Source: Bacteroidota bacterium (GTDB lineage: Bacteria; Bacteroidota; Bacteroidia; Bacteroidales; UBA932). Taken from it: 52,657 nt of DNA. The first letter of the stretch is position 1; each line of letters begins with the position of its first letter. A program made the position numbers and the translations under genes. A model generated the notes under the pieces. It saw nothing but the letters and a program-made list of their open reading frames with translations. It ran no database searches and had not been told where the DNA came from. The DNA lies in contig JAKQLB010000259.1 of NCBI GenBank assembly GCA_029567375.1, positions 1-52,657 of the forward strand, in the 5' to 3' direction. This document shows, piece after piece, positions 1-52,657 of the stretch.

Positions 1-827
1 GTCTTCCCTTGTCCTGCAAGAGCTATAACTACACTCCCTTCTGGAACCATTCTGGTTGAGCACTTGTCATAACCAAGTTGAGTAATTCTCCCTTCAACCT
101 CATACACTTGGCCAAGATTCACCTCCCCTGAACTCATCCAAGGAATAGTACCATTCTCCCAATAGTCCCTTTTCTCTTTTGATGGAGTTGCCCCTGAATA
201 GATATCAGTTGTAATCTCCTCCAAAGTACATTCTCTGGGTTCCTGCTCTGGGGTAAAATCAGAGAGAAGACTGTCTCTGTAATAGTTGTATTGTTGTAAT
301 CTTTTTTGCAGTTCTGCTTGCAGTTCTGCTTGCAGTTCTGTAAAAGTATCTAAAACTCTTACAATCTCTTCCTGAACAGGGAGAGGGGGGACAGGAATAG
401 AGATTGCCTTAATCATATTGGCATTGATATTTGGAACAGATGACTTCTGTTTCTCAAACTCGACAGTCTCCAAAGCATATTTCAGGTAATAAACACTAAG
501 TTGTGAGTCATTCTGAGGATATATAACCTTTAACCTTATGATTGGAGTATAATAGCATTCTCTAATTGTTGGGTAGCCAATAGTACCAATTGATGAAAAA
601 GTAACACTGACCTTGTCAATTCTATAAGATGATGCATATCCCCATAATGCATTTTCTCCAACACCATTTGAATAGATGGGGTAGATACAATCACCAATAG
701 GTTCTTTCCCCTTTATTGCATCATCAGGGGCTTCCCCACCAGTAAGAACTTCACATACCTCACCAATAGTCTTGTACTCCACCCCATCAGGACAGTATTT
801 CTGTATCAGTTCTTCCAACTTGCTCAT
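1..827 (-). CDS. hsdS: Type I restriction enzyme specificity subunit HsdS (partial)
   Basis: HsdS is the DNA-recognition subunit of a type I restriction-modification complex (HsdR2M2S1); it selects the bipartite target sequence. The start at ATG 827 gives MSKLEELIQKYCPDGVEYK, a typical HsdS opening, and the stretch near residues 140-160 (SIPVPPLPVQEEIVRVLDTF) is the conserved helix that follows the first target-recognition domain. About 275 residues are visible: the first recognition domain, the central conserved region and the start of the second domain; the 3' end is cut by the window edge. It starts 10 bp after the hsdM stop, so the two are co-transcribed. The hsdR gene is not visible and may lie beyond position 1. 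Residues 163-174 contain three ELQ-type tetrapeptide repeats that could set target spacing. Confidence 0.93.
   Translation of the reverse strand, partial: MSKLEELIQKYCPDGVEYKTIGEVCEVLTGGEAPDDAIKGKEPIGDCIYPIYSNGVGENALWGYASSYRIDKVSVTFSSIGTIGYPTIRECYYTPIIRLKVIYPQNDSQLSVYYLKYALETVEFEKQKSSVPNINANMIKAISIPVPPLPVQEEIVRVLDTFTELQAELQAELQKRLQQYNYYRDSLLSDFTPEQEPRECTLEEITTDIYSGATPSKEKRDYWENGTIPWMSSGEVNLGQVYEVEGRITQLGYDKCSTRMVPEGSVVIALAGQGK
306..341 (-). repeat. Three 12-bp tandem repeats in the hsdS spacer region
   Basis: Three consecutive 12-bp units (TTGCAGTTCTGC on the plus strand, the last ending in T) encode TELQ-AELQ-AELQ in the helix that separates the two HsdS recognition domains. In the EcoR124 family, gain or loss of a 12-bp TAEL unit at the same place changes the length of the nonspecific spacer in the recognition sequence. 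The same mechanism here is inferred from position and unit length. Confidence 0.8.
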
Positions 828-837
828 AACAGTGTCC

Positions 838-2397
838 TTATTGGAGTTCTGCAATAATCTTGTCAATCTCTGCCCTGAGCTTGTTCTCCTTCTCCACAAT
901 CTCCTTCAACTCTGCATTCAGCTTCACAATATCCACCTTCTCCCTGGTGTCCTCCTGCTCAACATAAGTGGAGACAGACAGGTTGTAGTCACCCTCTGCA
1001 ATCACATCATTGGAGACCAGCTTGGAGATGTGCTCCTTGTCCTCCCTGTCAGTAAAGACATCAAGGATGTTCTGGATGTTCTCCTCTGTGAGTTTGTTGG
1101 AGTTGGTGACCTTTACACATTCCTTGGTGGCATCTATGAACAGGGTGCAGTTGTCCTTCTTTGCCTTCTTCAACACCATTATGCAGGTTGCTATGCTGGT
1201 TCCAAAGAAGAGGTTGTCAGGGAGCTGGATGATGCAATCCACATAGTTGTTGTCAATCAGGTACTGCCTGATTTTCTTCTCTGCACCTCCCCTGTACATA
1301 ACACCAGGGAAACATACAATGGCTGCTGTACCATTGGTTGCCAGCCAGGCCAGGGAGTGCATGATGAAGGCCAGGTCAGCCTTGGACTTGGGAGCCAGGA
1401 CACCAGCTGGTGCAAACCTGGGGTCATTGATAAGGGTGATGTCATCATCTCCTTTCCACTTGATGGAATAGGGTGGATTTGAAACAATCACTTCAAAGGG
1501 TTCATCATCCCAGTGCTGGGGGCTTAGAAGGGTATCCTCACAGGCTATGTCAAACTTGTCATAGTCTATGTCATGCAGGAACATATTTATCCTGCACAGG
1601 TTGTAGGTGGTCAGGTTGATTTCCTGTCCAAAGAACCCCTGTCTTACATTGTCCTTACCCAGTATCTTTGCTGCCTTCAACAACAGGGAACCAGAACCAC
1701 AGGCTGGGTCATAGACCTTGTTGATCTGCTTCTTTCCAACAGTTGCCAGCTTGGTCAGGAGTTCACTCACTTCCTGGGGGGTATAGTACTCACCACCAGA
1801 CTTTCCTGCATTGGATGCATACATACCCATCAGGTACTCATAGGCATCTCCAAAGGCATCTATGGTGTTGTTCTGGTAGTCTCCCAGCTTCATAGACTGG
1901 ACACCTCTCAACAGCTTGACCAGTTTCTCATTTCTCTTGATGACAGTGGCTCCCAGCTTGTTGGAATTGACATCCAGATCTGCAAACAATCCCTTGAAGT
2001 CATCCTCACTGGCTGTGCCCTTTGCAGAGCTCTCAATGGATGCAAAGATGGCTTCCAGGGTCATATTCAGGTTGGGGTCAGCATCACATACCTTACAGAC
2101 ATTCTCAAAGAGCTGGGAAGGAAGGATGAAGAAACCCTTCACCCCCACCATCTCATCCCTGGCTCCTTCTGCTGTGGCATCATCAAGGTCTGCATAACTG
2201 AAAGACTTGTTTCCAGTTTCCCATTCTCCCTTGTTGATGTATGCAGTTATATTTTCAGAGATATACCTATAAAAGAGCATGCCCAGGATGTAGGACTTGA
2301 AATCCCATCCATCAACAGAGCCTCTCATCTCATCTGCAATAGCCCAGATGGTTCTGTGGAGTTCAGCTCTCTCCACTTCCTTTCTGTTGTCAGACAT
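838..2397 (-). CDS. hsdM: Type I restriction-modification DNA methyltransferase HsdM
   Basis: N6-adenine methyltransferase subunit of the type I system. The 519-residue product has the HsdM N-terminal helical domain (residues ~8-160), the GGEYYTP segment at ~201-207, the SAM-binding motif DPACGSG at ~230-236 and the catalytic NPPY motif at ~307-310; length is normal for the family. The start was set at ATG 2397 ([13 protein letters not shown]) because upstream codons in the open frame run through a CpG-bearing hairpin and lack conserved sequence. The gene contains no CpG that I can find; its Arg codons are AGA or AGG throughout. It is followed after 10 bp by hsdS. Together they can methylate, and restriction would need hsdR, which is not in the window. 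Confidence 0.95.
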
Positions 2398-2495
2398 AAA
2401 AAGTATGTATGTTTTTGATTGTAACTTGTAAAGATAATAATTTTGGCTGGGCTGGCAAAGAATTAGCCCCTGAAACTGACAGGACACACTATGAA

Positions 2496-2527
2496 GAAGG
2501 TCTGCGACCACTCAGTCGCAGACCTTC
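2496..2527. promoter_or_regulatory. 13-bp inverted repeat upstream of hsdM, containing CpG
   Basis: The arms GAAGGTCTGCGAC (2496-2508) and GTCGCAGACCTTC (2515-2527) are perfect reverse complements around the loop CACTCA. The site lies 99 bp upstream of the hsdM start and 55 bp after the stop of the preceding gene on the same strand. No T-run follows it on the minus strand, so a simple terminator is less likely than an operator or attenuator. It holds two of the nine CpGs in the element and shares the core TGCGAC...GTCGCA with the palindrome at 11717. Confidence 0.7.
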
Positions 2528-2582
2528 AATAACTGTTGAATCTAAAAATGAATAGTATGTAAAGCCTGATATCACATCAGTC

Positions 2583-2912
2583 TTATAAGACTCTAATTAA
2601 AAGTCCTTTATGTCTCAGCCAGAAGGTGTTCTCATAGGAGTCAAAAATAATCCCATGTTCTCCCACTGCCTCATAAGCTGCTCTTATATCTTCATCCAGG
2701 TCACTCTTGTCAAAAGCACTTCCAACTTCACTCTTGAAGTCCTCTGCCTGGGGATGGTCTTCTATCTCTGTCCAAGCCTTGATGATTTCTGACCTCTTGC
2801 CCTTATTATGTGCAAACTCTTCAATCTGGACTATTCTCTCACTCTTTGGAGGGGTATCCCTTGTGGGCTCCTCCCTTATGTATGTCTCCATTATTTTACT
2901 CAGCTTCTCCAT
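2583..2912 (-). CDS. Hypothetical protein of the mobile element
   Basis: I do not recognise this family. The product (about 109 residues from MEKLSKIMETYIREE) is acidic and likely soluble, with no signal peptide, membrane segment or clear motif. The start is uncertain: ATG 2912 overlaps the end of the upstream gene (stop 2896-2898) by 17 bp, and ATG 2891 would follow that stop directly; either suggests translational coupling. It sits between the large unknown gene at 2896-3858 and hsdM, on the same strand, separated from hsdM by 185 bp that contain a 13-bp inverted repeat. It is CpG-free like its neighbours, which argues that it is native to the element. Confidence 0.7.
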   Translation of the reverse strand: MEKLSKIMETYIREEPTRDTPPKSERIVQIEEFAHNKGKRSEIIKAWTEIEDHPQAEDFKSEVGSAFDKSDLDEDIRAAYEAVGEHGIIFDSYENTFWLRHKGLLIRVL

Positions 2913-3858
2913 CTTCAACAACCAAACCATTTATTTCTGCAATCTTTACAAGGACTTCATCTGCAATATCATGATAGAGAACATCCAGCCCTTTTTCCAA
3001 TGCCTCCTTAGGGATGTCCTTTCCCTTATTGCCATTTGTATTCACCACAGCCAGTTGAGCTTTTTCACTGGATAGGTAATCAATGACCATATCCTTTACA
3101 TAGAGAAGAACAATTCTAGCCTTGACCTTTGGGTCAAGTGTCTGAATTGCCACATTGAAAATATCATCAGCATTATAGCTCCCCACCTCTGTCTTAATCC
3201 TGTCCAAACAGTACTGGATGCATTTTTCTTCACAGGAAGTCTCAATCATCCCAACTCCAACAGTCTCATTAAGGGACTTGGTGTATTCATTGAACTTCTT
3301 CACAGGCCTTGTCTTCTTACCTTCAAAAGGAAGGTCATCCATATAGTCTTCCTCTTCATCAGGAACTGGCTCTGTCATTGGTACCAGGGTCCTTGGTTCC
3401 TTATCTGTAAGGCTGATTTGTGTAACACCAGGGACTGGGTCATCAGGTGTCTTTATGGTCTCCAAGACCTTATCCAGGATGACCTTGGCCAGCTCACCAA
3501 TAGCAAGTCCAAGTGCTTGCACCTGTGATTGGTCTTCACCCCAGCTGCACATACCATCAAAGACATTGCTGCTCCAATGATGAAAAAATATCAGGTCTTT
3601 TATGTGCTGTTGTAGCATCCCCTCTGGGTAACCAGGGTCAGGTCTCCCCAGAATAGAAAACTTATTTTTAACAAACTTTACCAGGGTGTCATAGTCCAAA
3701 AAACCATTACACTCATCTGCCAAATCCTGCATCACTTCCACAATACAGGAATCCCACCACTCAATTTCAAGGCTCACTCTGGCCTCATTGAGTCTCTGGC
3801 TCTTCTGCTCTTTAAGGAACTGTTTGAAAGTCCCAATTCTCTTACTCTTATTATCCAT
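2896..3858 (-). CDS. Hypothetical protein of the mobile element, 320 aa
   Basis: I do not recognise the family. It starts at ATG 3858 (MDNKSKRIGTFKQFLKEQ) and encodes 320 residues. The N-terminal half is mixed helical with several Trp and Cys (residues ~30-110), followed by a proline- and acid-rich linker around 150-175 (PVPDEEEDYMDDLPF) and a helical C-terminal half. The linker's DDLPF resembles the tail of single-stranded-DNA-binding proteins, but it is internal here, so I give it no weight. No signal peptide or membrane segment is seen. It is the first gene downstream of the IS3 insertion on this strand and is probably co-transcribed with the gene at 2583-2912, whose start it overlaps. The gene has no CpG. 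Confidence 0.75.
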   Translation of the reverse strand: MDNKSKRIGTFKQFLKEQKSQRLNEARVSLEIEWWDSCIVEVMQDLADECNGFLDYDTLVKFVKNKFSILGRPDPGYPEGMLQQHIKDLIFFHHWSSNVFDGMCSWGEDQSQVQALGLAIGELAKVILDKVLETIKTPDDPVPGVTQISLTDKEPRTLVPMTEPVPDEEEDYMDDLPFEGKKTRPVKKFNEYTKSLNETVGVGMIETSCEEKCIQYCLDRIKTEVGSYNADDIFNVAIQTLDPKVKARIVLLYVKDMVIDYLSSEKAQLAVVNTNGNKGKDIPKEALEKGLDVLYHDIADEVLVKIAEINGLVVEDGEAE

Positions 3859-3952
3859 AGCTTTACATATTTAATTGTATATTAGATGGTTATCCATCCT
3901 CTATATTTATGGATATTTTCATTCTGGGAGACTGAAAAAGGGGATAATAAAT

Positions 3953-3985
3953 AGGGACAGAAAGGTTGGTTTCCCATCTGTCCCT
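3953..3985 (-). terminator. Probable terminator of the minus-strand small-gene cluster
   Basis: AGGGACAG (3953-3960) and CTGTCCCT (3978-3985) form a perfect 8-bp inverted repeat; on the minus strand the hairpin is followed by an A/T-rich stretch (ATTTATTAT). It would have ended transcription of the genes now separated from it by the IS3 insertion. The region 3859-3952 also holds a short inverted pair, TATCCAT and ATGGATA, in front of the gene starting at 3858, which could be an operator. Confidence 0.5.
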
Positions 3986-3989
3986 GATG

Positions 3990-4015
3990 TGTCTTTCCCT
4001 GAAAAAAGTTGACTC
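3990..4015 (+). repeat. IS3 left terminal inverted repeat
   Basis: Begins TGTCTTTCCCTGA and ends GTTGACTC. It pairs with 5545-5570 at 19 of 26 positions. The target duplication ATG lies immediately outside. Confidence 0.85.
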
Positions 4016-4032
4016 GCAAACACGAGTTAACA

Positions 4033-4422
4033 ATGTTTATTTATCGAACAACACTGAGGGATCAGTATTATGAAAAAGCAATCGACTTGTATTATAGGGA
4101 AGGATATTCCGTCCGTCGTATTGCACAAATAATTCCCGTCAGTAAGAGTGGAATTGCTCGATGGATTGCTAACTTTGCAGAAGATAATCCGCATAAAGCA
4201 CCCATCATGAAGAAACGGTCTATAAAGCCGGAGCACCAAGTTGAGCAAGAACTTCGCGCCGATCTTCCTGAAGATGTAAAAGTTCTTCAGGAAGAGGTTC
4301 TTCGTCTCAAGAAAGAGCTCAAGCAAGAAAAGATGCGTGCAGATGCCTACGACATGATGATTGATCTGGCCGAGGATGCTTTCAAGATCCCGATCAGAAA
4401 AAAATCTGGCGCCGAACAGTAG
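4033..4422 (+). CDS. IS3-family transposase OrfA
   Basis: OrfA supplies the sequence-specific DNA-binding half of the IS3 transposase. The product (129 residues from ATG 4033, MFIYRTTLRDQYYEKAIDLYY) has a helix-turn-helix in its first 50 residues (YSVRRIAQIIPVSKSGIARW) and a coiled-coil-like leucine segment at ~85-110 (VLQEEVLRLKKELKQEKM), the usual layout of OrfA. A TTG codon at 4009 in the same frame lies inside the terminal repeat and is not a likely start. Near its end a run of seven A (4398-4404), in phase as A-AAA-AAA, allows a -1 shift into orfB; without the shift translation stops at 4422. Confidence 0.92.
   Translation: MFIYRTTLRDQYYEKAIDLYYREGYSVRRIAQIIPVSKSGIARWIANFAEDNPHKAPIMKKRSIKPEHQVEQELRADLPEDVKVLQEEVLRLKKELKQEKMRADAYDMMIDLAEDAFKIPIRKKSGAEQ
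4398..4404 (+). promoter_or_regulatory. Programmed -1 ribosomal frameshift site
   Basis: Seven consecutive A bases read in the orfA frame as A AAA AAA, the classic slippery heptamer. A -1 shift continues as IWRRTVEALHAKDAKTYEVL into orfB and yields the OrfAB fusion, the active transposase in this family. The phase of the heptamer and the open frame support it directly. Confidence 0.85.
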
Positions 4423-5432
4423 AGGCCCTGCATGCAAAGGATGCCAAGACCTATGAAGTCTTGGGCCTGTGCAAATTGTTTGGCGTATCCAAGCAGGCAT
4501 ATTATCAACATGACGAGTCAAGAGTATTGCTGAGGGTTGCCCAGGAAGCTTTTGTGCTGGAGTATATACGCGCTATCCGAGAGAAGGATCCTGGTCTGGG
4601 CGGCAGCAAGCTCTGGTATATGTACCGCCGTGACTTTGGGGGCAATAATCCTGTCGGTCGTGACCGCTTTGCAGATATCGTAGACAGGCATAATCTCAAG
4701 GTGAGGCTTCGCGTCCGAAAGCCTCGGACAACGGACTCAACACACGGTCTGCCGACATATCCAAACATCGTGAAAGACTTTATTCCAACCGCACCTAATC
4801 AACTATGGGTAAGTGATATTACATACATTACCATATGGGTAGATGCATATCATTATATACACTGCTTTTTGTCTCTCATTCTCGATGCCTACACCGAAGA
4901 GATTGTGGGATGGAGTGTTGGCCCCACGTTATCAACCCAGCACCCTGTGGAGGCACTCAGGATGGCACTTAAACGCATAGAGGGAGCTGAGAGCGCCTCT
5001 CTTATACATCACTCTGACCGCGGCTGTCAGTATGCCAGTTCGGAGTACATACAGCTCCTCAAAGGCCATAACATCCGCATCAGTATGACGGAAACCGGGG
5101 ATCCAAAGGATAATGCTCAGGCAGAGCGTATCAACAACACGATGAAGAATGAACTCTTAAAGGGAATGAAGTTCTCTTGCATTGAAGAAGTTATCGCCGC
5201 TGTATGCAGAGCGGTGGACTTCTACAACAACGAACGACCTCACATGAGCATCAATATGATGACCCCCGCCCAGGCTGCCTTCTGCGAGGGGACCATTGAG
5301 AAAATGTGGTTCAGCTACCGTGAAAAAGCCATCCGAGAGAAGCAGTCCGTCTTGGAAATCCCTGAAAAAACTTTACCTTTGTGCATCGGTCAGGGATCTC
5401 CTTCCGGGCTACGCCCTCCAGTCAATCCCTGA
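4404..5432 (+). CDS. IS3-family transposase OrfB, DDE catalytic domain
   Basis: Catalytic half of the transposase, made as an OrfAB fusion by -1 frameshifting at 4398-4404; the coordinates give the open frame after the shift. An HTH_21-type segment (LGGSKLWYMYRRDF) precedes the RNase H-like core, whose acidic triad is visible in WVSDITYI, HHSDRGCQY and NAQAERINN (DDE with the last E about 35 residues after the second D). The C-terminal YNNERPHMSINMMTPAQA motif is typical of rve_3 domains. No internal stop is seen, so the copy is probably functional. A TTG at 4461 could allow separate initiation, but the frameshift product is more likely. Confidence 0.92.
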   Translation: MWRRTVEALHAKDAKTYEVLGLCKLFGVSKQAYYQHDESRVLLRVAQEAFVLEYIRAIREKDPGLGGSKLWYMYRRDFGGNNPVGRDRFADIVDRHNLKVRLRVRKPRTTDSTHGLPTYPNIVKDFIPTAPNQLWVSDITYITIWVDAYHYIHCFLSLILDAYTEEIVGWSVGPTLSTQHPVEALRMALKRIEGAESASLIHHSDRGCQYASSEYIQLLKGHNIRISMTETGDPKDNAQAERINNTMKNELLKGMKFSCIEEVIAAVCRAVDFYNNERPHMSINMMTPAQAAFCEGTIEKMWFSYREKAIREKQSVLEIPEKTLPLCIGQGSPSGLRPPVNP

Positions 5433-5435
5433 CCG
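5387..5435 (+). terminator. Stem-loop at the end of the IS3 transposase gene
   Basis: CGGTCAGGGAT (5387-5397) and ATCCCTGACCG (5425-5435) are perfect 11-bp complements; the transposase stop codon lies in the right arm. There is no clear T-run, so it may act on mRNA stability or block read-through rather than be a standard terminator. Confidence 0.45.
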
Positions 5436-5544
5436 GGATACGACCTGGGTAGACAACAAAATACAGGGATAACGACTACAAGTCAACCCACATCAGTTAT
5501 AAGTTAAACCAGAGTCAACTTCTATCAGGGATAGACTCCAGCCG

Positions 5545-5570
5545 GAGTCAACCTAAATCCGGAAATGACA
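5545..5570 (-). repeat. IS3 right terminal inverted repeat
   Basis: Read inward it starts TGTCATTTCCGGA and ends GGTTGACTC, matching the left repeat at 19 of 26 positions. A further copy of the inner sequence lies at 5512-5536 and pairs even better with 3991-4015, but the target duplication and the CpG boundary place the true end here. Confidence 0.85.
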
Positions 5571-5599
5571 ATGAAAAAGTGTGTCATTTTTCAGGTCTC

Positions 5600-5764
5600 T
5601 TAATAACAACAATAACCCATTTTGGTTCTATTTCTGACTATGTCATTATAGACTTCATTGAAGTCAACTTCTTCCTTGTCATAGTGGAACTTCTTCATAG
5701 TCAATCCATCAACATCCCAAAACTCCAAGGCAGCTATTACATCTTGGTCTAAATATCTCTTCAT
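5600..5764 (-). CDS. Small hypothetical protein, 54 aa
   Basis: A short open frame from ATG 5764 (MKRYLDQDVIAALEFWDVDG) to TAA at 5600-5602. It encodes 54 residues, acidic in the middle (YDKEEVDFNEVYND) and ending MGYCCY. I do not recognise it. It lies 18 bp after the stop of the 122-residue gene on the same strand and follows the same CpG-free codon use, so it is probably the last gene of the minus-strand cluster that runs from 8222 leftward. The IS3 insertion 27 bp beyond its stop now separates it from the likely cluster terminator at 3953-3985. Confidence 0.6.
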   Translation of the reverse strand: MKRYLDQDVIAALEFWDVDGLTMKKFHYDKEEVDFNEVYNDIVRNRTKMGYCCY

Positions 5765-5782
5765 TATCTTACACCTCCTTTA

Positions 5783-6151
5783 CTACCATATACCATACCT
5801 TGAACTCTCTTCACACATCCTTTGTTCCACAACTCTGGACAAAAGGTTACAGAACCCATCAACATTCCTGACCTTCCCACATTTCTCAAACAGGGGAAGT
5901 ATGACTTGGTTAAACTCACTGGAAAACTGTTTTGGATCCATTTCCCCTTTGTTTCTCAACACATCATCCACCCTTTCAACATCAGTCATAGTCCAACCCT
6001 TTACAACCCTTCTCATCCACCTTAATTCCAGACTCCTGTTCTTCTTTTCCATCAGGTCACTTACAATGTACCCACTAAATGGCATTTCCTGAGAAATCTT
6101 TTCCTTTGCAATCTTTCTCCAACTCTTGGATGTCTTTCTTTTCTGATTCAT
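5783..6151 (-). CDS. Hypothetical protein, 122 aa
   Basis: Starts at ATG 6151 (MNQKRKTSKSWRKIAKEK), 2 bp after the stop of the upstream gene, which indicates translational coupling. The N-terminal ~20 residues are strongly basic and the rest is helical and charged with a few Cys near the end. No motif that I recognise, no membrane segment. The tight spacing places it in one operon with 6154-6513 and probably the four genes upstream. The basic N-terminus could bind nucleic acid, which is only a guess from charge. Confidence 0.65.
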   Translation of the reverse strand: MNQKRKTSKSWRKIAKEKISQEMPFSGYIVSDLMEKKNRSLELRWMRRVVKGWTMTDVERVDDVLRNKGEMDPKQFSSEFNQVILPLFEKCGKVRNVDGFCNLLSRVVEQRMCEESSRYGIW

Positions 6152-6153
6152 AA

Positions 6154-6513
6154 CTATACCTCCTTCTCTTTATATTTCAACATCCCCCAACTGTCCCTGT
6201 AATAGGTGACATCCTTCCCTGTTTCCTTCTTCACCTTCTCCTCCAAAACCTTGAAGAGTCTTTCATCCTTCTTTTTCTCCCAGTTCATAACATCAATGTC
6301 AGTCATAGGGGTGATCCACTCATAAGTGTTCAGTATTTCACCAGATGTCTTGTCAAGTGTGTGACAGATACCAAACAGGAAGTGTTCCCCATTCCTTTTC
6401 TGATAAACCCTTTCAATCTTCTTGAAATCAACCTTATCTCCCTTCTCCACATAGTCTGTGGACATTTCCATCCAAGATGTTTCTGTGTTGTACATCTTGT
6501 TGTTGATTTTCAT
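6154..6513 (-). CDS. Hypothetical protein of the YNTETS family, 119 aa
   Basis: Start chosen at ATG 6513 because MKINNKMYNTETS matches the opening of the paralogue at 7283-7783 (MKKIINKKTYNTETS); a longer start at 6561 is possible. The N-terminal block of the type K-I-N-x-K-x-Y-x-T-E-T followed by Y-x-x-x-(N/E)GEHFLFG is found in many small phage and plasmid proteins of unknown function, often written as a KIINGKxYDTETA motif. After it (residues ~55-119) comes a helical, lysine-rich part. Nothing in the sequence shows a catalytic site. It overlaps no neighbour and is two bases from the next gene downstream. Confidence 0.65.
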   Translation of the reverse strand: MKINNKMYNTETSWMEMSTDYVEKGDKVDFKKIERVYQKRNGEHFLFGICHTLDKTSGEILNTYEWITPMTDIDVMNWEKKKDERLFKVLEEKVKKETGKDVTYYRDSWGMLKYKEKEV

Positions 6514-6568
6514 CCTTACACCATAATGGGTATGTTCTAAACAATTACTTCTCATACTCATATTCCTT

Positions 6569-6865
6569 TTACTCTTCACTGTCATCATCCCAATCTCCAT
6601 TGTAGATTTCAAGGATGGTCTCCTTGTTGTCCCTGATTTCAACAATCTGGTCAAGGTCATATTCACCTATCCCAAGTCCTTCTCTTGTGGAAACATTGAA
6701 CCAGTCATCTTCAATACCCATCTTCAATACCCAACATCCACAATCAACCAGGATGTTCCCATTCTCTTCTGTTACCTTAACTTCACAACAGAAGGGGTTA
6801 GTCAGTTCTTCATTGATGTAGTCCTTTACTTCATCAAGTCTTTCTTCTTTGGTCTTTTTCTTCAT
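6569..6865 (-). CDS. Hypothetical protein, 98 aa
   Basis: Starts at ATG 6865 (MKKKTKEERLDEVKDYINEEL). The product is acidic with a basic first ten residues, has three Cys in FCCEV...VDCGCW (residues ~25-46) and ends in DWDDDSEE. The first part is predicted helical and the middle looks like beta strands. I do not recognise the family. It is the third or fourth gene of a same-strand cluster with gaps of about 20-55 bp and lies 21 bp after the stop of the 124-residue gene upstream. It has no CpG. Confidence 0.65.
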   Translation of the reverse strand: MKKKTKEERLDEVKDYINEELTNPFCCEVKVTEENGNILVDCGCWVLKMGIEDDWFNVSTREGLGIGEYDLDQIVEIRDNKETILEIYNGDWDDDSEE

Positions 6866-6886
6866 AACTTATTTAATATTAAAGGT

Positions 6887-7261
6887 TTAACAATGATAAT
6901 GATGGACTCCAAAATTATATTTCTTCATTAAGGGTTCCATAAAAACTCCCAAGTACTCATTCTCATTGGGACATCCCTGGGGAACTCTCATATCAAACTC
7001 AAATACATCCTGGATATACATCAGACTAATCTCTATGATGGTCTGTTCAGACACCATCTCCATAGAGACCTTGATACCCATCTCCCTCAGTTTTTTCATA
7101 TTACACTCCAACAACATTTCATACAGAGTCTTGGGGTTACCAGGGAACAACTTTTTCTTCAAACACTTGGTCAGATTCCTCCTGAACTCATCATAATTCT
7201 TGGGTTTAATGGAGTAAGGAAGATTGTCAATCATTTTGTAATACATCTTGTCTGTAATCAT
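6887..7261 (-). CDS. Hypothetical protein, 124 aa
   Basis: Starts at ATG 7261 (MITDKMYYKMIDNLPYSIKPKN). A helical, soluble-looking protein without membrane segments; the C-terminus ends with a His/Cys-rich VHHYHC. No family recognised. It follows the stop of the 166-residue gene by 21 bp and precedes the 98-residue gene by 21 bp on the same strand, so the set is probably one transcription unit from the promoter near 8290-8321. All its Arg codons are AGA/AGG. Confidence 0.65.
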   Translation of the reverse strand: MITDKMYYKMIDNLPYSIKPKNYDEFRRNLTKCLKKKLFPGNPKTLYEMLLECNMKKLREMGIKVSMEMVSEQTIIEISLMYIQDVFEFDMRVPQGCPNENEYLGVFMEPLMKKYNFGVHHYHC

Positions 7262-7282
7262 AATTATCTATTATTTAATTGT

Positions 7283-7783
7283 TTAACATTCACCAAACCT
7301 ACCTTTGAGATACTCTTCCCTTATCTTGTCCCATGAGGTTTTATTCCAGTGACTACTTCTCAACCACTCAATCATACTCAGGTCATTCCCATCAAAAACA
7401 GATTTCCCCTTTGGAGTCATCTTGACCCAGTAGACATCATCAATATCCAGGGTGACTTCCCAGGAACCAAAGTCAAAATTGACAAGTCCTCCTTCACCAG
7501 TCACTTTCAACTTCTCATTATCCTCATCACACCAGTCTTTCAATTCATTGAGAACTGTTACACCAGTGTCTTTTGAAACAAGTCCTGACCTCTCCATCAT
7601 ATGACTTACTTCATTCTCTGAAACAAGTCTGATTTCTTCCAGATGGTCACCCAAATAGATGTAGGTGAAGTACTCACCACTCTTGGTCTGGTACAACTCA
7701 TGTGTCCAACCATTCACAACATAACTACAAACCTTCTTTGAGGTTTCAGTGTTGTAGGTCTTTTTGTTAATAATCTTTTTCAT
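7283..7783 (-). CDS. Hypothetical protein of the YNTETS family, 166 aa
   Basis: Start set at ATG 7783 to give MKKIINKKTYNTETSKKV, which parallels 6154-6513. The first ~50 residues match the small phage/plasmid family with the pattern KIIN-K-YNTETS ... ELYQTKSGEYFTYIYLG; its function is not known to me. The remaining 110 residues contain a strand-rich stretch (GGLVNFDFGSWEVTLDIDDVYWVKMTPKG) and a helical end. It lies 13 bp downstream of the 141-residue gene and 21 bp upstream of the 124-residue gene. Two members of one family in a single cluster suggest duplication within the element. Confidence 0.7.
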   Translation of the reverse strand: MKKIINKKTYNTETSKKVCSYVVNGWTHELYQTKSGEYFTYIYLGDHLEEIRLVSENEVSHMMERSGLVSKDTGVTVLNELKDWCDEDNEKLKVTGEGGLVNFDFGSWEVTLDIDDVYWVKMTPKGKSVFDGNDLSMIEWLRSSHWNKTSWDKIREEYLKGRFGEC

Positions 7784-7796
7784 AAGTGTTTCTATT

Positions 7797-8222
7797 TTAA
7801 TTGTTAAACATATCTTCCATATAATCCTTCTGGATAGTCCAGTTTTCATTAGACTGATAGTGACCCAACCATTCATCCATCCCCACAGTCTTCACAAAAC
7901 CTCTCTTTGAGTTCTGAATATCAACCTTGTGATAAAAGAAGTCATGAAGCTTCCCCTGTACATGAAGTTGGTCAATCACCAACTTCACATACTCTTTCCC
8001 ATACTGTTTAATCTGTTCAGGGGTTACATCCATAATCCTTGCAGGGATAACATAATGAGAGTTGGCAAAATCACAACATCTTCCTTTGAAGGGGTATGCA
8101 TTGTTACCAAATCCTTCATACTTCCTACCTGTGATTGAACAGGTATGTACATCATTCTTTTTTTCTGTGAGAGTTGAACCAACCTTGGATTCAATCATCT
8201 CTGATTTGTTGATTTTTTTCAT
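7797..8222 (-). CDS. Hypothetical protein with GRCCD/VIPAR motif, 141 aa
   Basis: Start set at ATG 8222 (MKKINKSEMIESKVG); the longer open frame upstream runs through the promoter and a terminator. Residues ~29-67 (CSITGRKYEGFGNNAYPF then GRCCDFANSHYVIPAR) are similar to the 69-residue protein at 12024-12233 (PIEGTGHNPIPVWPTGRCCD...YVLPAR). In the small protein the Cys pattern CxxC...CCxxC fits a zinc ribbon, whereas here two of the Cys positions are changed, so metal binding may be lost. The C-terminal ~75 residues are unrelated. It is the first gene of the minus-strand cluster and has a promoter and paired palindromes upstream. Confidence 0.65.
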   Translation of the reverse strand: MKKINKSEMIESKVGSTLTEKKNDVHTCSITGRKYEGFGNNAYPFKGRCCDFANSHYVIPARIMDVTPEQIKQYGKEYVKLVIDQLHVQGKLHDFFYHKVDIQNSKRGFVKTVGMDEWLGHYQSNENWTIQKDYMEDMFNN

Positions 8223-8289
8223 ATTTTTTTTATTAAGAAATGTTTCTTTTCCATTTTGTTTTTTGGTGTCCTTTGCTGTCTCACCTCTA

Positions 8290-8321
8290 CAAACATAATG
8301 CATAAAAATCGGCTTCCCAAC
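8290..8321 (-). promoter_or_regulatory. Bacteroidetes-type promoter of the 8222-5600 gene cluster
   Basis: On the minus strand GTTG (8321-8318), a 20-bp spacer, then TATGTTTG (8297-8290) fits the Bacteroidetes primary sigma consensus TTTG-N19-21-TAnnTTTG with one mismatch. It lies about 70 bp upstream of the start at 8222. Confidence 0.6.
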
Positions 8322-8332
8322 TATGTAGAGAC

Positions 8333-8367
8333 CCCACAAGGTTGTGGGAATTGCCACAAGGTTGTGG
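8333..8367. promoter_or_regulatory. Paired palindromes, likely operator
   Basis: Two copies of a near-palindrome, CCCACAAGGTTGTGGG (8333-8348) and CCACAAGGTTGTGG (8354-8367), have centres 20 bp apart, about two helical turns, just upstream of the promoter at 8290-8321. This is the layout of a cooperatively bound dimeric regulator. The regulator is unknown. Confidence 0.6.
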
Positions 8368-8386
8368 GGAGAAAAACACAAAAAAA

Positions 8387-8407
8387 ACAAGGCAAAAACT
8401 GCCTTGT
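8387..8407. terminator. Bidirectional intrinsic terminator
   Basis: ACAAGGCA (8387-8394) pairs with TGCCTTGT (8400-8407) around a 5-base loop, with a run of A to the left and T to the right, so it can terminate in both directions. It mainly serves the minus-strand gene that ends at 8435. Confidence 0.85.
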
Positions 8408-8434
8408 TTTTTGTCAACATGTCATAGTGTCAGA

Positions 8435-9496
8435 CTACTCCAAACCAAACTCTTTTTTTATCTTTTCCCTGTCCTCATCAGTAGCCCCTGCAACCTTAAA
8501 CACATCATCACTATACCCATCTATGGAGAACTGTTCCTGGGCATAGGAGTCATGGGTGGCATCCCATATGGACTTTCTGATTACTGATTTCTTGGAGTAG
8601 ACATTCCAGAAAAGATGGTCTTTATCAGGCTTTCTAAATCTATATGGAAGCTGGGACTGTATTTTAAACAGAGTTTCATAGAAGTCATCTTTATTAACAT
8701 CAAGGGGTCTCTTTCCTTCCTTAAACAATATGAAGGTGAGATAGAAGGCCATTATCTGTGGCTCCAAATGCTTTTCCTTCTGATGCTCAATCTGCTTCAA
8801 TGGATACAACTTGCCAAAGTTATCTTTCAGGCTTATGTCACAACAACTGATTTTACCTGACTCATCCCTGTCAATGTGAATGTCCAGATGATAGGTCTTA
8901 ATGCTCCTCTTTACCTCCTCATATAGGTTAATGATATCATCAATGGAGATATCCAGATTGTGATAGAAACTATTCTGAATGGCTTTTTTAATACCCAATA
9001 ACTCATCTGTCTTGGTATGGGGTTGTATGAGTTGTAGGGTGATGCCATAATCATCTTTCACAGGTTCATTCCCTTCAAGGGGTTTTAGGGGTATCCTCAC
9101 AGGATGACTCACTCCACCAATGGTCACACCCTTATGGGTCTTGTGCCAACCAGGTATGATGTCTGGAATCTTGCTAACCTCTTCATAGTCCAGCCCCCAG
9201 AAATCACACAGCATTTCAAGAAGGGAGTCCCAGTCAGACACCAGAATCTGGACACCATCATCTGTCTTGACCTTGCAGATGACACACCCCCACAGACCAG
9301 CAGCATCCACAGGGAGAGAATTGACTATATGTCTTTTCTGGTCAAGCTTTCTTGCCACAGAGTGAATGAACTCCACAGTCTTTATGGTCTTGGATGTAAT
9401 GCCTTGGTTTGGATCAGTCAAAACAATCACCTGACCAGAGGGGATGTTTGCAATCTCCTGGGGTAATCCATTCTGGGGTATCTTGATGGTGCTCAT
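8435..9496 (-). CDS. Hypothetical protein, 353 aa
   Basis: Starts at ATG 9496 (MSTIKIPQNGLPQEIANIPSG); an upstream ATG at 9517 is possible. The protein is soluble with no signal peptide. The N-terminal ~100 residues include a strand-rich part (SGQVIVLTDPNQG) and a segment with Trp and Cys (LWGCVICKV). The C-terminal half contains a long helical region (EPQIMAFYLTFILFKEGKRPL, ~252-272) reminiscent of a helical module seen in uncharacterised Bacteroidetes proteins, but I cannot assign a function. It stands alone between a 340-bp noncoding region upstream and a clear terminator downstream. Confidence 0.7.
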   Translation of the reverse strand: MSTIKIPQNGLPQEIANIPSGQVIVLTDPNQGITSKTIKTVEFIHSVARKLDQKRHIVNSLPVDAAGLWGCVICKVKTDDGVQILVSDWDSLLEMLCDFWGLDYEEVSKIPDIIPGWHKTHKGVTIGGVSHPVRIPLKPLEGNEPVKDDYGITLQLIQPHTKTDELLGIKKAIQNSFYHNLDISIDDIINLYEEVKRSIKTYHLDIHIDRDESGKISCCDISLKDNFGKLYPLKQIEHQKEKHLEPQIMAFYLTFILFKEGKRPLDVNKDDFYETLFKIQSQLPYRFRKPDKDHLFWNVYSKKSVIRKSIWDATHDSYAQEQFSIDGYSDDVFKVAGATDEDREKIKKEFGLE

Positions 9497-9517
9497 ATCA
9501 TTGGTTTTAGTTCTCAA

Positions 9518-9855
9518 AGTTACTAATTCAGCCTCAGTTGAGCAAATAAAACAAAAGGAGAGACCCCTTGTCCCTCCTGATGCTGATATGAAAGTATGGA
9601 AAGTAGAGTATCACTCCAAATGAAAGTTTCAACACAGTCCTGCACACTCACAGGACACATATAGTATCACCCTGTATAATTCTTAAAAGGGGTAGGGGTT
9701 TCCATCTCTGGTCACCCCTTGGTATATAATAACACTATGGCTTAAAACTGCATCACAATAGTCTGTACTGGTGTTTTTGTGTCATGCATCCCCCTTGGCA
9801 GGGGTGGATGTCTGAAATACTGAAAGTGGATGTCCAAAATGTGGGGTTCCCTGGT
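9518..9855. other. Noncoding region upstream of the 353-aa gene
   Basis: About 340 bp without a plausible gene. I see AAGGGGT...ACCCCTT complementary arms near 9689-9721 and a short stem CATCC-CCC / GGGG-TGGATG at 9786-9810, which could end transcription from 9856, and otherwise nothing I can name. It has no CpG. Confidence 0.4.
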
Positions 9856-10344
9856 TTAGAAGGGGAGTTCATCATCCTCTGAACTGCCATCTCCACAGGG
9901 GGTATCATATAGTGAGTCCTGCTCTATGTCATAGTAGAATGCTTCATCTACCACAAGGCCCCAATTATTGATACAGGTGGAGTAGGTCTCATCATCCAAT
10001 TCCATAGGAATAATGGTGTAGGTGAGCTTTAACCTGTCTATGGCATTATTGCAGATTCTTCTCATCCAGGCATCAAAGGTAGGGTGGGTCATCCCTTCCT
10101 TGTCAGCCCAGTCAGGCTCACCCCTGAACTCATTGTTTATTGTGAAGTCCTTTTCCTCATTGCCATTGTAGTAAAGGTGCATAGCAGCAAGGTATCCTGC
10201 ATAGTCCTCTGCCTTTTTAAGGACATCTTCCTTGATGGGTCTCTTTATGACATAGCCATAGATGGTCTTGAAGTTATAGCCATTCTCTGTCTTCTCTGAT
10301 GGGAGCAATAATGGCCTTGACAGTCTAATAATAGTTACTTTCAT
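9856..10344 (-). CDS. Hypothetical protein with SSB-like C-terminal tail, 162 aa
   Basis: Starts at ATG 10344 (MKVTIIRLSRPLLLPSEK). The body is mixed alpha/beta and I do not recognise its fold. The last residues, SSEDDELPF, have the form of the acidic tip of bacterial single-stranded-DNA-binding proteins (consensus DDDIPF), which recruits replication and repair proteins; the preceding stretch (DIEQDSLYDTPCGDGSS) is a flexible acidic linker of the same kind. Length (162) is also in the SSB range. It may therefore be a divergent SSB of the element or a mimic that binds the host's SSB partners; that is inference from the tail only. It lies 29 bp after the 68-residue gene on the same strand. Confidence 0.65.
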   Translation of the reverse strand: MKVTIIRLSRPLLLPSEKTENGYNFKTIYGYVIKRPIKEDVLKKAEDYAGYLAAMHLYYNGNEEKDFTINNEFRGEPDWADKEGMTHPTFDAWMRRICNNAIDRLKLTYTIIPMELDDETYSTCINNWGLVVDEAFYYDIEQDSLYDTPCGDGSSEDDELPF

Positions 10345-10373
10345 ATCCTTTTATATTTTTGATTATAAGATAT

Positions 10374-10580
10374 TTATGTGGTTTTGTTACTGGGATTATC
10401 TGGGACAGGCTCCTCCTTTTCAGTAAAGATAGGAGTGTTATCCTTTACCTCTTTGAGTAAGTTGATAAGGTCATCCAGTGACTCATCCTTGAAGGTAGGA
10501 AGTAGCTTTAAGTGCAGCTCCCTGGTAGCAAGTTCATCCTGGAACTCCTGGTATGATTGATTTATTTCCTCTATTGTCAT
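10374..10580 (-). CDS. Small hypothetical protein, 68 aa
   Basis: Starts at ATG 10580 (MTIEEINQSYQEFQDEL). An acidic, mostly helical protein (residues 1-50 likely coiled or helical) with a Pro-rich end (EPVPDNPSNKTT). No recognised family. It is the first gene of a two-gene unit with the SSB-tailed protein downstream (29-bp gap), and its 260-bp leader contains two consecutive hairpins. It has no CpG. Confidence 0.6.
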   Translation of the reverse strand: MTIEEINQSYQEFQDELATRELHLKLLPTFKDESLDDLINLLKEVKDNTPIFTEKEEPVPDNPSNKTT

Positions 10581-10678
10581 ATGATATTTATTGCTGTTGT
10601 CTTCTATCCCTTAACTCTTACCTGATACCTATAAGAACACAACTTCCTTATTATGCCTTACATCTCTACCACCAAAGG

Positions 10679-10732
10679 GAAATCCTGATAAGCTGAAAGC
10701 TTGAAGGATTTCACTTCCAGGTGAAACCTGGA
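10679..10732. other. Two consecutive hairpins in the leader of the 10580 gene
   Basis: Hairpin one: GAAATCCT (10679-10686) with AGGATTTC (10705-10712), enclosing AAGCT-GAA-AGCTT. Hairpin two: TCCAGGT-GAA-ACCTGGA (10716-10732). Both have three-base loops and lie four bases apart. They could be a structured leader RNA, or termination and processing signals after the gene ending at 10844. The remainder of 10581-10843 shows nothing I can name. Confidence 0.45.
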
Positions 10733-10843
10733 CTTACCCCTTGTCTTATTTTCTCTTTCATTGACTTGTAGTGAATGAAATGAACTACAATAAGTATATT
10801 TATATACTATGGCACCATTTGACACCCCTTAACTTATTGATAA

Positions 10844-11605
10844 TCAATAATTGTTATCTGATGTGTTATGCTCATCAGAAACCATTTGACACCCCCTATG
10901 AGTTCTCTTAAACCTTTGTAGGGTTGGTTCACTTATAATTAGACCATTATCTTTCATCTTGTCAAGGTTCTGCTGATTGGTCAGTGCATCATCAAATAGT
11001 TCCTCCATCCTCTTCCATCTGATTTCCTTATCCTTCTTCCTTTGAAGTCCAACCACCTGACCTGTTGTCTTACCTTTTTTCAGTTTTGGATCCATACAAT
11101 ATTGTCTGGTGTCCCTCCTCTCACAGATGACATCATTCCTCTGGACAGTGGCTGCCATTTTTTCCATCTTGGTCAGATTGGTCTTGTTTGGTTCATACAT
11201 CCCTTCTACAAAGGTGAGTTTCCAGATGATATGACAGACTGCAAAGTATCCCATCTCCATAGTGTTGGTCACACCTATTTTTTTCAAGAAACACAGATAG
11301 CTGTACAACTGCTCTATGACATCCTTCTTGGTCTTACAGTATACCTTGTTGTGGAACTTGCCACCCTTCACCCTGTTGGTGTTGTACTTCAACCAGGTTC
11401 CATCATTGTATGCATAACCATCCACAAAGGTCTTGGGGGTTTCCCATAGTCCTTTGGAGTAGTCATTTACCCTTTGCTTGCTGATGTTAGGAATGTATTT
11501 GTGGGTTAGTATCCTCCTGTACAGATCCTTTCTCATATTTACCCACTCTTTCTTATTGTCCCATTTGATGGAACTGGTCTTCTTTTTCTTGTCTAAGTAT
11601 CTCAT
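10844..11605 (-). CDS. Hypothetical basic protein, possible DNA-binding/replication protein
   Basis: Start chosen at ATG 11605 (MRYLDKKKKTSSIKWDNKKEW); the open frame extends upstream but crosses tandem repeats and a palindrome, so the longer form is unlikely. The 253-residue product is rich in Lys/Arg, has aromatic-rich central parts (DGYAYNDGTWLKY, residues ~60-72) and a C-terminal segment (LDKMKDNGLIISEPTLQRFKRTH) that resembles a helix-turn-helix. I do not recognise the family. Its promoter region, with 16-bp tandem repeats and a 22-bp palindrome, would suit an autoregulated replication or regulatory protein; this is inference from context. Confidence 0.6.
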   Translation of the reverse strand: MRYLDKKKKTSSIKWDNKKEWVNMRKDLYRRILTHKYIPNISKQRVNDYSKGLWETPKTFVDGYAYNDGTWLKYNTNRVKGGKFHNKVYCKTKKDVIEQLYSYLCFLKKIGVTNTMEMGYFAVCHIIWKLTFVEGMYEPNKTNLTKMEKMAATVQRNDVICERRDTRQYCMDPKLKKGKTTGQVVGLQRKKDKEIRWKRMEELFDDALTNQQNLDKMKDNGLIISEPTLQRFKRTHRGCQMVSDEHNTSDNNY

Positions 11606-11674
11606 AATCAATCCATTTATATTAAATATAACAAAAAATCCAAGGATTTGTGAAACAAGGGGAAGGGAAGGAAA

Positions 11675-11706
11675 GGAGTTATTGAACACAGGAGTTTTTG
11701 AACACA
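11675..11706. repeat. Tandem 16-bp direct repeats
   Basis: GGAGTTATTGAACACA (11675-11690) is followed directly by GGAGTTTTTGAACACA (11691-11706), one mismatch. They sit between two divergent transcription units and 10 bp from the 22-bp palindrome; iteron or operator roles are possible. Confidence 0.7.
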
Positions 11707-11716
11707 GGGAGATTGC

Positions 11717-11738
11717 GGTTGCGACAGCTGTCGCAACC
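11717..11738. promoter_or_regulatory. Perfect 22-bp palindrome with CpG
   Basis: GGTTGCGACAG followed by CTGTCGCAACC is a perfect palindrome without a spacer. It holds two CpGs, with a third at 11716, in an element that otherwise lacks them, and shares TGCGAC...GTCGCA with 2496-2527. It lies 112 bp upstream of the start at 11605 and 120 bp upstream of the divergent start at 11858, so it is likely a protein-binding site. The rest of 11606-11857 holds the tandem repeats and CpGs at 11792 and 11795. Confidence 0.75.
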
Positions 11739-11857
11739 ACCACCTGACAGTTTGACTTTTTATGTCTAAATAATTGATTATAGCCAAGTTCCGGCGCAAT
11801 AGCTGTATCATTATAATTGAGTTCAAAACCTGACAAACTTACATAACAACACCTATT

Positions 11858-12034
11858 ATGGAACAGATTATCATCATTATGACTGACAAAGACAGGTACT
11901 TCCTGTCAATCCTCTTTGCCCTGGCTGGTTGTATGGCCAATGGTTATCACCCTGCACCTGCTGTGAAGACAGCAGTAGAAGCAGCAGACTACTTGAAGAA
12001 AACCCTTAAAGAATCAGAAGTAGATGAACAGTAA
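11858..12034 (+). CDS. Small hypothetical protein, 58 aa (copy A)
   Basis: Open frame from ATG 11858 (an internal ATG at 11879 gives MTDKDRYFLSILFALAGCMA) to TAA 12032-12034. The sequence has a hydrophobic first half and a helical, charged end (KTAVEAADYLKKTLKESE). It resembles the 59-residue protein at 12246-12425 in the layout ANGYHPAPAVKTAVEAADYL versus ANYHHNLIPGTYWAAGAVEL, so the two are probably paralogues. Its end overlaps the start of the zinc-ribbon-like gene by 11 bp. Function unknown; the hydrophobic stretch is interrupted by charges and is not a clear membrane segment. Confidence 0.6.
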   Translation: MEQIIIIMTDKDRYFLSILFALAGCMANGYHPAPAVKTAVEAADYLKKTLKESEVDEQ

Positions 12035-12233
12035 CCCCTACAAGAGAAAATGCTGCATCTGCAAGAAACCCATAGAGGGGACAGGACATAACCCCATCCC
12101 TGTCTGGCCAACTGGTAGATGCTGTGATAAGTGCCACACCACCTATGTTCTCCCAGCCAGGTATAGGCTGATTGCCATAAGGGAAGAACTGGAAAAGACA
12201 GAACAGGATGACACTGACAAGAACAACCAATAA
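12024..12233 (+). CDS. Small zinc-ribbon-like protein, 69 aa
   Basis: Starts at ATG 12024, overlapping the previous gene by 11 bp. The pattern CCICKK...GRCCDKCH gives two Cys pairs, CxxC and CxxC, that fit a small zinc-binding fold, followed by YVLPARYRLIAIREELEK, a helix. The core PIEGTGHNPIPV...GRCCD...YVLPAR recurs in the 141-residue protein at 7797-8222. Such small proteins are common in phages and plasmids of gut bacteria; the function is not known to me. It sits between two paralogous 58/59-residue genes. Confidence 0.7.
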   Translation: MNSNPYKRKCCICKKPIEGTGHNPIPVWPTGRCCDKCHTTYVLPARYRLIAIREELEKTEQDDTDKNNQ

Positions 12234-12245
12234 TCAGCAGCACAT

Positions 12246-12425
12246 ATGGACAAAGAAGAAAAAAGATTCTGGGCAGCAGCCATAATCCTTGGAGGGATGA
12301 GTGCAAACTACCACCATAACCTCATCCCTGGCACTTACTGGGCAGCAGGAGCAGTGGAACTTGCAGACCATCTCCTTGAAACCCTTTCAGAGAAACCAAT
12401 GAAGGATCCAAAAGTATCAGAATAA
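12246..12425 (+). CDS. Small hypothetical protein, 59 aa (copy A')
   Basis: Open frame from ATG 12246 (MDKEEKRFWAAAIILGGMSA) to TAA 12423-12425, 12 bp after the zinc-ribbon-like gene. It resembles the 58-residue product at 11858-12034: an N-terminal charged stretch, FWAAAIILGGMSANYHH, then a helix ending in ADHLLETLSEKP. The gene order A, zinc ribbon, A' suggests duplication. It precedes the serine recombinase by about 60 bp on the same strand. No function can be given. Confidence 0.6.
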   Translation: MDKEEKRFWAAAIILGGMSANYHHNLIPGTYWAAGAVELADHLLETLSEKPMKDPKVSE

Positions 12426-12486
12426 CCAAAATGGGGAAAAGTATCAAAATAATCTTGGAAAACACTTTTGATACAGCCTTCCCCCT

Positions 12487-13152
12487 ATGTCAAAGAAACT
12501 TAAAAGATTAAAAGGTATGGAAGAACCCATTAAAGTATGCATCTATGCCAGGGTGTCCACCTCCCAGCAGGACTTCACCCATCAGCTCACCTCTTTGAGA
12601 GCCTATGCCAAGGAACACCACTACCAGGTAGTCAAGGAATACACAGAGAAAATCAGTGGAGCCAAAAAGGTGGCTGAGAGACAAGCCCTGTCTGAACTCC
12701 TGGAAGATGTGGAGAAGAACCAGGTCAAGAAGATTCTGGTCTTTGAGTGCAGCAGACTTTCAAGGAGAGCTCTGGACTTCCTGTCCATCATTGAGAAGCT
12801 GAATGAGAGAGGGGTGTCTGTCTTCATCTTACAGAATGGGCTGGAAACCTTATTGCCAGATGGAAAGGTCAATCCCATTGCATCCCTTGTATTGGGAATA
12901 ATGTCCCAGTTCAATTCTATGGAGAGAGACCTGATCAGGGCAAGGATGAAGAATGGATATGACAACCTCAGGGCACAGCACCCTGGTGAGAAGGTGGTTG
13001 GAAGGAAGGTTGGGTACAGGAAGACCAACTACCAGGAAGAGTACTCCAAGGAAATCTCCCTCTTGAAGAAGGGGGTCTCTTTGAGGGACTGTCAGAGCCT
13101 GACAGGAACAAGCATCAACACTTTGAGAAAACTTAAATCAATGTTTGTGTGA
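12487..13152 (+). CDS. Serine recombinase of the resolvase/invertase family
   Basis: Small serine recombinase (221 residues) that cuts and exchanges DNA at short paired sites. The catalytic domain is complete: YARVSTSQQD with the nucleophile Ser24, the Arg-containing CSRLSRRALDF motif near residues 83-93, and the helix E segment (NPIASLVLGIMSQFNSMERDLIRARMKNG) that precedes the DNA-binding domain. The C-terminus (EEYSKEISLLKKGVSLRDCQSLTGTSINTLRKL) is a short helix-turn-helix. ATG 12487 is used; ATG 12517 is also possible. A second resolvase-type HTH is encoded by the next gene 1 bp after the stop. Targets might be element dimers or an invertible segment; none is seen in the window. Confidence 0.93.
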   Translation: MSKKLKRLKGMEEPIKVCIYARVSTSQQDFTHQLTSLRAYAKEHHYQVVKEYTEKISGAKKVAERQALSELLEDVEKNQVKKILVFECSRLSRRALDFLSIIEKLNERGVSVFILQNGLETLLPDGKVNPIASLVLGIMSQFNSMERDLIRARMKNGYDNLRAQHPGEKVVGRKVGYRKTNYQEEYSKEISLLKKGVSLRDCQSLTGTSINTLRKLKSMFV

Positions 13153-13153
13153 T

Positions 13154-13321
13154 ATGGGAAAAATTGGAAGACCAAGAATGACCAGGAAGGACTATTACAT
13201 CAAGTACCACAGGGTGATATTTGATTTGAAGTATATGGAAATGTCTTTGAGAAGGATAGCAAAACAGGAGAAGATAGGGCTCAGCACAGTAATGAGACTC
13301 AAAAAGAAGTTTGCATTGTAA
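13154..13321 (+). CDS. Small stand-alone resolvase-type HTH protein, 55 aa
   Basis: Starts at ATG 13154, one base after the stop of the serine recombinase, and ends at TAA 13319-13321. The sequence GRPRMTRKDYYIKYH...MSLRRIAKQEKIGLSTVMRL has the GRPR linker and helix-turn-helix pattern found at the C-terminus of resolvases (HTH_7-like), but here it is a separate protein. It could help the recombinase bind DNA, act as a regulator, or be a remnant of a tandem duplication. The start spacing implies coupled translation with the recombinase. Confidence 0.7.
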   Translation: MGKIGRPRMTRKDYYIKYHRVIFDLKYMEMSLRRIAKQEKIGLSTVMRLKKKFAL

Positions 13322-13485
13322 AAAAATATATGCATTACAGGGCATTGTAGGGCATATTTTGAAAAAAAGTTTCTCAAAACTGCATTTTTTCCTTCAAAGC
13401 ACCTCCTCTTTTGGTATATTTAAGTAGAGTTCAGTTCTGAACCTCTGGACAAGGACAATCCTTGGAGTTTTAATCAAAGAAATAG

Positions 13486-13665
13486 ATGGAAGGAAAAAAG
13501 ACTATGGGTCTTGAAGACCCTGATGTGGTTGTGGAAACCAAAGACAAGACTGTTAAGAAGAAAAAGTTGTGGGAAGACAGTGGGTATGATGACCCACCAT
13601 TCTATGATGAGTTTAGACCCCACTGGGGACCTGGGAGTAAATACAAACCTTGGATTAATGGATAG
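13486..13665 (+). CDS. Small hypothetical protein, 59 aa
   Basis: Open frame from ATG 13486 (MEGKKTMGLEDPDVVVETKD) to TAG 13663-13665. Lys-rich middle (KDKTVKKKKLWED), then an aromatic, Pro/Gly-rich end (FRPHWGPGSKYKPWING). No family recognised. The next gene starts at 13670, with the putative ribosome-binding AGGAG overlapping this stop codon, so both are probably translated together. The 164 bp in front (13322-13485) carries an AT-rich promoter-like region with TATATTTA but no consensus I can confirm. Confidence 0.55.
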   Translation: MEGKKTMGLEDPDVVVETKDKTVKKKKLWEDSGYDDPPFYDEFRPHWGPGSKYKPWING

Positions 13666-13669
13666 GAGT

Positions 13670-13939
13670 ATGGAAATGAGAAAGATTAAAGATTTGTATG
13701 TCCATCATTGTTGGTGGGATGACCCTGATGGTGGTTTTAGTGAAGGTTATGAACTCCTTGAAAAGGTTGGAGGAGATGAATGGAAACAATTGGTGTTCAT
13801 CCCAGAGAGTTATGTTGAAGGTGACCCATACAAGATGAGTGACCAGGAACTTGAACAAGAGATAAAGAACTGGTTAAACCCTCAATGGTGTCATCAAAGG
13901 TTATTGGATGTGTTGGATAGTTGTGTTATCCCTCTGTGA
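13670..13939 (+). CDS. Hypothetical protein, 89 aa
   Basis: Start set at ATG 13670 (MEMRKIKDLYVHHCWWDDPDG); the open frame extends upstream to 13511, but that part is a shifted reading of the preceding gene. The product contains VHHCWWDDPDGG and is acidic and aromatic-rich, with a helical C-terminus (SDQELEQEIKNWLNPQW). I do not recognise it. An AGGAG motif at 13664-13668 serves as the ribosome-binding site. It lies about 90 bp before the excisionase-like gene on the same strand. Confidence 0.6.
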   Translation: MEMRKIKDLYVHHCWWDDPDGGFSEGYELLEKVGGDEWKQLVFIPESYVEGDPYKMSDQELEQEIKNWLNPQWCHQRLLDVLDSCVIPL

Positions 13940-14030
13940 CATAATGAGTTTGGAAACCCATGGTCATCAGGGTATAACAAGTACAAACCCTGAATATATG
14001 GAAATAGTATGTATAATAATAGAAAATAGT

Positions 14031-14291
14031 ATGAGTGAAACAGTTATTATGGAGATGCAGTCCAAGATGGACAACATCATCACAACCTTGAATAACATCA
14101 AGGAAGGTACAGTAGAAAGGGTGTATAACACCAAGGAGTTATCAGAGTACCTCAAAGTGGGGGTATCTGCTATTGAGAAGATGAGACAGGATGGGGAGTT
14201 GGCATATGCAAGGTTGGGTAGGACTTATATCTACACCCAGACAGATGTTGACAACCTTATTAAGAAGAACCATATAGAGTTTGTTTCATAG
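14031..14291 (+). CDS. Excisionase-like helix-turn-helix protein
   Basis: Start set at ATG 14031 (MSETVIMEMQSKMDNIITTL) to give 86 residues. The C-terminal half, VYNTKELSEYLKVGVSAIEKMRQDGELAYARLGRTYIY, is a typical MerR-like winged HTH of the HTH_17/excisionase family (TKELSEYLxV...RxDGxLxxxxxGRxxxY). Such proteins bind near attachment sites and direct the integrase toward excision. The gene is next to the integrase: its stop at 14289-14291 is one base before the integrase ATG at 14293. Regulation by coupled translation is likely. Confidence 0.85.
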   Translation: MSETVIMEMQSKMDNIITTLNNIKEGTVERVYNTKELSEYLKVGVSAIEKMRQDGELAYARLGRTYIYTQTDVDNLIKKNHIEFVS

Positions 14292-14292
14292 T

Positions 14293-15624
14293 ATGGAAGG
14301 AAAGTTTTTTCTCAGGACAGACAACAAACCCAATCAGTTTGGGGAACATATGATAAACATCCAGTACTGCACACAGGGGGTACCTTGTAAGAAGAAGACA
14401 GGTATCAGTGTGAAACCAGAGTATTGGTTGGGGGACAATGGGACCAACAAGTATATCAAGGAAGGACCCAATGGTCACCCCAAAGGAAAGATGTTGAACC
14501 AGTTACTGACTAACATCAAGAAGGGGTATGATGAGATTATTGACAGTCTCATTGTCCAGAATAACCAGGTTATACCTGTTCCTGTTTTGAGAAGTATCCT
14601 GAATGGTACTTATAGTGAGGAACAGGAGATATCAAGGGGTAAGGTGGATTTTGTTCAGTTTGTTTTGGACTTCAATGAGGAGGAGTACAAACTAGGGAAG
14701 GTGGGGTACTCCATCTGGGTGAATGTTCAGAGTTATATGAAGAAGTTCAAGGAGTTCCTCCAAAAGACTAAACACATCCACACCAGTAGTGATAACCTCT
14801 TGTATTGTAGGGATGTAACAGTAGATTTGATTAGGGACTACATCCTTTGGAGAAAGGATAATGGTAACATCAACAAGACCATCAACCACTCCTTGACACC
14901 CATCTTCAAGGCACTCAAAAAGTGTTGTAGGGAAGGATGGATTGAAAGGGAGGTTTATGATGAGATAACAGAGCTCTACCTTCCCACCAATGGTCAAGAA
15001 CTTGGAGAGGATAAGAAGATTGACTACCTGACCATAGACCAGTTAAAATCACTCAAAGAAGCTGCTGCCAATGCAAAGTTTGATAGAACCAGGGATTTTG
15101 TAGATATGTTTATGTTTTCTTTCTTCTGTGGAGGGTTGAGGGTAAGTGACATCATTTCCCTGAAATGGGAGGAAGTAGATATGGAAAACAAGATGGTAAG
15201 ACACTACCAGGTCAAGAACCACAACAGGAAGTCCATCCTCCTTACAATCCCAATGGCAGATGGTGCAGTTAAGATTTTGGAGAAGTGGAAAGGTAGGAAT
15301 GAGAACTATGTGTTTGGACTTCTGGATGATGAGTTTGATATGAGTGATGAAGAAAAGTTCCAGAACATCAAACAGTCCAGGACAAGGACAATCAACCAGT
15401 CCCTTGCTGCACTTGGAGAAAAGATAGACCTTCCATTCAAACTCCACATCCACTGTGCAAGACACTCCTTTGGTACCAATGGTCTGAACAATGGTGGAGA
15501 TATCAAAACCATATCTGCACTTATGGGACACTCCTCAATCCTGGTGACAGAGAAGGTATATGCAACTGTCCTCCCAGAGACTTTACAGAAGAATGTTCAG
15601 GAGTATTTGAACTTTGAAATATAG
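14293..15624 (+). CDS. int: Tyrosine recombinase / phage integrase
   Basis: Catalyses integration and excision of the element. The 443-residue product (start ATG 14293, MEGKFFLRTDNK; the TTG at 14281 in frame overlaps the upstream gene and is less likely) has an arm-binding/SAM-like N-terminal part as in Bacteroidetes integrases (phage_int_SAM_5 type, ~115-215) and a C-terminal catalytic domain with Arg283 (GGLRVSDI), His387/Arg390 (HIHCARHSFGT), His413 (LMGHSS) and the nucleophile Tyr423 (EKVYATV). All catalytic residues are present. It is CpG-free, with the catalytic Arg283 encoded by AGG. Its position as the last gene before host DNA is as expected for an integrase. Confidence 0.95.
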   Translation: MEGKFFLRTDNKPNQFGEHMINIQYCTQGVPCKKKTGISVKPEYWLGDNGTNKYIKEGPNGHPKGKMLNQLLTNIKKGYDEIIDSLIVQNNQVIPVPVLRSILNGTYSEEQEISRGKVDFVQFVLDFNEEEYKLGKVGYSIWVNVQSYMKKFKEFLQKTKHIHTSSDNLLYCRDVTVDLIRDYILWRKDNGNINKTINHSLTPIFKALKKCCREGWIEREVYDEITELYLPTNGQELGEDKKIDYLTIDQLKSLKEAAANAKFDRTRDFVDMFMFSFFCGGLRVSDIISLKWEEVDMENKMVRHYQVKNHNRKSILLTIPMADGAVKILEKWKGRNENYVFGLLDDEFDMSDEEKFQNIKQSRTRTINQSLAALGEKIDLPFKLHIHCARHSFGTNGLNNGGDIKTISALMGHSSILVTEKVYATVLPETLQKNVQEYLNFEI

Positions 15625-15635
15625 GGGAAGGTGGT

Positions 15636-15929
15636 CCAAGGATAGTAAAAGGGTATTTCTTTGGATAGTGCATCAGATTTCCCAGTCATCAGCTCATCAG
15701 GAGTTCAACATATGGAGTAAAGATTAGAATAATAAGTAATATGCTGGTATTCAGTATTTTGCAAAGGCACTTTACCTGAATTGGTTAGTGCCTTTATTCT
15801 TTGTGTTTTCTATTACCTTTTTGGGAGGATTTTGGATTTTCAAGGATAGTGTGTAGGGAAGTAATACCCCCAAAATGACCTTTATTTGACCAGTTTTGGG
15901 CATGAAAAAAGCCAGGGAACTATCCTTGG
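15636..15929. repeat. CAAGGATAGT repeats between integrase and host gene
   Basis: CCAAGGATAGT occurs at 15636-15646, CAAGGATAGT at 15841-15850 and its inverted form ACTATCCTTGG at 15919-15929; a shorter TGGATAGT is at 15662-15669. Repeats of this kind beside an integrase gene suggest arm-type or core-type integrase sites. The att core itself cannot be fixed without the left junction. Confidence 0.55.
15763..15800 (+). terminator. Intrinsic terminator of the integrase gene
   Basis: AAAGGCACT (15763-15771) pairs with AGTGCCTTT (15787-15795), followed by ATTCTTTGTGTTTTC, a T-rich tail. Confidence 0.75.
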
Positions 15930-15933
15930 CTTT
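15908..15933 (-). terminator. Terminator downstream of the DUF2795 gene
   Basis: On the minus strand AAAGCCAAGG pairs with CCCTGGCTTT with one bulge and is followed by T residues. It serves the gene ending at 15978 and is partly made of the inverted CAAGGATAGT copy, so the attachment site may overlap this terminator. Confidence 0.65.
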
Positions 15934-15977
15934 CTCATAAGTTGCTGATTTTCAGCACTATTTTACAAACAATCCTG

Positions 15978-16199
15978 TTAATATTCTTCCTCGTCGAAGA
16001 AAAAGTCATCTTTTGTGGGATAATCTGGCCATATGTCTTCTATGGAGTCATAAGCCTCTCCGTCATCTTCGAGTTCCTGCAGATTTTCGATAACCTCCAG
16101 AGGTGCACCCGAACGTGTAGCATAATCAATCAATTCTTCTCTGGTTGCAGGCCAGGGAGCATCTTCAAGTTTCGATGCGAGCTCTAATGTCCAATACAT
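15978..16199 (-). CDS. DUF2795 family protein
   Basis: Conserved small protein (73 residues from MYWTLELASKLEDAPWPATREELIDYA) of the DUF2795 family, which is widespread in Bacteroidetes; the ending DYPTKDDFFFDEEEY is typical. DUF2795 proteins are helical and of unknown function. It is the first gene with normal CpG content to the right of the integrase and is clearly host-type, so it marks the chromosome side of the integration site, with the element ending within about 80 bp of its stop codon. A TATATTTG motif (16245-16238 on the minus strand) upstream could be its promoter -7 element. Confidence 0.85.
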   Translation of the reverse strand: MYWTLELASKLEDAPWPATREELIDYATRSGAPLEVIENLQELEDDGEAYDSIEDIWPDYPTKDDFFFDEEEY

Positions 16200-16275
16200 A
16201 TCTATCCTGAGTTTTAATGGTTTCTAAAAATGGGCTGCAAATATATATAAAAATATATATAACAAAAAACTATTT

Positions 16276-16803
16276 TTAAGGAATCCAGTAATCATCCTCG
16301 TGTCCGGAGTGGTAACACAAGTAACGGGCCAGAGTAAAAAGGTAGTCTGAAAGGCGATTGACATATCTGATTGCGACCAGATCTTGTTCGCTTTTATCTT
16401 CAATCCGTATAGCCATTCTTTCAGCCCTGCGACATACCGTACGGGCGATATGACATTTTGACGAGAGTGAAGGAGAGGAGGGGAGGATAAATGCTTTTTG
16501 AGCGGGAATGGCATCGGTCATCCTGTCTATTTCCGACTCAAGAAATGAGATTTCAGCTTCATTCAAAGGTTTGAGTTTTGCCACCTGATGGTCAGAGGCC
16601 AGATGTGCTGAAGCCTGCATCAGAAATATCTGTATGCGTCTTAGCTGGAAATCCTCGCTTACCTCGGAGCGCAGAAGTCCCAGCCAGGAGATCAGTTCGT
16701 CCATATCGCCGTAGGCCATAACCCTCAGGTGCGCCTTACTGACGCGTTTGCCGCCAACCAGTGAGGTGGTGCCGTCATCGCCTCTTTTCGTATATAGTTT
16801 CAT
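16276..16803 (-). CDS. Cob(I)alamin adenosyltransferase, PduO type
   Basis: Transfers adenosyl from ATP to corrinoids to make adenosylcobalamin in the cytoplasm. The 175-residue protein has the PduO-type N-terminal motif [22 protein letters not shown], the [14 protein letters not shown] segment and the C-terminal helix with [15 protein letters not shown], which form the ATP/corrinoid site; length is normal. Its start ATG overlaps the stop of the ABC ATPase gene by 4 bp (16800-16803), so it is the last gene of the mqnB-mqnD-ABC operon. Metabolic linkage to menaquinone synthesis is not evident; the gene order may simply be a shared transcript. Confidence 0.93.
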
Positions 16804-17534
16804 TTAAGGTGTTGTTTTGTTTGTTTTCTATCCTGTTTTTTGCAGAGCGGATTTGGGGTGTCCGATCCTATTTTGCCATCTTTCATCCTCACAATGCGGT
16901 TTGCGTGACGCGCAATATCCTCTTCGTGAGTCACCAGGATAATGGTATTGCCCTGTCTGTGGATTTCTCCGAAGAGTCGCATCACATCCTCCGAAGTGGT
17001 GGTGTCCAGATTGCCCGTCGGTTCATCTGCGAGGATAATCGAGGGGCATGTAACTAACGCTCTTGCGAGTGCGACCCTCTGTCTTTGGCCTCCCGAAAGT
17101 TCGTTTGGCTTGTGCTCCATTCTGTCTTCCAGCCCCACTGCTGCCAGTGCCTCACGCGCCCTTCGCTCCCGTTCTTTGCGTGGAATCCCGGCATAGGCCA
17201 ACGGCAGTGCCACATTTTCAAGTGCGGTGTACCTCGGCAGGAGGTTGAATGACTGAAATACAAATCCTATCTCGCGGTTTCTGATGCCGGCCAGGTCATC
17301 GTCATCCATCCCGCTGATACTCCGTCCGTTGAGACTGTAAGTGCCCTCCGAAGGGACATCGAGGCATCCGAGTATGTTCATCAAAGTGGACTTTCCCGAA
17401 CCCGAAGGCCCCATTATCGCCACAAATTCATTTTTTCCGATAGTCAAGTCAACCCCGTCAAGTGCCCTGACGGTCTGGTTCCCCATTTGATAGTGCTTTT
17501 TCACTCCTTCCGTCCTGATAATCTCTTTCCTCAT
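16800..17534 (-). CDS. ABC transporter ATP-binding protein, MacB/LolD type
   Basis: ATPase subunit of an ABC export or lipoprotein-release system. The 244-residue product shows Walker [10 protein letters not shown] (~42-50), Q-loop [11 protein letters not shown], signature [15 protein letters not shown], Walker [13 protein letters not shown] and H-loop VTHEED. The pattern DEPTGNLD and FQSFNLLPR is typical of the MacB/LolD/YknY group. No permease gene is next to it. Its N-terminus ([18 protein letters not shown]) is conserved, so the start at 17534 is firm although it lies 77 bp inside the 3' end of mqnD. The C-terminus has a basic [12 protein letters not shown] extension. Confidence 0.93.
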
Positions 17535-18342
17535 CTTTCTGCTCTTTGTATTTCAAATAATAATCTTTCAAAAGCCTGACGGCCCTGAGACCTTCGTCAC
17601 CCAAAGATAGGGAATATTTGTTGACGAACATCTCGATATGTTGTTTTAGTACTCCTTCTGAAATTTCCTGCGCGTGCGTAACGACATAACTTTTTGAGGC
17701 CTCCGGATATTCCATTGCATAGATGATGCTCCTTTGCAACACTCTTTCAACCTTTTGTGCAAATTTTTCCCCGAGATTTCGCCTTACGGCAATTCCCCCG
17801 AGGGGAATGGGGGCTCCGCTGGTCTTCTGCCACCAGCTGCCCAGGTCGCATACCAGCTCCAAACCCTGCTCAGCGTAGGTGAAACGGCTCTCGTGAATCA
17901 GAACCCCGAGATCACATTCTCCGGAAAGAACGCTCCGCCCAATATCCGAGAAGAGCATCGGTACCTTGATTCCGCGCCCTTCAAAGGCGAGGTCATAGAG
18001 CAGCGCACCGGTGGTATATATCCCCGGAATTGCTACCCTTGGCTCCTTCAGTGATGCAGCGGCTTGATTGCCCGCCTTACAGACGCACAATGGTCCGCAG
18101 TCGTACCCAAGCGCCGAACCGCTCTCTAACATCCGGTAGTGCTTCATAACGTTGAACCAGCCGTGATAACTCAACTTGGAGATATCGTAAGTGCCGGAAG
18201 CTGCACTTAGATTGAGATTCTCCACATCAGATAGGGTGACATCAAAAGAGAGTTCCTCAGTATCTACGAGTCCCTCCACCATAGCATGAAACATAAAAGT
18301 ATCGTTGGGGCATGGGGAGTATGCGAGGGAGACCTTCATCAA
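17458..18342 (-). CDS. mqnD: 1,4-dihydroxy-6-naphthoate synthase MqnD
   Basis: Converts cyclic dehypoxanthine futalosine to 1,4-dihydroxy-6-naphthoate in the futalosine route to menaquinone. The N-terminus [17 protein letters not shown] and the central [24 protein letters not shown] and [12 protein letters not shown] segments are characteristic of MqnD (periplasmic-binding-like fold). It is 294 residues; the last ~26 ([21 protein letters not shown]) overlap the ABC ATPase start and are unlike the conserved end, so the stop codon may have been displaced. The start ATG overlaps the mqnB stop by 4 bp. Confidence 0.94.
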
Positions 18343-19052
18343 CGCGCTCCTCCTGTAGCTTCTGCGGCTTCTGCTGCCTTTGCAAGCAGTTGGGAGCAGG
18401 TACCCTCAAGCGCGGAGAATGCCGTCCGGATGTTCCATCGGCTCTTGTCGCGTTCGCCAACCTCATTGGAAACAGCACGCAGCTCGATGAAGGGCACTTT
18501 TTCCATCAGGCATACATAAAAGAAGGCTGCTCCCTCCATGCTCTCGATATGAGGCGAAAAGCTCTCGAGGCGACGGAGATTGTGCTCGCGAATACCGGTG
18601 ATGGTTTGAAAAGTGATGCCGTTTGCATCCTTAACTCCTTCAAGAGGCCCCGTGACAGGATAATGGTCGCGTACTTTGAGCAGACCGTTGACAAAAGGGA
18701 GGGTGTTGGCGTCGAGCATTGCATAATCGAATAGAGTCTGGAATCCTCCACGCGTTTCGATGCCCATATCGCCAAACTGCTCCACCGTTACATGGGCTAC
18801 GCTACCAATCGGGAATTCCTTCGAGTAACTGCCTGCGAGACCGATATTGACCACCAAATCGTAGGGCTTCCTTTCAGAGGGGAGCGCAGGGTTGAGGATT
18901 TTTGTCAGGTGGTAGCAGGTAGCTGCCACTCCTATGCCCGTAACCGCAAATTCCACCTTCAGCAGTGCGGCATTTGAAGGGGAGATTCTTTCGTATGCTA
19001 TCTCTGCGCAATGCAGCTCTTCTGCAGTCGCAGCTGTAAATAATATTCTCAT
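18339..19052 (-). CDS. mqnB: Futalosine hydrolase MqnB
   Basis: Releases hypoxanthine from futalosine, the second step of the alternative menaquinone pathway. The start at ATG 19052 (MRILFTAATAEELHCAEIAYE) gives 237 residues with a nucleoside-phosphorylase-like fold: VVNIGLAGSYSKEFPIGSV, VTVEQFGDMGIET and ESMEGAAFFYVCL, where the Glu-Met-Glu of the purine site is replaced by ESMEGAA as in this family. A longer frame upstream lacks conservation. Together with mqnD it shows that the organism makes menaquinone by the futalosine pathway. It is the first gene of the four-gene operon. Confidence 0.92.
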   Translation of the reverse strand: MRILFTAATAEELHCAEIAYERISPSNAALLKVEFAVTGIGVAATCYHLTKILNPALPSERKPYDLVVNIGLAGSYSKEFPIGSVAHVTVEQFGDMGIETRGGFQTLFDYAMLDANTLPFVNGLLKVRDHYPVTGPLEGVKDANGITFQTITGIREHNLRRLESFSPHIESMEGAAFFYVCLMEKVPFIELRAVSNEVGERDKSRWNIRTAFSALEGTCSQLLAKAAEAAEATGGAR

Positions 19053-19126
19053 AGCGGGCACTAAATTAGTTATTAGTTGGGACTTATTCAAATATTATTT
19101 GTAATATTGCCTTGTTATAAAACTTG

Positions 19127-19729
19127 ATGATGGAATACGATAAAACAGAAGAATTTGATACGGAAGTGACAAAACAGCTCGCTTCACACTATAGAGAGAT
19201 TTTGAGATTGCTGGGTGAAGACCCCACCAGGCATGGACTTCTAAAAACTCCCGAAAGGGTAGCCCGTTCAATGCAGTTTCTCACAAAAGGTTACGAAGAG
19301 GATGGCTCGGCCATAATACAGTCAGCGATGTTTCGGGAAGAGTACAGTCAAATGGTGGTGGTTAAGGATATTGAGCTCTACTCCATGTGCGAACACCATA
19401 TGCTTCCCTTCTACGGTAAAGCTCACATTGCATATGTGCCCAATGGCTATTTAACGGGTCTGAGCAAGATTGCACGCGTCGTGGAGACCTTTGCCCGTCG
19501 TCTGCAGTTGCAGGAACGCCTTACCGTTCAGATCAGGGATTGCATTCAGAATAACCTGAATCCCCTCGGGGTTGCGGTTGTAATCGAGGCTTCACATATG
19601 TGCATGCAGATACGCGGAGTCCAGAAACAGAACTCGGTCACCACCACATCGGCATTTACCGGTGCTTTCCTTAAGGACAGCCGTACGCGCAACGAATTTT
19701 TCGACATAATTGGCACTAAACTGCATTAG
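19127..19729 (+). CDS. folE: GTP cyclohydrolase I FolE
   Basis: Converts GTP to 7,8-dihydroneopterin triphosphate, the first step of folate synthesis. The 200-residue product has the family motifs [16 protein letters not shown], the zinc ligand region [31 protein letters not shown] and [10 protein letters not shown] with the second Cys. Start ATG 19127 or 19130. Divergent from mqnB with a 74-bp gap, which must contain both promoters. The stop codon lies in a perfect 12-bp hairpin (19713-19740), and a tandem heptamer array follows. Confidence 0.95.
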
Positions 19730-19740
19730 CAGTTTAGTGC
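19713..19740 (+). terminator. Hairpin spanning the folE stop codon
   Basis: GCACTAAACTGC (19713-19724) pairs perfectly with GCAGTTTAGTGC (19729-19740), loop ATTA; the folE TAG (19727-19729) is in the loop and stem. It lacks a T-run and is followed by heptamer repeats. Confidence 0.6.
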
Positions 19741-19743
19741 AGT

Positions 19744-19813
19744 GTGTAGTGTGTAGTATGTAGTATGTAGTATGTAGTGTGTAGTGTGCAGTTGCGGGTT
19801 ACGGGGTTCGGGG
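19744..19813 (+). repeat. Degenerate heptanucleotide array, 10 units
   Basis: Ten consecutive 7-bp units: GTGTAGT twice, ATGTAGT three times, GTGTAGT, GTGCAGT, TGCGGGT, TACGGGG, TTCGGGG. It fills the folE-trkA gap. Related arrays occur at 22691, 26266, 31593, 34540 and inside the OstA-like gene. Confidence 0.85.
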
Positions 19814-19836
19814 TACTAATAATTAACATTTAGAGT

Positions 19837-21186
19837 ATGAAAATAGTAATCGCAGGGGCAGGCGAGGTCGGAAGTCATCTGGCGAGGATGCTCAATGACG
19901 AATACCACGACCTTATCATTATTGATGAGAATGAAGAAAATCTTGCCCACATCAGTGAGAGTATGGATGTCCTGATTGTTCAGGGTAATCCTACTTCCAT
20001 AAGTGTTCTTACTGAGGCCGGAGTAGGAAAAGCAGACCTTTTTGTGGCTGTAAGCCCGGCTAAAGATCAGAATATCAATATCATTTCTGCGCTTCTGGCT
20101 AAACAGATGGGCGCCAAAAGAGTTACTGCACGCATCAACAATGACGAATACCTGGACTATCAGAATAAATTCCTCTTTAAGGAACTGGGCATTGACCTGC
20201 TTTTTTATCCCGAGAAAAGCGCAGCGGATGAGATTGTGGACCTGTTAAAGAAGTCAGAGTTGTCGGATTTTGTGGGTTTTGCAAACGGACGTCTGCAGCT
20301 CGTAGTAATAAAACTCGACGAGGGGGCTCCCCTTGTGGGCAAATGTCCTGCAGATTTCGATTATCCTACGGATGATCTTCCTTTCAGGACGGTCGCTATT
20401 TCTCGGGGGGATGAAACCATTATCCCTCAGAAGGATACCATATTCAAGGTTAATAACCTCATTTATGTCATTGCACGCAAGGAAGCCGTAAGCGAAGTGA
20501 TGTCCTATTCGGGTAAGGAGGAGATCGATATACGTCGAATTACCATTCTCGGCGGCGGAAAAATAGGCGAAATTCTCGCCAAAAGACTGGAGCCTACCGC
20601 AGATTTCATAAAGATTATCGAGATCAATAAGGAGCGTTGCGAAGTCCTCTCGGAGCGTCTGGACAAAACGCTTGTCATAAATGGAGATGGACGCAACTCC
20701 GATTTTCTCTATGAGGAAGATGTGAAGAGTTGCGATGCTTTCGTAGCAGTAACATCCAGTTCGGAAACCAACATTCTCTCCTGCGTTGCAGCCAAAAGGA
20801 TGGGCGTAGCCAAGACCATCGCCGAAGTGGAAAACCTCGAATACATACGTCTTGCAGAGGAGATAGGCGTAGATTCGGTAATAAACAAAAAACTTATCGC
20901 TGCCAGTCGTATTTTCCGTGTAACTCTCTCCAATCACATCCGTACAATAAAATGTCTCGGCGGTTCCGATGCCGATGCTATAGAGTATGTGGTAAACGCA
21001 GGCAGTCTGATAACAACTGCACCCATTAAAGATCTCAATTTCCCTAAGGATGCCGTTATCGGAGGTGTCATAAGAGGGCAGGAGGCCTTTATTGCGGTAG
21101 GTACCACGATTATCAAGCCGCACGACAGGGTAGCCGTCTTTGCACTTCCTTCAGCTTTAAGTAAACTTGAAAAGTTTTTTGCCTGA
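19837..21186 (+). CDS. trkA: Trk system potassium uptake regulatory protein TrkA
   Basis: Cytoplasmic NAD(H)-binding gating subunit of Trk/Ktr potassium channels. The 449-residue protein contains two RCK units, each with a Rossmann motif (IVIAGAGEVGSHLARML at the start and ITILGGGKIGEILAKRL near residue 233) and TrkA-C domains, the standard two-fold TrkA layout. The partner channel gene trkH is not adjacent; the next gene is aspA. The open frame from ATG 19837 is well supported. The 68 bp between it and aspA hold no recognisable terminator. Confidence 0.94.
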   Translation: MKIVIAGAGEVGSHLARMLNDEYHDLIIIDENEENLAHISESMDVLIVQGNPTSISVLTEAGVGKADLFVAVSPAKDQNINIISALLAKQMGAKRVTARINNDEYLDYQNKFLFKELGIDLLFYPEKSAADEIVDLLKKSELSDFVGFANGRLQLVVIKLDEGAPLVGKCPADFDYPTDDLPFRTVAISRGDETIIPQKDTIFKVNNLIYVIARKEAVSEVMSYSGKEEIDIRRITILGGGKIGEILAKRLEPTADFIKIIEINKERCEVLSERLDKTLVINGDGRNSDFLYEEDVKSCDAFVAVTSSSETNILSCVAAKRMGVAKTIAEVENLEYIRLAEEIGVDSVINKKLIAASRIFRVTLSNHIRTIKCLGGSDADAIEYVVNAGSLITTAPIKDLNFPKDAVIGGVIRGQEAFIAVGTTIIKPHDRVAVFALPSALSKLEKFFA

Positions 21187-21254
21187 ATTTGTATTGAGAT
21201 TAGAATTATTATTAAGTTTGCGCGCATTTAATAATAATCAACTAATTATTCATT

Positions 21255-22685
21255 ATGATTCAATACAAATTCAAAACTTCAGGTAAGACAAGGTTGGACC
21301 ATGACCTTCTTGGTGACAAGGAAGTGCCCGTAGAGGCGCTGTTCGGCGTGCAGACTCTCCGTTGCATAGAAAATTTTGACATCAGCCGTGACCTTCTCGG
21401 TGACCATCCCGAATTTATCAAGGCATTCGGCATTGTAAAGAAGGGCGCAATCCTCGCAAACCACCAGCTCGGTCTGGTTTCCGATGAGGTTAAAGATGCA
21501 GTGGTCGCAGCTTGTGAAGAGCTTATGGAAGGTAAACATTGCGAACATTTCCCTATCGACATGGTTCAGGGTGGAGCCGGTACTTCAGCCAATATGAACG
21601 CAAACGAAGTGATTGCCAACAGAGCTCTCCAGATTGCCGGTCACAAACCCGGTGAGTATCAGTATATACATCCCAATGATCATGTAAATATGGCTCAGTC
21701 CACCAATGATGCCTATCCTACGGCTATGCAGTTGGGACTCTATATGATCCATAAAGATGTGATGACAGCCCTTAAAGCGCTTGCCCGTTCATTCCGTTCA
21801 AAAGAGAAAAAATTTGCAGATGTTATCAAAATGGGACGTACACAGCTGCAGGACGCAGTACCCATGACTCTTGGCCAGACATTCGGAGCATATGCTTCCG
21901 CTATGGAAAATGAGATGAAACGTCTGGATGAGGCTGCACAGGGCTTGCTCGTAATCAATATGGGTGGTACGGCTATCGGTACCGGTATTACAGCCGAACC
22001 GGGATATGCAGAGGCCTGCACAAAATTCATTAAAAAGATTTCAGGATGGAAGGTGACACTCTCAGAAGATCTAATTGAGGCCTCCAATGATACATCCGCC
22101 TTTGTAGTTTACTCTTCAGCTCTGAAAAATGTTGCCATTCGCCTTTCAAAGATTTGCAATGACCTTCGTCTGCTCTCCTCAGGGCCTCGCACAGGCCTGG
22201 GAGAAATCAATCTTCCTCCAAGGCAGCCGGGAAGCTCAATTATGCCGGGTAAAGTCAATCCCGTCATTCCCGAAGTTGTCAATCAGGTTTGCTTCAAGGT
22301 AATCGGCAACGATTTTACCATTACCATGGCTTCTGAGGCAGCACAGCTCGAACTCAATGTAATGGAGCCTGTACTTGTACAGTCTGTCGTAGAGTCTGCC
22401 ACCTGGCTCATGAGGGCTTGTGATGCTCTCCGCACAAAGTGTGTTGAAGGCATTACCGCCAATAAAGCGCATTGCAAGAAACTTGTAGAATACAGCATCG
22501 GTATCGTGACCGCTCTCAAACCTTATCTCGGCTACGCTAAAATCACCGAGGTTGCACAAGAGGCTCAAAAGACCGGCGGCAGCGTATATCAGCTGGTTCT
22601 CGACAAAGGTTTCCTTACAAAGGAGCAGCTTGACAAAATTATGGACCCGGCCAACATGACCAAACCGGTAAAGGTGGAGTTATAA
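21255..22685 (+). CDS. aspA: Aspartate ammonia-lyase
   Basis: Converts aspartate to fumarate and ammonia, feeding fumarate respiration typical of anaerobic Bacteroidales. The 476-residue protein contains TRxEHDLLGDKEVP-type N-terminus (TRLDHDLLGDKEVPVEALFG), the HPNDHVNMAQSTNDAYPTA segment and the superfamily signature GSSIMPGKVNPVIPE around residues 328-342. These favour aspartase over fumarase C, which shares the signature; the call is by overall similarity. A strong terminator lies at 22725-22752. Confidence 0.93.
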   Translation: MIQYKFKTSGKTRLDHDLLGDKEVPVEALFGVQTLRCIENFDISRDLLGDHPEFIKAFGIVKKGAILANHQLGLVSDEVKDAVVAACEELMEGKHCEHFPIDMVQGGAGTSANMNANEVIANRALQIAGHKPGEYQYIHPNDHVNMAQSTNDAYPTAMQLGLYMIHKDVMTALKALARSFRSKEKKFADVIKMGRTQLQDAVPMTLGQTFGAYASAMENEMKRLDEAAQGLLVINMGGTAIGTGITAEPGYAEACTKFIKKISGWKVTLSEDLIEASNDTSAFVVYSSALKNVAIRLSKICNDLRLLSSGPRTGLGEINLPPRQPGSSIMPGKVNPVIPEVVNQVCFKVIGNDFTITMASEAAQLELNVMEPVLVQSVVESATWLMRACDALRTKCVEGITANKAHCKKLVEYSIGIVTALKPYLGYAKITEVAQEAQKTGGSVYQLVLDKGFLTKEQLDKIMDPANMTKPVKVEL

Positions 22686-22690
22686 AATCA

Positions 22691-22718
22691 GTTCTGAGTT
22701 CCGAGTTAGGAGTTCAGA
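22691..22718 (+). repeat. Degenerate heptanucleotide array, 4 units
   Basis: GTTCTGA, GTTCCGA, GTTAGGA, GTTCAGA in direct succession, six bp after the aspA stop and just before its terminator. Confidence 0.75.
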
Positions 22719-22724
22719 GTATAC

Positions 22725-22752
22725 AAAAAGAGTCCGTTCTCGGACTCTTTTT
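22725..22752 (+). terminator. Intrinsic terminator of aspA
   Basis: AAAAAGAGTCCG-TTCT-CGGACTCTTTTT, a perfect 12-bp stem with a T-run. The A-run on the left allows some activity on the other strand. Confidence 0.93.
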
Positions 22753-22775
22753 GTGTTTAGTTGTGAGTACAACAA

Positions 22776-22807
22776 ATTCGCCGCGAAGCTCACGGCCGGC
22801 GGCGAAT
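22776..22807. other. Inverted repeat downstream of the exonuclease gene
   Basis: ATTCGCCGC (22776-22784) pairs with GCGGCGAAT (22799-22807). It lies 48 bp past the minus-strand exonuclease stop and may end that transcript, though no T-run follows. Confidence 0.5.
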
Positions 22808-22854
22808 ACAAACTTTAACAATTTAACTTTAAAACTATGATGAGAAAAAATTCT

Positions 22855-23349
22855 TTATAAAATCTTCATGGCAATATGCGCACAGGCTTCCGCATCGGCC
22901 AGGGCGTGGTGATGGTTTTCAAGATTGTATCCGCAAGCAGCGGCAACTGTCTGCAACTCATGGTTTTCTATGGAGTCCGCGAAATGCTTTCGGGAAGTAG
23001 CACAGGTGTCGTGGAACATATAGTTCGGATAATCCATCTGATACACCCTAAAGACCTCTTTCAGACACCCCTCATCAAAAGGAGAGTTATGCGCTACCAG
23101 TGGCAGACCCTCAATCATAGGCGCAATTTTTTCCCACACATGAGGAAATACCGGCGCATCGGATGTCTCCTCTTCCGAAAGACCGTGTACACGCTGACAG
23201 AACCATTTATGGTATTCAGGCTCCGGACGGATAAGACTGTAAAATCTCTCCACTATTATACCATCGCGAACTACAACCACCCCGACGGAACAGACACTGC
23301 TTCGGCACTCATTGGCCGTCTCAAAATCTATTGCTGCAAAATCTTTCAT
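22855..23349 (-). CDS. DEDDh 3'-5' exonuclease, DnaQ-like
   Basis: Stand-alone 164-residue exonuclease domain of the DnaQ/PolC epsilon family. Motifs: AIDFETANE (ExoI, D-x-E near residues 7-9), LVAHNSPFDEGCL (ExoII, ~85-96) and NHHHALADAEACAHI (ExoIII with the His and the last Asp), so all DEDDh residues are present. It starts at ATG 23349, 2 bp after the WYL regulator stop, so they share a transcript and probably coupled translation. It is much shorter than DNA polymerase proofreading subunits in large proteins and has no partner polymerase nearby. It may act in repair, RNA or DNA end trimming, or as an effector of the WYL/AAA module. Confidence 0.88.
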   Translation of the reverse strand: MKDFAAIDFETANECRSSVCSVGVVVVRDGIIVERFYSLIRPEPEYHKWFCQRVHGLSEEETSDAPVFPHVWEKIAPMIEGLPLVAHNSPFDEGCLKEVFRVYQMDYPNYMFHDTCATSRKHFADSIENHELQTVAAACGYNLENHHHALADAEACAHIAMKIL

Positions 23350-23351
23350 AA

Positions 23352-24257
23352 TTAATCTTTGTACCTCTTCAACATTTTCTTAATGGTATTCTTGATTTCA
23401 TTGCGGTACCATTGAGGCTTCAGGACCTCGATTGAGTCTGATTTGGAAAGTAGCTCCTGCGTAAAGTCGTAAGTGGGTACTATGTGATATCTGAATATGG
23501 TATAATCCGAGGTCTCCTCGATAGGAGTCTGCGACTCATGAAGCTTGAGGGAGTTGAAGTAATGGACTTGAGATTTATCGACCTTGATTTCGACCTCTTC
23601 GGCATACTTGCTGTCCTCAATGCAGGCACCGTAAAGGTCTTTGAAATAGCCTTTTGCCGTAAATTTCTTTGGAATCTTATAGGAGCGGCTGGTACGGCGA
23701 AGTTCCTTGATACGGTCGAGACCGTAAATCCTCGGCTTGTCGCTTGCGGCAGTCTTGGCCACCATATACCAGCGCTGCTTGAATTGTCGCAGACAGTATG
23801 GTTCTGCTTCAAACGTGGTGGAATACTCCTTGGTGAATCCCTGATGTGTGATTTCAAGCGCTTTTCTGTCGCGGATTGCCTCTATGATTGCAGAGAGATA
23901 CTTTTCGCTCGAAGGCACCTCCTCGAAAATGATGCTGTCCCGCATATTGTGGCTTTCGTTCAGCAGGTTGTTGAGCGAGAGAGACTGCATGAGCCATTTT
24001 CTGATTTCATCACCTTTTATATCATCGCTATTTGCAATATAATACCCAAGGCTCCTGTCGCACTTGATTTCGATGCCGAAAGTGTCGAAGATGGAACTAA
24101 TGTGGTTGTGGAATGTCCTTTCCGGAAGGTAGCTCTCCCCGAGTTCATTTAGTGTGCTGCGTGCCCAAAGGTCGCTTATATCCTTTCTGGAGATGTGCCC
24201 ATGACGGTTAATGACCTCTATGAGCCAGATGTAGCGGTTGAAGTAGTTTATTGCCAT
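23352..24257 (-). CDS. WYL-domain transcriptional regulator
   Basis: 301-residue regulator with an N-terminal DNA-binding part (residues ~1-75, YIWLIEVINRHGHISRKDIS...ERTFHNHISSIFDTFGIEI) and a central WYL ligand-sensing domain (~130-205, EITHQGF, EPYCLRQFKQRWYMVAKTA with the Trp-Tyr core, RIYGLDRIKEL). The C-terminal WCX-like part follows. WYL regulators often sense nucleotide or nucleic-acid signals and control phage-defence or DNA-repair loci. The same palindrome CTGCCAAAAAGTGGCAG lies upstream of this gene and of the AAA ATPase, a candidate binding site for this protein. It is directly followed by the exonuclease gene. Confidence 0.9.
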   Translation of the reverse strand: MAINYFNRYIWLIEVINRHGHISRKDISDLWARSTLNELGESYLPERTFHNHISSIFDTFGIEIKCDRSLGYYIANSDDIKGDEIRKWLMQSLSLNNLLNESHNMRDSIIFEEVPSSEKYLSAIIEAIRDRKALEITHQGFTKEYSTTFEAEPYCLRQFKQRWYMVAKTAASDKPRIYGLDRIKELRRTSRSYKIPKKFTAKGYFKDLYGACIEDSKYAEEVEIKVDKSQVHYFNSLKLHESQTPIEETSDYTIFRYHIVPTYDFTQELLSKSDSIEVLKPQWYRNEIKNTIKKMLKRYKD

Positions 24258-24298
24258 ATTTTATGGTTTTGCTTTCAATGACAAAGATAATGAATTAA

Positions 24299-24333
24299 AC
24301 TGCCAAAAAGTGGCAGCCTGCCTCTTTTTGGCA
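24299..24333. promoter_or_regulatory. Operator upstream of the WYL regulator
   Basis: ACTGCCAAAAAGTGGCAG (24299-24316) is identical to a site upstream of the AAA ATPase gene; its core is the palindrome CTGCCA-N5-TGGCAG. An inverted half copy CTTTTTGGCA follows at 24324-24333. The site is 42-76 bp upstream of the WYL start, in the only 85 bp between the two genes, and is a likely autoregulatory operator. Confidence 0.8.
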
Positions 24334-24342
24334 CCAATTTTA

Positions 24343-26145
24343 TCAAAATCCTATTCTATTTCCGGTTTGCCTGTTGTTGCCTATCATCTCTTCTCTGCAA
24401 AATTCCACCATCTCCTCATAGGAAGGTTCGGTGCCGGTGATGATCGACTGCACCATCTTCTTGCGGCTGACATTTTCAATCTGACCTCCGGAAAAATTGA
24501 ACATCGAGGCGAGCTTACGCGTCTGCTCTTCATCGAGATCGGGAACCATTGAGTGCCAAATCTTGGATTTTACTTCAATTGAAGGTACTTCGAACTTGAT
24601 TTTATAGAGGAAACGTCTCTCGAAAGCTTTATCCAGATTTTGCGTCATGTTGGTGGTGGCGATAAGAATGCCGTCGAGACTCTCCATCTCCTGGAGAATG
24701 ATATTCTGTATGGAGTTCTCCATCTTTTCAACGGCCCGATCTGCACCTTCCATCCTAATGCCGAATATCGCATCGGCTTCATTAAAAAGCAGAATAGGTG
24801 TCATTTTTGACTCTTTAACGCACCTTTTATATTTGCTGAACAGCTCTTTTATATTTTTCTCGCTTTCTCCCACCCAGAAACTCTTGATTTTAGTCACATC
24901 GGCAGTTATCAGATCCCTTCCGGTGCGTTTGGCAAGCTGATACACGGTCTCCGTTTTTCCCGTACCGGGCGCTCCATAGAATAGACAAGTAAAACCTGTT
25001 CGCATACCTTTTGATTTCATCATTTCTCTTATCTCAGGAAATCTTTCCGCCGACAAAATGCTCTCAAGTGACGAAACCTGTCTTTTGACCGCATCATCAT
25101 AAAACAATGCTTTTGCGTTAATTGTTCCATATTCTATCAAACCTGCCATTGGGGTTCTATCACGCAACCCACCCACATCAGCAAGGATCATCTCCTTGAC
25201 TTCGTCCGTCAGATCAAAACGATCTTTTGCAGCGATCCCATCGATATTTACATACTCAATAACCCCCATTTTCTGGAGTTCCAGACTCCTGTTTTTATAC
25301 TCTCCCTGGAGCCAATCAAAGTCATCATCGGAGAAAAAGCTCCTGAAATCCCACCATTCGCAGTCATCGTCATCGTATCGATTGTAGCGATGTATCAAAG
25401 CATAGAAAAGCATACGCTCAATTTTACTCATAGACTCGGAATAGTCATAATCACTCTCATCATCCATTAAATCCTTGATTGTGTCTCCGGCTTTTAAAAC
25501 AAAAAATGAATCGGCTGCCTTAGCAATGGAAGTATTAGGGTTGGAGAGGAGCATGTCGTCCACTTCTTCCAATGCCAGCTTGACATTACCCTCATCTATT
25601 GTAATATCGCTGAATAAACGATCCATTCTCGAAAGAATAGTGTTTGTCGTCAATCCTGTTGAAGAGGATTTTCGGAAAGGCTTATTTTCGCGCAACATCT
25701 CTAAAACCTCTCTCGAAACTCTAATCGAACCCCACTTGTTTCTTTTAATTAAACGCAGCTTCTCAAGCTCAAGCAGATCCTTCTCTAATGAGAGAAATGA
25801 GACGAAACTTGTTTTGAGCTGTTCGGCAAGTCTCCTCTGATTCACATCATCTCCCTTACATAGTTCAATCACAATAGCAAATAACGCCGCCTGCCACTCA
25901 CTGATTCCATATTCTTCTGCAATCGTCTCCAACTCGAAGCGTTTAGCAGCAATTAGTTTATCGTTAAGACAGAAGTACTCATCATACTCCCGACCAAACT
26001 CCCTATTCTTTCGCGCCCTCTCAATTACCTCCTCAAAACACTCCAACAAAGTCTTCTTTTTTAACTCCAGACCCAAATCATCAATCAGCTCTTGACACCC
26101 CAGCATACCTGCCAGGATCTCTTTTGTAGATATTTTCTTTTCCAT
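24343..26145 (-). CDS. AAA+ ATPase with winged-helix-like N-terminal region
   Basis: 600-residue cytoplasmic ATPase. The C-terminal AAA+ core shows Walker A GAPGTGKTE (~391-399), Walker B ILLFNEAD (~451-458, with Asn in place of the usual Asp, D/E still present), sensor 1 ATTNM (~496-500) and the arginine-finger segment FERRFLYKIKFEVP (~508-521). It resembles CDC48/FtsH-type AAA domains found in Bacteroidales. The long N-terminal half (1-330) is helical, with an acidic stretch (DESDYDYSESMSKIE, DDDDCEW) and no recognised fold; residues ~100-150 look like a winged helix. It is the first gene of the AAA-WYL-exonuclease series. The function is unknown; remodelling of a protein or nucleic-acid complex is a guess. 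Confidence 0.9.
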   Translation of the reverse strand: MEKKISTKEILAGMLGCQELIDDLGLELKKKTLLECFEEVIERARKNREFGREYDEYFCLNDKLIAAKRFELETIAEEYGISEWQAALFAIVIELCKGDDVNQRRLAEQLKTSFVSFLSLEKDLLELEKLRLIKRNKWGSIRVSREVLEMLRENKPFRKSSSTGLTTNTILSRMDRLFSDITIDEGNVKLALEEVDDMLLSNPNTSIAKAADSFFVLKAGDTIKDLMDDESDYDYSESMSKIERMLFYALIHRYNRYDDDDCEWWDFRSFFSDDDFDWLQGEYKNRSLELQKMGVIEYVNIDGIAAKDRFDLTDEVKEMILADVGGLRDRTPMAGLIEYGTINAKALFYDDAVKRQVSSLESILSAERFPEIREMMKSKGMRTGFTCLFYGAPGTGKTETVYQLAKRTGRDLITADVTKIKSFWVGESEKNIKELFSKYKRCVKESKMTPILLFNEADAIFGIRMEGADRAVEKMENSIQNIILQEMESLDGILIATTNMTQNLDKAFERRFLYKIKFEVPSIEVKSKIWHSMVPDLDEEQTRKLASMFNFSGGQIENVSRKKMVQSIITGTEPSYEEMVEFCREEMIGNNRQTGNRIGF

Positions 26146-26170
26146 AACTATGCTCCTTTTTTATTTCTGT

Positions 26171-26234
26171 TACTGCAAGAAATTTTTTATTACTGCAAAG
26201 AAAAACATTTATACTGCCAAAAAGTGGCAGTATA
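26171..26234. promoter_or_regulatory. Operator array upstream of the AAA ATPase gene
   Basis: TACTGC occurs at 26171, 26191 and 26212, at 20- and 21-bp spacing, so on one face of the helix. The last copy is part of the perfect palindrome TATACTGCCA-N5-TGGCAGTATA (26210-26234), whose core equals the site at 24299-24316. The array covers 26-89 bp upstream of the ATPase start. Confidence 0.8.
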
Positions 26235-26265
26235 AGTTATTTTGCCCAAATTCTCACAATTTAAG

Positions 26266-26293
26266 CAACACCCCGCACCCCGTAACTCGCAAC
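26266..26293 (-). repeat. Degenerate heptanucleotide array, 4 units
   Basis: CAACACC, CCGCACC, CCGTAAC, TCGCAAC in succession; on the minus strand this reads GTTGCGA, GTTACGG and so on, like the array at 19744. Confidence 0.75.
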
Positions 26294-26295
26294 AC

Positions 26296-26331
26296 AAAAA
26301 AACCTGAAAGTTTTAACTTTCAGGTTTTTTT
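26296..26331. terminator. Bidirectional terminator between glyA and the AAA gene
   Basis: A perfect stem AAAACCTGAAAG / CTTTCAGGTTTT with a TTTTAA loop is flanked by A and T runs. It serves glyA, whose stop is at 26354. Confidence 0.93.
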
Positions 26332-26353
26332 GTCAAGCCCGAAGGGCCTCCAC

Positions 26354-27634
26354 CTACCATCTATTTAGCGGCAGACCGCTCATCTTCATTCTTACTTGTT
26401 CTTTTACCTGTGCGATTACATTGTCGTCATCAAGATTGCTGAGTACCTTGTCAATCATATCAACGATGCCGGCCATATCCTTTTCAACCAGACCGCGTGA
26501 GGTTACTGCAGGAGTACCTACCCTCATACCTGAGGTCTGGAATGCTGAACGACTGTCAAAAGGCACCATGTTCTTGTTGACGGTAATATCGGCTTTTCCG
26601 AGTACATCCTCAGCTACCCTACCGGTCAGGTCGGGGAACTTGGAGCGGAAGTCGATAAGCATGAGGTGATTGTCCGTACCTCCTGATACTACATGATAAC
26701 CCTTCTCTACAAAGGCCTTGGCCATTGCAGAAGCGTTCTTCATTACTTGTTCCTGATATGTTTTGAACTCCGGCTGGAGGGCTTCATAGAAGGAAACGGC
26801 CTTAGCTGCGATACAATGCTCGAGGGGACCGCCCTGGATGCCGGGGAACACGCTTGAATTGATCAGCGAGGACATTTTCCTGATCACGCCTTTACGAGTT
26901 TTAATTCCCCACGGGTTGTCAAAGTCTTTGCCTATGAGAATGATGCCTCCACGTGGACCTCTAAGAGTCTTGTGAGTAGTAGAGGTAACAATATGGGCGT
27001 GTTTTACAGGGTTGTTCATCAGTCCTGCTGCAATCAGTCCGGCGGGATGGGCCATATCCACCATAAAGATAGCGCCTATCTTGTCGGCAATGGCGCGCAT
27101 TCTCTCCCAGTCCCACTCTCTCGAGTAAGCGGAAGCGCCTCCAACGAGAAGTTTGGGGCGGTACTTCAGGGCTTTGCGCTCCATCTGGTCGTAATCCACC
27201 GTACCGGTCTCGCGGTTGAGCTGGTAGCCGATGGCATTATAGAGGATGCCGGACATATTGACGGGAGAACCGTGCGTAAGGTGGCCGCCATGATCCAGGT
27301 CCAGCCCCATAAAGGTGTCACCGGGCTTCAGACAAACCATGAATACGGCCATATTGGCCTGTGCGCCGGAGTGAGGCTGCACGTTGGCATATTCGGCATC
27401 GAAGAGCTGACACAGGCGATCGATTGCGAGTTGTTCGATCTGGTCCACTACCTCGCAACCACCATAGTATCTTGCTCCCGGATAGCCTTCGGCGTATTTG
27501 TTGGTGCAGACTGAGCCCAATGCTGCAAGCACTTGATTGCTCACAAAATTTTCGGATGCTATAAGCTCAAGACCTTGAGCCTGGCGCTCCTCTTCTTTTC
27601 GAAGTAATTCTGATATTTGAACGTCTTGTTTCAT
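26354..27634 (-). CDS. glyA: Serine hydroxymethyltransferase
   Basis: PLP enzyme that interconverts serine and glycine and supplies one-carbon units. The start at ATG 27634 ([22 protein letters not shown]) gives 426 residues, the usual length; the frame upstream is not conserved. Visible motifs: [25 protein letters not shown], the PLP-binding lysine in [14 protein letters not shown] (~232) and the substrate region [14 protein letters not shown] promoter ATTG-N19-TATCTTTG on the minus strand lies at 27729-27699. Confidence 0.96.
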
Positions 27635-27698
27635 TGTTATATTATTTGTGTAATTATTTTCGTACTTTTGCGCTTGCGCCCGGGGCGGCAATAAACCA

Positions 27699-27729
27699 CA
27701 AAGATAACTTTTTTACGGCTTTTTCCAAT
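27699..27729 (-). promoter_or_regulatory. Promoter of glyA
   Basis: On the minus strand ATTG (27729-27726), a 19-bp spacer and TATCTTTG (27706-27699) match the Bacteroidetes consensus with one mismatch. It lies 65 bp upstream of the glyA start and almost abuts the divergent RNA methyltransferase gene (27731). Confidence 0.65.
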
Positions 27730-27730
27730 T

Positions 27731-28261
27731 ATGTTCCGAAAACTTTTGAACAGTGAGCTCAACCGTATCACTCCTGAAGAATTCAAATTGAGGAAAAAGA
27801 TGCCTGTGACTGTGGTACTGGACAATATACGTAGTCAGCACAATATCGGTTCCGCATTTCGTAGCTGCGATGCATTCCTCGTAGAAAAACTTTTCCTGTG
27901 TGGCATCTGTGCGGTGCCCCCTACCGCCGAGATACACAAATCGGCTCTCGGTGCCGAGTTCAGTATGGAATGGGAACATTTTGAAAGTACGGCAGAGGCG
28001 GTGCGTCGTCTCAAAGAGGAGGGGTACGTGATAGTGAGTGTAGAGCAGACCGAGCATTCCACTCTTTTACAGGATTTTCGCCCCGAGGAGGGAGCCAGGT
28101 ACGCTTTTATTTTTGGTAATGAAGTGCGTGGAGTGCAGCAGGAGGTTGTGAATATGAGTGACATCTGTCTGGAGATTCCTCAGTATGGAACCAAGCATTC
28201 GCTGAATGTTTCGGTTTCGATAGGAGTGGTGCTTTGGGATGTGGTTTCCAATTTTTTTTGA
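27731..28261 (+). CDS. SpoU/TrmH-family RNA 2'-O-methyltransferase
   Basis: SPOUT-fold methyltransferase that modifies ribose 2'-OH in tRNA or rRNA. 176 residues from ATG 27731, with motif 1 LDNIRSQHNIGSAFRSCDAF (~31-50), motif 2 FIFGNEVRGVQQEVV and motif 3 QYGTKHSLNVSVSIGVVLWDV, forming the SAM knot. It is the short form without an N-terminal substrate-binding domain. The exact target RNA is unknown. The stop TGA is followed 22 bp later by the next start. Confidence 0.92.
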   Translation: MFRKLLNSELNRITPEEFKLRKKMPVTVVLDNIRSQHNIGSAFRSCDAFLVEKLFLCGICAVPPTAEIHKSALGAEFSMEWEHFESTAEAVRRLKEEGYVIVSVEQTEHSTLLQDFRPEEGARYAFIFGNEVRGVQQEVVNMSDICLEIPQYGTKHSLNVSVSIGVVLWDVVSNFF

Positions 28262-28283
28262 TATTATTTCAAACATAGATACA

Positions 28284-30785
28284 ATGAAAAAATTATTGAC
28301 AATCATTATGGTGGGCGCTTTACTTTTCAGCTCCCTAACCTCCTCAGCTCAGCGCAACAGGCAATCTAATGATTCCGGAATACCTGTAGTAAGGGCTGAA
28401 TCAAAACGCGATTCAACCAAGAAGAGTCCTCAATGCCCTGTTTCAATCGAACAATTCATCACAAAAGAGGCTTCGAAAATGGTGGGAATGACCACCGTTT
28501 ACAAGCAGGATGGCAAGTATTATCTTGCAATTCCCGATTCTCTCATCGGAAGAGATATTCTGATGGTCTCCAGAGTGGTTAAATCCGCTGCAGGCATCAG
28601 GGGCAGTTTCAGCGGTTACGCCGGCGACCAGTTGAACAGTGGCCTCTACACATTTGAAAAAGGTCCCGACAATAAGATTTTTTTCAGAAATGTATCGGTG
28701 AGGGAACGCTCACAAGACTCCATTATGAGCGAAAATATCTTAAAGTCCAACCTCACTGCAATTATAGGTTCATTCCCCATAAAGGCCTGGAATGAGGATA
28801 AGAGCATTTCCATCATTGATGTGACCGATTTCTTCAACGCAGACTCGGAAGAACTCTATTTTACGAAGAGAACCAAAACCTCTTTCAAGCTCGGAGCTCA
28901 GGACAAGGAGAAATCCTACATCAGCGGTATCAGGACCTATCCCATCAATACAGAGGTGACAGTGGTAAAAACCTTTGCCAGAACCACAGGTGGCAATGCC
29001 ACCTATGAGTTAAACTGCTCCTTCGTGCTTCTGCCCGAGGTACCGATGACTGCCCGCTACTACGATGAGAGGGTGGGCTATTTTACGGCAACATATACCG
29101 ATTTTGACAAGAATCCTCACGGTGTGGAGAAGGTACAGCTGATTACTCGCTGGAGACTCGAACCCCGCCCTGAAGATCTCGAGAAGTATAAGAGAGGTGA
29201 ACTTGTAGAGCCGGCCAAGCCGATTGTTTATTATATAGATCCCTCGACTCCTGCCAAGTGGATTCCTTACCTGATTCAGGGAGTAAATGATTGGGAACCC
29301 GCTTTCAGGAATGCCGGATTCAAGAATGCAATCCGTGCTGAGGTGGCTCCGACTTCCGAACAGGACTCTACCTGGTCTCTCGAGGATGCGAGATTCTCCG
29401 CGATTGTCTACAAACCTTCCGATATAGCTAATGCCAGCGGACCCCATGTCCACGATCCACGCTCAGGCGAGATTATCGAGAGCCATATCAATTGGTATCA
29501 CAATGTGATGTCTCTCCTGCACGATTGGTATTTTATTCAATGCTCACCGGTAGACGAAGGGGCGCGCACAATGAACTTCGATGACGAACTGATGGGACAG
29601 CTCATCAGATTTGTCTCCTCACACGAGGTAGGGCACACCCTCGGACTACGTCACAATTTCTTCGGCTCGGCGGTCGCCACTACAAAACAGTTGCGTGATC
29701 CCGAATACCTCAGGAAATATGGCCATACCACCTCTATAATGGATTATTCGCGTTTTAATTTTGTGGCTCAGCCAGGAGACAATATTCCCCGCGAACTGCT
29801 CTTCCCCCGCATAAGCACCTATGACAATTGGGCTATCGAATGGGGTTACAGGAGATTTTACGAATATGATGATCCCAAAAAAGAGCTTCCAATGATTAAT
29901 AAATGTATCATGGAGAAGACAGCTGATCCTCTTTACTTTTTCGGTACCGAATCGAGTCCCAACGATCCCCGTTACCAGAGTGAGGATTTGGGAAATAATC
30001 AGATGGAGACCAACGAACTCGGCATCCGCAACCTCAAGTATATCATGAATAACCTTATTGAATGGACCTCGGAACCAAACAAGGGCTACGAAGGTCTCCG
30101 CAATATGCACAACCAGGTTTTTACACAATACCGTCGCTACATAAGGCATGTTGCCAAATGGGTTGGAGGAGTATATGAGAATCCTAAGCGAGTGGAAATG
30201 GAGGGTAATGTCTATACTCCGGTGGAAAAATCCAAACAGAAAGAGGCTATGACCTTCGTCAACATGCATGTCTTCACCCCCCAGGAGTGGCTCGTGCCGG
30301 GCGATATCATCAACAAGGTGGTTACAAAGCCTGAAATCATAATTGATAACACCTATAAGGCGGTTTTCGGAGACCTGCTTAGCAAGAGGGTTATGCTCAA
30401 TCTCTATGAGGCGGAACTGTACTATGGCAACAAGGCATATACCATGACTGATCTATTTGCAGACCTCAATAAATATATGTGGGACAGCCCCATGCCGAGG
30501 GATGCGACGGCCAGATTACACAAACGTATGGGACAGAAGGTATATGTAAATGTACTATGCGGTCTCTTTACCGGGGAAACGGCAATCAGGTCAATAGATA
30601 CCACAAAGGACAACACCGATATCAATTCGATGGTTTACTACCAGTTGAAAAATCTCAGGTATAAACTTTCCGTCAAAAATAGTAGTGATCCTCTTGAAAG
30701 TGCTCACAATGACTATCTTGTAAAGGTTATCGACAAGGCCTTCAACCAGGTGTTCGATGCACCGGTTGTTAAAGCCAAAGAGTAG
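28284..30785 (+). CDS. Secreted zinc metalloprotease, DUF5117/DUF5118 type
   Basis: The start at ATG 28284 (MKKLLTIIMVGALLFSSLTSSAQ) gives a signal peptide and a mature protein of about 810 residues. The zinc site HEVGHTLGLRH (from residue ~447) is a perfect HExxHxxGxxH metzincin motif, followed by a candidate Met-turn region (TTSIMDYSRFNF). The upstream beta-rich part corresponds to DUF5117/DUF5118, as in the large Bacteroidetes family of zinc-dependent metalloproteases. Location is periplasm or outer membrane. No propeptide Cys-switch is seen. A clear terminator follows at 30813. Confidence 0.92.
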   Translation: MKKLLTIIMVGALLFSSLTSSAQRNRQSNDSGIPVVRAESKRDSTKKSPQCPVSIEQFITKEASKMVGMTTVYKQDGKYYLAIPDSLIGRDILMVSRVVKSAAGIRGSFSGYAGDQLNSGLYTFEKGPDNKIFFRNVSVRERSQDSIMSENILKSNLTAIIGSFPIKAWNEDKSISIIDVTDFFNADSEELYFTKRTKTSFKLGAQDKEKSYISGIRTYPINTEVTVVKTFARTTGGNATYELNCSFVLLPEVPMTARYYDERVGYFTATYTDFDKNPHGVEKVQLITRWRLEPRPEDLEKYKRGELVEPAKPIVYYIDPSTPAKWIPYLIQGVNDWEPAFRNAGFKNAIRAEVAPTSEQDSTWSLEDARFSAIVYKPSDIANASGPHVHDPRSGEIIESHINWYHNVMSLLHDWYFIQCSPVDEGARTMNFDDELMGQLIRFVSSHEVGHTLGLRHNFFGSAVATTKQLRDPEYLRKYGHTTSIMDYSRFNFVAQPGDNIPRELLFPRISTYDNWAIEWGYRRFYEYDDPKKELPMINKCIMEKTADPLYFFGTESSPNDPRYQSEDLGNNQMETNELGIRNLKYIMNNLIEWTSEPNKGYEGLRNMHNQVFTQYRRYIRHVAKWVGGVYENPKRVEMEGNVYTPVEKSKQKEAMTFVNMHVFTPQEWLVPGDIINKVVTKPEIIIDNTYKAVFGDLLSKRVMLNLYEAELYYGNKAYTMTDLFADLNKYMWDSPMPRDATARLHKRMGQKVYVNVLCGLFTGETAIRSIDTTKDNTDINSMVYYQLKNLRYKLSVKNSSDPLESAHNDYLVKVIDKAFNQVFDAPVVKAKE

Positions 30786-30812
30786 TCACTTCGACAGACA
30801 GATGAGTGATGG

Positions 30813-30848
30813 CCCCGATAGTTGAAACTATCGGGGTTCATATTTTTT
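30813..30848 (+). terminator. Intrinsic terminator of the metalloprotease gene
   Basis: CCCCGATAGT (30813-30822) pairs with ACTATCGGGG (30827-30836), loop TGAA; TTCATATTTTTT follows. Confidence 0.88.
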
Positions 30849-30930
30849 GTGTAGAGGCATTGATTTTGTTGGAGAACAGATTGTCTATCTTTTCAAATGG
30901 GACATATAACAATCACTTAACATCAAAATC

Positions 30931-31530
30931 ATGAGAAAAATCAAGTTTATAGTTTTAGCGACACTATGCGTATTTAGCCTATCAAGTTGTTGGTACGAGG
31001 ATTTCGAAGAGGAAATAAAACATATCTATAAGGTGGATAGTATAAGGCTTAATGTTGATCAGCGTCCATTTATTAAAATAATTCCATCTGTTACTGAGGA
31101 TTGGACATTTGATTTTGAGAGCAGACAGTTTTACATTGCTTCTGACACCAACTTGGTTGTCAAAGGACGTCGCCATATAACACATTGGTGGATTGATTAT
31201 GAGGCAATAGATTGGAGGATTACAAAAATTGATGTAATCGCATTGGAGGATTATGATGAAAATCATCCTGCAGGAGAGCTTTTGAATGATCTGTTTAATA
31301 TCATTTATTGCTGTAGAGATCGCAGGGAGATTACACTACCGGTATCAGAGATCGGCTATGGCGACATAATGCTCGGCTACTATGTGCCCGGTGGCAAAGA
31401 TTCTTATTGCCTCAAATTATTGCCAAAGGAAGGTGCAACCAACCCATCAAAGTTTGAGATCCGCATCGAAGATGCATTCGGAAGAGTCTTTGTTGTGCGA
31501 TCGGAAGACAAGGATTCGAAAAATAATTAG
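30931..31530 (+). CDS. Lipoprotein of unknown function, 199 aa
   Basis: Starts at ATG 30931 (MRKIKFIVLATLCVFSLSSCWY) with a type II signal peptide and lipobox LSSC, so the mature N-terminal Cys is lipid-anchored and the acidic residues that follow (YEDFEEE) resemble the Bacteroidetes lipoprotein export signal for surface display. The rest is beta-rich, with CC in IIYCCRDRRE, and ends in a polar tail. I do not recognise a domain. It stands alone between a terminator and a heptamer array. Confidence 0.8.
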   Translation: MRKIKFIVLATLCVFSLSSCWYEDFEEEIKHIYKVDSIRLNVDQRPFIKIIPSVTEDWTFDFESRQFYIASDTNLVVKGRRHITHWWIDYEAIDWRITKIDVIALEDYDENHPAGELLNDLFNIIYCCRDRREITLPVSEIGYGDIMLGYYVPGGKDSYCLKLLPKEGATNPSKFEIRIEDAFGRVFVVRSEDKDSKNN

Positions 31531-31592
31531 TTACAATTTAGCAGAGCAGTACATTCAACTTTTGGTAGGTGTATAAAACTTACATATAACTA

Positions 31593-31634
31593 ACTACACA
31601 CTCCACACTACATACTATCCTCGCACCCCGTAAC
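31593..31634 (-). repeat. Degenerate heptanucleotide array, 6 units
   Basis: ACTACAC, ACTCCAC, ACTACAT, ACTATCC, TCGCACC, CCGTAAC. The last two units are nearly identical to units at 26273-26286. The array abuts the inverted repeat downstream of tRNA-Pro. Confidence 0.85.
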
Positions 31635-31670
31635 AGAACAAGTGGCACCCGATTGAGTGCCACTTGTTCT
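31635..31670 (-). terminator. 14-bp stem-loop after tRNA-Pro
   Basis: AGAACAAGTGGCAC (31635-31648) and GTGCCACTTGTTCT (31657-31670) are perfect complements with an 8-base loop. It lies five bases past the tRNA 3' end on the minus strand and also 105 bp after the plus-strand lipoprotein gene, so it may terminate both. Confidence 0.8.
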
Positions 31671-31675
31671 TCAAG

Positions 31676-31748
31676 TCGGGAAGAGGTGACTCGAACACCC
31701 GACCTCTGCGTCCCGAACGCAGCGCGCTGCCAACTGCGCCACTTCCCG
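31676..31748 (-). tRNA. tRNA-Pro (anticodon CGG)
   Basis: The minus strand folds into a standard cloverleaf: acceptor CGGGAAG / CTTCCCG with discriminator A, D-arm GCGC...GCGC, anticodon stem CTGCG / CGCAG with loop TTCGGGA (anticodon CGG), and T-arm around TTCGAGT. CCA is not encoded. No integration site is apparent here; the element sits elsewhere. Confidence 0.95.
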
Positions 31749-31777
31749 AATAATAGGTTGCAAAGATAAGGGATTTT

Positions 31778-31808
31778 TTTGCAAACTAAAAAATATTAGT
31801 TACCTTTG
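31778..31808 (+). promoter_or_regulatory. Promoter of rpsO
   Basis: TTTG (31778-31781), 19-bp spacer, TACCTTTG (31801-31808): an exact match to the Bacteroidetes promoter consensus, 54 bp before the rpsO start. Confidence 0.85.
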
Positions 31809-31862
31809 CGCACTCAAAAAAACGAGAACACATTTTTTAAAAACAATTAATTTTTTGCATTT

Positions 31863-32138
31863 ATGTCCGATTATTTATCAGCCGACAAAAAGCAAGAGAT
31901 CTTCAGCAAATACGGGAAGTCTAATGTTGACACCGGCTCACCTGAGAGTCAAGTTGCTTTGTTTTCCTACCGTATCGCTCACCTTACCGAACACCTGAAG
32001 AGGAACCGCAAGGATCACAACACCCAACGTTCACTCCTCAGACTCGTAGGTAAGAGACGTCAGTTACTCGATTACCTAAGGGATACCGACATTGAGAGAT
32101 ACCGTGAAATATTGAAGGCCCTCAACCTTCGTAGATAA
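31863..32138 (+). CDS. rpsO: 30S ribosomal protein S15
   Basis: 91-residue primary 16S rRNA-binding protein of the small subunit. The helical core with GSPESQVALFSYRIAHLTEHLKRN, HNTQRSLLRLVGKRRQLLDYL and the ending YREILKALNLRR is characteristic of S15. It has its own promoter and is followed by an intrinsic terminator and then pnp, the usual rpsO-pnp order in bacteria, though the terminator suggests partly separate control. Confidence 0.97.
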   Translation: MSDYLSADKKQEIFSKYGKSNVDTGSPESQVALFSYRIAHLTEHLKRNRKDHNTQRSLLRLVGKRRQLLDYLRDTDIERYREILKALNLRR

Positions 32139-32157
32139 TACAAACAGGAAAAAAATG

Positions 32158-32192
32158 GAGACCGCCGTGTTTTTGAAGCGGTCTCTTTTTTT
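32158..32192 (+). terminator. Intrinsic terminator between rpsO and pnp
   Basis: GAGACCGC (32158-32165) pairs with GCGGTCTC (32178-32185), followed by seven T. Confidence 0.9.
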
Positions 32193-32203
32193 ATTGAAAA
32201 AAC

Positions 32204-32245
32204 AATTTTTTAGCGGAAACAATATAATTTTTTAGCGGAAACAAT
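32204..32245 (+). repeat. Tandem 20-bp repeat in the pnp leader
   Basis: AATTTTTTAGCGGAAACAAT occurs at 32204-32223 and again at 32226-32245, 22 bp apart; the second copy runs into the pnp start codon at 32244. It duplicates the region expected to carry the ribosome-binding site. Confidence 0.85.
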
Positions 32246-34502
32246 GAATGTTATTAAGAAAACCATCCAATTGTCCGACGGAAGGACAATAGAAATTGAG
32301 ACCGGCAAACTGGCCAAGCAGGCCGACGGCTCAGTAGTAGTAAAAATGGGCAAGACCATGTTGTTGGCTGCCGTTACATGTGCAAAAGAGGCCAAAGAAG
32401 ATGTGGATTTTATGCCTCTTCAAGTTGAATATAAAGAAAAATATGCCGCAGCGGGCCGTTATCCGGGTGGTTTTATGAAAAGAGAGGGAAGACCCTCAGA
32501 TTATGAGATACTTGTAGCACGCCTTATCGACAGGGCGCTTCGTCCTCTATTCCCGGAAAAATTCCATGCAGAGGTATTTGTGACAGTCAACCTTATTTCG
32601 GCTGACGGAGTTGATATGCCCGACGCACTTGCAGGACTTGCAGCTTCAGCTGCTCTCGCAGTGAGCGACATACCCTTCGATGGTCCCATCTCCGAGGTGC
32701 GCGTTGCTCGTATAGATGGCAAATTCTGTATCAACCCTACCTTCGAGCAGTTGGAAAAGGCTGATATGGACATAATGGTGGCCGCCACTTATGAAAACAT
32801 AATGATGGTAGAAGGTGAAATGAAAGAGGTTAGCGAGGCCGATATGCTTGAAGCCATTAAATTTGCCCATACGGAGATCAAAAAGCATTGCTTAGTTCAG
32901 AAGGAACTGGAGAAAGAGGTGGGCAAAGAGCTCAAACGTGAATATTGCCACGAGACAGATGACGAGGAAGTTGAGAAAGCTGCTTGGGCATATTGCTATG
33001 ACAGATGTTATGCTATCGCCAAGAGCGGCAGCGACAAACATACCCGTACAGATCAGTTTGAAGCGTTACACCAAGAGTTTCTTGAGACTATCCCTGAAGA
33101 GGAGAGAGAGGAGAAAGCAACAATGGTTGCAAGATACTTCAATGCCATTGAGAAAAAGGCTATGCGCCGTATGATCCTCGATGAGGGCATCCGTCTCGAC
33201 GGTCGAAAGAGTGATGAGGTCCGTCCTATCTGGTGTGAGGTAGATTATCTTCCCGGCGCTCACGGCTCAGCCATTTTCACCAGAGGTGAGACTCAGTCGC
33301 TTACTACGGTAACCCTAGGCACAAAGGACGATATGAAGGAGAGAGATGAGGTGCTTACCCAGGGTACCGATCAGTTTGTGCTCCACTATAATTTTCCTCC
33401 TTTCTCTACCGGTGAAGCAAGGGCATCCCGTGGTGTGAGCCGCCGAGAGGTGGGTCATGGCAATCTCGCCTGGAGGGCACTGAAAGAGGTTGTACCGGTA
33501 GGTGAAGAGAATCCCTATGCAGTGCGTATAGTATCTGATATCCTCGAATCCAACGGTTCCTCTTCGATGGCTACCGTATGTGCAGGTTCTCTTGCACTCA
33601 TGGATTGCGGCGTGAAGATTTCCAAGCCTGTTTCAGGTATAGCAATGGGCCTGATTTCAGATACCGAGTCCGACAAATATGCTATCCTTTCAGATATTCT
33701 AGGTGATGAGGATCACCTCGGAGATATGGACTTTAAGGTTGCCGGCACCAAAGATGGTATTACGGCTACGCAAATGGACATCAAGGTAGACGGTCTCTCG
33801 TATGAGGTGCTCGAAAAGGCACTGGAGCAGGCACGCCAGGGCCGCCATCATATTTTGAATGAAATGCTCAAAACTATCTCAGAGCCCCGTGCAGAATACA
33901 AGCCCCATGTGCCGCGCATTATTCAGATTGTGGTTCCCGGTGAGTTCATAGGTGCAATTATCGGCAAGGGCGGCGAGGTTATTCAGGATATTCAGAAGCA
34001 AACCGATACAAGTATCACCATTACAGAGTCAAAGAATGATAAGGGTGAACCTATCGGTCTGGTCGATATTTTCGGAGTTGATAAGGAGAAGATGGATGCT
34101 GCCTTAGATCGCATCAAAGCCATAATAGCAGTTCCCGAAGTGGGTGAAATTTACAAAGGTAAAGTGGTATCTGTTGTGGAGTTTGGTGCGTTTGTGGAGA
34201 TTCTCCCCGGTAAAGACGGTTTGTTGCACATTTCAGAGATGGATTGGGGCAAGACTGAGAAAGTGGAGGATCTTTTCAAACTCGGTGACGAGGTTGAGGT
34301 CAAACTTATCGAGATCGATCCCAAGACCAACAAACTCCGTTTGTCCCGCAGAGCCCTTTTGGAGAAGCCGGAAGGCTATGTAGAGCCTGTACGCAGGCCT
34401 CGTCCTGCAGGTCCCCGTCCTCACGGCGGTCACGGCGGTGGTGGCGATCGTGGAGATCGCAAAGGCGGATTCCGTAAAGATTTCAACAAAGGAAAGAAAT
34501 AG
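32244..34502 (+). CDS. pnp: Polyribonucleotide nucleotidyltransferase (PNPase)
   Basis: 3'-5' phosphorolytic exoribonuclease of mRNA turnover. The 752-residue protein has two RNase PH domains (~10-230 and ~320-545) joined by a helical PNPase linker, a KH domain ([18 protein letters not shown], ~570) and an S1 domain ([20 protein letters not shown], ~635-700), followed by a Gly/Arg/Pro-rich tail ([18 protein letters not shown]). The leader repeat and upstream terminator could serve autoregulation, as PNPase commonly controls its own mRNA. Confidence 0.97.
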
Positions 34503-34506
34503 TAGA

Positions 34507-34529
34507 AAACGGCCCTCGGGCCGTTTTTT
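34507..34529 (+). terminator. Intrinsic terminator of pnp
   Basis: AAACGGCC (34507-34514) pairs with GGCCGTTT (34519-34526), loop CTCG, then further T. Confidence 0.93.
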
Positions 34530-34539
34530 AGTTCCGAAA

Positions 34540-34574
34540 ATACTACATACTACTCACTCCATACTACATACTTT
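34540..34574 (-). repeat. Degenerate heptanucleotide array, 5 units
   Basis: ATACTAC, ATACTAC, TCACTCC, ATACTAC, ATACTTT. It directly precedes a TATCTTTG promoter-like -7 element at 34580-34587, so it occupies the -33 region of the next gene. Confidence 0.8.
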
Positions 34575-34601
34575 TTCCCTATCTTTGTCCGGTGAAGGCT
34601 T

Positions 34602-35927
34602 ATGAAGAGGTTATTGCTAATATTATTGTTTGTTATGACGAATTTATTTGGTACTGCAGCAGATGACAGGGGCGCTTTGCGCTATTTTTCTTATAGCGTA
34701 GGGGGTGGGATGAGACAATTTTCCGGTTTTTCATATCAGGTCTCTTATATGGATGATGGTAGGATAGAGATTCTTATAAATGAGGATTTTCCCGACCAGA
34801 AACGTATTATAACTTCCGATCCTACTGTGTTTACTGAACTTCAGGCCATCATAGATGAGCACAATATGACCTCTTATAAGGGGAATTATGAGCGAAGTTT
34901 TCAGACTTTGGATGCCGGTTCATGGCATTTTGATCTGAGATATGAATATGGATTTTCTGTTAGTGCGACCGGTATTATTAGGTATCCACGTGGAGGAGCA
35001 GAGGCTTTCAGATCTCTCAAAGAGTACTTTGCGAAATGGGAGAAGCTGCCGGGTGAGGTCGACCCGATTATATTTTTTGACTACACCTGCGGCATAGGAG
35101 AGGAAGACAAGATCAGTTATAAGGTAAGCAGCAGTGATGAAGGCCTTATGATGCATCTTTTCAATGCTAAATATAGTTTTGATGAGAGATTCACTCCCGA
35201 CCTCTCCATTTTTGAAAAGATCCGCACATGTCTTATCGTTTACAATATGGACACTCCGGATGCTTATACCTATTACAATAAAAAAGAGCCCGGACAGTGG
35301 TCTTTCGATGTGAAATATGCCTCCGGAGAGGTTATTTCCCTAAAAGGCAGTTATGGAGATGTCAAGGGTGGATTTATCGATGCCCTCGAGAGCATTTTTC
35401 AGGATTGGATACCCGTTAACGGTAAAATGACGAGGTTTAGGTTTGACTGGCAACCCGATTATCATGGCCGTGTCTGCTACTATGTAAATGCCGCAACCGA
35501 GCCACCAACCATATACTTCCATAAAGGTAGTGGATATGAGTATTCTACCTCCATGCCCATGGATGCTGAGGATCTGGCGCGACTGAGGCAATTTATTGCT
35601 GCTATGAAAGTGGACAACACTTACCAGGATCCTACTCCGGCGGAGGGAAGGGGCAACTGGTATCTCACCATCAACTTTGATTCGGGCGATATTCTCGGCA
35701 TTAACGGCAAAATCAGCACTCCTCGTACTGCAGAGGAAATGAGGATTTGCGATCCGATTCATGATTTTTTCAAACCGATAATAGCAAAACTTGAGCTGCA
35801 GAGGAAAGAGCATGAGGCACTTCTGAAAGAGACAGCCTTAACAGATACTGATAAGGATGAGTCAGACGGGCAACGGGAGCAAAGCTCCAAATCTGCTACC
35901 CGCAAATGGTGGCAATTTTGGAAATGA
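34602..35927 (+). CDS. Secreted protein with three diverged repeats
   Basis: Starts at ATG 34602 (MKRLLLILLFVMTNLFGTAAD) with a signal peptide. The mature part seems to be three related units of roughly 110-125 residues, at about 26-145, 150-265 and 272-395. Each starts with an aromatic strand (YFSYSVGGG, FFDYTCGIG, FRFDWQPD), has a helix of the form FTELQAIIDEHN / FEKIRTCLIVYN / LARLRQFIAAMK, and continues with W-x-F/L-x-(L/V/I)-x-(Y/F) (SWHFDLRYEYG, QWSFDVKYASG, NWYLTINFDSG). The C-terminus is charged and ends RKWWQFWK. No known domain recognised; a periplasmic or surface role is likely. A terminator follows at 35989. Confidence 0.8.
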   Translation: MKRLLLILLFVMTNLFGTAADDRGALRYFSYSVGGGMRQFSGFSYQVSYMDDGRIEILINEDFPDQKRIITSDPTVFTELQAIIDEHNMTSYKGNYERSFQTLDAGSWHFDLRYEYGFSVSATGIIRYPRGGAEAFRSLKEYFAKWEKLPGEVDPIIFFDYTCGIGEEDKISYKVSSSDEGLMMHLFNAKYSFDERFTPDLSIFEKIRTCLIVYNMDTPDAYTYYNKKEPGQWSFDVKYASGEVISLKGSYGDVKGGFIDALESIFQDWIPVNGKMTRFRFDWQPDYHGRVCYYVNAATEPPTIYFHKGSGYEYSTSMPMDAEDLARLRQFIAAMKVDNTYQDPTPAEGRGNWYLTINFDSGDILGINGKISTPRTAEEMRICDPIHDFFKPIIAKLELQRKEHEALLKETALTDTDKDESDGQREQSSKSATRKWWQFWK

Positions 35928-35988
35928 TTTTGTGAACCCGAACTCAGATTATCTAAACAACATATTTTAGCAATTATCAAGGAACGAA

Positions 35989-36020
35989 ACAAAGGGGCTG
36001 ACAATGGTCAACCCCTTTGT
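35989..36020. terminator. Stem-loop terminator
   Basis: ACAAAGGGG (35989-35997) pairs with CCCCTTTGT (36012-36020), with an inner TGAC/GTCA pair, and sits between two convergent genes. Confidence 0.75.
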
Positions 36021-36058
36021 TTGTAGGCCTCTTTTAAAGCCATTCCTTGTTGGAAAGC

Positions 36059-36337
36059 CTATTTTGCAAGAGCCGATAGCTCCTCACAAAGGCCGTCAAG
36101 ACCTTTTATAAGGTCGTGACCTACTGCCTTATAATGTGCTTTTATTGCCTTTTTGCTGCTCTTGTCAGGATGATTGACTCTGTAAAAGAGGCCGTCAGCG
36201 AGATCGCCGGCCTTCTCTATGAGTTGTTCTACCTTTGTAAGGTCCTTGTCGGGATGCAGCATTGCAAAAAGCAGACAATCTTCAACAAAATCTCCGATAA
36301 GAAACTCTATGTCCTTCTTGATTACTCTCAGATTCAT
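36059..36337 (-). CDS. Conserved helical protein, 92 aa
   Basis: Starts at ATG 36337 (MNLRVIKKDIEFLIGDFVEDCLLF). All-helical, soluble, with charged heptad-like stretches (KVEQLIEKAGDLADGLFYRV, SKKAIKAHYKAVGHDLIKGLDGL). I believe similar short proteins are conserved in Bacteroidales but know no function. It is convergent with the secreted repeat protein and stands 50 bp upstream on the same strand of the epimerase gene's 3' end. Confidence 0.8.
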   Translation of the reverse strand: MNLRVIKKDIEFLIGDFVEDCLLFAMLHPDKDLTKVEQLIEKAGDLADGLFYRVNHPDKSSKKAIKAHYKAVGHDLIKGLDGLCEELSALAK

Positions 36338-36387
36338 ATCTGTATTCCTTTTTAATTTGGCTGCAAAGGTAATATTAATATTTTTTT

Positions 36388-37559
36388 TTACAAAGATATG
36401 ATGCCGGGCTTCTTGGTAAGACCAAGACCGGGTTTATCCTCTAGGGTGATTCGTCCGTCCACCAGTTTCATTCCATCGAAGCAATCGTTTGCAATGAGAT
36501 AGTTGCCGTCAAGGTCTGCCCATTCCACTTTAGGTGCAATCTGGGCTGCCGCCGAAATGGCAACGGAGGTCTCGGTCATGCAACCTACCATAATTTTCAT
36601 ATGAAGGGCATTTGCCAGCGAAACCATTTCTCGTGCTTCACGCATACCGGTACACTTCATCAGTTTAATGTTGATGCCATGGTATACACCCTTTAGGTTG
36701 GGGATGTCAGTCAGGCGCTGACAGGCTTCGTCGGCAATGATGGGCAGAGGGCTGCGCTCAGTCAGCCAGGCTGTCTCTTCATTCAATAGCTTGGGCATCG
36801 GCTGCTCAATCATATTGACATTTCTTTCTGCAAGCCAGTTGACCATGTCGAGTGCGTAGTGTTTATCTTTCCATCCCTGGTTGGCATCAATGCAGATAAC
36901 GGTGTTGGTCTTGGCCCTAATGAGGTTGATCATTCTTTTGTCCTCTTTTTCCGTCATTCCGAGCTTGACTTTTAGTATTTTTGTCCAGGAAGCCTCCTCT
37001 ATTTTCTCGTTGACAACGTCGTCACTGGCATCGTAGCCAATGGTATAACAAGTGTGGGGGGCATCATCGGGGTTAATCCCCAAATTTTCCACCAGGGTTG
37101 CCCCATAATGTTGCCCACAAGGTCATGCAGGGCAATATCCACGGCAGCTTTGGCCGCGGTATTGTTGGTGGCCAGTTTGTCCACTTCCACCATTATGTCT
37201 TCGATACGGAACGGGTTGTCAAACTTAGGCAGTACATTTTCGGCCACCTTTTTGAGAAACTCATGTACAGAGGCTTGCGTTTCGCCCAGGTAAGGGGGCA
37301 TCGCCGCCTCACCGTATCCGGCATATCCGTTCCAGGTGATGCGGCTGATCACTATTGGCGTTGTTGTCCTGGATGATCCGGAAATTGTGAAAGTATATTT
37401 CATTTTGCCCATGAAATTCTCCCACTGGAGATCAAGCTTATTAGTGACAACCTTGTTCTTTTTCGCTGCGTTTGCAGCAAAAAGAGTTCTCGGGTGCCAA
37501 AATGCAGCTGCGGCGGTCATCAAGCCGGCAGCCTTCAAAAATTGTCTTCTGTCGCTCAT
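36388..37559 (-). pseudogene. Dipeptide epimerase, Tat-exported, frameshifted
   Basis: Enolase-superfamily enzyme that would epimerise L-Ala-D/L-Glu dipeptides from murein. The N-terminus MSDRRQFLKAAGLMTAAAAF is a twin-arginine signal. The first frame (37559 to about 37080) covers the capping domain to IMGQPWWKIWG; the second frame (from about 37080 to 36388) continues as INPDDAPHTCYTIGYD and contains the catalytic KVKLG lysine region, CIDANQGW, MIEQPMP, PIIADEAC and the IKLMKCTG lysine. The two join smoothly if one G is added to the run of four G at 37078-37081 (C on the plus strand). So the gene has a single-base deletion in a homopolymer: a true pseudogene, a sequencing error or a slippery phase-variable tract. 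Confidence 0.85.
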
Positions 37560-37587
37560 GGTTGTATTTTTTTCGTTGTTATATTCT

Positions 37588-38772
37588 TTAGAAATACCAG
37601 GGGTGTTTTACTATTGACACCAGGCCGGGAACCTCATCTGCCTTGTTAATGACACGCCTTGCACGTACCAGAGTTCCGTCATAGAAATCATCTGCATCGG
37701 GCATTAGAGAGTTGGTCTGGACATTGGTGGCTGCATGAATAAATCTGCCCTCTCCGAGGTAGATTCCGACATGGGTTATCCTTTCGCTTCTCTCTTCGGT
37801 AGCTTTACGGCCGAAGAAGAGCAAGTCACCGGGCTGCAGATCACCCGGGAAATTCTCGACATTTACATCATCACCTACTTTTGCCTGTTGGCTGGCATCC
37901 CTGCGGGTAATCACTCCGTTGAGGAAAAGAACGGTTTTGACAAAACCGCTGCAGTCCATAGCTTTGATGGAGGTGCCTGCCCATAGATAGGGGAATCCGA
38001 GGAAGGCCTCGCCTGTGGCAATAATATTTTCTGCGGTAGGTTTACGTGAGGCAATCCAATTGTTGAAGGATGTAGCGTCCTTTTTGGGTACAAAGGCAAT
38101 TTTACCATCGGGAATTCTTACCTTGAAATAGCTCCCTTGCTCTCCGACTTTCTCCACGATATTGCCCCATACTCCGTCGCTTACCACTTGTGAGGTGAGG
38201 TCTGCCTTTTCACGGAAGAGAGTGTAATAAGTGGTTATGATCAGACGGTTAGATGCCTTCCAGGCGTTGAGCTCCTGCTCGTCCATCCTCTGTACGCTGC
38301 CGACAGTAACCCAGGCGTGGTAGCCTTCGGGAGTGACGATCCTGTACCAGTAACTGCGTTTCTCAAGCAATTGTACCGGTGTGCCCATCAGTAGCTGCGT
38401 AGCCATTTCCGAAGAGTAGTTAGCCTCATATCTGACATTGGCCACCGAGTGTGAGACTACTGCCCAGATCTTGTCTCCAAATTCAGGGTCGGGAAGCACG
38501 ATCATACTGTCCAGCACATTGAGACCTTTCTCCGAAAGAGCTGCCAGTAGTGCATCTTTAGCCTCCTGCTCTGTAGTGGAGCCATAGAGGACTTTTCGGC
38601 CATCAACATCTTTTAGTATCGGTTCATAACACTTATCCCTGCGGTCAGGAGCAAATTGTGCTTTAATTTCATTGGAAATGGAATCAAACTGCTCTTGGAA
38701 AGAGTCTGCGGGGGATCCACAGGATTGGATCATCATTAAGGCTGAGATAGCCGGAATCAGGAGTCGTTTCAT
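37588..38772 (-). CDS. NlpC/P60 lipoprotein, murein peptidase (YkfC-like)
   Basis: Periplasm-facing cysteine peptidase cutting muropeptides. The start at ATG 38772 (MKRLLIPAISALMMIQSCGS) gives a lipobox with Cys18. After an N-terminal region come two SH3-like domains (~100-165 and ~175-235) and the NlpC/P60 domain with Cys274 (AMDCSGFVKT), His334 (THVGIYLG) and His346 (FIHAATN). It lies 28 bp upstream of the Tat-exported epimerase on the same strand, the pairing expected for L-Ala-gamma-D-Glu release and epimerisation in murein recycling. If the epimerase is dead the pathway would be incomplete. Confidence 0.93.
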   Translation of the reverse strand: MKRLLIPAISALMMIQSCGSPADSFQEQFDSISNEIKAQFAPDRRDKCYEPILKDVDGRKVLYGSTTEQEAKDALLAALSEKGLNVLDSMIVLPDPEFGDKIWAVVSHSVANVRYEANYSSEMATQLLMGTPVQLLEKRSYWYRIVTPEGYHAWVTVGSVQRMDEQELNAWKASNRLIITTYYTLFREKADLTSQVVSDGVWGNIVEKVGEQGSYFKVRIPDGKIAFVPKKDATSFNNWIASRKPTAENIIATGEAFLGFPYLWAGTSIKAMDCSGFVKTVLFLNGVITRRDASQQAKVGDDVNVENFPGDLQPGDLLFFGRKATEERSERITHVGIYLGEGRFIHAATNVQTNSLMPDADDFYDGTLVRARRVINKADEVPGLVSIVKHPWYF

Positions 38773-38845
38773 TCTGTTTAAAAATATTAGTTTAAATTTC
38801 AAAAATACTCTTTTTCTTATCTTTGTGCAAGAATAGGTCGCAAAA

Positions 38846-39766
38846 ATGAAAAAAAGATACAACTCTTTTGTCGGATACTATAAGAACCAATACGGTAGCA
38901 GACTGCAGAAAATAGTTATAGATGCAGGGTTTACCTGTCCAAACCGTGACGGATCCATTGCCTTTGGAGGGTGTACCTATTGCGACAATAATGCTTTCCA
39001 CCCCTCATACAGCACTCCGGACAAGAGCATAATGCAGCAGATGGAGGAGGGAATGGAATTTCACCGCCGCAGATATCGCAGAGCTACCGGTTATATTGCA
39101 TACTTCCAGCCTTACTCTAATACATACGCACCGCTTGACCGCCTCAAAGAGCTATATACGGAGGCTCTTTCGCATCCCGATGTGGTAGGGATAGCGATAG
39201 GGACCCGCCCGGATTGCATAGATGAGGAAAAGCTTGACTATCTTGCTGAACTTTCGCGAGAACATATAGTTATGGTGGAATATGGTATCGAATCCTGTTT
39301 TGATGTTACTCTGGAACGCATCAATCGTGGCCATACGTTCCAACAGGCTGCCCATGCCGTCAAGATGACTGCCGAGCGCGGACTCGACGTCTGTGCGCAT
39401 TTTATCCTGGGACTACCGGGTGAGAGTCGCGACATGATGCTCGAGAGTGCCTCAGTGATTAATTCGCTGCCATTGACTTCACTTAAATTTCACCAGTTGC
39501 AGCTCATAAAGGGAACTCGTATGGAACGGGAATTCGAGGCTCATCCGGAAGATTTCGTCACCTTTGCCCTGGAGGATTACCTCGATTTTTTTGTGGATAT
39601 TCTCGAACGTCTGCGACCGGAAATATGTATCGAAAGATTCGCAGGGGAAGTACCACCAAGGTTTGTAAAGTCAACTCCTTGGGGCCTCATTCGCAACGTA
39701 GAACTGCTTCGATTGCTCGAAAAAAGGCTCGAAGAGCGCGATAGTTGGCAAGGCAAATTGCTCTGA
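38846..39766 (+). CDS. Radical SAM protein, YhcC/TIGR01212 family
   Basis: 306-residue protein with the family-specific cluster-binding spacing: Cys31, Cys43, Cys46 in CPNRDGSIAFGGCTYC, i.e. C-x11-C-x2-C rather than the classical CxxxCxxC. GIAIGTRPDC, VEYGIESC and HFILGLPGES belong to the SAM barrel. The biochemical role of YhcC proteins is not established as far as I know. It starts at ATG 38846, 74 bp from the divergent NlpC gene; TATCTTTG at 38818-38825 could be its -7 element. It may be read into guaB, which also has its own promoter. Confidence 0.92.
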   Translation: MKKRYNSFVGYYKNQYGSRLQKIVIDAGFTCPNRDGSIAFGGCTYCDNNAFHPSYSTPDKSIMQQMEEGMEFHRRRYRRATGYIAYFQPYSNTYAPLDRLKELYTEALSHPDVVGIAIGTRPDCIDEEKLDYLAELSREHIVMVEYGIESCFDVTLERINRGHTFQQAAHAVKMTAERGLDVCAHFILGLPGESRDMMLESASVINSLPLTSLKFHQLQLIKGTRMEREFEAHPEDFVTFALEDYLDFFVDILERLRPEICIERFAGEVPPRFVKSTPWGLIRNVELLRLLEKRLEERDSWQGKLL

Positions 39767-39787
39767 AACGAACTTTTGCTATATTTG
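39757..39787 (+). promoter_or_regulatory. Promoter of guaB operon
   Basis: ATTG (39757-39760), 19-bp spacer, TATATTTG (39780-39787), one mismatch to the Bacteroidetes consensus, 28 bp before the guaB start and overlapping the end of the radical SAM gene. Confidence 0.65.
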
Positions 39788-39814
39788 TAGATTATAATCG
39801 AAAATAATTGCGAT

Positions 39815-41284
39815 ATGGAACAGTTTTCCGATACGATCATAATGGAAGGATTGGCTTACGATGATGTATTGTTGATCCCTGCCGAGTCCGGTGTATTGCC
39901 CAGGGAAGTTGATATTACCACTCATTTTTCGAGAGAGATACCTCTCCACATCCCTATAGTTTCCGCTGCGATGGATACCGTTACCGATGCAAATATGGCC
40001 ATCGCCATAGCACGCGAAGGTGGTATCGGAGTTATCCACAAAAATATGCCCATCGAACAGCAGATGGAGCATGTTCGTAAGGTCAAACGTGCTGAGAATG
40101 CCATGATATATGATCCCATTACTATCAAATATGATGCTCTGGTGGGTGATGCACTTCAGCTGATGGCTGAAAACCGCATAGGAGGCATTCCGGTGGTAGA
40201 TGACCAGAATTATCTTATCGGTATCGTTACTAATAGGGACCTCCGTTTTCAGGAGAACTATAAGACCCCCATCTCCGAGGTGATGACCTCTGAGAACCTA
40301 ATTACAGCGGGTCCGGCAATCGATATTCCCCAGGCTACCGAGATGCTCAGTAAATACCGCATAGAAAAGCTACCCGTGGTTGATGAGAACAACCGACTGG
40401 TAGGTTTGATTACATATCGCGACATAATGAAGATCAAGAAGAATCCTACCGCCAGCAAAGATTCCCGCGGACGTTTGCTCGCAGTGGCCGCCGTGGGCAT
40501 CAACAGCCACAGCTTGGAAGATGTGGAGAAGCTCGTATCTGTGGATATAGACGCGGTAGTGCTCGATACGGCGCACGGACACTCTCTGTTTGTGTTACAG
40601 ACCATCAAAAAGATCCGCGAGGCTTTCCCGCATCTGCAGATAGTAGCCGGCAACATTGCTACCGCCGAAGCCGCGTTAGCTCTTAAGGAGTGCGGAGTTG
40701 ATGGTGTCAAGGTGGGCATCGGCCCCGGTTCCATCTGTACCACCCGCATTATCGCCGGTATCGGAGTACCTCAGTTTACAGCAGTGATGAATACTGCAAA
40801 GGCTCTTAAAGGAAGTGGTATCCCGATTATTGCGGATGGTGGTATTCGCTACTCAGGAGATATCGTTAAGGCACTTGCTGCCGGTGCAAACACCATTATG
40901 GCAGGGTCGCTTTTTGCAGGAGTAGAAGAGTCTCCCGGAGAGGCAATTATTCTCAATGGTCGCAAGTTTAAATCCTATCGCGGCATGGGTTCGCTCGAGG
41001 CAATGCAAAAGGGCTCCAAGGATAGATATTTTCAGGATATGGAAGAAGACATCAAGAAGCTCGTGCCTGAAGGAATTGTGGCTCAGGTACCTTATAAGGG
41101 TACTCTCGCAGAGGTTATATTTCAGTTGATCGGAGGTTTGAGAGCAGGTATGGGCTACTGTGGTGCAGCAGATCTCGCAGCTCTTCGCAAAGCTAAATTT
41201 GTCAAGATCACGCATGCAGGAATGGTAGAAAGCCATCCTCATGATGTTACTATCACCCGTGAATCCCCTAACTACTCAAGATAG
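39815..41284 (+). CDS. guaB: IMP dehydrogenase
   Basis: Oxidises IMP to XMP with NAD, the committed step to GMP. The 489-residue protein is a TIM barrel with the catalytic Cys308 in [10 protein letters not shown], two CBS domains inserted at ~100-205, the [11 protein letters not shown] phosphate-binding loop and the mobile-flap region ([10 protein letters not shown]). Full length. It heads an operon with two peptidyl-prolyl isomerase genes and the OstA-like gene, an arrangement I know from other Bacteroidales. Confidence 0.97.
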
Positions 41285-41290
41285 ACTGCT

Positions 41291-42145
41291 ATGCGGAAAA
41301 TACTTTTGATAATAATAACGATGCTGTTGGTCGCCGGATGCTCTTTTATCGAAAAAAGAGGCAGGAGCCTTCAGGATCGCAGGGTTGCGAGAATAGGGCA
41401 TGAGGTGCTCTACGAGAGTGATATTGTGCGCATGATGCCGGATGGTGTCTCATCTGCGGATAGTGCAGCGATGGTTAGTCGCTACATAAATACCTGGGCT
41501 TTGGATCGCTTGCTGCTGCTCAAAGCAGAGGAGCAACTCTCTAAAGCTGAGCGCGATGTCACTGCTGAAGTGGAAGAGTTTCGTAGCACTTTGCTCGGTT
41601 TCAGATTTGAAAAGCGCTGGGTTGAGGAGAGGCTTGACACAACAGTGACTCTCGAAGAGGCGCGTTTATATTATGAGGAGCACCCCTCGAGTAGCATTTT
41701 CCCTTATCCGTTGGTTAAGGCGCGTGTTATCAGAATTTCCACCGGGTCACCCTACTATGAAACCATTAAAAGTGCATATACCGTCACTTTGGAGCAGGAT
41801 GTAGCAGAACTCAGGGAGTTATGTTATTCCTCTGCAGAGCGCTATGCCGATTTCGGAGGGGAGTGGATACCACTTTCTCAACTTGCAAAGGAGCTTGGTA
41901 TCGATATCGAGACCTGCACCAGGGAAGTTCTTCCCAGAAGAAGTAGCGAGATGAAGTTTAACGATTCCAATTATTTGATTTTTATAGAAGAAAAAGTGGA
42001 TGCAGGAGTCGTATCGCCCTTTGAATATAATGTGGCGAGGATACGCGAAACTATTCTTGGCAAACGAAAACAAGAGCTTTTGACAAAATTGGAACAAGAC
42101 TTGCTTGAAGATGCCCATATCAACGGAACGCTAAAAATTTATTGA
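41291..42145 (+). CDS. Lipoprotein related to peptidyl-prolyl isomerase / SurA N-domain
   Basis: Starts at ATG 41291, 6 bp after guaB, with a lipobox VAGC (MRKILLIIITMLLVAGCSF), so it is a membrane-anchored periplasmic protein. Residues ~28-110 (VARIGHEVLYESDIVRM...SRYINTWALDRLLLLKAEEQL) resemble the helical chaperone domain of SurA-like proteins. A canonical parvulin active site is not evident, so it may be a chaperone without isomerase activity. It lies between guaB and a two-domain PPIase in an outer-membrane biogenesis operon. Confidence 0.8.
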   Translation: MRKILLIIITMLLVAGCSFIEKRGRSLQDRRVARIGHEVLYESDIVRMMPDGVSSADSAAMVSRYINTWALDRLLLLKAEEQLSKAERDVTAEVEEFRSTLLGFRFEKRWVEERLDTTVTLEEARLYYEEHPSSSIFPYPLVKARVIRISTGSPYYETIKSAYTVTLEQDVAELRELCYSSAERYADFGGEWIPLSQLAKELGIDIETCTREVLPRRSSEMKFNDSNYLIFIEEKVDAGVVSPFEYNVARIRETILGKRKQELLTKLEQDLLEDAHINGTLKIY

Positions 42146-42150
42146 AAAAT

Positions 42151-43518
42151 ATGAAACATACCTTTGTTGCCACTGCACTCTTTTTAATTCTTTCCATCTT
42201 TGGGACGGAGATCCTAGCTCAGCGTTATCAGGAAGGATTGATCGACAAGACTATTGTGCTCATCGGCAATGATATGATAATGCTCTCGGACCTGGAAAAT
42301 GAGGTGCAGATGATGAGTGCGAGGGGCTTTGCTGCAGACCGCAACGCTCGTTGCCAGATACTTGAGGAGATGCTTGTCTCCAAACTTTTTCTCAATCAGG
42401 CGAGAATAGACTCCTTGGAAGTCAATGAGGCTAATGTCGAGAGTGCACTTAACCAGCGAATCAACGAAGTGATGACACAGCTCGGCGGTGAAAAACAGAT
42501 GGAGGAATACTTCAACAAGCCCCTCTATAAACTTCGCCAGGAGTGGAAAGAGATGCTTACTGAACAGTCGCTAATCCAAGATATGCAGCGCAAGGTAGCA
42601 AGCAATATACCGAACCTTACGCCTTCTGACATAGAGAAATACTGCAAAGAAACCCCCGAAGAGGATCTTCCCATCGTATCCACACAATATCGCATCCGTC
42701 AGATAGTGCTTTACCCGGACAAAGAGGCTGCAGAGCTTGAAGTAAAAGAGAGACTTCTGGGACTAAGGGAGAGAATAGTTGCCGGTGAAAGGTTTTCCAC
42801 GCTTGCACGTATGTACTCGCAGGACCCGGGTAGTTATGCCAAGGGAGGAGAACTGGGTATGGCCTCCAAATCTATCTTCTGGCCTGCGTTTTCCGATGCG
42901 GCAATGTCACTCAAGGTGGGGCAGGTGTCTCAGATAGTGGAGACTCCTGACGGCTTTCACCTAATTGAGCTTATTGCGAGAGAAGGTGATATGTTCAATG
43001 CACGCCATATCCTGATAAAACCGCATTATACTACAGAGGATCGCATTAAAGCATTTGACCGCTTGGACACACTCAGAACCAGGATTATGGGTGACTCAAT
43101 TTCGTTTTTCAATGCGGCAAGATACTTCTCTGAAGATCGTAAAACTGCCACTAATGGTGGTCTTCTTGCAGACGAATATACCGGATCCTCATATTTCGAG
43201 AAGGATCAGCTTAAGCCGGCCGACTATAATATACTCAAGGATATGCAGGAAGGTGATATTTCTGAACCTTTCGAGTCTCTTGACAACGAGGGTCGCAGCG
43301 GCAATACCATCTATAAGATCATAATGCTCGAAAAGATTATTCCTTCGCATGTGGCCGATTACAAGACAGACTTCAATGTCTTGCTTGATGATGCCAACAT
43401 GAAGAATTCCAATGCGGCTATCGATACATTCATTTCTGAAAAACAGAAGAGCACCTATATAGTGATAGATCCTCTCTTCAAGGAGTGTAACTTCATGAGG
43501 GAAGGTTGGGTGAAGTAG
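42151..43518 (+). CDS. SurA-like periplasmic peptidyl-prolyl isomerase
   Basis: Folding factor for outer-membrane proteins. The start at ATG 42151 (MKHTFVATALFLILSIFGTEILAQ) gives a signal peptide; a TTG nine bases upstream in frame overlaps the previous stop and is unlikely. The N-terminal SurA domain (~28-160) is followed by a rotamase domain (~170-275; RIRQIVLYPDKEAAELE, FSTLARMYSQDPGSYAKGGELGM, GQVSQIVETPDGFHLIEL) and a second, diverged one (~280-390; NARHILIKPHYT, ATNGGLLADEYTG). 455 residues. It follows the lipoprotein gene by 5 bp and precedes ostA by 3 bp. Confidence 0.92.
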   Translation: MKHTFVATALFLILSIFGTEILAQRYQEGLIDKTIVLIGNDMIMLSDLENEVQMMSARGFAADRNARCQILEEMLVSKLFLNQARIDSLEVNEANVESALNQRINEVMTQLGGEKQMEEYFNKPLYKLRQEWKEMLTEQSLIQDMQRKVASNIPNLTPSDIEKYCKETPEEDLPIVSTQYRIRQIVLYPDKEAAELEVKERLLGLRERIVAGERFSTLARMYSQDPGSYAKGGELGMASKSIFWPAFSDAAMSLKVGQVSQIVETPDGFHLIELIAREGDMFNARHILIKPHYTTEDRIKAFDRLDTLRTRIMGDSISFFNAARYFSEDRKTATNGGLLADEYTGSSYFEKDQLKPADYNILKDMQEGDISEPFESLDNEGRSGNTIYKIIMLEKIIPSHVADYKTDFNVLLDDANMKNSNAAIDTFISEKQKSTYIVIDPLFKECNFMREGWVK

Positions 43519-43521
43519 TCT

Positions 43522-46155
43522 ATGAATTTTATCAGGAAAGCGCTCTATATAACCGTATTTGTACTCTGTGCACTACCTTTGACAGCGCAGGACAATCTCT
43601 CGGAAGATGATATTTTTCGTCTTGTGGATGCCGCTTCTGTCCGGCAGTTCGAGGAGTTTGGAATAAACTATCGTCAGGTGCTGGGGGATCCGGCCCGTTT
43701 TCTTCACAATAATACTTTTTTATTGTGTGACTCTGCGATTTGGAATGTTACCGCTAAAGTTGTCGAAGCTTTTGGAAATGTAAGAATAGTACAGGACGGC
43801 ACGATGCTTTCCAGCGAATCTGCCATTTATCTCATTGATCAGAATGTCGTACGTTTCAATGGTCCACTTGTGGAACTTGTAGATAAAGAGGGTAATACAC
43901 TTCGTTCCAACCGGATGGCCTACAATACCAAGGACAGTGTCGCCACTTATGAGACAGGCGGTGCCATGAAGAATAGGGAAGGGTCGGTTATAGAGAGTCG
44001 CGTTGGTATATACGACTCTAAAATAAATACCTTTATATTTGACGAGGAGGTGGAGGTATATACTGACACCATCTTTATGAAATCCACCACAATGCGCTAT
44101 CTGACGGATGAGAAGAAGATCTATTTTGGTCATAATACTTATACATGGAGGGGTGACGGTTTCATAAAATCCGACGCAGGATGGTATGATAATGCCGAAG
44201 GCATCATTCATTTTGCATCGGATGTCTATATGAATAATGAAGATTATGAAGCGTGGTGTGACGAAGTCTATTACCACAGGGAAACGGGTCGTACGGAGAT
44301 GTACAACAATATCCAAATTTTGAACGAAAAGGAGTACACGACCCTTCTCGGCAACAAACTGATCTATACCAGTGATACAGTTGCCACCGTCACCGACCAT
44401 CCTGCCATCGCATATTATGGTGAGAATGAAAACAACATTGTAGACAGTTTGTTTTTTGGAGCTGATACTCTTCATTTTTATACGATAAAGCGCAATTATA
44501 TTCCGAAGGAGACAATAGACAAGGCTACAAAGAGAAAAAAGGACATTCTTTTTGATGCATTGACTGAACTCCGCAACAAACAAGCTGAAGTACGTGCTCA
44601 GGAGGCGGAAAAAAAGATGCGTGAAATGGGAAAACTACCGCCGGATATTCCCAAGCAAGATTCTACCGCCGTTTCTCCTATACTTGATTCACTTGGACAA
44701 TCCTCTCAAGACTCTCTGGCAATTCAGGCGGACAGCACAGCAGCCTTAGTAGCTCAGGATACACTTTTTGCGCGGAAAGCACTTCAAGATATTGCTCAGG
44801 ACAGCACTCTGGCCCAGACTCCGAAGCTGCTGTCCGAACTACCTGACAGCACCATGGATCAGACATCGAAATCGTTGTCCGAACAGTCCGATAGCACTAT
44901 GCTTCAGACACAAGAAGCACTGATAGAACCTCCGGACAGTACCGCACTCAAACACATGGTTGCATACCGTAATGTAAGAGTCTGGAGATCTGACTTGCAG
45001 ATGCGCTGTGACTCGCTTTTCTTCTCGGAGCTTGATTCGATAGCGCAACTATTCGGTCGGCCTATACTCTGGAACAAGATTAAAAACCAGCTCACTTCCG
45101 ATGAAATGCAGATGATGGTCAAGGATGGCAACCTTTATAGAGGTAGTATGCTCAATAATGCGATGATTACTACACAAGAGGATACGCTACATTACAATCA
45201 GATCAAGAGTACAGAAATGATGGGTTTCTTTAGAGAAAACCAACTCTACCGGTATGATGCCCTCGGAGGTGTTTATGCTATTTTTTATGTGGTGGAAGAA
45301 GAGACCATCACTACTATCAATGTCAAGGAGGCGGAATCTATGACTGCGGTTATCAGAGACGGCAATGCCGAAAGATTAATATACCTTACACAGATTAGCA
45401 GCGATGCCTTCCCCATAGGTGATCTTGTACCGGAAAAGCAGCGCCTCAAAGGCTTCGAATGGAGAGGAGAGGAGCGGCCAGTCGACCGCTTCGATATTAC
45501 CTCGCAACCGATATATATGTCGCACAGGGATAGGTATGTGCATATCACCAGACCGGATTATATCTACTCCGACAGATATTATGACGACCATATGACCAAG
45601 GTTATTACCGATATCAATACTCGTGCAGAGCGAGAAAGGCAACGCCAGCTCAATCTTGCCAAAGAAGAGGCCCGTAGGGAACTTGACTCGCTTAACGCTG
45701 AAACTCTGTTACGTGACTCCCTGTTACTTGATACACTCCCTCTTGAGCATTCCTTGCGCGATACTCCACTCAGCACTCAGTACTCAGAACCCAATACTCA
45801 TCACCCTAATTCCACTCTGATTCGCGAAATGGAGATTACAGAAGTGGTTCCTGTGACAGATAGTGCGCAGGCAGAGATTTCCGTTCAAAAGGAAGATAGT
45901 CTGCAAGTAGATGTGAAGGAATCGGCTTCTCCATTACATGATACTCTATCATTTAAAACTCAGATTTCAGAGCTCAAAGCTCCACTCCTCAATACTACTC
46001 AGTATTCAGATAAAGCCATCGCTCGTGCAGAACGGAAAGCTCTCCGCAAGGCCAAGTGGCAAGAACGCATTCTTAAGTGGAAGCAACGTCGTCAGGAACG
46101 TCGTGAAGCAGCTGAACTTCGTCGAGCTCTTCGAAAGGCGAAAGTGAAGAAATAA
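43522..46155 (+). CDS. OstA/LptD-N-like envelope protein with repeat-rich linkers
   Basis: 877-residue exported protein (signal MNFIRKALYITVFVLCALPLTAQ). Residues ~60-330 consist of repeated beta segments (AFGNVRIVQDGTMLSSES, IYFGHNTYTW, IHFASDVYMNNEDYEA) typical of the OstA/LptA-like jellyroll, and a further part at ~475-700 continues it. In between (~370-470) is a low-complexity linker with DST-containing units of about 17-20 residues (DSTLAQTPKLLSELP, DSTMDQTSKSLSEQS, DSTMLQTQEALIEPP). The C-terminus is a basic coiled region (KALRKAKWQERILKWKQRRQ). The 3' part contains two heptanucleotide arrays (45761-45816, 45955-46010) that encode Ser/Thr/Pro-rich linkers. A role in LPS transport is likely; the LptD barrel is absent. 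Confidence 0.88.
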   Translation: MNFIRKALYITVFVLCALPLTAQDNLSEDDIFRLVDAASVRQFEEFGINYRQVLGDPARFLHNNTFLLCDSAIWNVTAKVVEAFGNVRIVQDGTMLSSESAIYLIDQNVVRFNGPLVELVDKEGNTLRSNRMAYNTKDSVATYETGGAMKNREGSVIESRVGIYDSKINTFIFDEEVEVYTDTIFMKSTTMRYLTDEKKIYFGHNTYTWRGDGFIKSDAGWYDNAEGIIHFASDVYMNNEDYEAWCDEVYYHRETGRTEMYNNIQILNEKEYTTLLGNKLIYTSDTVATVTDHPAIAYYGENENNIVDSLFFGADTLHFYTIKRNYIPKETIDKATKRKKDILFDALTELRNKQAEVRAQEAEKKMREMGKLPPDIPKQDSTAVSPILDSLGQSSQDSLAIQADSTAALVAQDTLFARKALQDIAQDSTLAQTPKLLSELPDSTMDQTSKSLSEQSDSTMLQTQEALIEPPDSTALKHMVAYRNVRVWRSDLQMRCDSLFFSELDSIAQLFGRPILWNKIKNQLTSDEMQMMVKDGNLYRGSMLNNAMITTQEDTLHYNQIKSTEMMGFFRENQLYRYDALGGVYAIFYVVEEETITTINVKEAESMTAVIRDGNAERLIYLTQISSDAFPIGDLVPEKQRLKGFEWRGEERPVDRFDITSQPIYMSHRDRYVHITRPDYIYSDRYYDDHMTKVITDINTRAERERQRQLNLAKEEARRELDSLNAETLLRDSLLLDTLPLEHSLRDTPLSTQYSEPNTHHPNSTLIREMEITEVVPVTDSAQAEISVQKEDSLQVDVKESASPLHDTLSFKTQISELKAPLLNTTQYSDKAIARAERKALRKAKWQERILKWKQRRQERREAAELRRALRKAKVKK
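45761..45816 (+). repeat. Heptanucleotide array inside the OstA-like gene
   Basis: Units ATACTCC, ACTCAGC, ACTCAGT, ACTCAGA, ACCCAAT, ACTCATC, ACCCTAA, TTCCACT: the same type as the intergenic arrays, but translated (TPLSTQYSEPNTHHPNSTL). Confidence 0.75.
45955..46010 (+). repeat. Second heptanucleotide array inside the OstA-like gene
   Basis: Units AAAACTC, AGATTTC, AGAGCTC, AAAGCTC, CACTCCT, CAATACT, ACTCAGT, ATTCAGA. It includes ACTCAGT as in the first array and is translated as KTQISELKAPLLNTTQYSD. Confidence 0.65.
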
Positions 46156-46170
46156 GATTGCTAATTTGAT

Positions 46171-46208
46171 AACAATAAAGGGTGACCAATCGGCCACCCT
46201 TTATTGTT
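46171..46208. terminator. Bidirectional terminator between ostA and susD
   Basis: AACAATAAAGGGTG (46171-46184) and CACCCTTTATTGTT (46195-46208) are perfect 14-bp complements between convergent genes. Confidence 0.85.
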
Positions 46209-46224
46209 AGAAGTGCTACAAAAA

Positions 46225-47700
46225 TTAATCTTTGTAGCCGGGGTTCTGCTGGAGCTCGGGATAAAGGAGTCTCTCGGTGTGTGAAATCGGGAGAACCACT
46301 TTCTCATAATCCCAACTGAAGGACTGCTTGTAACCACTACCTACAGCATACTCGTGAGGGTCGCTGGGATCTCTGGTTATGGTACCGCCACGACGCATAA
46401 CGTCGAAGAAACGGTGCCCTTCTCCTATAAACTCTTTCTGACGCTCCAACTGGATCAGATCGAGAGTTGCGGTAACGTTGGAGGCTGTAGGATCAGCTCT
46501 CTTGCGTATCCTGTTGAGGTAGTTATTGGCATCTGATGCCTTGTTTGTTTCCAGAGCGGCCTCAGCTGCGATAAGATAAGCCTCAGTGATACGCATCACA
46601 CGGGGATTGTTACGACGGAATGTGTAAACTCTGTCCTTATTGCCGATAAATTTCCTAAGCCAGTAATCACCGCTCTGACGAGCTCCTGTTACAGGGTCGT
46701 CGAAAGCAATCATTTGGCCACGCACGTCGTTGGGAGTATCCTTAAATAGATTTCTCCATTTACGTGTAGGAATTACTGATCCACCTGCATTCTTGTCATC
46801 AAACCACATATTGTGATAGATTGTATAGAAACCACCGTCAGGGTCGATATCGCTATCTACAGTCACGAGAAGTTCAAGTACGCTCTCATCATGGCCCTCC
46901 CTGCCCCAGTAATCGAGATACTCTTCGTAGGTGGCAAGCTTGTAGGGAGAATTATTGATAACTTCGGTAGCGCAGGTATATGCATTTGCATATTCACCTT
47001 TGTAGAGGTGTACCCTTGCCTGGAGGAGTCTTGCTGCCCAATAGTTGAAGTGACCTGTGTTTTTCTGCTTAGAGAGAAGTCCAACTGCAGTCTCGAGATC
47101 TTTCTGTACCAGAGCGTAGGTCTCGGCAACTGTTTTTCTAGGAATCCTGGCCTCTGATGGGGATGCGACAGTTTCGAGGATAACTGCACCTAGCGATGCG
47201 CCTTTATCCTTTAGGTAGGGGTATCCGTAGAGTCTGGCAAGGTCAAAGTAACAGAGAGCCCTTATCGCATGAGCCTGGCCAAGATAGTCATTTCTCTGTG
47301 CAACTTGAGCTGCACCTGATGCAGGGAGAGTCTCGATATTTTCGATGATAGAGTTGGCTCTCATAATCACATTGTAGTAGTTGTTCCAGAAACCGAAATA
47401 GGTATTAGCTTCTGAATCATAGTCAAGACAGTAGAATATATTGCCGGTGCCACTAACCTGTCTGGGATAGATATTATCAGCTCTCATGTCACCCATGTAT
47501 GCCCACCAGGAGCCATACATGGTGTAGTATTTTAATGGTGTGTAAAGACCGTTAACAACAACCCCTGCGTCATAGAGCGTTGCCATAGCAGTCTCAGATA
47601 CGACGGAGTCGGTAGGCATTCTATCGAGGAAACCTTCGCAAGAAGAGAGTCCGAACACCATACCGGCCGCAATTACTATGCTAAAAATAAATTTTTTCAT
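46225..47700 (-). CDS. SusD/RagB-family nutrient-binding lipoprotein
   Basis: Surface glycan- or peptide-binding lipoprotein that caps the SusC barrel. The start at ATG 47700 (MKKFIFSIVIAAGMVFGLSSCEG) gives a lipobox LSSC; a longer frame to 47733 lacks a signal. RagB features are MPTDSVVSE, the TPR-like helical repeats (IRALCYFDLARLYGYPY, YWAARLLQARVHLYKGEYA) and the C-terminal motif LNRIRKRAD...IQLERQKEFIGEGHRFFDVMRRG, ending YPELQQNPGY. 491 residues. It starts 36 bp after the SusC stop, forming a SusCD pair. No enzyme gene next to it shows the substrate. Confidence 0.95.
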   Translation of the reverse strand: MKKFIFSIVIAAGMVFGLSSCEGFLDRMPTDSVVSETAMATLYDAGVVVNGLYTPLKYYTMYGSWWAYMGDMRADNIYPRQVSGTGNIFYCLDYDSEANTYFGFWNNYYNVIMRANSIIENIETLPASGAAQVAQRNDYLGQAHAIRALCYFDLARLYGYPYLKDKGASLGAVILETVASPSEARIPRKTVAETYALVQKDLETAVGLLSKQKNTGHFNYWAARLLQARVHLYKGEYANAYTCATEVINNSPYKLATYEEYLDYWGREGHDESVLELLVTVDSDIDPDGGFYTIYHNMWFDDKNAGGSVIPTRKWRNLFKDTPNDVRGQMIAFDDPVTGARQSGDYWLRKFIGNKDRVYTFRRNNPRVMRITEAYLIAAEAALETNKASDANNYLNRIRKRADPTASNVTATLDLIQLERQKEFIGEGHRFFDVMRRGGTITRDPSDPHEYAVGSGYKQSFSWDYEKVVLPISHTERLLYPELQQNPGYKD

Positions 47701-47735
47701 TTGTACATGTATTAATTTAGGGTTGATTTTCATAA

Positions 47736-50700
47736 TCAGAAGCTTACTTCGAGACCAAATGAAACAGACCTCAGAGCAGGCATGCCATAGCGGTAACGAC
47801 CATTCACGGTAACCTCAGGATCGATATCTGTATTGGCGAATGTAATCAGGTTTGTTCCTGATACGTATACGCGTGCATTTACCAAATTGATCTTGTTGAG
47901 AAGGGTACGGGGAACGTTGTAAGAGAGAGTCAGGTCTTTAAGCCTGAGGAAGTCACCTTTACTGATATATCTGCTTGAGTAGTAGTAACCACCCTGGTTG
48001 TTTCCAACGATACGGAGAGGTTGAGTTCCATTAGGGTTGGAGGGTGACCAGGTGTCAACCTGACTGGCAGCTATGTTCCTGTGGAATGTGTAGTAACCGT
48101 CGTTACTAATCTGTTCGACTGCCTCGTTCCAAACGTATGCCCCATATCTGTAAGCCCATGACATTGAGAGCGAGAGATCTTTCCATCTCACGTTTGCATT
48201 GAAACCGCCGAATCCTTTGGGAATAGCAGTCATACCGTCAAGAATCATAGAGCTTGCGTTATTTCGATTGGTAGGGTAATAGTTATAGCTGTCGTAAGGC
48301 ATAGTACCGCCTTTCTCGATCTTAGTGCCGTCCTTGAGCACAACAGTCTGGTCAACAGTTGCACCTTTCTCATAGAAAGTGCCCTCTGCATACATAGGGT
48401 AACCGGCTTTCAGGCGTGAGTTGCCCATATGATTATCCTCCGGACATACTCCGAGATAGTTTCTGGTGTAGAACTGGTAGAAGTTATAACCCTCTTTCCA
48501 AATGTGAGGGGTACTAACGATAGTCTCTCCCTCTTTAGAGAGTGAGAGTATCTCATTATGTAGATATGACCAGTTGGCACCCACCGATACGTCCCAATCC
48601 TGGGTCTTGAGGATGTCTACATTAAAGGATAGCTCCCAGCCTTTGTTTACCATGGAACCGATGTTGGTCAGAGTGCTTGAAAAACCGGTGGTTGTGGGCA
48701 CTGATGCATCGAGGAGAAGGTCGGTAGTAAGCTTGCTATAATACTCTGCGGTGAAGGTATATCTGTCGAATATGGTGGCATCGAGACCAATATTCCAGTT
48801 TGTGTTCTTTTCCCAAGAGAGGTCGGAGTTGGCCAGGTTTTTAGGGTAGCTTGCACCGAAGTCGCCGTAAGATGTATAAGCATATACAGCCATATAGCCG
48901 TAGTAGTTTGATGGAAGTGTACCTGAAGTGCCGTAAGATGCACGCAATTTGGCATCATTCAGCCAGTCTGCTCTGAGCCACTCTTCGTTGGAGAATCTCC
49001 ACGAACCCGATATTGACCAAAAGTCACCCCAGCGGGTCTCCTTGGAAAGCCTTGAAGAACCGTCACGGCGATATGTACCTGTAAGGTAGTATTTACCGTC
49101 ATAGTCGTAGTTCACACTGCTCAAAGCCGAAAGCAGAGCATCTGCCTGAGAATAAGAACGGCCGTTGTCAAATCCGGTAGCAAGGATGGACTCAGTAGCA
49201 CCGAGGTGCGAGAAATCAATCTTTGCAAGGCCGAGATAGAAGTAGGTCTCCTGTTCTGCCTCCCATCCTACCATTGCACCTACATGATGTTTGCCCCAGG
49301 TTTTGTCAAAATTTACGGTAGTGGAGCTAACAAGGCGGCTGATATTACGGTTACGGTCAGAAATAAAGCCTCCGACCTTGGAATAGGCATAGAAGTTGGG
49401 GTGCCCATAGTACCATGCAAAGCGGTCTCTCTGGTTGATCCAGTCATTACTGATGATGGTCTTGGCTTTCAACCAGTCGGTAAACTTTACTTCAGCGTAT
49501 GCCTTGAGGAGGAGTCGGTTTTGGTTGTAGTCGTTGTACTCTTTGCCCCATGAACCCAAAGGATTTACTGTGGTCATTGAAGGGTTCCAGCACTCCAGAT
49601 AGAGTGAGCCATCCTCTTTGTAAGCATAGGGCCATCTTTCGCTGAGGGGAATTTTCCACATAAATATGGGGTTGGCTTTGGTGACATAACCCTCCTGGTG
49701 ACCCTGCTGATACTGCCATGAATACTGGAGGTTACCACCGATCTTAAGCCATTTGCTTATCTGGCTTTCAGCATTAATGGTAGTTGAGAGACGTTTGAGG
49801 TAAGAAACTACAACAACACCCTGCTGGTCAGTATAACCTACCGAGGCATAAATCTTGGATTTATCTGATCCCCCGGAAATACTGTACTCGTAGTTCTGAA
49901 TGATACCGGTACGGAAGATAACATCCTCCCAATTCTTGTATATATACTTACTCTCATCTTTTGCAGGGTAGTTCTCTGCAACCTTTGCATTCACATATGC
50001 GTCAAGTGAACCATAACTTGCCCATCTGGAAGGGTTGGCATTTCCGTAATTGGTCCATGCTTCCCTGTGCAGTGTTTCAGTTTGCTCATCGGTTGCGAGG
50101 GGCAGGTGGTTGTACGCAAAATAAGAGAAACCGGCACTTGCTTTAAATGTTGATGTGAGTTTGCCGGATTTACCTCTCTTTGTAGTAATTAGTATCACAC
50201 CATTGGATGCACGTGATCCGTAAAGTGAAGCCGCAGCCGCATCCTTAAGAATGGTGAAAGACTCGATGTCGCTCGGATTCAAGAAGTTCATAACACTTGC
50301 AGATGCGTTGCCGGAAGACCAGTTGCCGCTTGTAGCAGGAACTCCGTCTATAACATACAAAGGTGCGTTGCCGGCATTAAATGAACCATAGCCGCGGATA
50401 CGAATCTGTGAATCGGCACCGGGCTGGCCTGACATCGATACGGCCTGAACTCCCGGGGCCTTACCGGCAAGGACTTGTTCGAAGCTTACGATAGGAGCAT
50501 CCTTTATTGTCTTCTGTTCGACAACCGTGGCGGAACCGGAATAGGATCCTTTCTTAACAGTGCCGTAGGCTACGACCATAACTTCCTCCAAAGCCTCTGC
50601 GTCCGGGGTAAGGATCGCATTGACCACGTTGCGCCCGTTTACGGGCATTTCCAGGTCATTAAAGCCGATGGATGAAAAGACAAGAGTTGCATTAGCCGGA

Positions 50701-50888
50701 ACCCCGTCAAGTGCGTAGGTTCCGTCGTCAAGAGTGGCTATACCCTGCATTGTGCCCTTCACGACAACACTCGCGAACGGAACGGGTGAGCCATCTTGAG
50801 ATGAGGTTACTTTTCCTGTAACCCTAATCTGCGCAAACGTCGCATTGCAAATCAATGCGGTTAGCGCAATTAACATCAATCTCTTCAT
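47736..50888 (-). CDS. SusC/RagA-family TonB-dependent outer-membrane transporter
   Basis: 1050-residue TonB-linked barrel. The signal peptide (MKRLMLIALTALICNATFAQ) is followed by a carboxypeptidase-regulatory-like beta-sandwich domain (~22-95, VTGKVTSSQDGSPVPFASV), the motif LEEVMVVAYGTVKKGSYSG, the plug (QIRIRGYGSFNAGNAPLYVIDG, FTILKDAAAASLYGSRASNGVI) and a long barrel ending in GLEVSF, with a terminal aromatic. It is the partner of the downstream SusD gene. Its N-terminal 200 residues closely resemble those of the divergent second SusC. Confidence 0.96.
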   Translation of the reverse strand: MKRLMLIALTALICNATFAQIRVTGKVTSSQDGSPVPFASVVVKGTMQGIATLDDGTYALDGVPANATLVFSSIGFNDLEMPVNGRNVVNAILTPDAEALEEVMVVAYGTVKKGSYSGSATVVEQKTIKDAPIVSFEQVLAGKAPGVQAVSMSGQPGADSQIRIRGYGSFNAGNAPLYVIDGVPATSGNWSSGNASASVMNFLNPSDIESFTILKDAAAASLYGSRASNGVILITTKRGKSGKLTSTFKASAGFSYFAYNHLPLATDEQTETLHREAWTNYGNANPSRWASYGSLDAYVNAKVAENYPAKDESKYIYKNWEDVIFRTGIIQNYEYSISGGSDKSKIYASVGYTDQQGVVVVSYLKRLSTTINAESQISKWLKIGGNLQYSWQYQQGHQEGYVTKANPIFMWKIPLSERWPYAYKEDGSLYLECWNPSMTTVNPLGSWGKEYNDYNQNRLLLKAYAEVKFTDWLKAKTIISNDWINQRDRFAWYYGHPNFYAYSKVGGFISDRNRNISRLVSSTTVNFDKTWGKHHVGAMVGWEAEQETYFYLGLAKIDFSHLGATESILATGFDNGRSYSQADALLSALSSVNYDYDGKYYLTGTYRRDGSSRLSKETRWGDFWSISGSWRFSNEEWLRADWLNDAKLRASYGTSGTLPSNYYGYMAVYAYTSYGDFGASYPKNLANSDLSWEKNTNWNIGLDATIFDRYTFTAEYYSKLTTDLLLDASVPTTTGFSSTLTNIGSMVNKGWELSFNVDILKTQDWDVSVGANWSYLHNEILSLSKEGETIVSTPHIWKEGYNFYQFYTRNYLGVCPEDNHMGNSRLKAGYPMYAEGTFYEKGATVDQTVVLKDGTKIEKGGTMPYDSYNYYPTNRNNASSMILDGMTAIPKGFGGFNANVRWKDLSLSMSWAYRYGAYVWNEAVEQISNDGYYTFHRNIAASQVDTWSPSNPNGTQPLRIVGNNQGGYYYSSRYISKGDFLRLKDLTLSYNVPRTLLNKINLVNARVYVSGTNLITFANTDIDPEVTVNGRYRYGMPALRSVSFGLEVSF

Positions 50889-51100
50889 AGATTTTAAGTT
50901 TTGTGTTTGGTGAATAATTATTTAAGTAAGGTTATAATGTTAGACTTTGTGAGAGTTTATATGATAAGTTTTGCTACTGCACAAAGATGACTAAAAAAAT
51001 CTAAAAAGAAAAGTCCTTTTTACACAATTTTTCAAACTGCTGTAAAAGTCATAATAAGAGGTTGGATTTTCCGATGTCAAGAGGCATCGAACAAAAATAT

Positions 51101-51132
51101 TTTGCCGTTTTAAATATTAATACTTAACTTTG
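51101..51132 (+). promoter_or_regulatory. Promoter of the second susC
   Basis: TTTG (51101-51104), 20-bp spacer, TAACTTTG (51125-51132): an exact Bacteroidetes consensus, 84 bp upstream of the start at 51216. The remaining 50889-51100 is AT-rich and must hold the divergent promoter of the first susC; a CATCTTTG on the minus strand near 50990 is a weak candidate. Confidence 0.75.
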
Positions 51133-51215
51133 TGACTTAAATATAGGAAAACTCAACGAACTTAGAAAAGAACAAACCCTTTAATCTATTAATTACAAAC
51201 ACAAAAAAACTATCT

Positions 51216-52657
51216 ATGAAGAAAATCTTACTTCTTGCACTAGCGGTATTGACAGTTAATGTCGCTTTCGCACAAACAAGAATTACCGGTAAGGTAACTT
51301 CTTCTCAGGATGGTGCGCCGATCCCTTTTGCAAGCGTTATTGTAAAAGGTACTATGAACGGTGTTGCCACTTCTGACAATGGAGAGTATATCTTGGAGAA
51401 TGTTCCTTCAAATGCAACTCTCGTTGTTTCTTCAATCGGTTTTGTGAATGCAGAAATCCCGGTGGGAGGCAGGACCAGAATCGATGTAGTCCTTAGTCCG
51501 GACGCCGAGGCCCTTGAAGAGGTGATGGTCGTGGCTTATGGTACTGCCAAAAAAGGCACCTATACGGGAGCCGCTTCCGTTGTAAGACAGGAGTCCATCA
51601 AGGATGTACCCACGGTTTCATTTGAACAGGCCCTAACCGGAAAGGTTGCAGGTATGCAGATTACCACAACTTCGGGACAGGCAGGTTCCGGTTCAGCCGT
51701 TCGCATTCGCGGTATCGGTTCTATGAACGCCTCCAACGCCCCTCTTTATGTGGTTGACGGTGTGCCCGTTGTTTCAGGTAGCACAGGTCAAATGAGTGAT
51801 TACCTCTACACCTCTAACAACGTGATGTCAACACTCAACCAGAGTGATATCGAGTCAATCACGGTCCTCAAGGACGCTGCTGCTTCGGCACTTTATGGTT
51901 CGCGTGCCGCAAATGGTGTTATCCTTATTAATACCAAGAGAGGTAAGCTGGGACGTCCTACGGTAACCTTCAAAGCATCCGTGGGTATAACTCCTAGCTG
52001 GGCTACCGACAACTATGAGACTGCTTCTCCTCAGGACAACGTGGATATGCTTTATCAGATTTTCTGGGATTATCGTACATCCATGGGCAGAACTCCGGAG
52101 GATGCAAGTGCATATTCGCTACGCCAGCTTAACAGCAAATGGAATAGATTCGGTTATACATTTAGCAAACCGGATACCGAGCGTTACGGCAACATTAAAA
52201 TCGAGCCCCTCTTGGACGGGCAGCTCAAACGTGTTGACGACCAGGGCAACCTGATCTATTTTGACTGGGATGATGCCTATTTCCGCACGGCAGTATATCA
52301 GACTTACGACGTAAGTGTTAGCGGTGGTACCGAAAACAGCACATATTATACTTCATTCTCCTATACAAAGGACCAGGGACGTATATAAGTAAATGAGTTT
52401 GACCGTCTCAGCGGTCGTGTAAATCTCAATCAGAAGGTAGGTAAGCATTTCGAACTGGCAACCAATATCAGCGTGTCACACACAGACCAAAGTGGTTATA
52501 ACGACTCGAGAAGCACGACTGCCAACTACTTCATGCAGACCCGTAACCTTTTGTGGCCGGTTTATTGGCCGGATGACTATAAGACAGGCGGACCATGGAC
52601 TGCACGTTATCAGTCACTTGCCCAGAATAATATATACTATAACGACTACTGGGACAA
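51216..52657 (+). CDS. Second SusC-family transporter, interrupted by an in-frame stop and cut by the window edge
   Basis: Starts at ATG 51216 (MKKILLLALAVLTVNVAFAQ) with a signal peptide, carboxypeptidase-regulatory-like domain, LEEVMVVAYGTAKKGTYTG, and plug motifs (AVRIRGIGSMNASNAPLYVVDG, ITVLKDAAASALYGSRAANGVI). At 52386-52388 the frame has TAA in SYTKDQGRI-stop-VNEFDRLSGRV; after it the same frame stays open to the window end with typical barrel sequence (SVSHTDQSGYNDS). A TAT or TAC would restore it. It is therefore either a recent nonsense pseudogene or an error in the sequence. Only the first ~480 codons are in view. Confidence 0.85.

Follow-up and report, generated by a model that had tools for sequence, protein, structure and literature searches.

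An integrative element of a rare Bacteroidales lineage from which CpG dinucleotides have been almost completely purged

Phages and plasmids are known for restriction-site avoidance, in which a mobile replicon sheds short words read by its hosts, namely the 4–6 base palindromes of known enzymes. Depletion of the CpG dinucleotide is found in vertebrate DNA and vertebrate viruses, where methylation decay and ZAP leave about 0.2–0.5 of the expected number (about 0.2 in vertebrates). CpG-free mobile DNA of bacteria was not described in the titles and abstract openings covered by our literature search. Here, we analyzed a window of 52,657 nucleotides (the whole stretch of DNA under study), which is the entire contig G000:C277 of a Bacteroidota bacterium. 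The feature described is an integrative element of a rare Bacteroidales lineage, with a tyrosine integrase, an HTH_17 excisionase-like gene, a serine resolvase and type I restriction-modification (R-M) cargo. The contig begins inside hsdS and so lacks the element's left end. In the following list, L010 and L011 are related elements in two other MAGs; together with the element of the window they make up a small family found in gut bacteria.

1–15977, no strand: integrated element free of CpG, with a CpG observed/expected ratio (O/E) of 0.01–0.02 outside the IS; its left end lies off the contig
3–899, minus: hsdS, type I specificity subunit, truncated by the contig end (Pfam PF01420, 9.8e-30); one CpG at 461
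841–2394, minus: hsdM, type I methyltransferase (Pfam PF02384, 4.6e-115); 0 CpG, 87 expected
2496–2527, no strand: perfect hairpin GAAGGTCTGCGAC-CACTCA-GTCGCAGACCTTC upstream of hsdM, carrying two of the nine CpGs
2586–2930, minus: protein without assigned family; DNA 74% match to L011 4420–4637, the site of a similar ORF
2899–3858, minus: protein without assigned family; likeness to L011 4651–5535 judged by eye
3990–5573, plus: inserted IS with normal CpG (0.84); bounds from the original prediction, two transposase-like ORFs by eye
5574–8000, minus: CpG-free, nearly GpC-free block with five ORFs (5783–7876)
8435–9517, minus: 360-aa protein without assigned family
11601–11858, no strand: divergent intergenic block with five of the nine CpGs and the 22-bp palindrome GGTTGCGACAGCTGTCGCAACC, conserved in L010 and related in L011; the left bound presumes that the ORF 10844–11836 starts near 11600
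12487–13149, plus: serine resolvase (Pfam PF00239, 3.6e-34); 0 CpG
13908–14288, plus: HTH_17 excisionase-like protein (Pfam PF12728, 4e-09)
14281–15621, plus: tyrosine integrase (PF00589, 8.7e-23; PF13102, 1.1e-11); 0 CpG
15978–16199, minus: chromosomal DUF2795 gene (Pfam match in the window); insertion site at its 3' end

The Arm-DNA-bind_5 match of the integrase lies slightly below its cut-off. Relaxase or conjugation genes were not detected among the ORFs scanned, the left end of the element lying outside the contig. The R-M operon comprises hsdM and the partial hsdS, with hsdR expected outside the contig; CpG is normal in all six HSDR_N matches of this genome. A second copy of the IS was not found in this assembly. 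Most remaining genes of the element match no family. The 360-aa protein had no relatives among viral contigs (IMG/VR) or when 298 further genomes of the family were searched, and the protein P0003, which by its motifs, judged by eye, may be polymerase-A-like, gave one weak match in 374 genomes of the order. The predicted structures of P0003 and the 360-aa protein were unusably poor (mean pLDDT 37.0 and 39.8, respectively).

Outside the IS, nine CpG dinucleotides were counted in 14.4 kb, and the recount of 1–3989 (O/E 0.02) and 5574–15960 (O/E 0.01) returned exactly the set of the original prediction (461, 2505, 2517, 8310, 11716, 11722, 11732, 11792 and 11795). The adjacent chromosome (16000–52657) is CpG-normal, as had been claimed, with an O/E of 0.89, and the reported absence of any CpG from hsdM (from the ATG at 2394), the integrase and the serine resolvase was borne out. 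The right edge of the CpG-poor stretch coincides with the stop codon of the DUF2795 gene at 15978, and the next CpG is found at 15992.

The deficit was compared with two codon-preserving nulls using 19 element ORFs, some of which had been shortened where they overlapped or where the start was doubtful. Recoding these ORFs with the synonymous codons of the chromosome gave 494 ± 18 expected CpGs, against one observed. Permuting the element's own codons among synonymous positions gave 252.8 ± 10.4 expected codon-spanning C-G pairs, with a minimum of 221 over 300 shuffles, against one observed; the chromosome, under the same test, showed 860 such pairs versus 966 ± 19 expected. All 163 Arg codons in the 19 ORFs are AGA or AGG (163/163) and no TCG, CCG, ACG or GCG codon was counted, in agreement with the original prediction, whose further statement that this is not ordinary codon bias is upheld by both nulls. 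Spacers are affected as well: the counted spacers of the window other than the divergent intergenic block hold 2 CpGs versus 73 expected, both of them in the hairpin stem. CpG has been purged from the genes and spacers of the element, and these results support an element-wide avoidance of CpG at the DNA level, distinct from codon bias. We give practically no credence to ordinary codon bias, low G+C or an assembly artefact. The lower G+C of the element (0.40–0.44 vs 0.46 in the chromosome) is the sole point in their favor, and they are ruled out by the codon-preserving shuffles, the affected spacers, three separate assemblies and the normal IS inside the element.

The remaining CpGs lie mostly in the conserved intergenic block and the one hairpin. 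In the window element, L010 and L011, the divergent and presumably untranscribed block retains CpG at 5/8.6, 5/8.4 and 4/6.5 of expectation, in contrast to the other spacers. This pattern could reflect evasion at the RNA level, with a nuclease or toxin that cleaves RNA at CpG, or in some lineages at GpC, while the element is active, and with transcripts of the element that lack the target. However, the sequence of the block is conserved, so that functional constraint explains the kept CpGs equally well, and RNA-level evasion would require transcription of every other spacer. As, in addition, we know of no CpG-cutting bacterial RNase, we regard this explanation as improbable.

The dinucleotide GpC, described as frequent in the original prediction, is indeed so in part of the element (O/E 0.74 in 1–3989 and 0.66 in 8000–13500), but is nearly absent from 5574–8000 (0.06) and low in 13500–15960 (0.29). 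The five ORFs at 5783–7876 contain a single alanine in 711 aa. GpC is excluded in blocks of the element, with alanine being the cost. Neither this depletion nor the alanine loss had been remarked upon in the earlier reading of the sequence. Two of the five ORFs share a YNTETS motif.

The integrase is 82% identical to that of L010 and 73% identical to that of L011. Both elements are almost CpG-free, with sharp right borders to CpG-normal chromosome, and in all three (3/3) the boundary is the stop codon at the 3' end of one and the same gene, DUF2795 (a Pfam match in the window, a similar sequence in L010 and L011). No second core copy of an attL/attR direct repeat was found in L011; in the window and L010, the left end is missing. 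In a tree of 27 integrases, the CpG-free members fall within one supported clade, comprising three at 0.00 and a more distant fourth member, L017, with an intermediate value of 0.34, whereas the other 23/27 have a CpG O/E of at least 0.81. Five of the 29 integrase loci were omitted from the tree, namely L025 (the L010 contig again) and the CpG-normal L023, L034, L042 and L044, as were the seven remaining integrase loci from the window's own genome (L002–L008; whole-locus CpG 0.66–1.00). The CpG deficit is a trait of an element lineage. An IMG/VR search with the integrase, the resolvase, P0003 and a 23-mer of the intergenic block yielded no relatives. Phage and plasmid records contained distant integrases only (all <60% identity), no P0003 and no DNA match to the element (5574–13573 searched against phages, 8001–15960 against plasmids).

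The expectation that relatives of the integrase and hsdM would also lack CpG held for both close relatives of the integrase and, among those of hsdM, for one; a further hsdM is intermediate, and the others are normal save one A+T-rich sequence. The hsdM genes of the window and L054 share 86% protein and 78% DNA identity and contain 0 and 3 CpGs, which indicates that the near absence of CpG has survived numerous synonymous substitutions; considerable divergence has not undone the purge. Among 14 hsdM relatives in IMG/VR, 13 show a CpG of at least 0.70, the remaining one being L191 (28% G+C) at 0.21. The chromosome of a genome from another family (G315) contains an hsdM/hsdS/hsdR operon that is nearly devoid of CpG but includes CpG-normal patches, and a locus in a third genome, L067, is partly CpG-poor. 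The 594-nt hsdM of L067 (87% identical DNA) contains 9 CpGs, 8 of them at positions that are CpG-free in the window, L053 and L054. The G315 operon and L067 would fit a gene pool or host lineage beyond the sampled genomes that is CpG-free for reasons of its own and exports these elements and R-M genes. Against this export stand the whole-genome relatives of integrase and hsdM, all of which occur in the order of the window or in named Bacteroidota MAGs, the lack of anything close among phage or plasmid records, and the absence of CpG-poor genomes from the sample of the order, and we consider it quite unlikely.

The present host is CpG-normal, as are the flanks of L010 and L011. In a sample of 365 kb from its 3.38 Mb genome, 0/721 counted 500-bp windows fell below a CpG O/E of 0.2 (those with fewer than 8 expected CpGs were not counted; the threshold of the order-wide scan was 15). 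Order-wide sampling of 91 genomes (99 contigs fetched, 8 reading N only left out) revealed no CpG-poor host, the lowest value being 0.54. C5-methyltransferases, as candidate CpG methyltransferases, were matched at five places in the host genome and two in the L010 host, and none was detected in the L011 host MAG. McrBC was found in 1/5 host genomes.

These data bear on a mutational origin, in which the element would be mostly CpG-methylated (GpC partly) in an unsampled host or replicating form and lose CpG by deamination of methyl-C, its copies in normal hosts being recent arrivals. At four-fold sites before G, TpG is favored over ApG in the pooled elements (log OR of T over A 0.67 ± 0.21), and the preference is strong in the R-M genes of G315 (1.68 ± 0.42; chromosome 0.12 ± 0.14). 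As this is what mutation would produce, we count it against an evasion reading. The additional CpGs of the L067 hsdM (8/9) look like a regain of CpG following entry into a normal host, and the intermediate L017 also fits amelioration. After C, by contrast, A over T showed no clear excess (0.65 ± 0.20 in the pooled elements, 0.01 ± 0.40 in the G315 R-M genes and 0.37 ± 0.14 in the chromosome), and NCG codons of the window hsdM showed no preference for NCA (31/102 pooled changes vs 34/62 in CpG-normal pairs), their CpG loss being distributed over all synonymous alternatives. Moreover, an O/E of about 0.01 would require, by our estimate, a decay roughly hundredfold above background. With no CpG-poor genome among the 91, no C5-methyltransferase in the L011 host and the fingerprint present in one test and not the other, long residence in a CpG-methylating host, as originally proposed, is not borne out in that form, and mutation is in our view a somewhat doubtful explanation.

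We read the data as long-term purging of CpG, with evasion of a CpG-reading barrier as the most likely cause. The explanation as a whole, with CpG counter-selected, a host process reading CpG (GpC in some lineages) and CpG kept only in a control site, has a probability of about 0.4. When the element moves or re-establishes itself between hosts, such a process would read CpG in its DNA or RNA and cause harm, and GpC might be read likewise for some element lineages. The most economical reader of a known type would be a cytosine methyltransferase in the donor combined with methyl-dependent (type IV) restriction in the recipient: an element without CpG would escape marking and pass the restriction of the recipient. 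Retained CpGs would be confined to a putative control site of the element, for which it requires the word itself. Evasion is favored by a loss beyond codon bias that recurs in L010 and L011, the CpG-free integrase clade, the normal hosts, the exclusion of GpC down to one alanine in 711 aa and the concentration of 5/9 CpGs in one conserved block. It is further favored by the spread of the hsdM changes in the window over synonymous alternatives, the persistence of the hsdM state between the window and L054, and an O/E more extreme than we would expect of methyl-C decay alone. Speaking against it are the presence of McrBC in just one of the five host genomes, the small number of close members known (three), the occurrence of the trait in the chromosomal R-M operon of G315, so that it may extend beyond this element, and the hsdM changes of L054 before G, which are mostly to T (59/78).

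A near-total loss of one dinucleotide from mobile DNA whose hosts are normal implies a strong and lasting force to which the element is subject and the host is not. If this force is selection, it would point to self versus foreign discrimination based on a two-base word, for which we know of no bacterial system. An undescribed immune-like process in bacteria might detect CpG, and GpC in the case of other element lineages, as a bare dinucleotide within mobile DNA or RNA made from it and leave the chromosome untouched, the element having answered by going CpG-free, removing GpC in blocks with loss of alanine and keeping CpG only in a control site; we hold this more specific proposal to be unlikely. 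If the force is mutation, it would point to extreme CpG modification in a cell type or replication form that has yet to be sampled. Either case can be tested through methylation calls and transfer assays.

Like DNA subject to restriction-site avoidance, the element is mobile DNA that has lost a short word presumably read by a host; here, however, a bare dinucleotide has disappeared from almost all contexts, with block-wise loss of GpC in addition. As in vertebrate DNA and viruses, the loss spans genes and spacers, but it reaches 0.01–0.02, GpC is lost as well, and the hosts are bacteria with normal genomes. A similar element in G058 (L077, 6500–13000) combines an integrase with HTH-like and resolvase-like genes (the last two by eye) and a GpC of 0.58, but differs in its normal CpG (0.94) and an integrase that is just 34% identical. 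With Bacteroidales integrative elements carrying Arm-DNA-bind_5/SAM_5 tyrosine integrases and HTH_17 proteins, the element shares its integrase, excisionase-like gene, resolvase, fixed site and R-M cargo, and it departs from them in having no relaxase among the scanned ORFs, mostly family-less other genes and a different dinucleotide make-up.

The integrated element is almost devoid of CpG. All nine CpG dinucleotides outside the inserted IS lie exactly where the original prediction placed them, and the observed/expected ratio (O/E) is 0.02 at 1-3989 and 0.01 at 5574-15960 of the window. As predicted, CpG is normal in the adjoining chromosome (0.89) and likewise in the inserted IS (0.84). Ordinary codon bias, already rejected in the original prediction, is excluded as the cause by both codon-aware null models: recoding the 19 element ORFs with chromosomal codons gave 494 ± 18 expected CpG versus one observed, and permuting the element's own codons gave 253 ± 10 codon-spanning CpG, again versus one observed. 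The same permutation test yielded 1 observed versus 82 ± 6 expected in L010 and 5 versus 119 ± 8 in L011, the contigs with the closest integrase relatives, and 860 versus 966 ± 19 in the window's chromosome.

Five of the nine surviving CpGs fall within a divergent intergenic block (11601-11858); L010 carries five at matching places and L011 four within the matching block, giving observed/expected counts of 5/8.6, 5/8.4 and 4/6.5 in window, L010 and L011. The other counted window spacers (2194 bases) contain two CpGs versus 73.4 expected, both in a hairpin at 2496-2527, and the last two are found in hsdS (461) and in the upstream part of ORF 7797-8420 (8310). CpG kept in this conserved block and the hairpin implies that the element is able to retain CpG where it is needed.

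The expectation that integrase relatives would also be CpG-poor was borne out in L010 (Rikenellaceae MAG SUG662; 81% integrase identity) and L011 (Bacteroidaceae MAG Horse_feces29; 73%), whose elements showed O/E of 0.03 and 0.05 over the regions counted. In all three elements the right end is the stop codon of a DUF2795 gene; the left end of the window element lies beyond its contig, and one of the two relatives, both from MAGs, is similarly truncated. Among 27 integrases placed in a tree, the three CpG-free sequences, the only close members, form one group (support 100/100), joined by the 51% identical integrase of L017 (100/99; CpG 0.34, GpC 0.40), and the other 23 have CpG O/E of at least 0.81. 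The integrase family is rare: across 398 family and 393 order genomes (overlapping samples; E cut-off 1e-60), more than 40% identity was found only in the window's own genome (a fragmented assembly of 400 contigs, 89% complete), in the L010 contig again (L025) and in L017.

Pfam matches in the window element comprise hsdS, hsdM, a resolvase, an HTH_17 protein and the tyrosine integrase; the remaining scanned ORFs gave no confident family match. The protein of 2586-2930 matches AbiN weakly in PADLOC (E 0.0032) and has a likely counterpart in L011. A 544-aa protein (L011 5791-7422) resembles by eye two L010 ORFs (3-1187), with none seen in the window; it gave no confident family match and has polymerase-A-like motifs by eye only. 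Left of the L011 element, a gene that matches LRR and M64 peptidase (953-3760) is CpG-poor towards its N-terminal end and, for example, lacks CpG at 3029-3442.

In the hsdM tree, window, L067 and the nearly CpG-free L054 group together, with CpG-normal L053 as their sister sequence (support 100/100, and 88/71 within the group). The L067 gene is partly CpG-poor (0.34), and eight of its nine CpGs in 594 aligned bases have no CpG at the same place in window, L053 and L054, a pattern that resembles regain. The remaining hsdM relatives are CpG-normal, with the sole exception of A+T-rich L191. In an R-M operon of another genome (G315; L072 1-8144), where hsdM was found by search and the other genes were named by eye from translations, hsdM and hsdS are nearly and hsdR mostly CpG-free within a normal chromosome. 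Between its hsdM, hsdS and hsdR parts lie two Fic-like genes and one transposase-like gene. CpG-normal interruptions (a Fic-like gene, the transposase-like gene, the end of hsdR) look like recombination tracts.

In the window's own genome (365 kb sampled), none of 721 counted 500-bp windows had CpG O/E below 0.2, and the present host is not the source of the CpG pressure. Nor is the order, as far as sampled: among 91 genomes (a single contig of at most 12 kb from each) no CpG-poor host was found (lowest O/E 0.54), and none of 898 counted 1-kb windows fell below 0.15. C5-methyltransferase matches are present in the window's genome and that of the L010 host, and the search of the L011 host gave none.

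Substitution tests were split on deamination. At four-fold sites before G, T is preferred over A as deamination predicts (log OR 0.67 ± 0.21 in pooled elements, 1.68 ± 0.42 in the G315 R-M genes, 0.12 ± 0.14 in the chromosome); the counterpart preference after C, for A over T, is not clearly raised (0.65 ± 0.20, 0.01 ± 0.40 and 0.37 ± 0.14, respectively). Replacements in the window hsdM, scored against 12 CpG-normal relatives (pooled, not independent), differ from the deamination fingerprint: NCG became NCA in 31/102 and NCC in 40/102 cases, versus 34/62 and 11/62 of the changes between the members of six CpG-normal pairs, and C-to-T change at codon-spanning CpG reached 46/88 versus 17/28. In L054, NCG became NCA in 41/102 cases, and its C-to-T share (59/78) is closer to that fingerprint.

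GpC, which the original prediction called frequent, is likewise depleted, and that description holds only in part: O/E is 0.74 at 1-3989, 0.06 at 5574-8000, 0.66 at 8000-13500 and 0.29 at 13500-15960. Since alanine codons are GCN, this depletion is visible in protein: five ORFs at 5783-7876 contain one alanine in 711 residues (counted from the listed starts, with two of the ORFs overlapping), and the window's chromosomal ORFs have 7.6%. The five are consecutive, on the same strand and gene-like in purine share of first codon positions (0.63-0.77). Two of them, alike over 45 residues (E 3e-4), share YNTETS; of three distant tblastn matches, two carry an alanine there (YNTETA, YDTETA) and the third reads YNTKTS. 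In G058, an element with integrase, HTH-like and resolvase-like genes (L077 6500-13000) has GpC O/E 0.58 and CpG O/E 0.94, with TGC far commoner than AGC, GGC and CGC, which suggests that the avoided word differs between element lineages. A 67-kb contig of the window's own genome, which also holds a C5-methyltransferase gene, is mildly GpC-low (0.79 and 0.82 in two 20-kb stretches).

Overall, ongoing selection on the element seems to us a likelier cause of the CpG lack than decay alone, given the strength of the depletion (O/E 0.01), its survival through deep divergence, the CpG-normal hosts, the alanine loss and the spared control site. Such selection would come from a putative barrier, reading CpG in either DNA or RNA, that the element meets while it moves.
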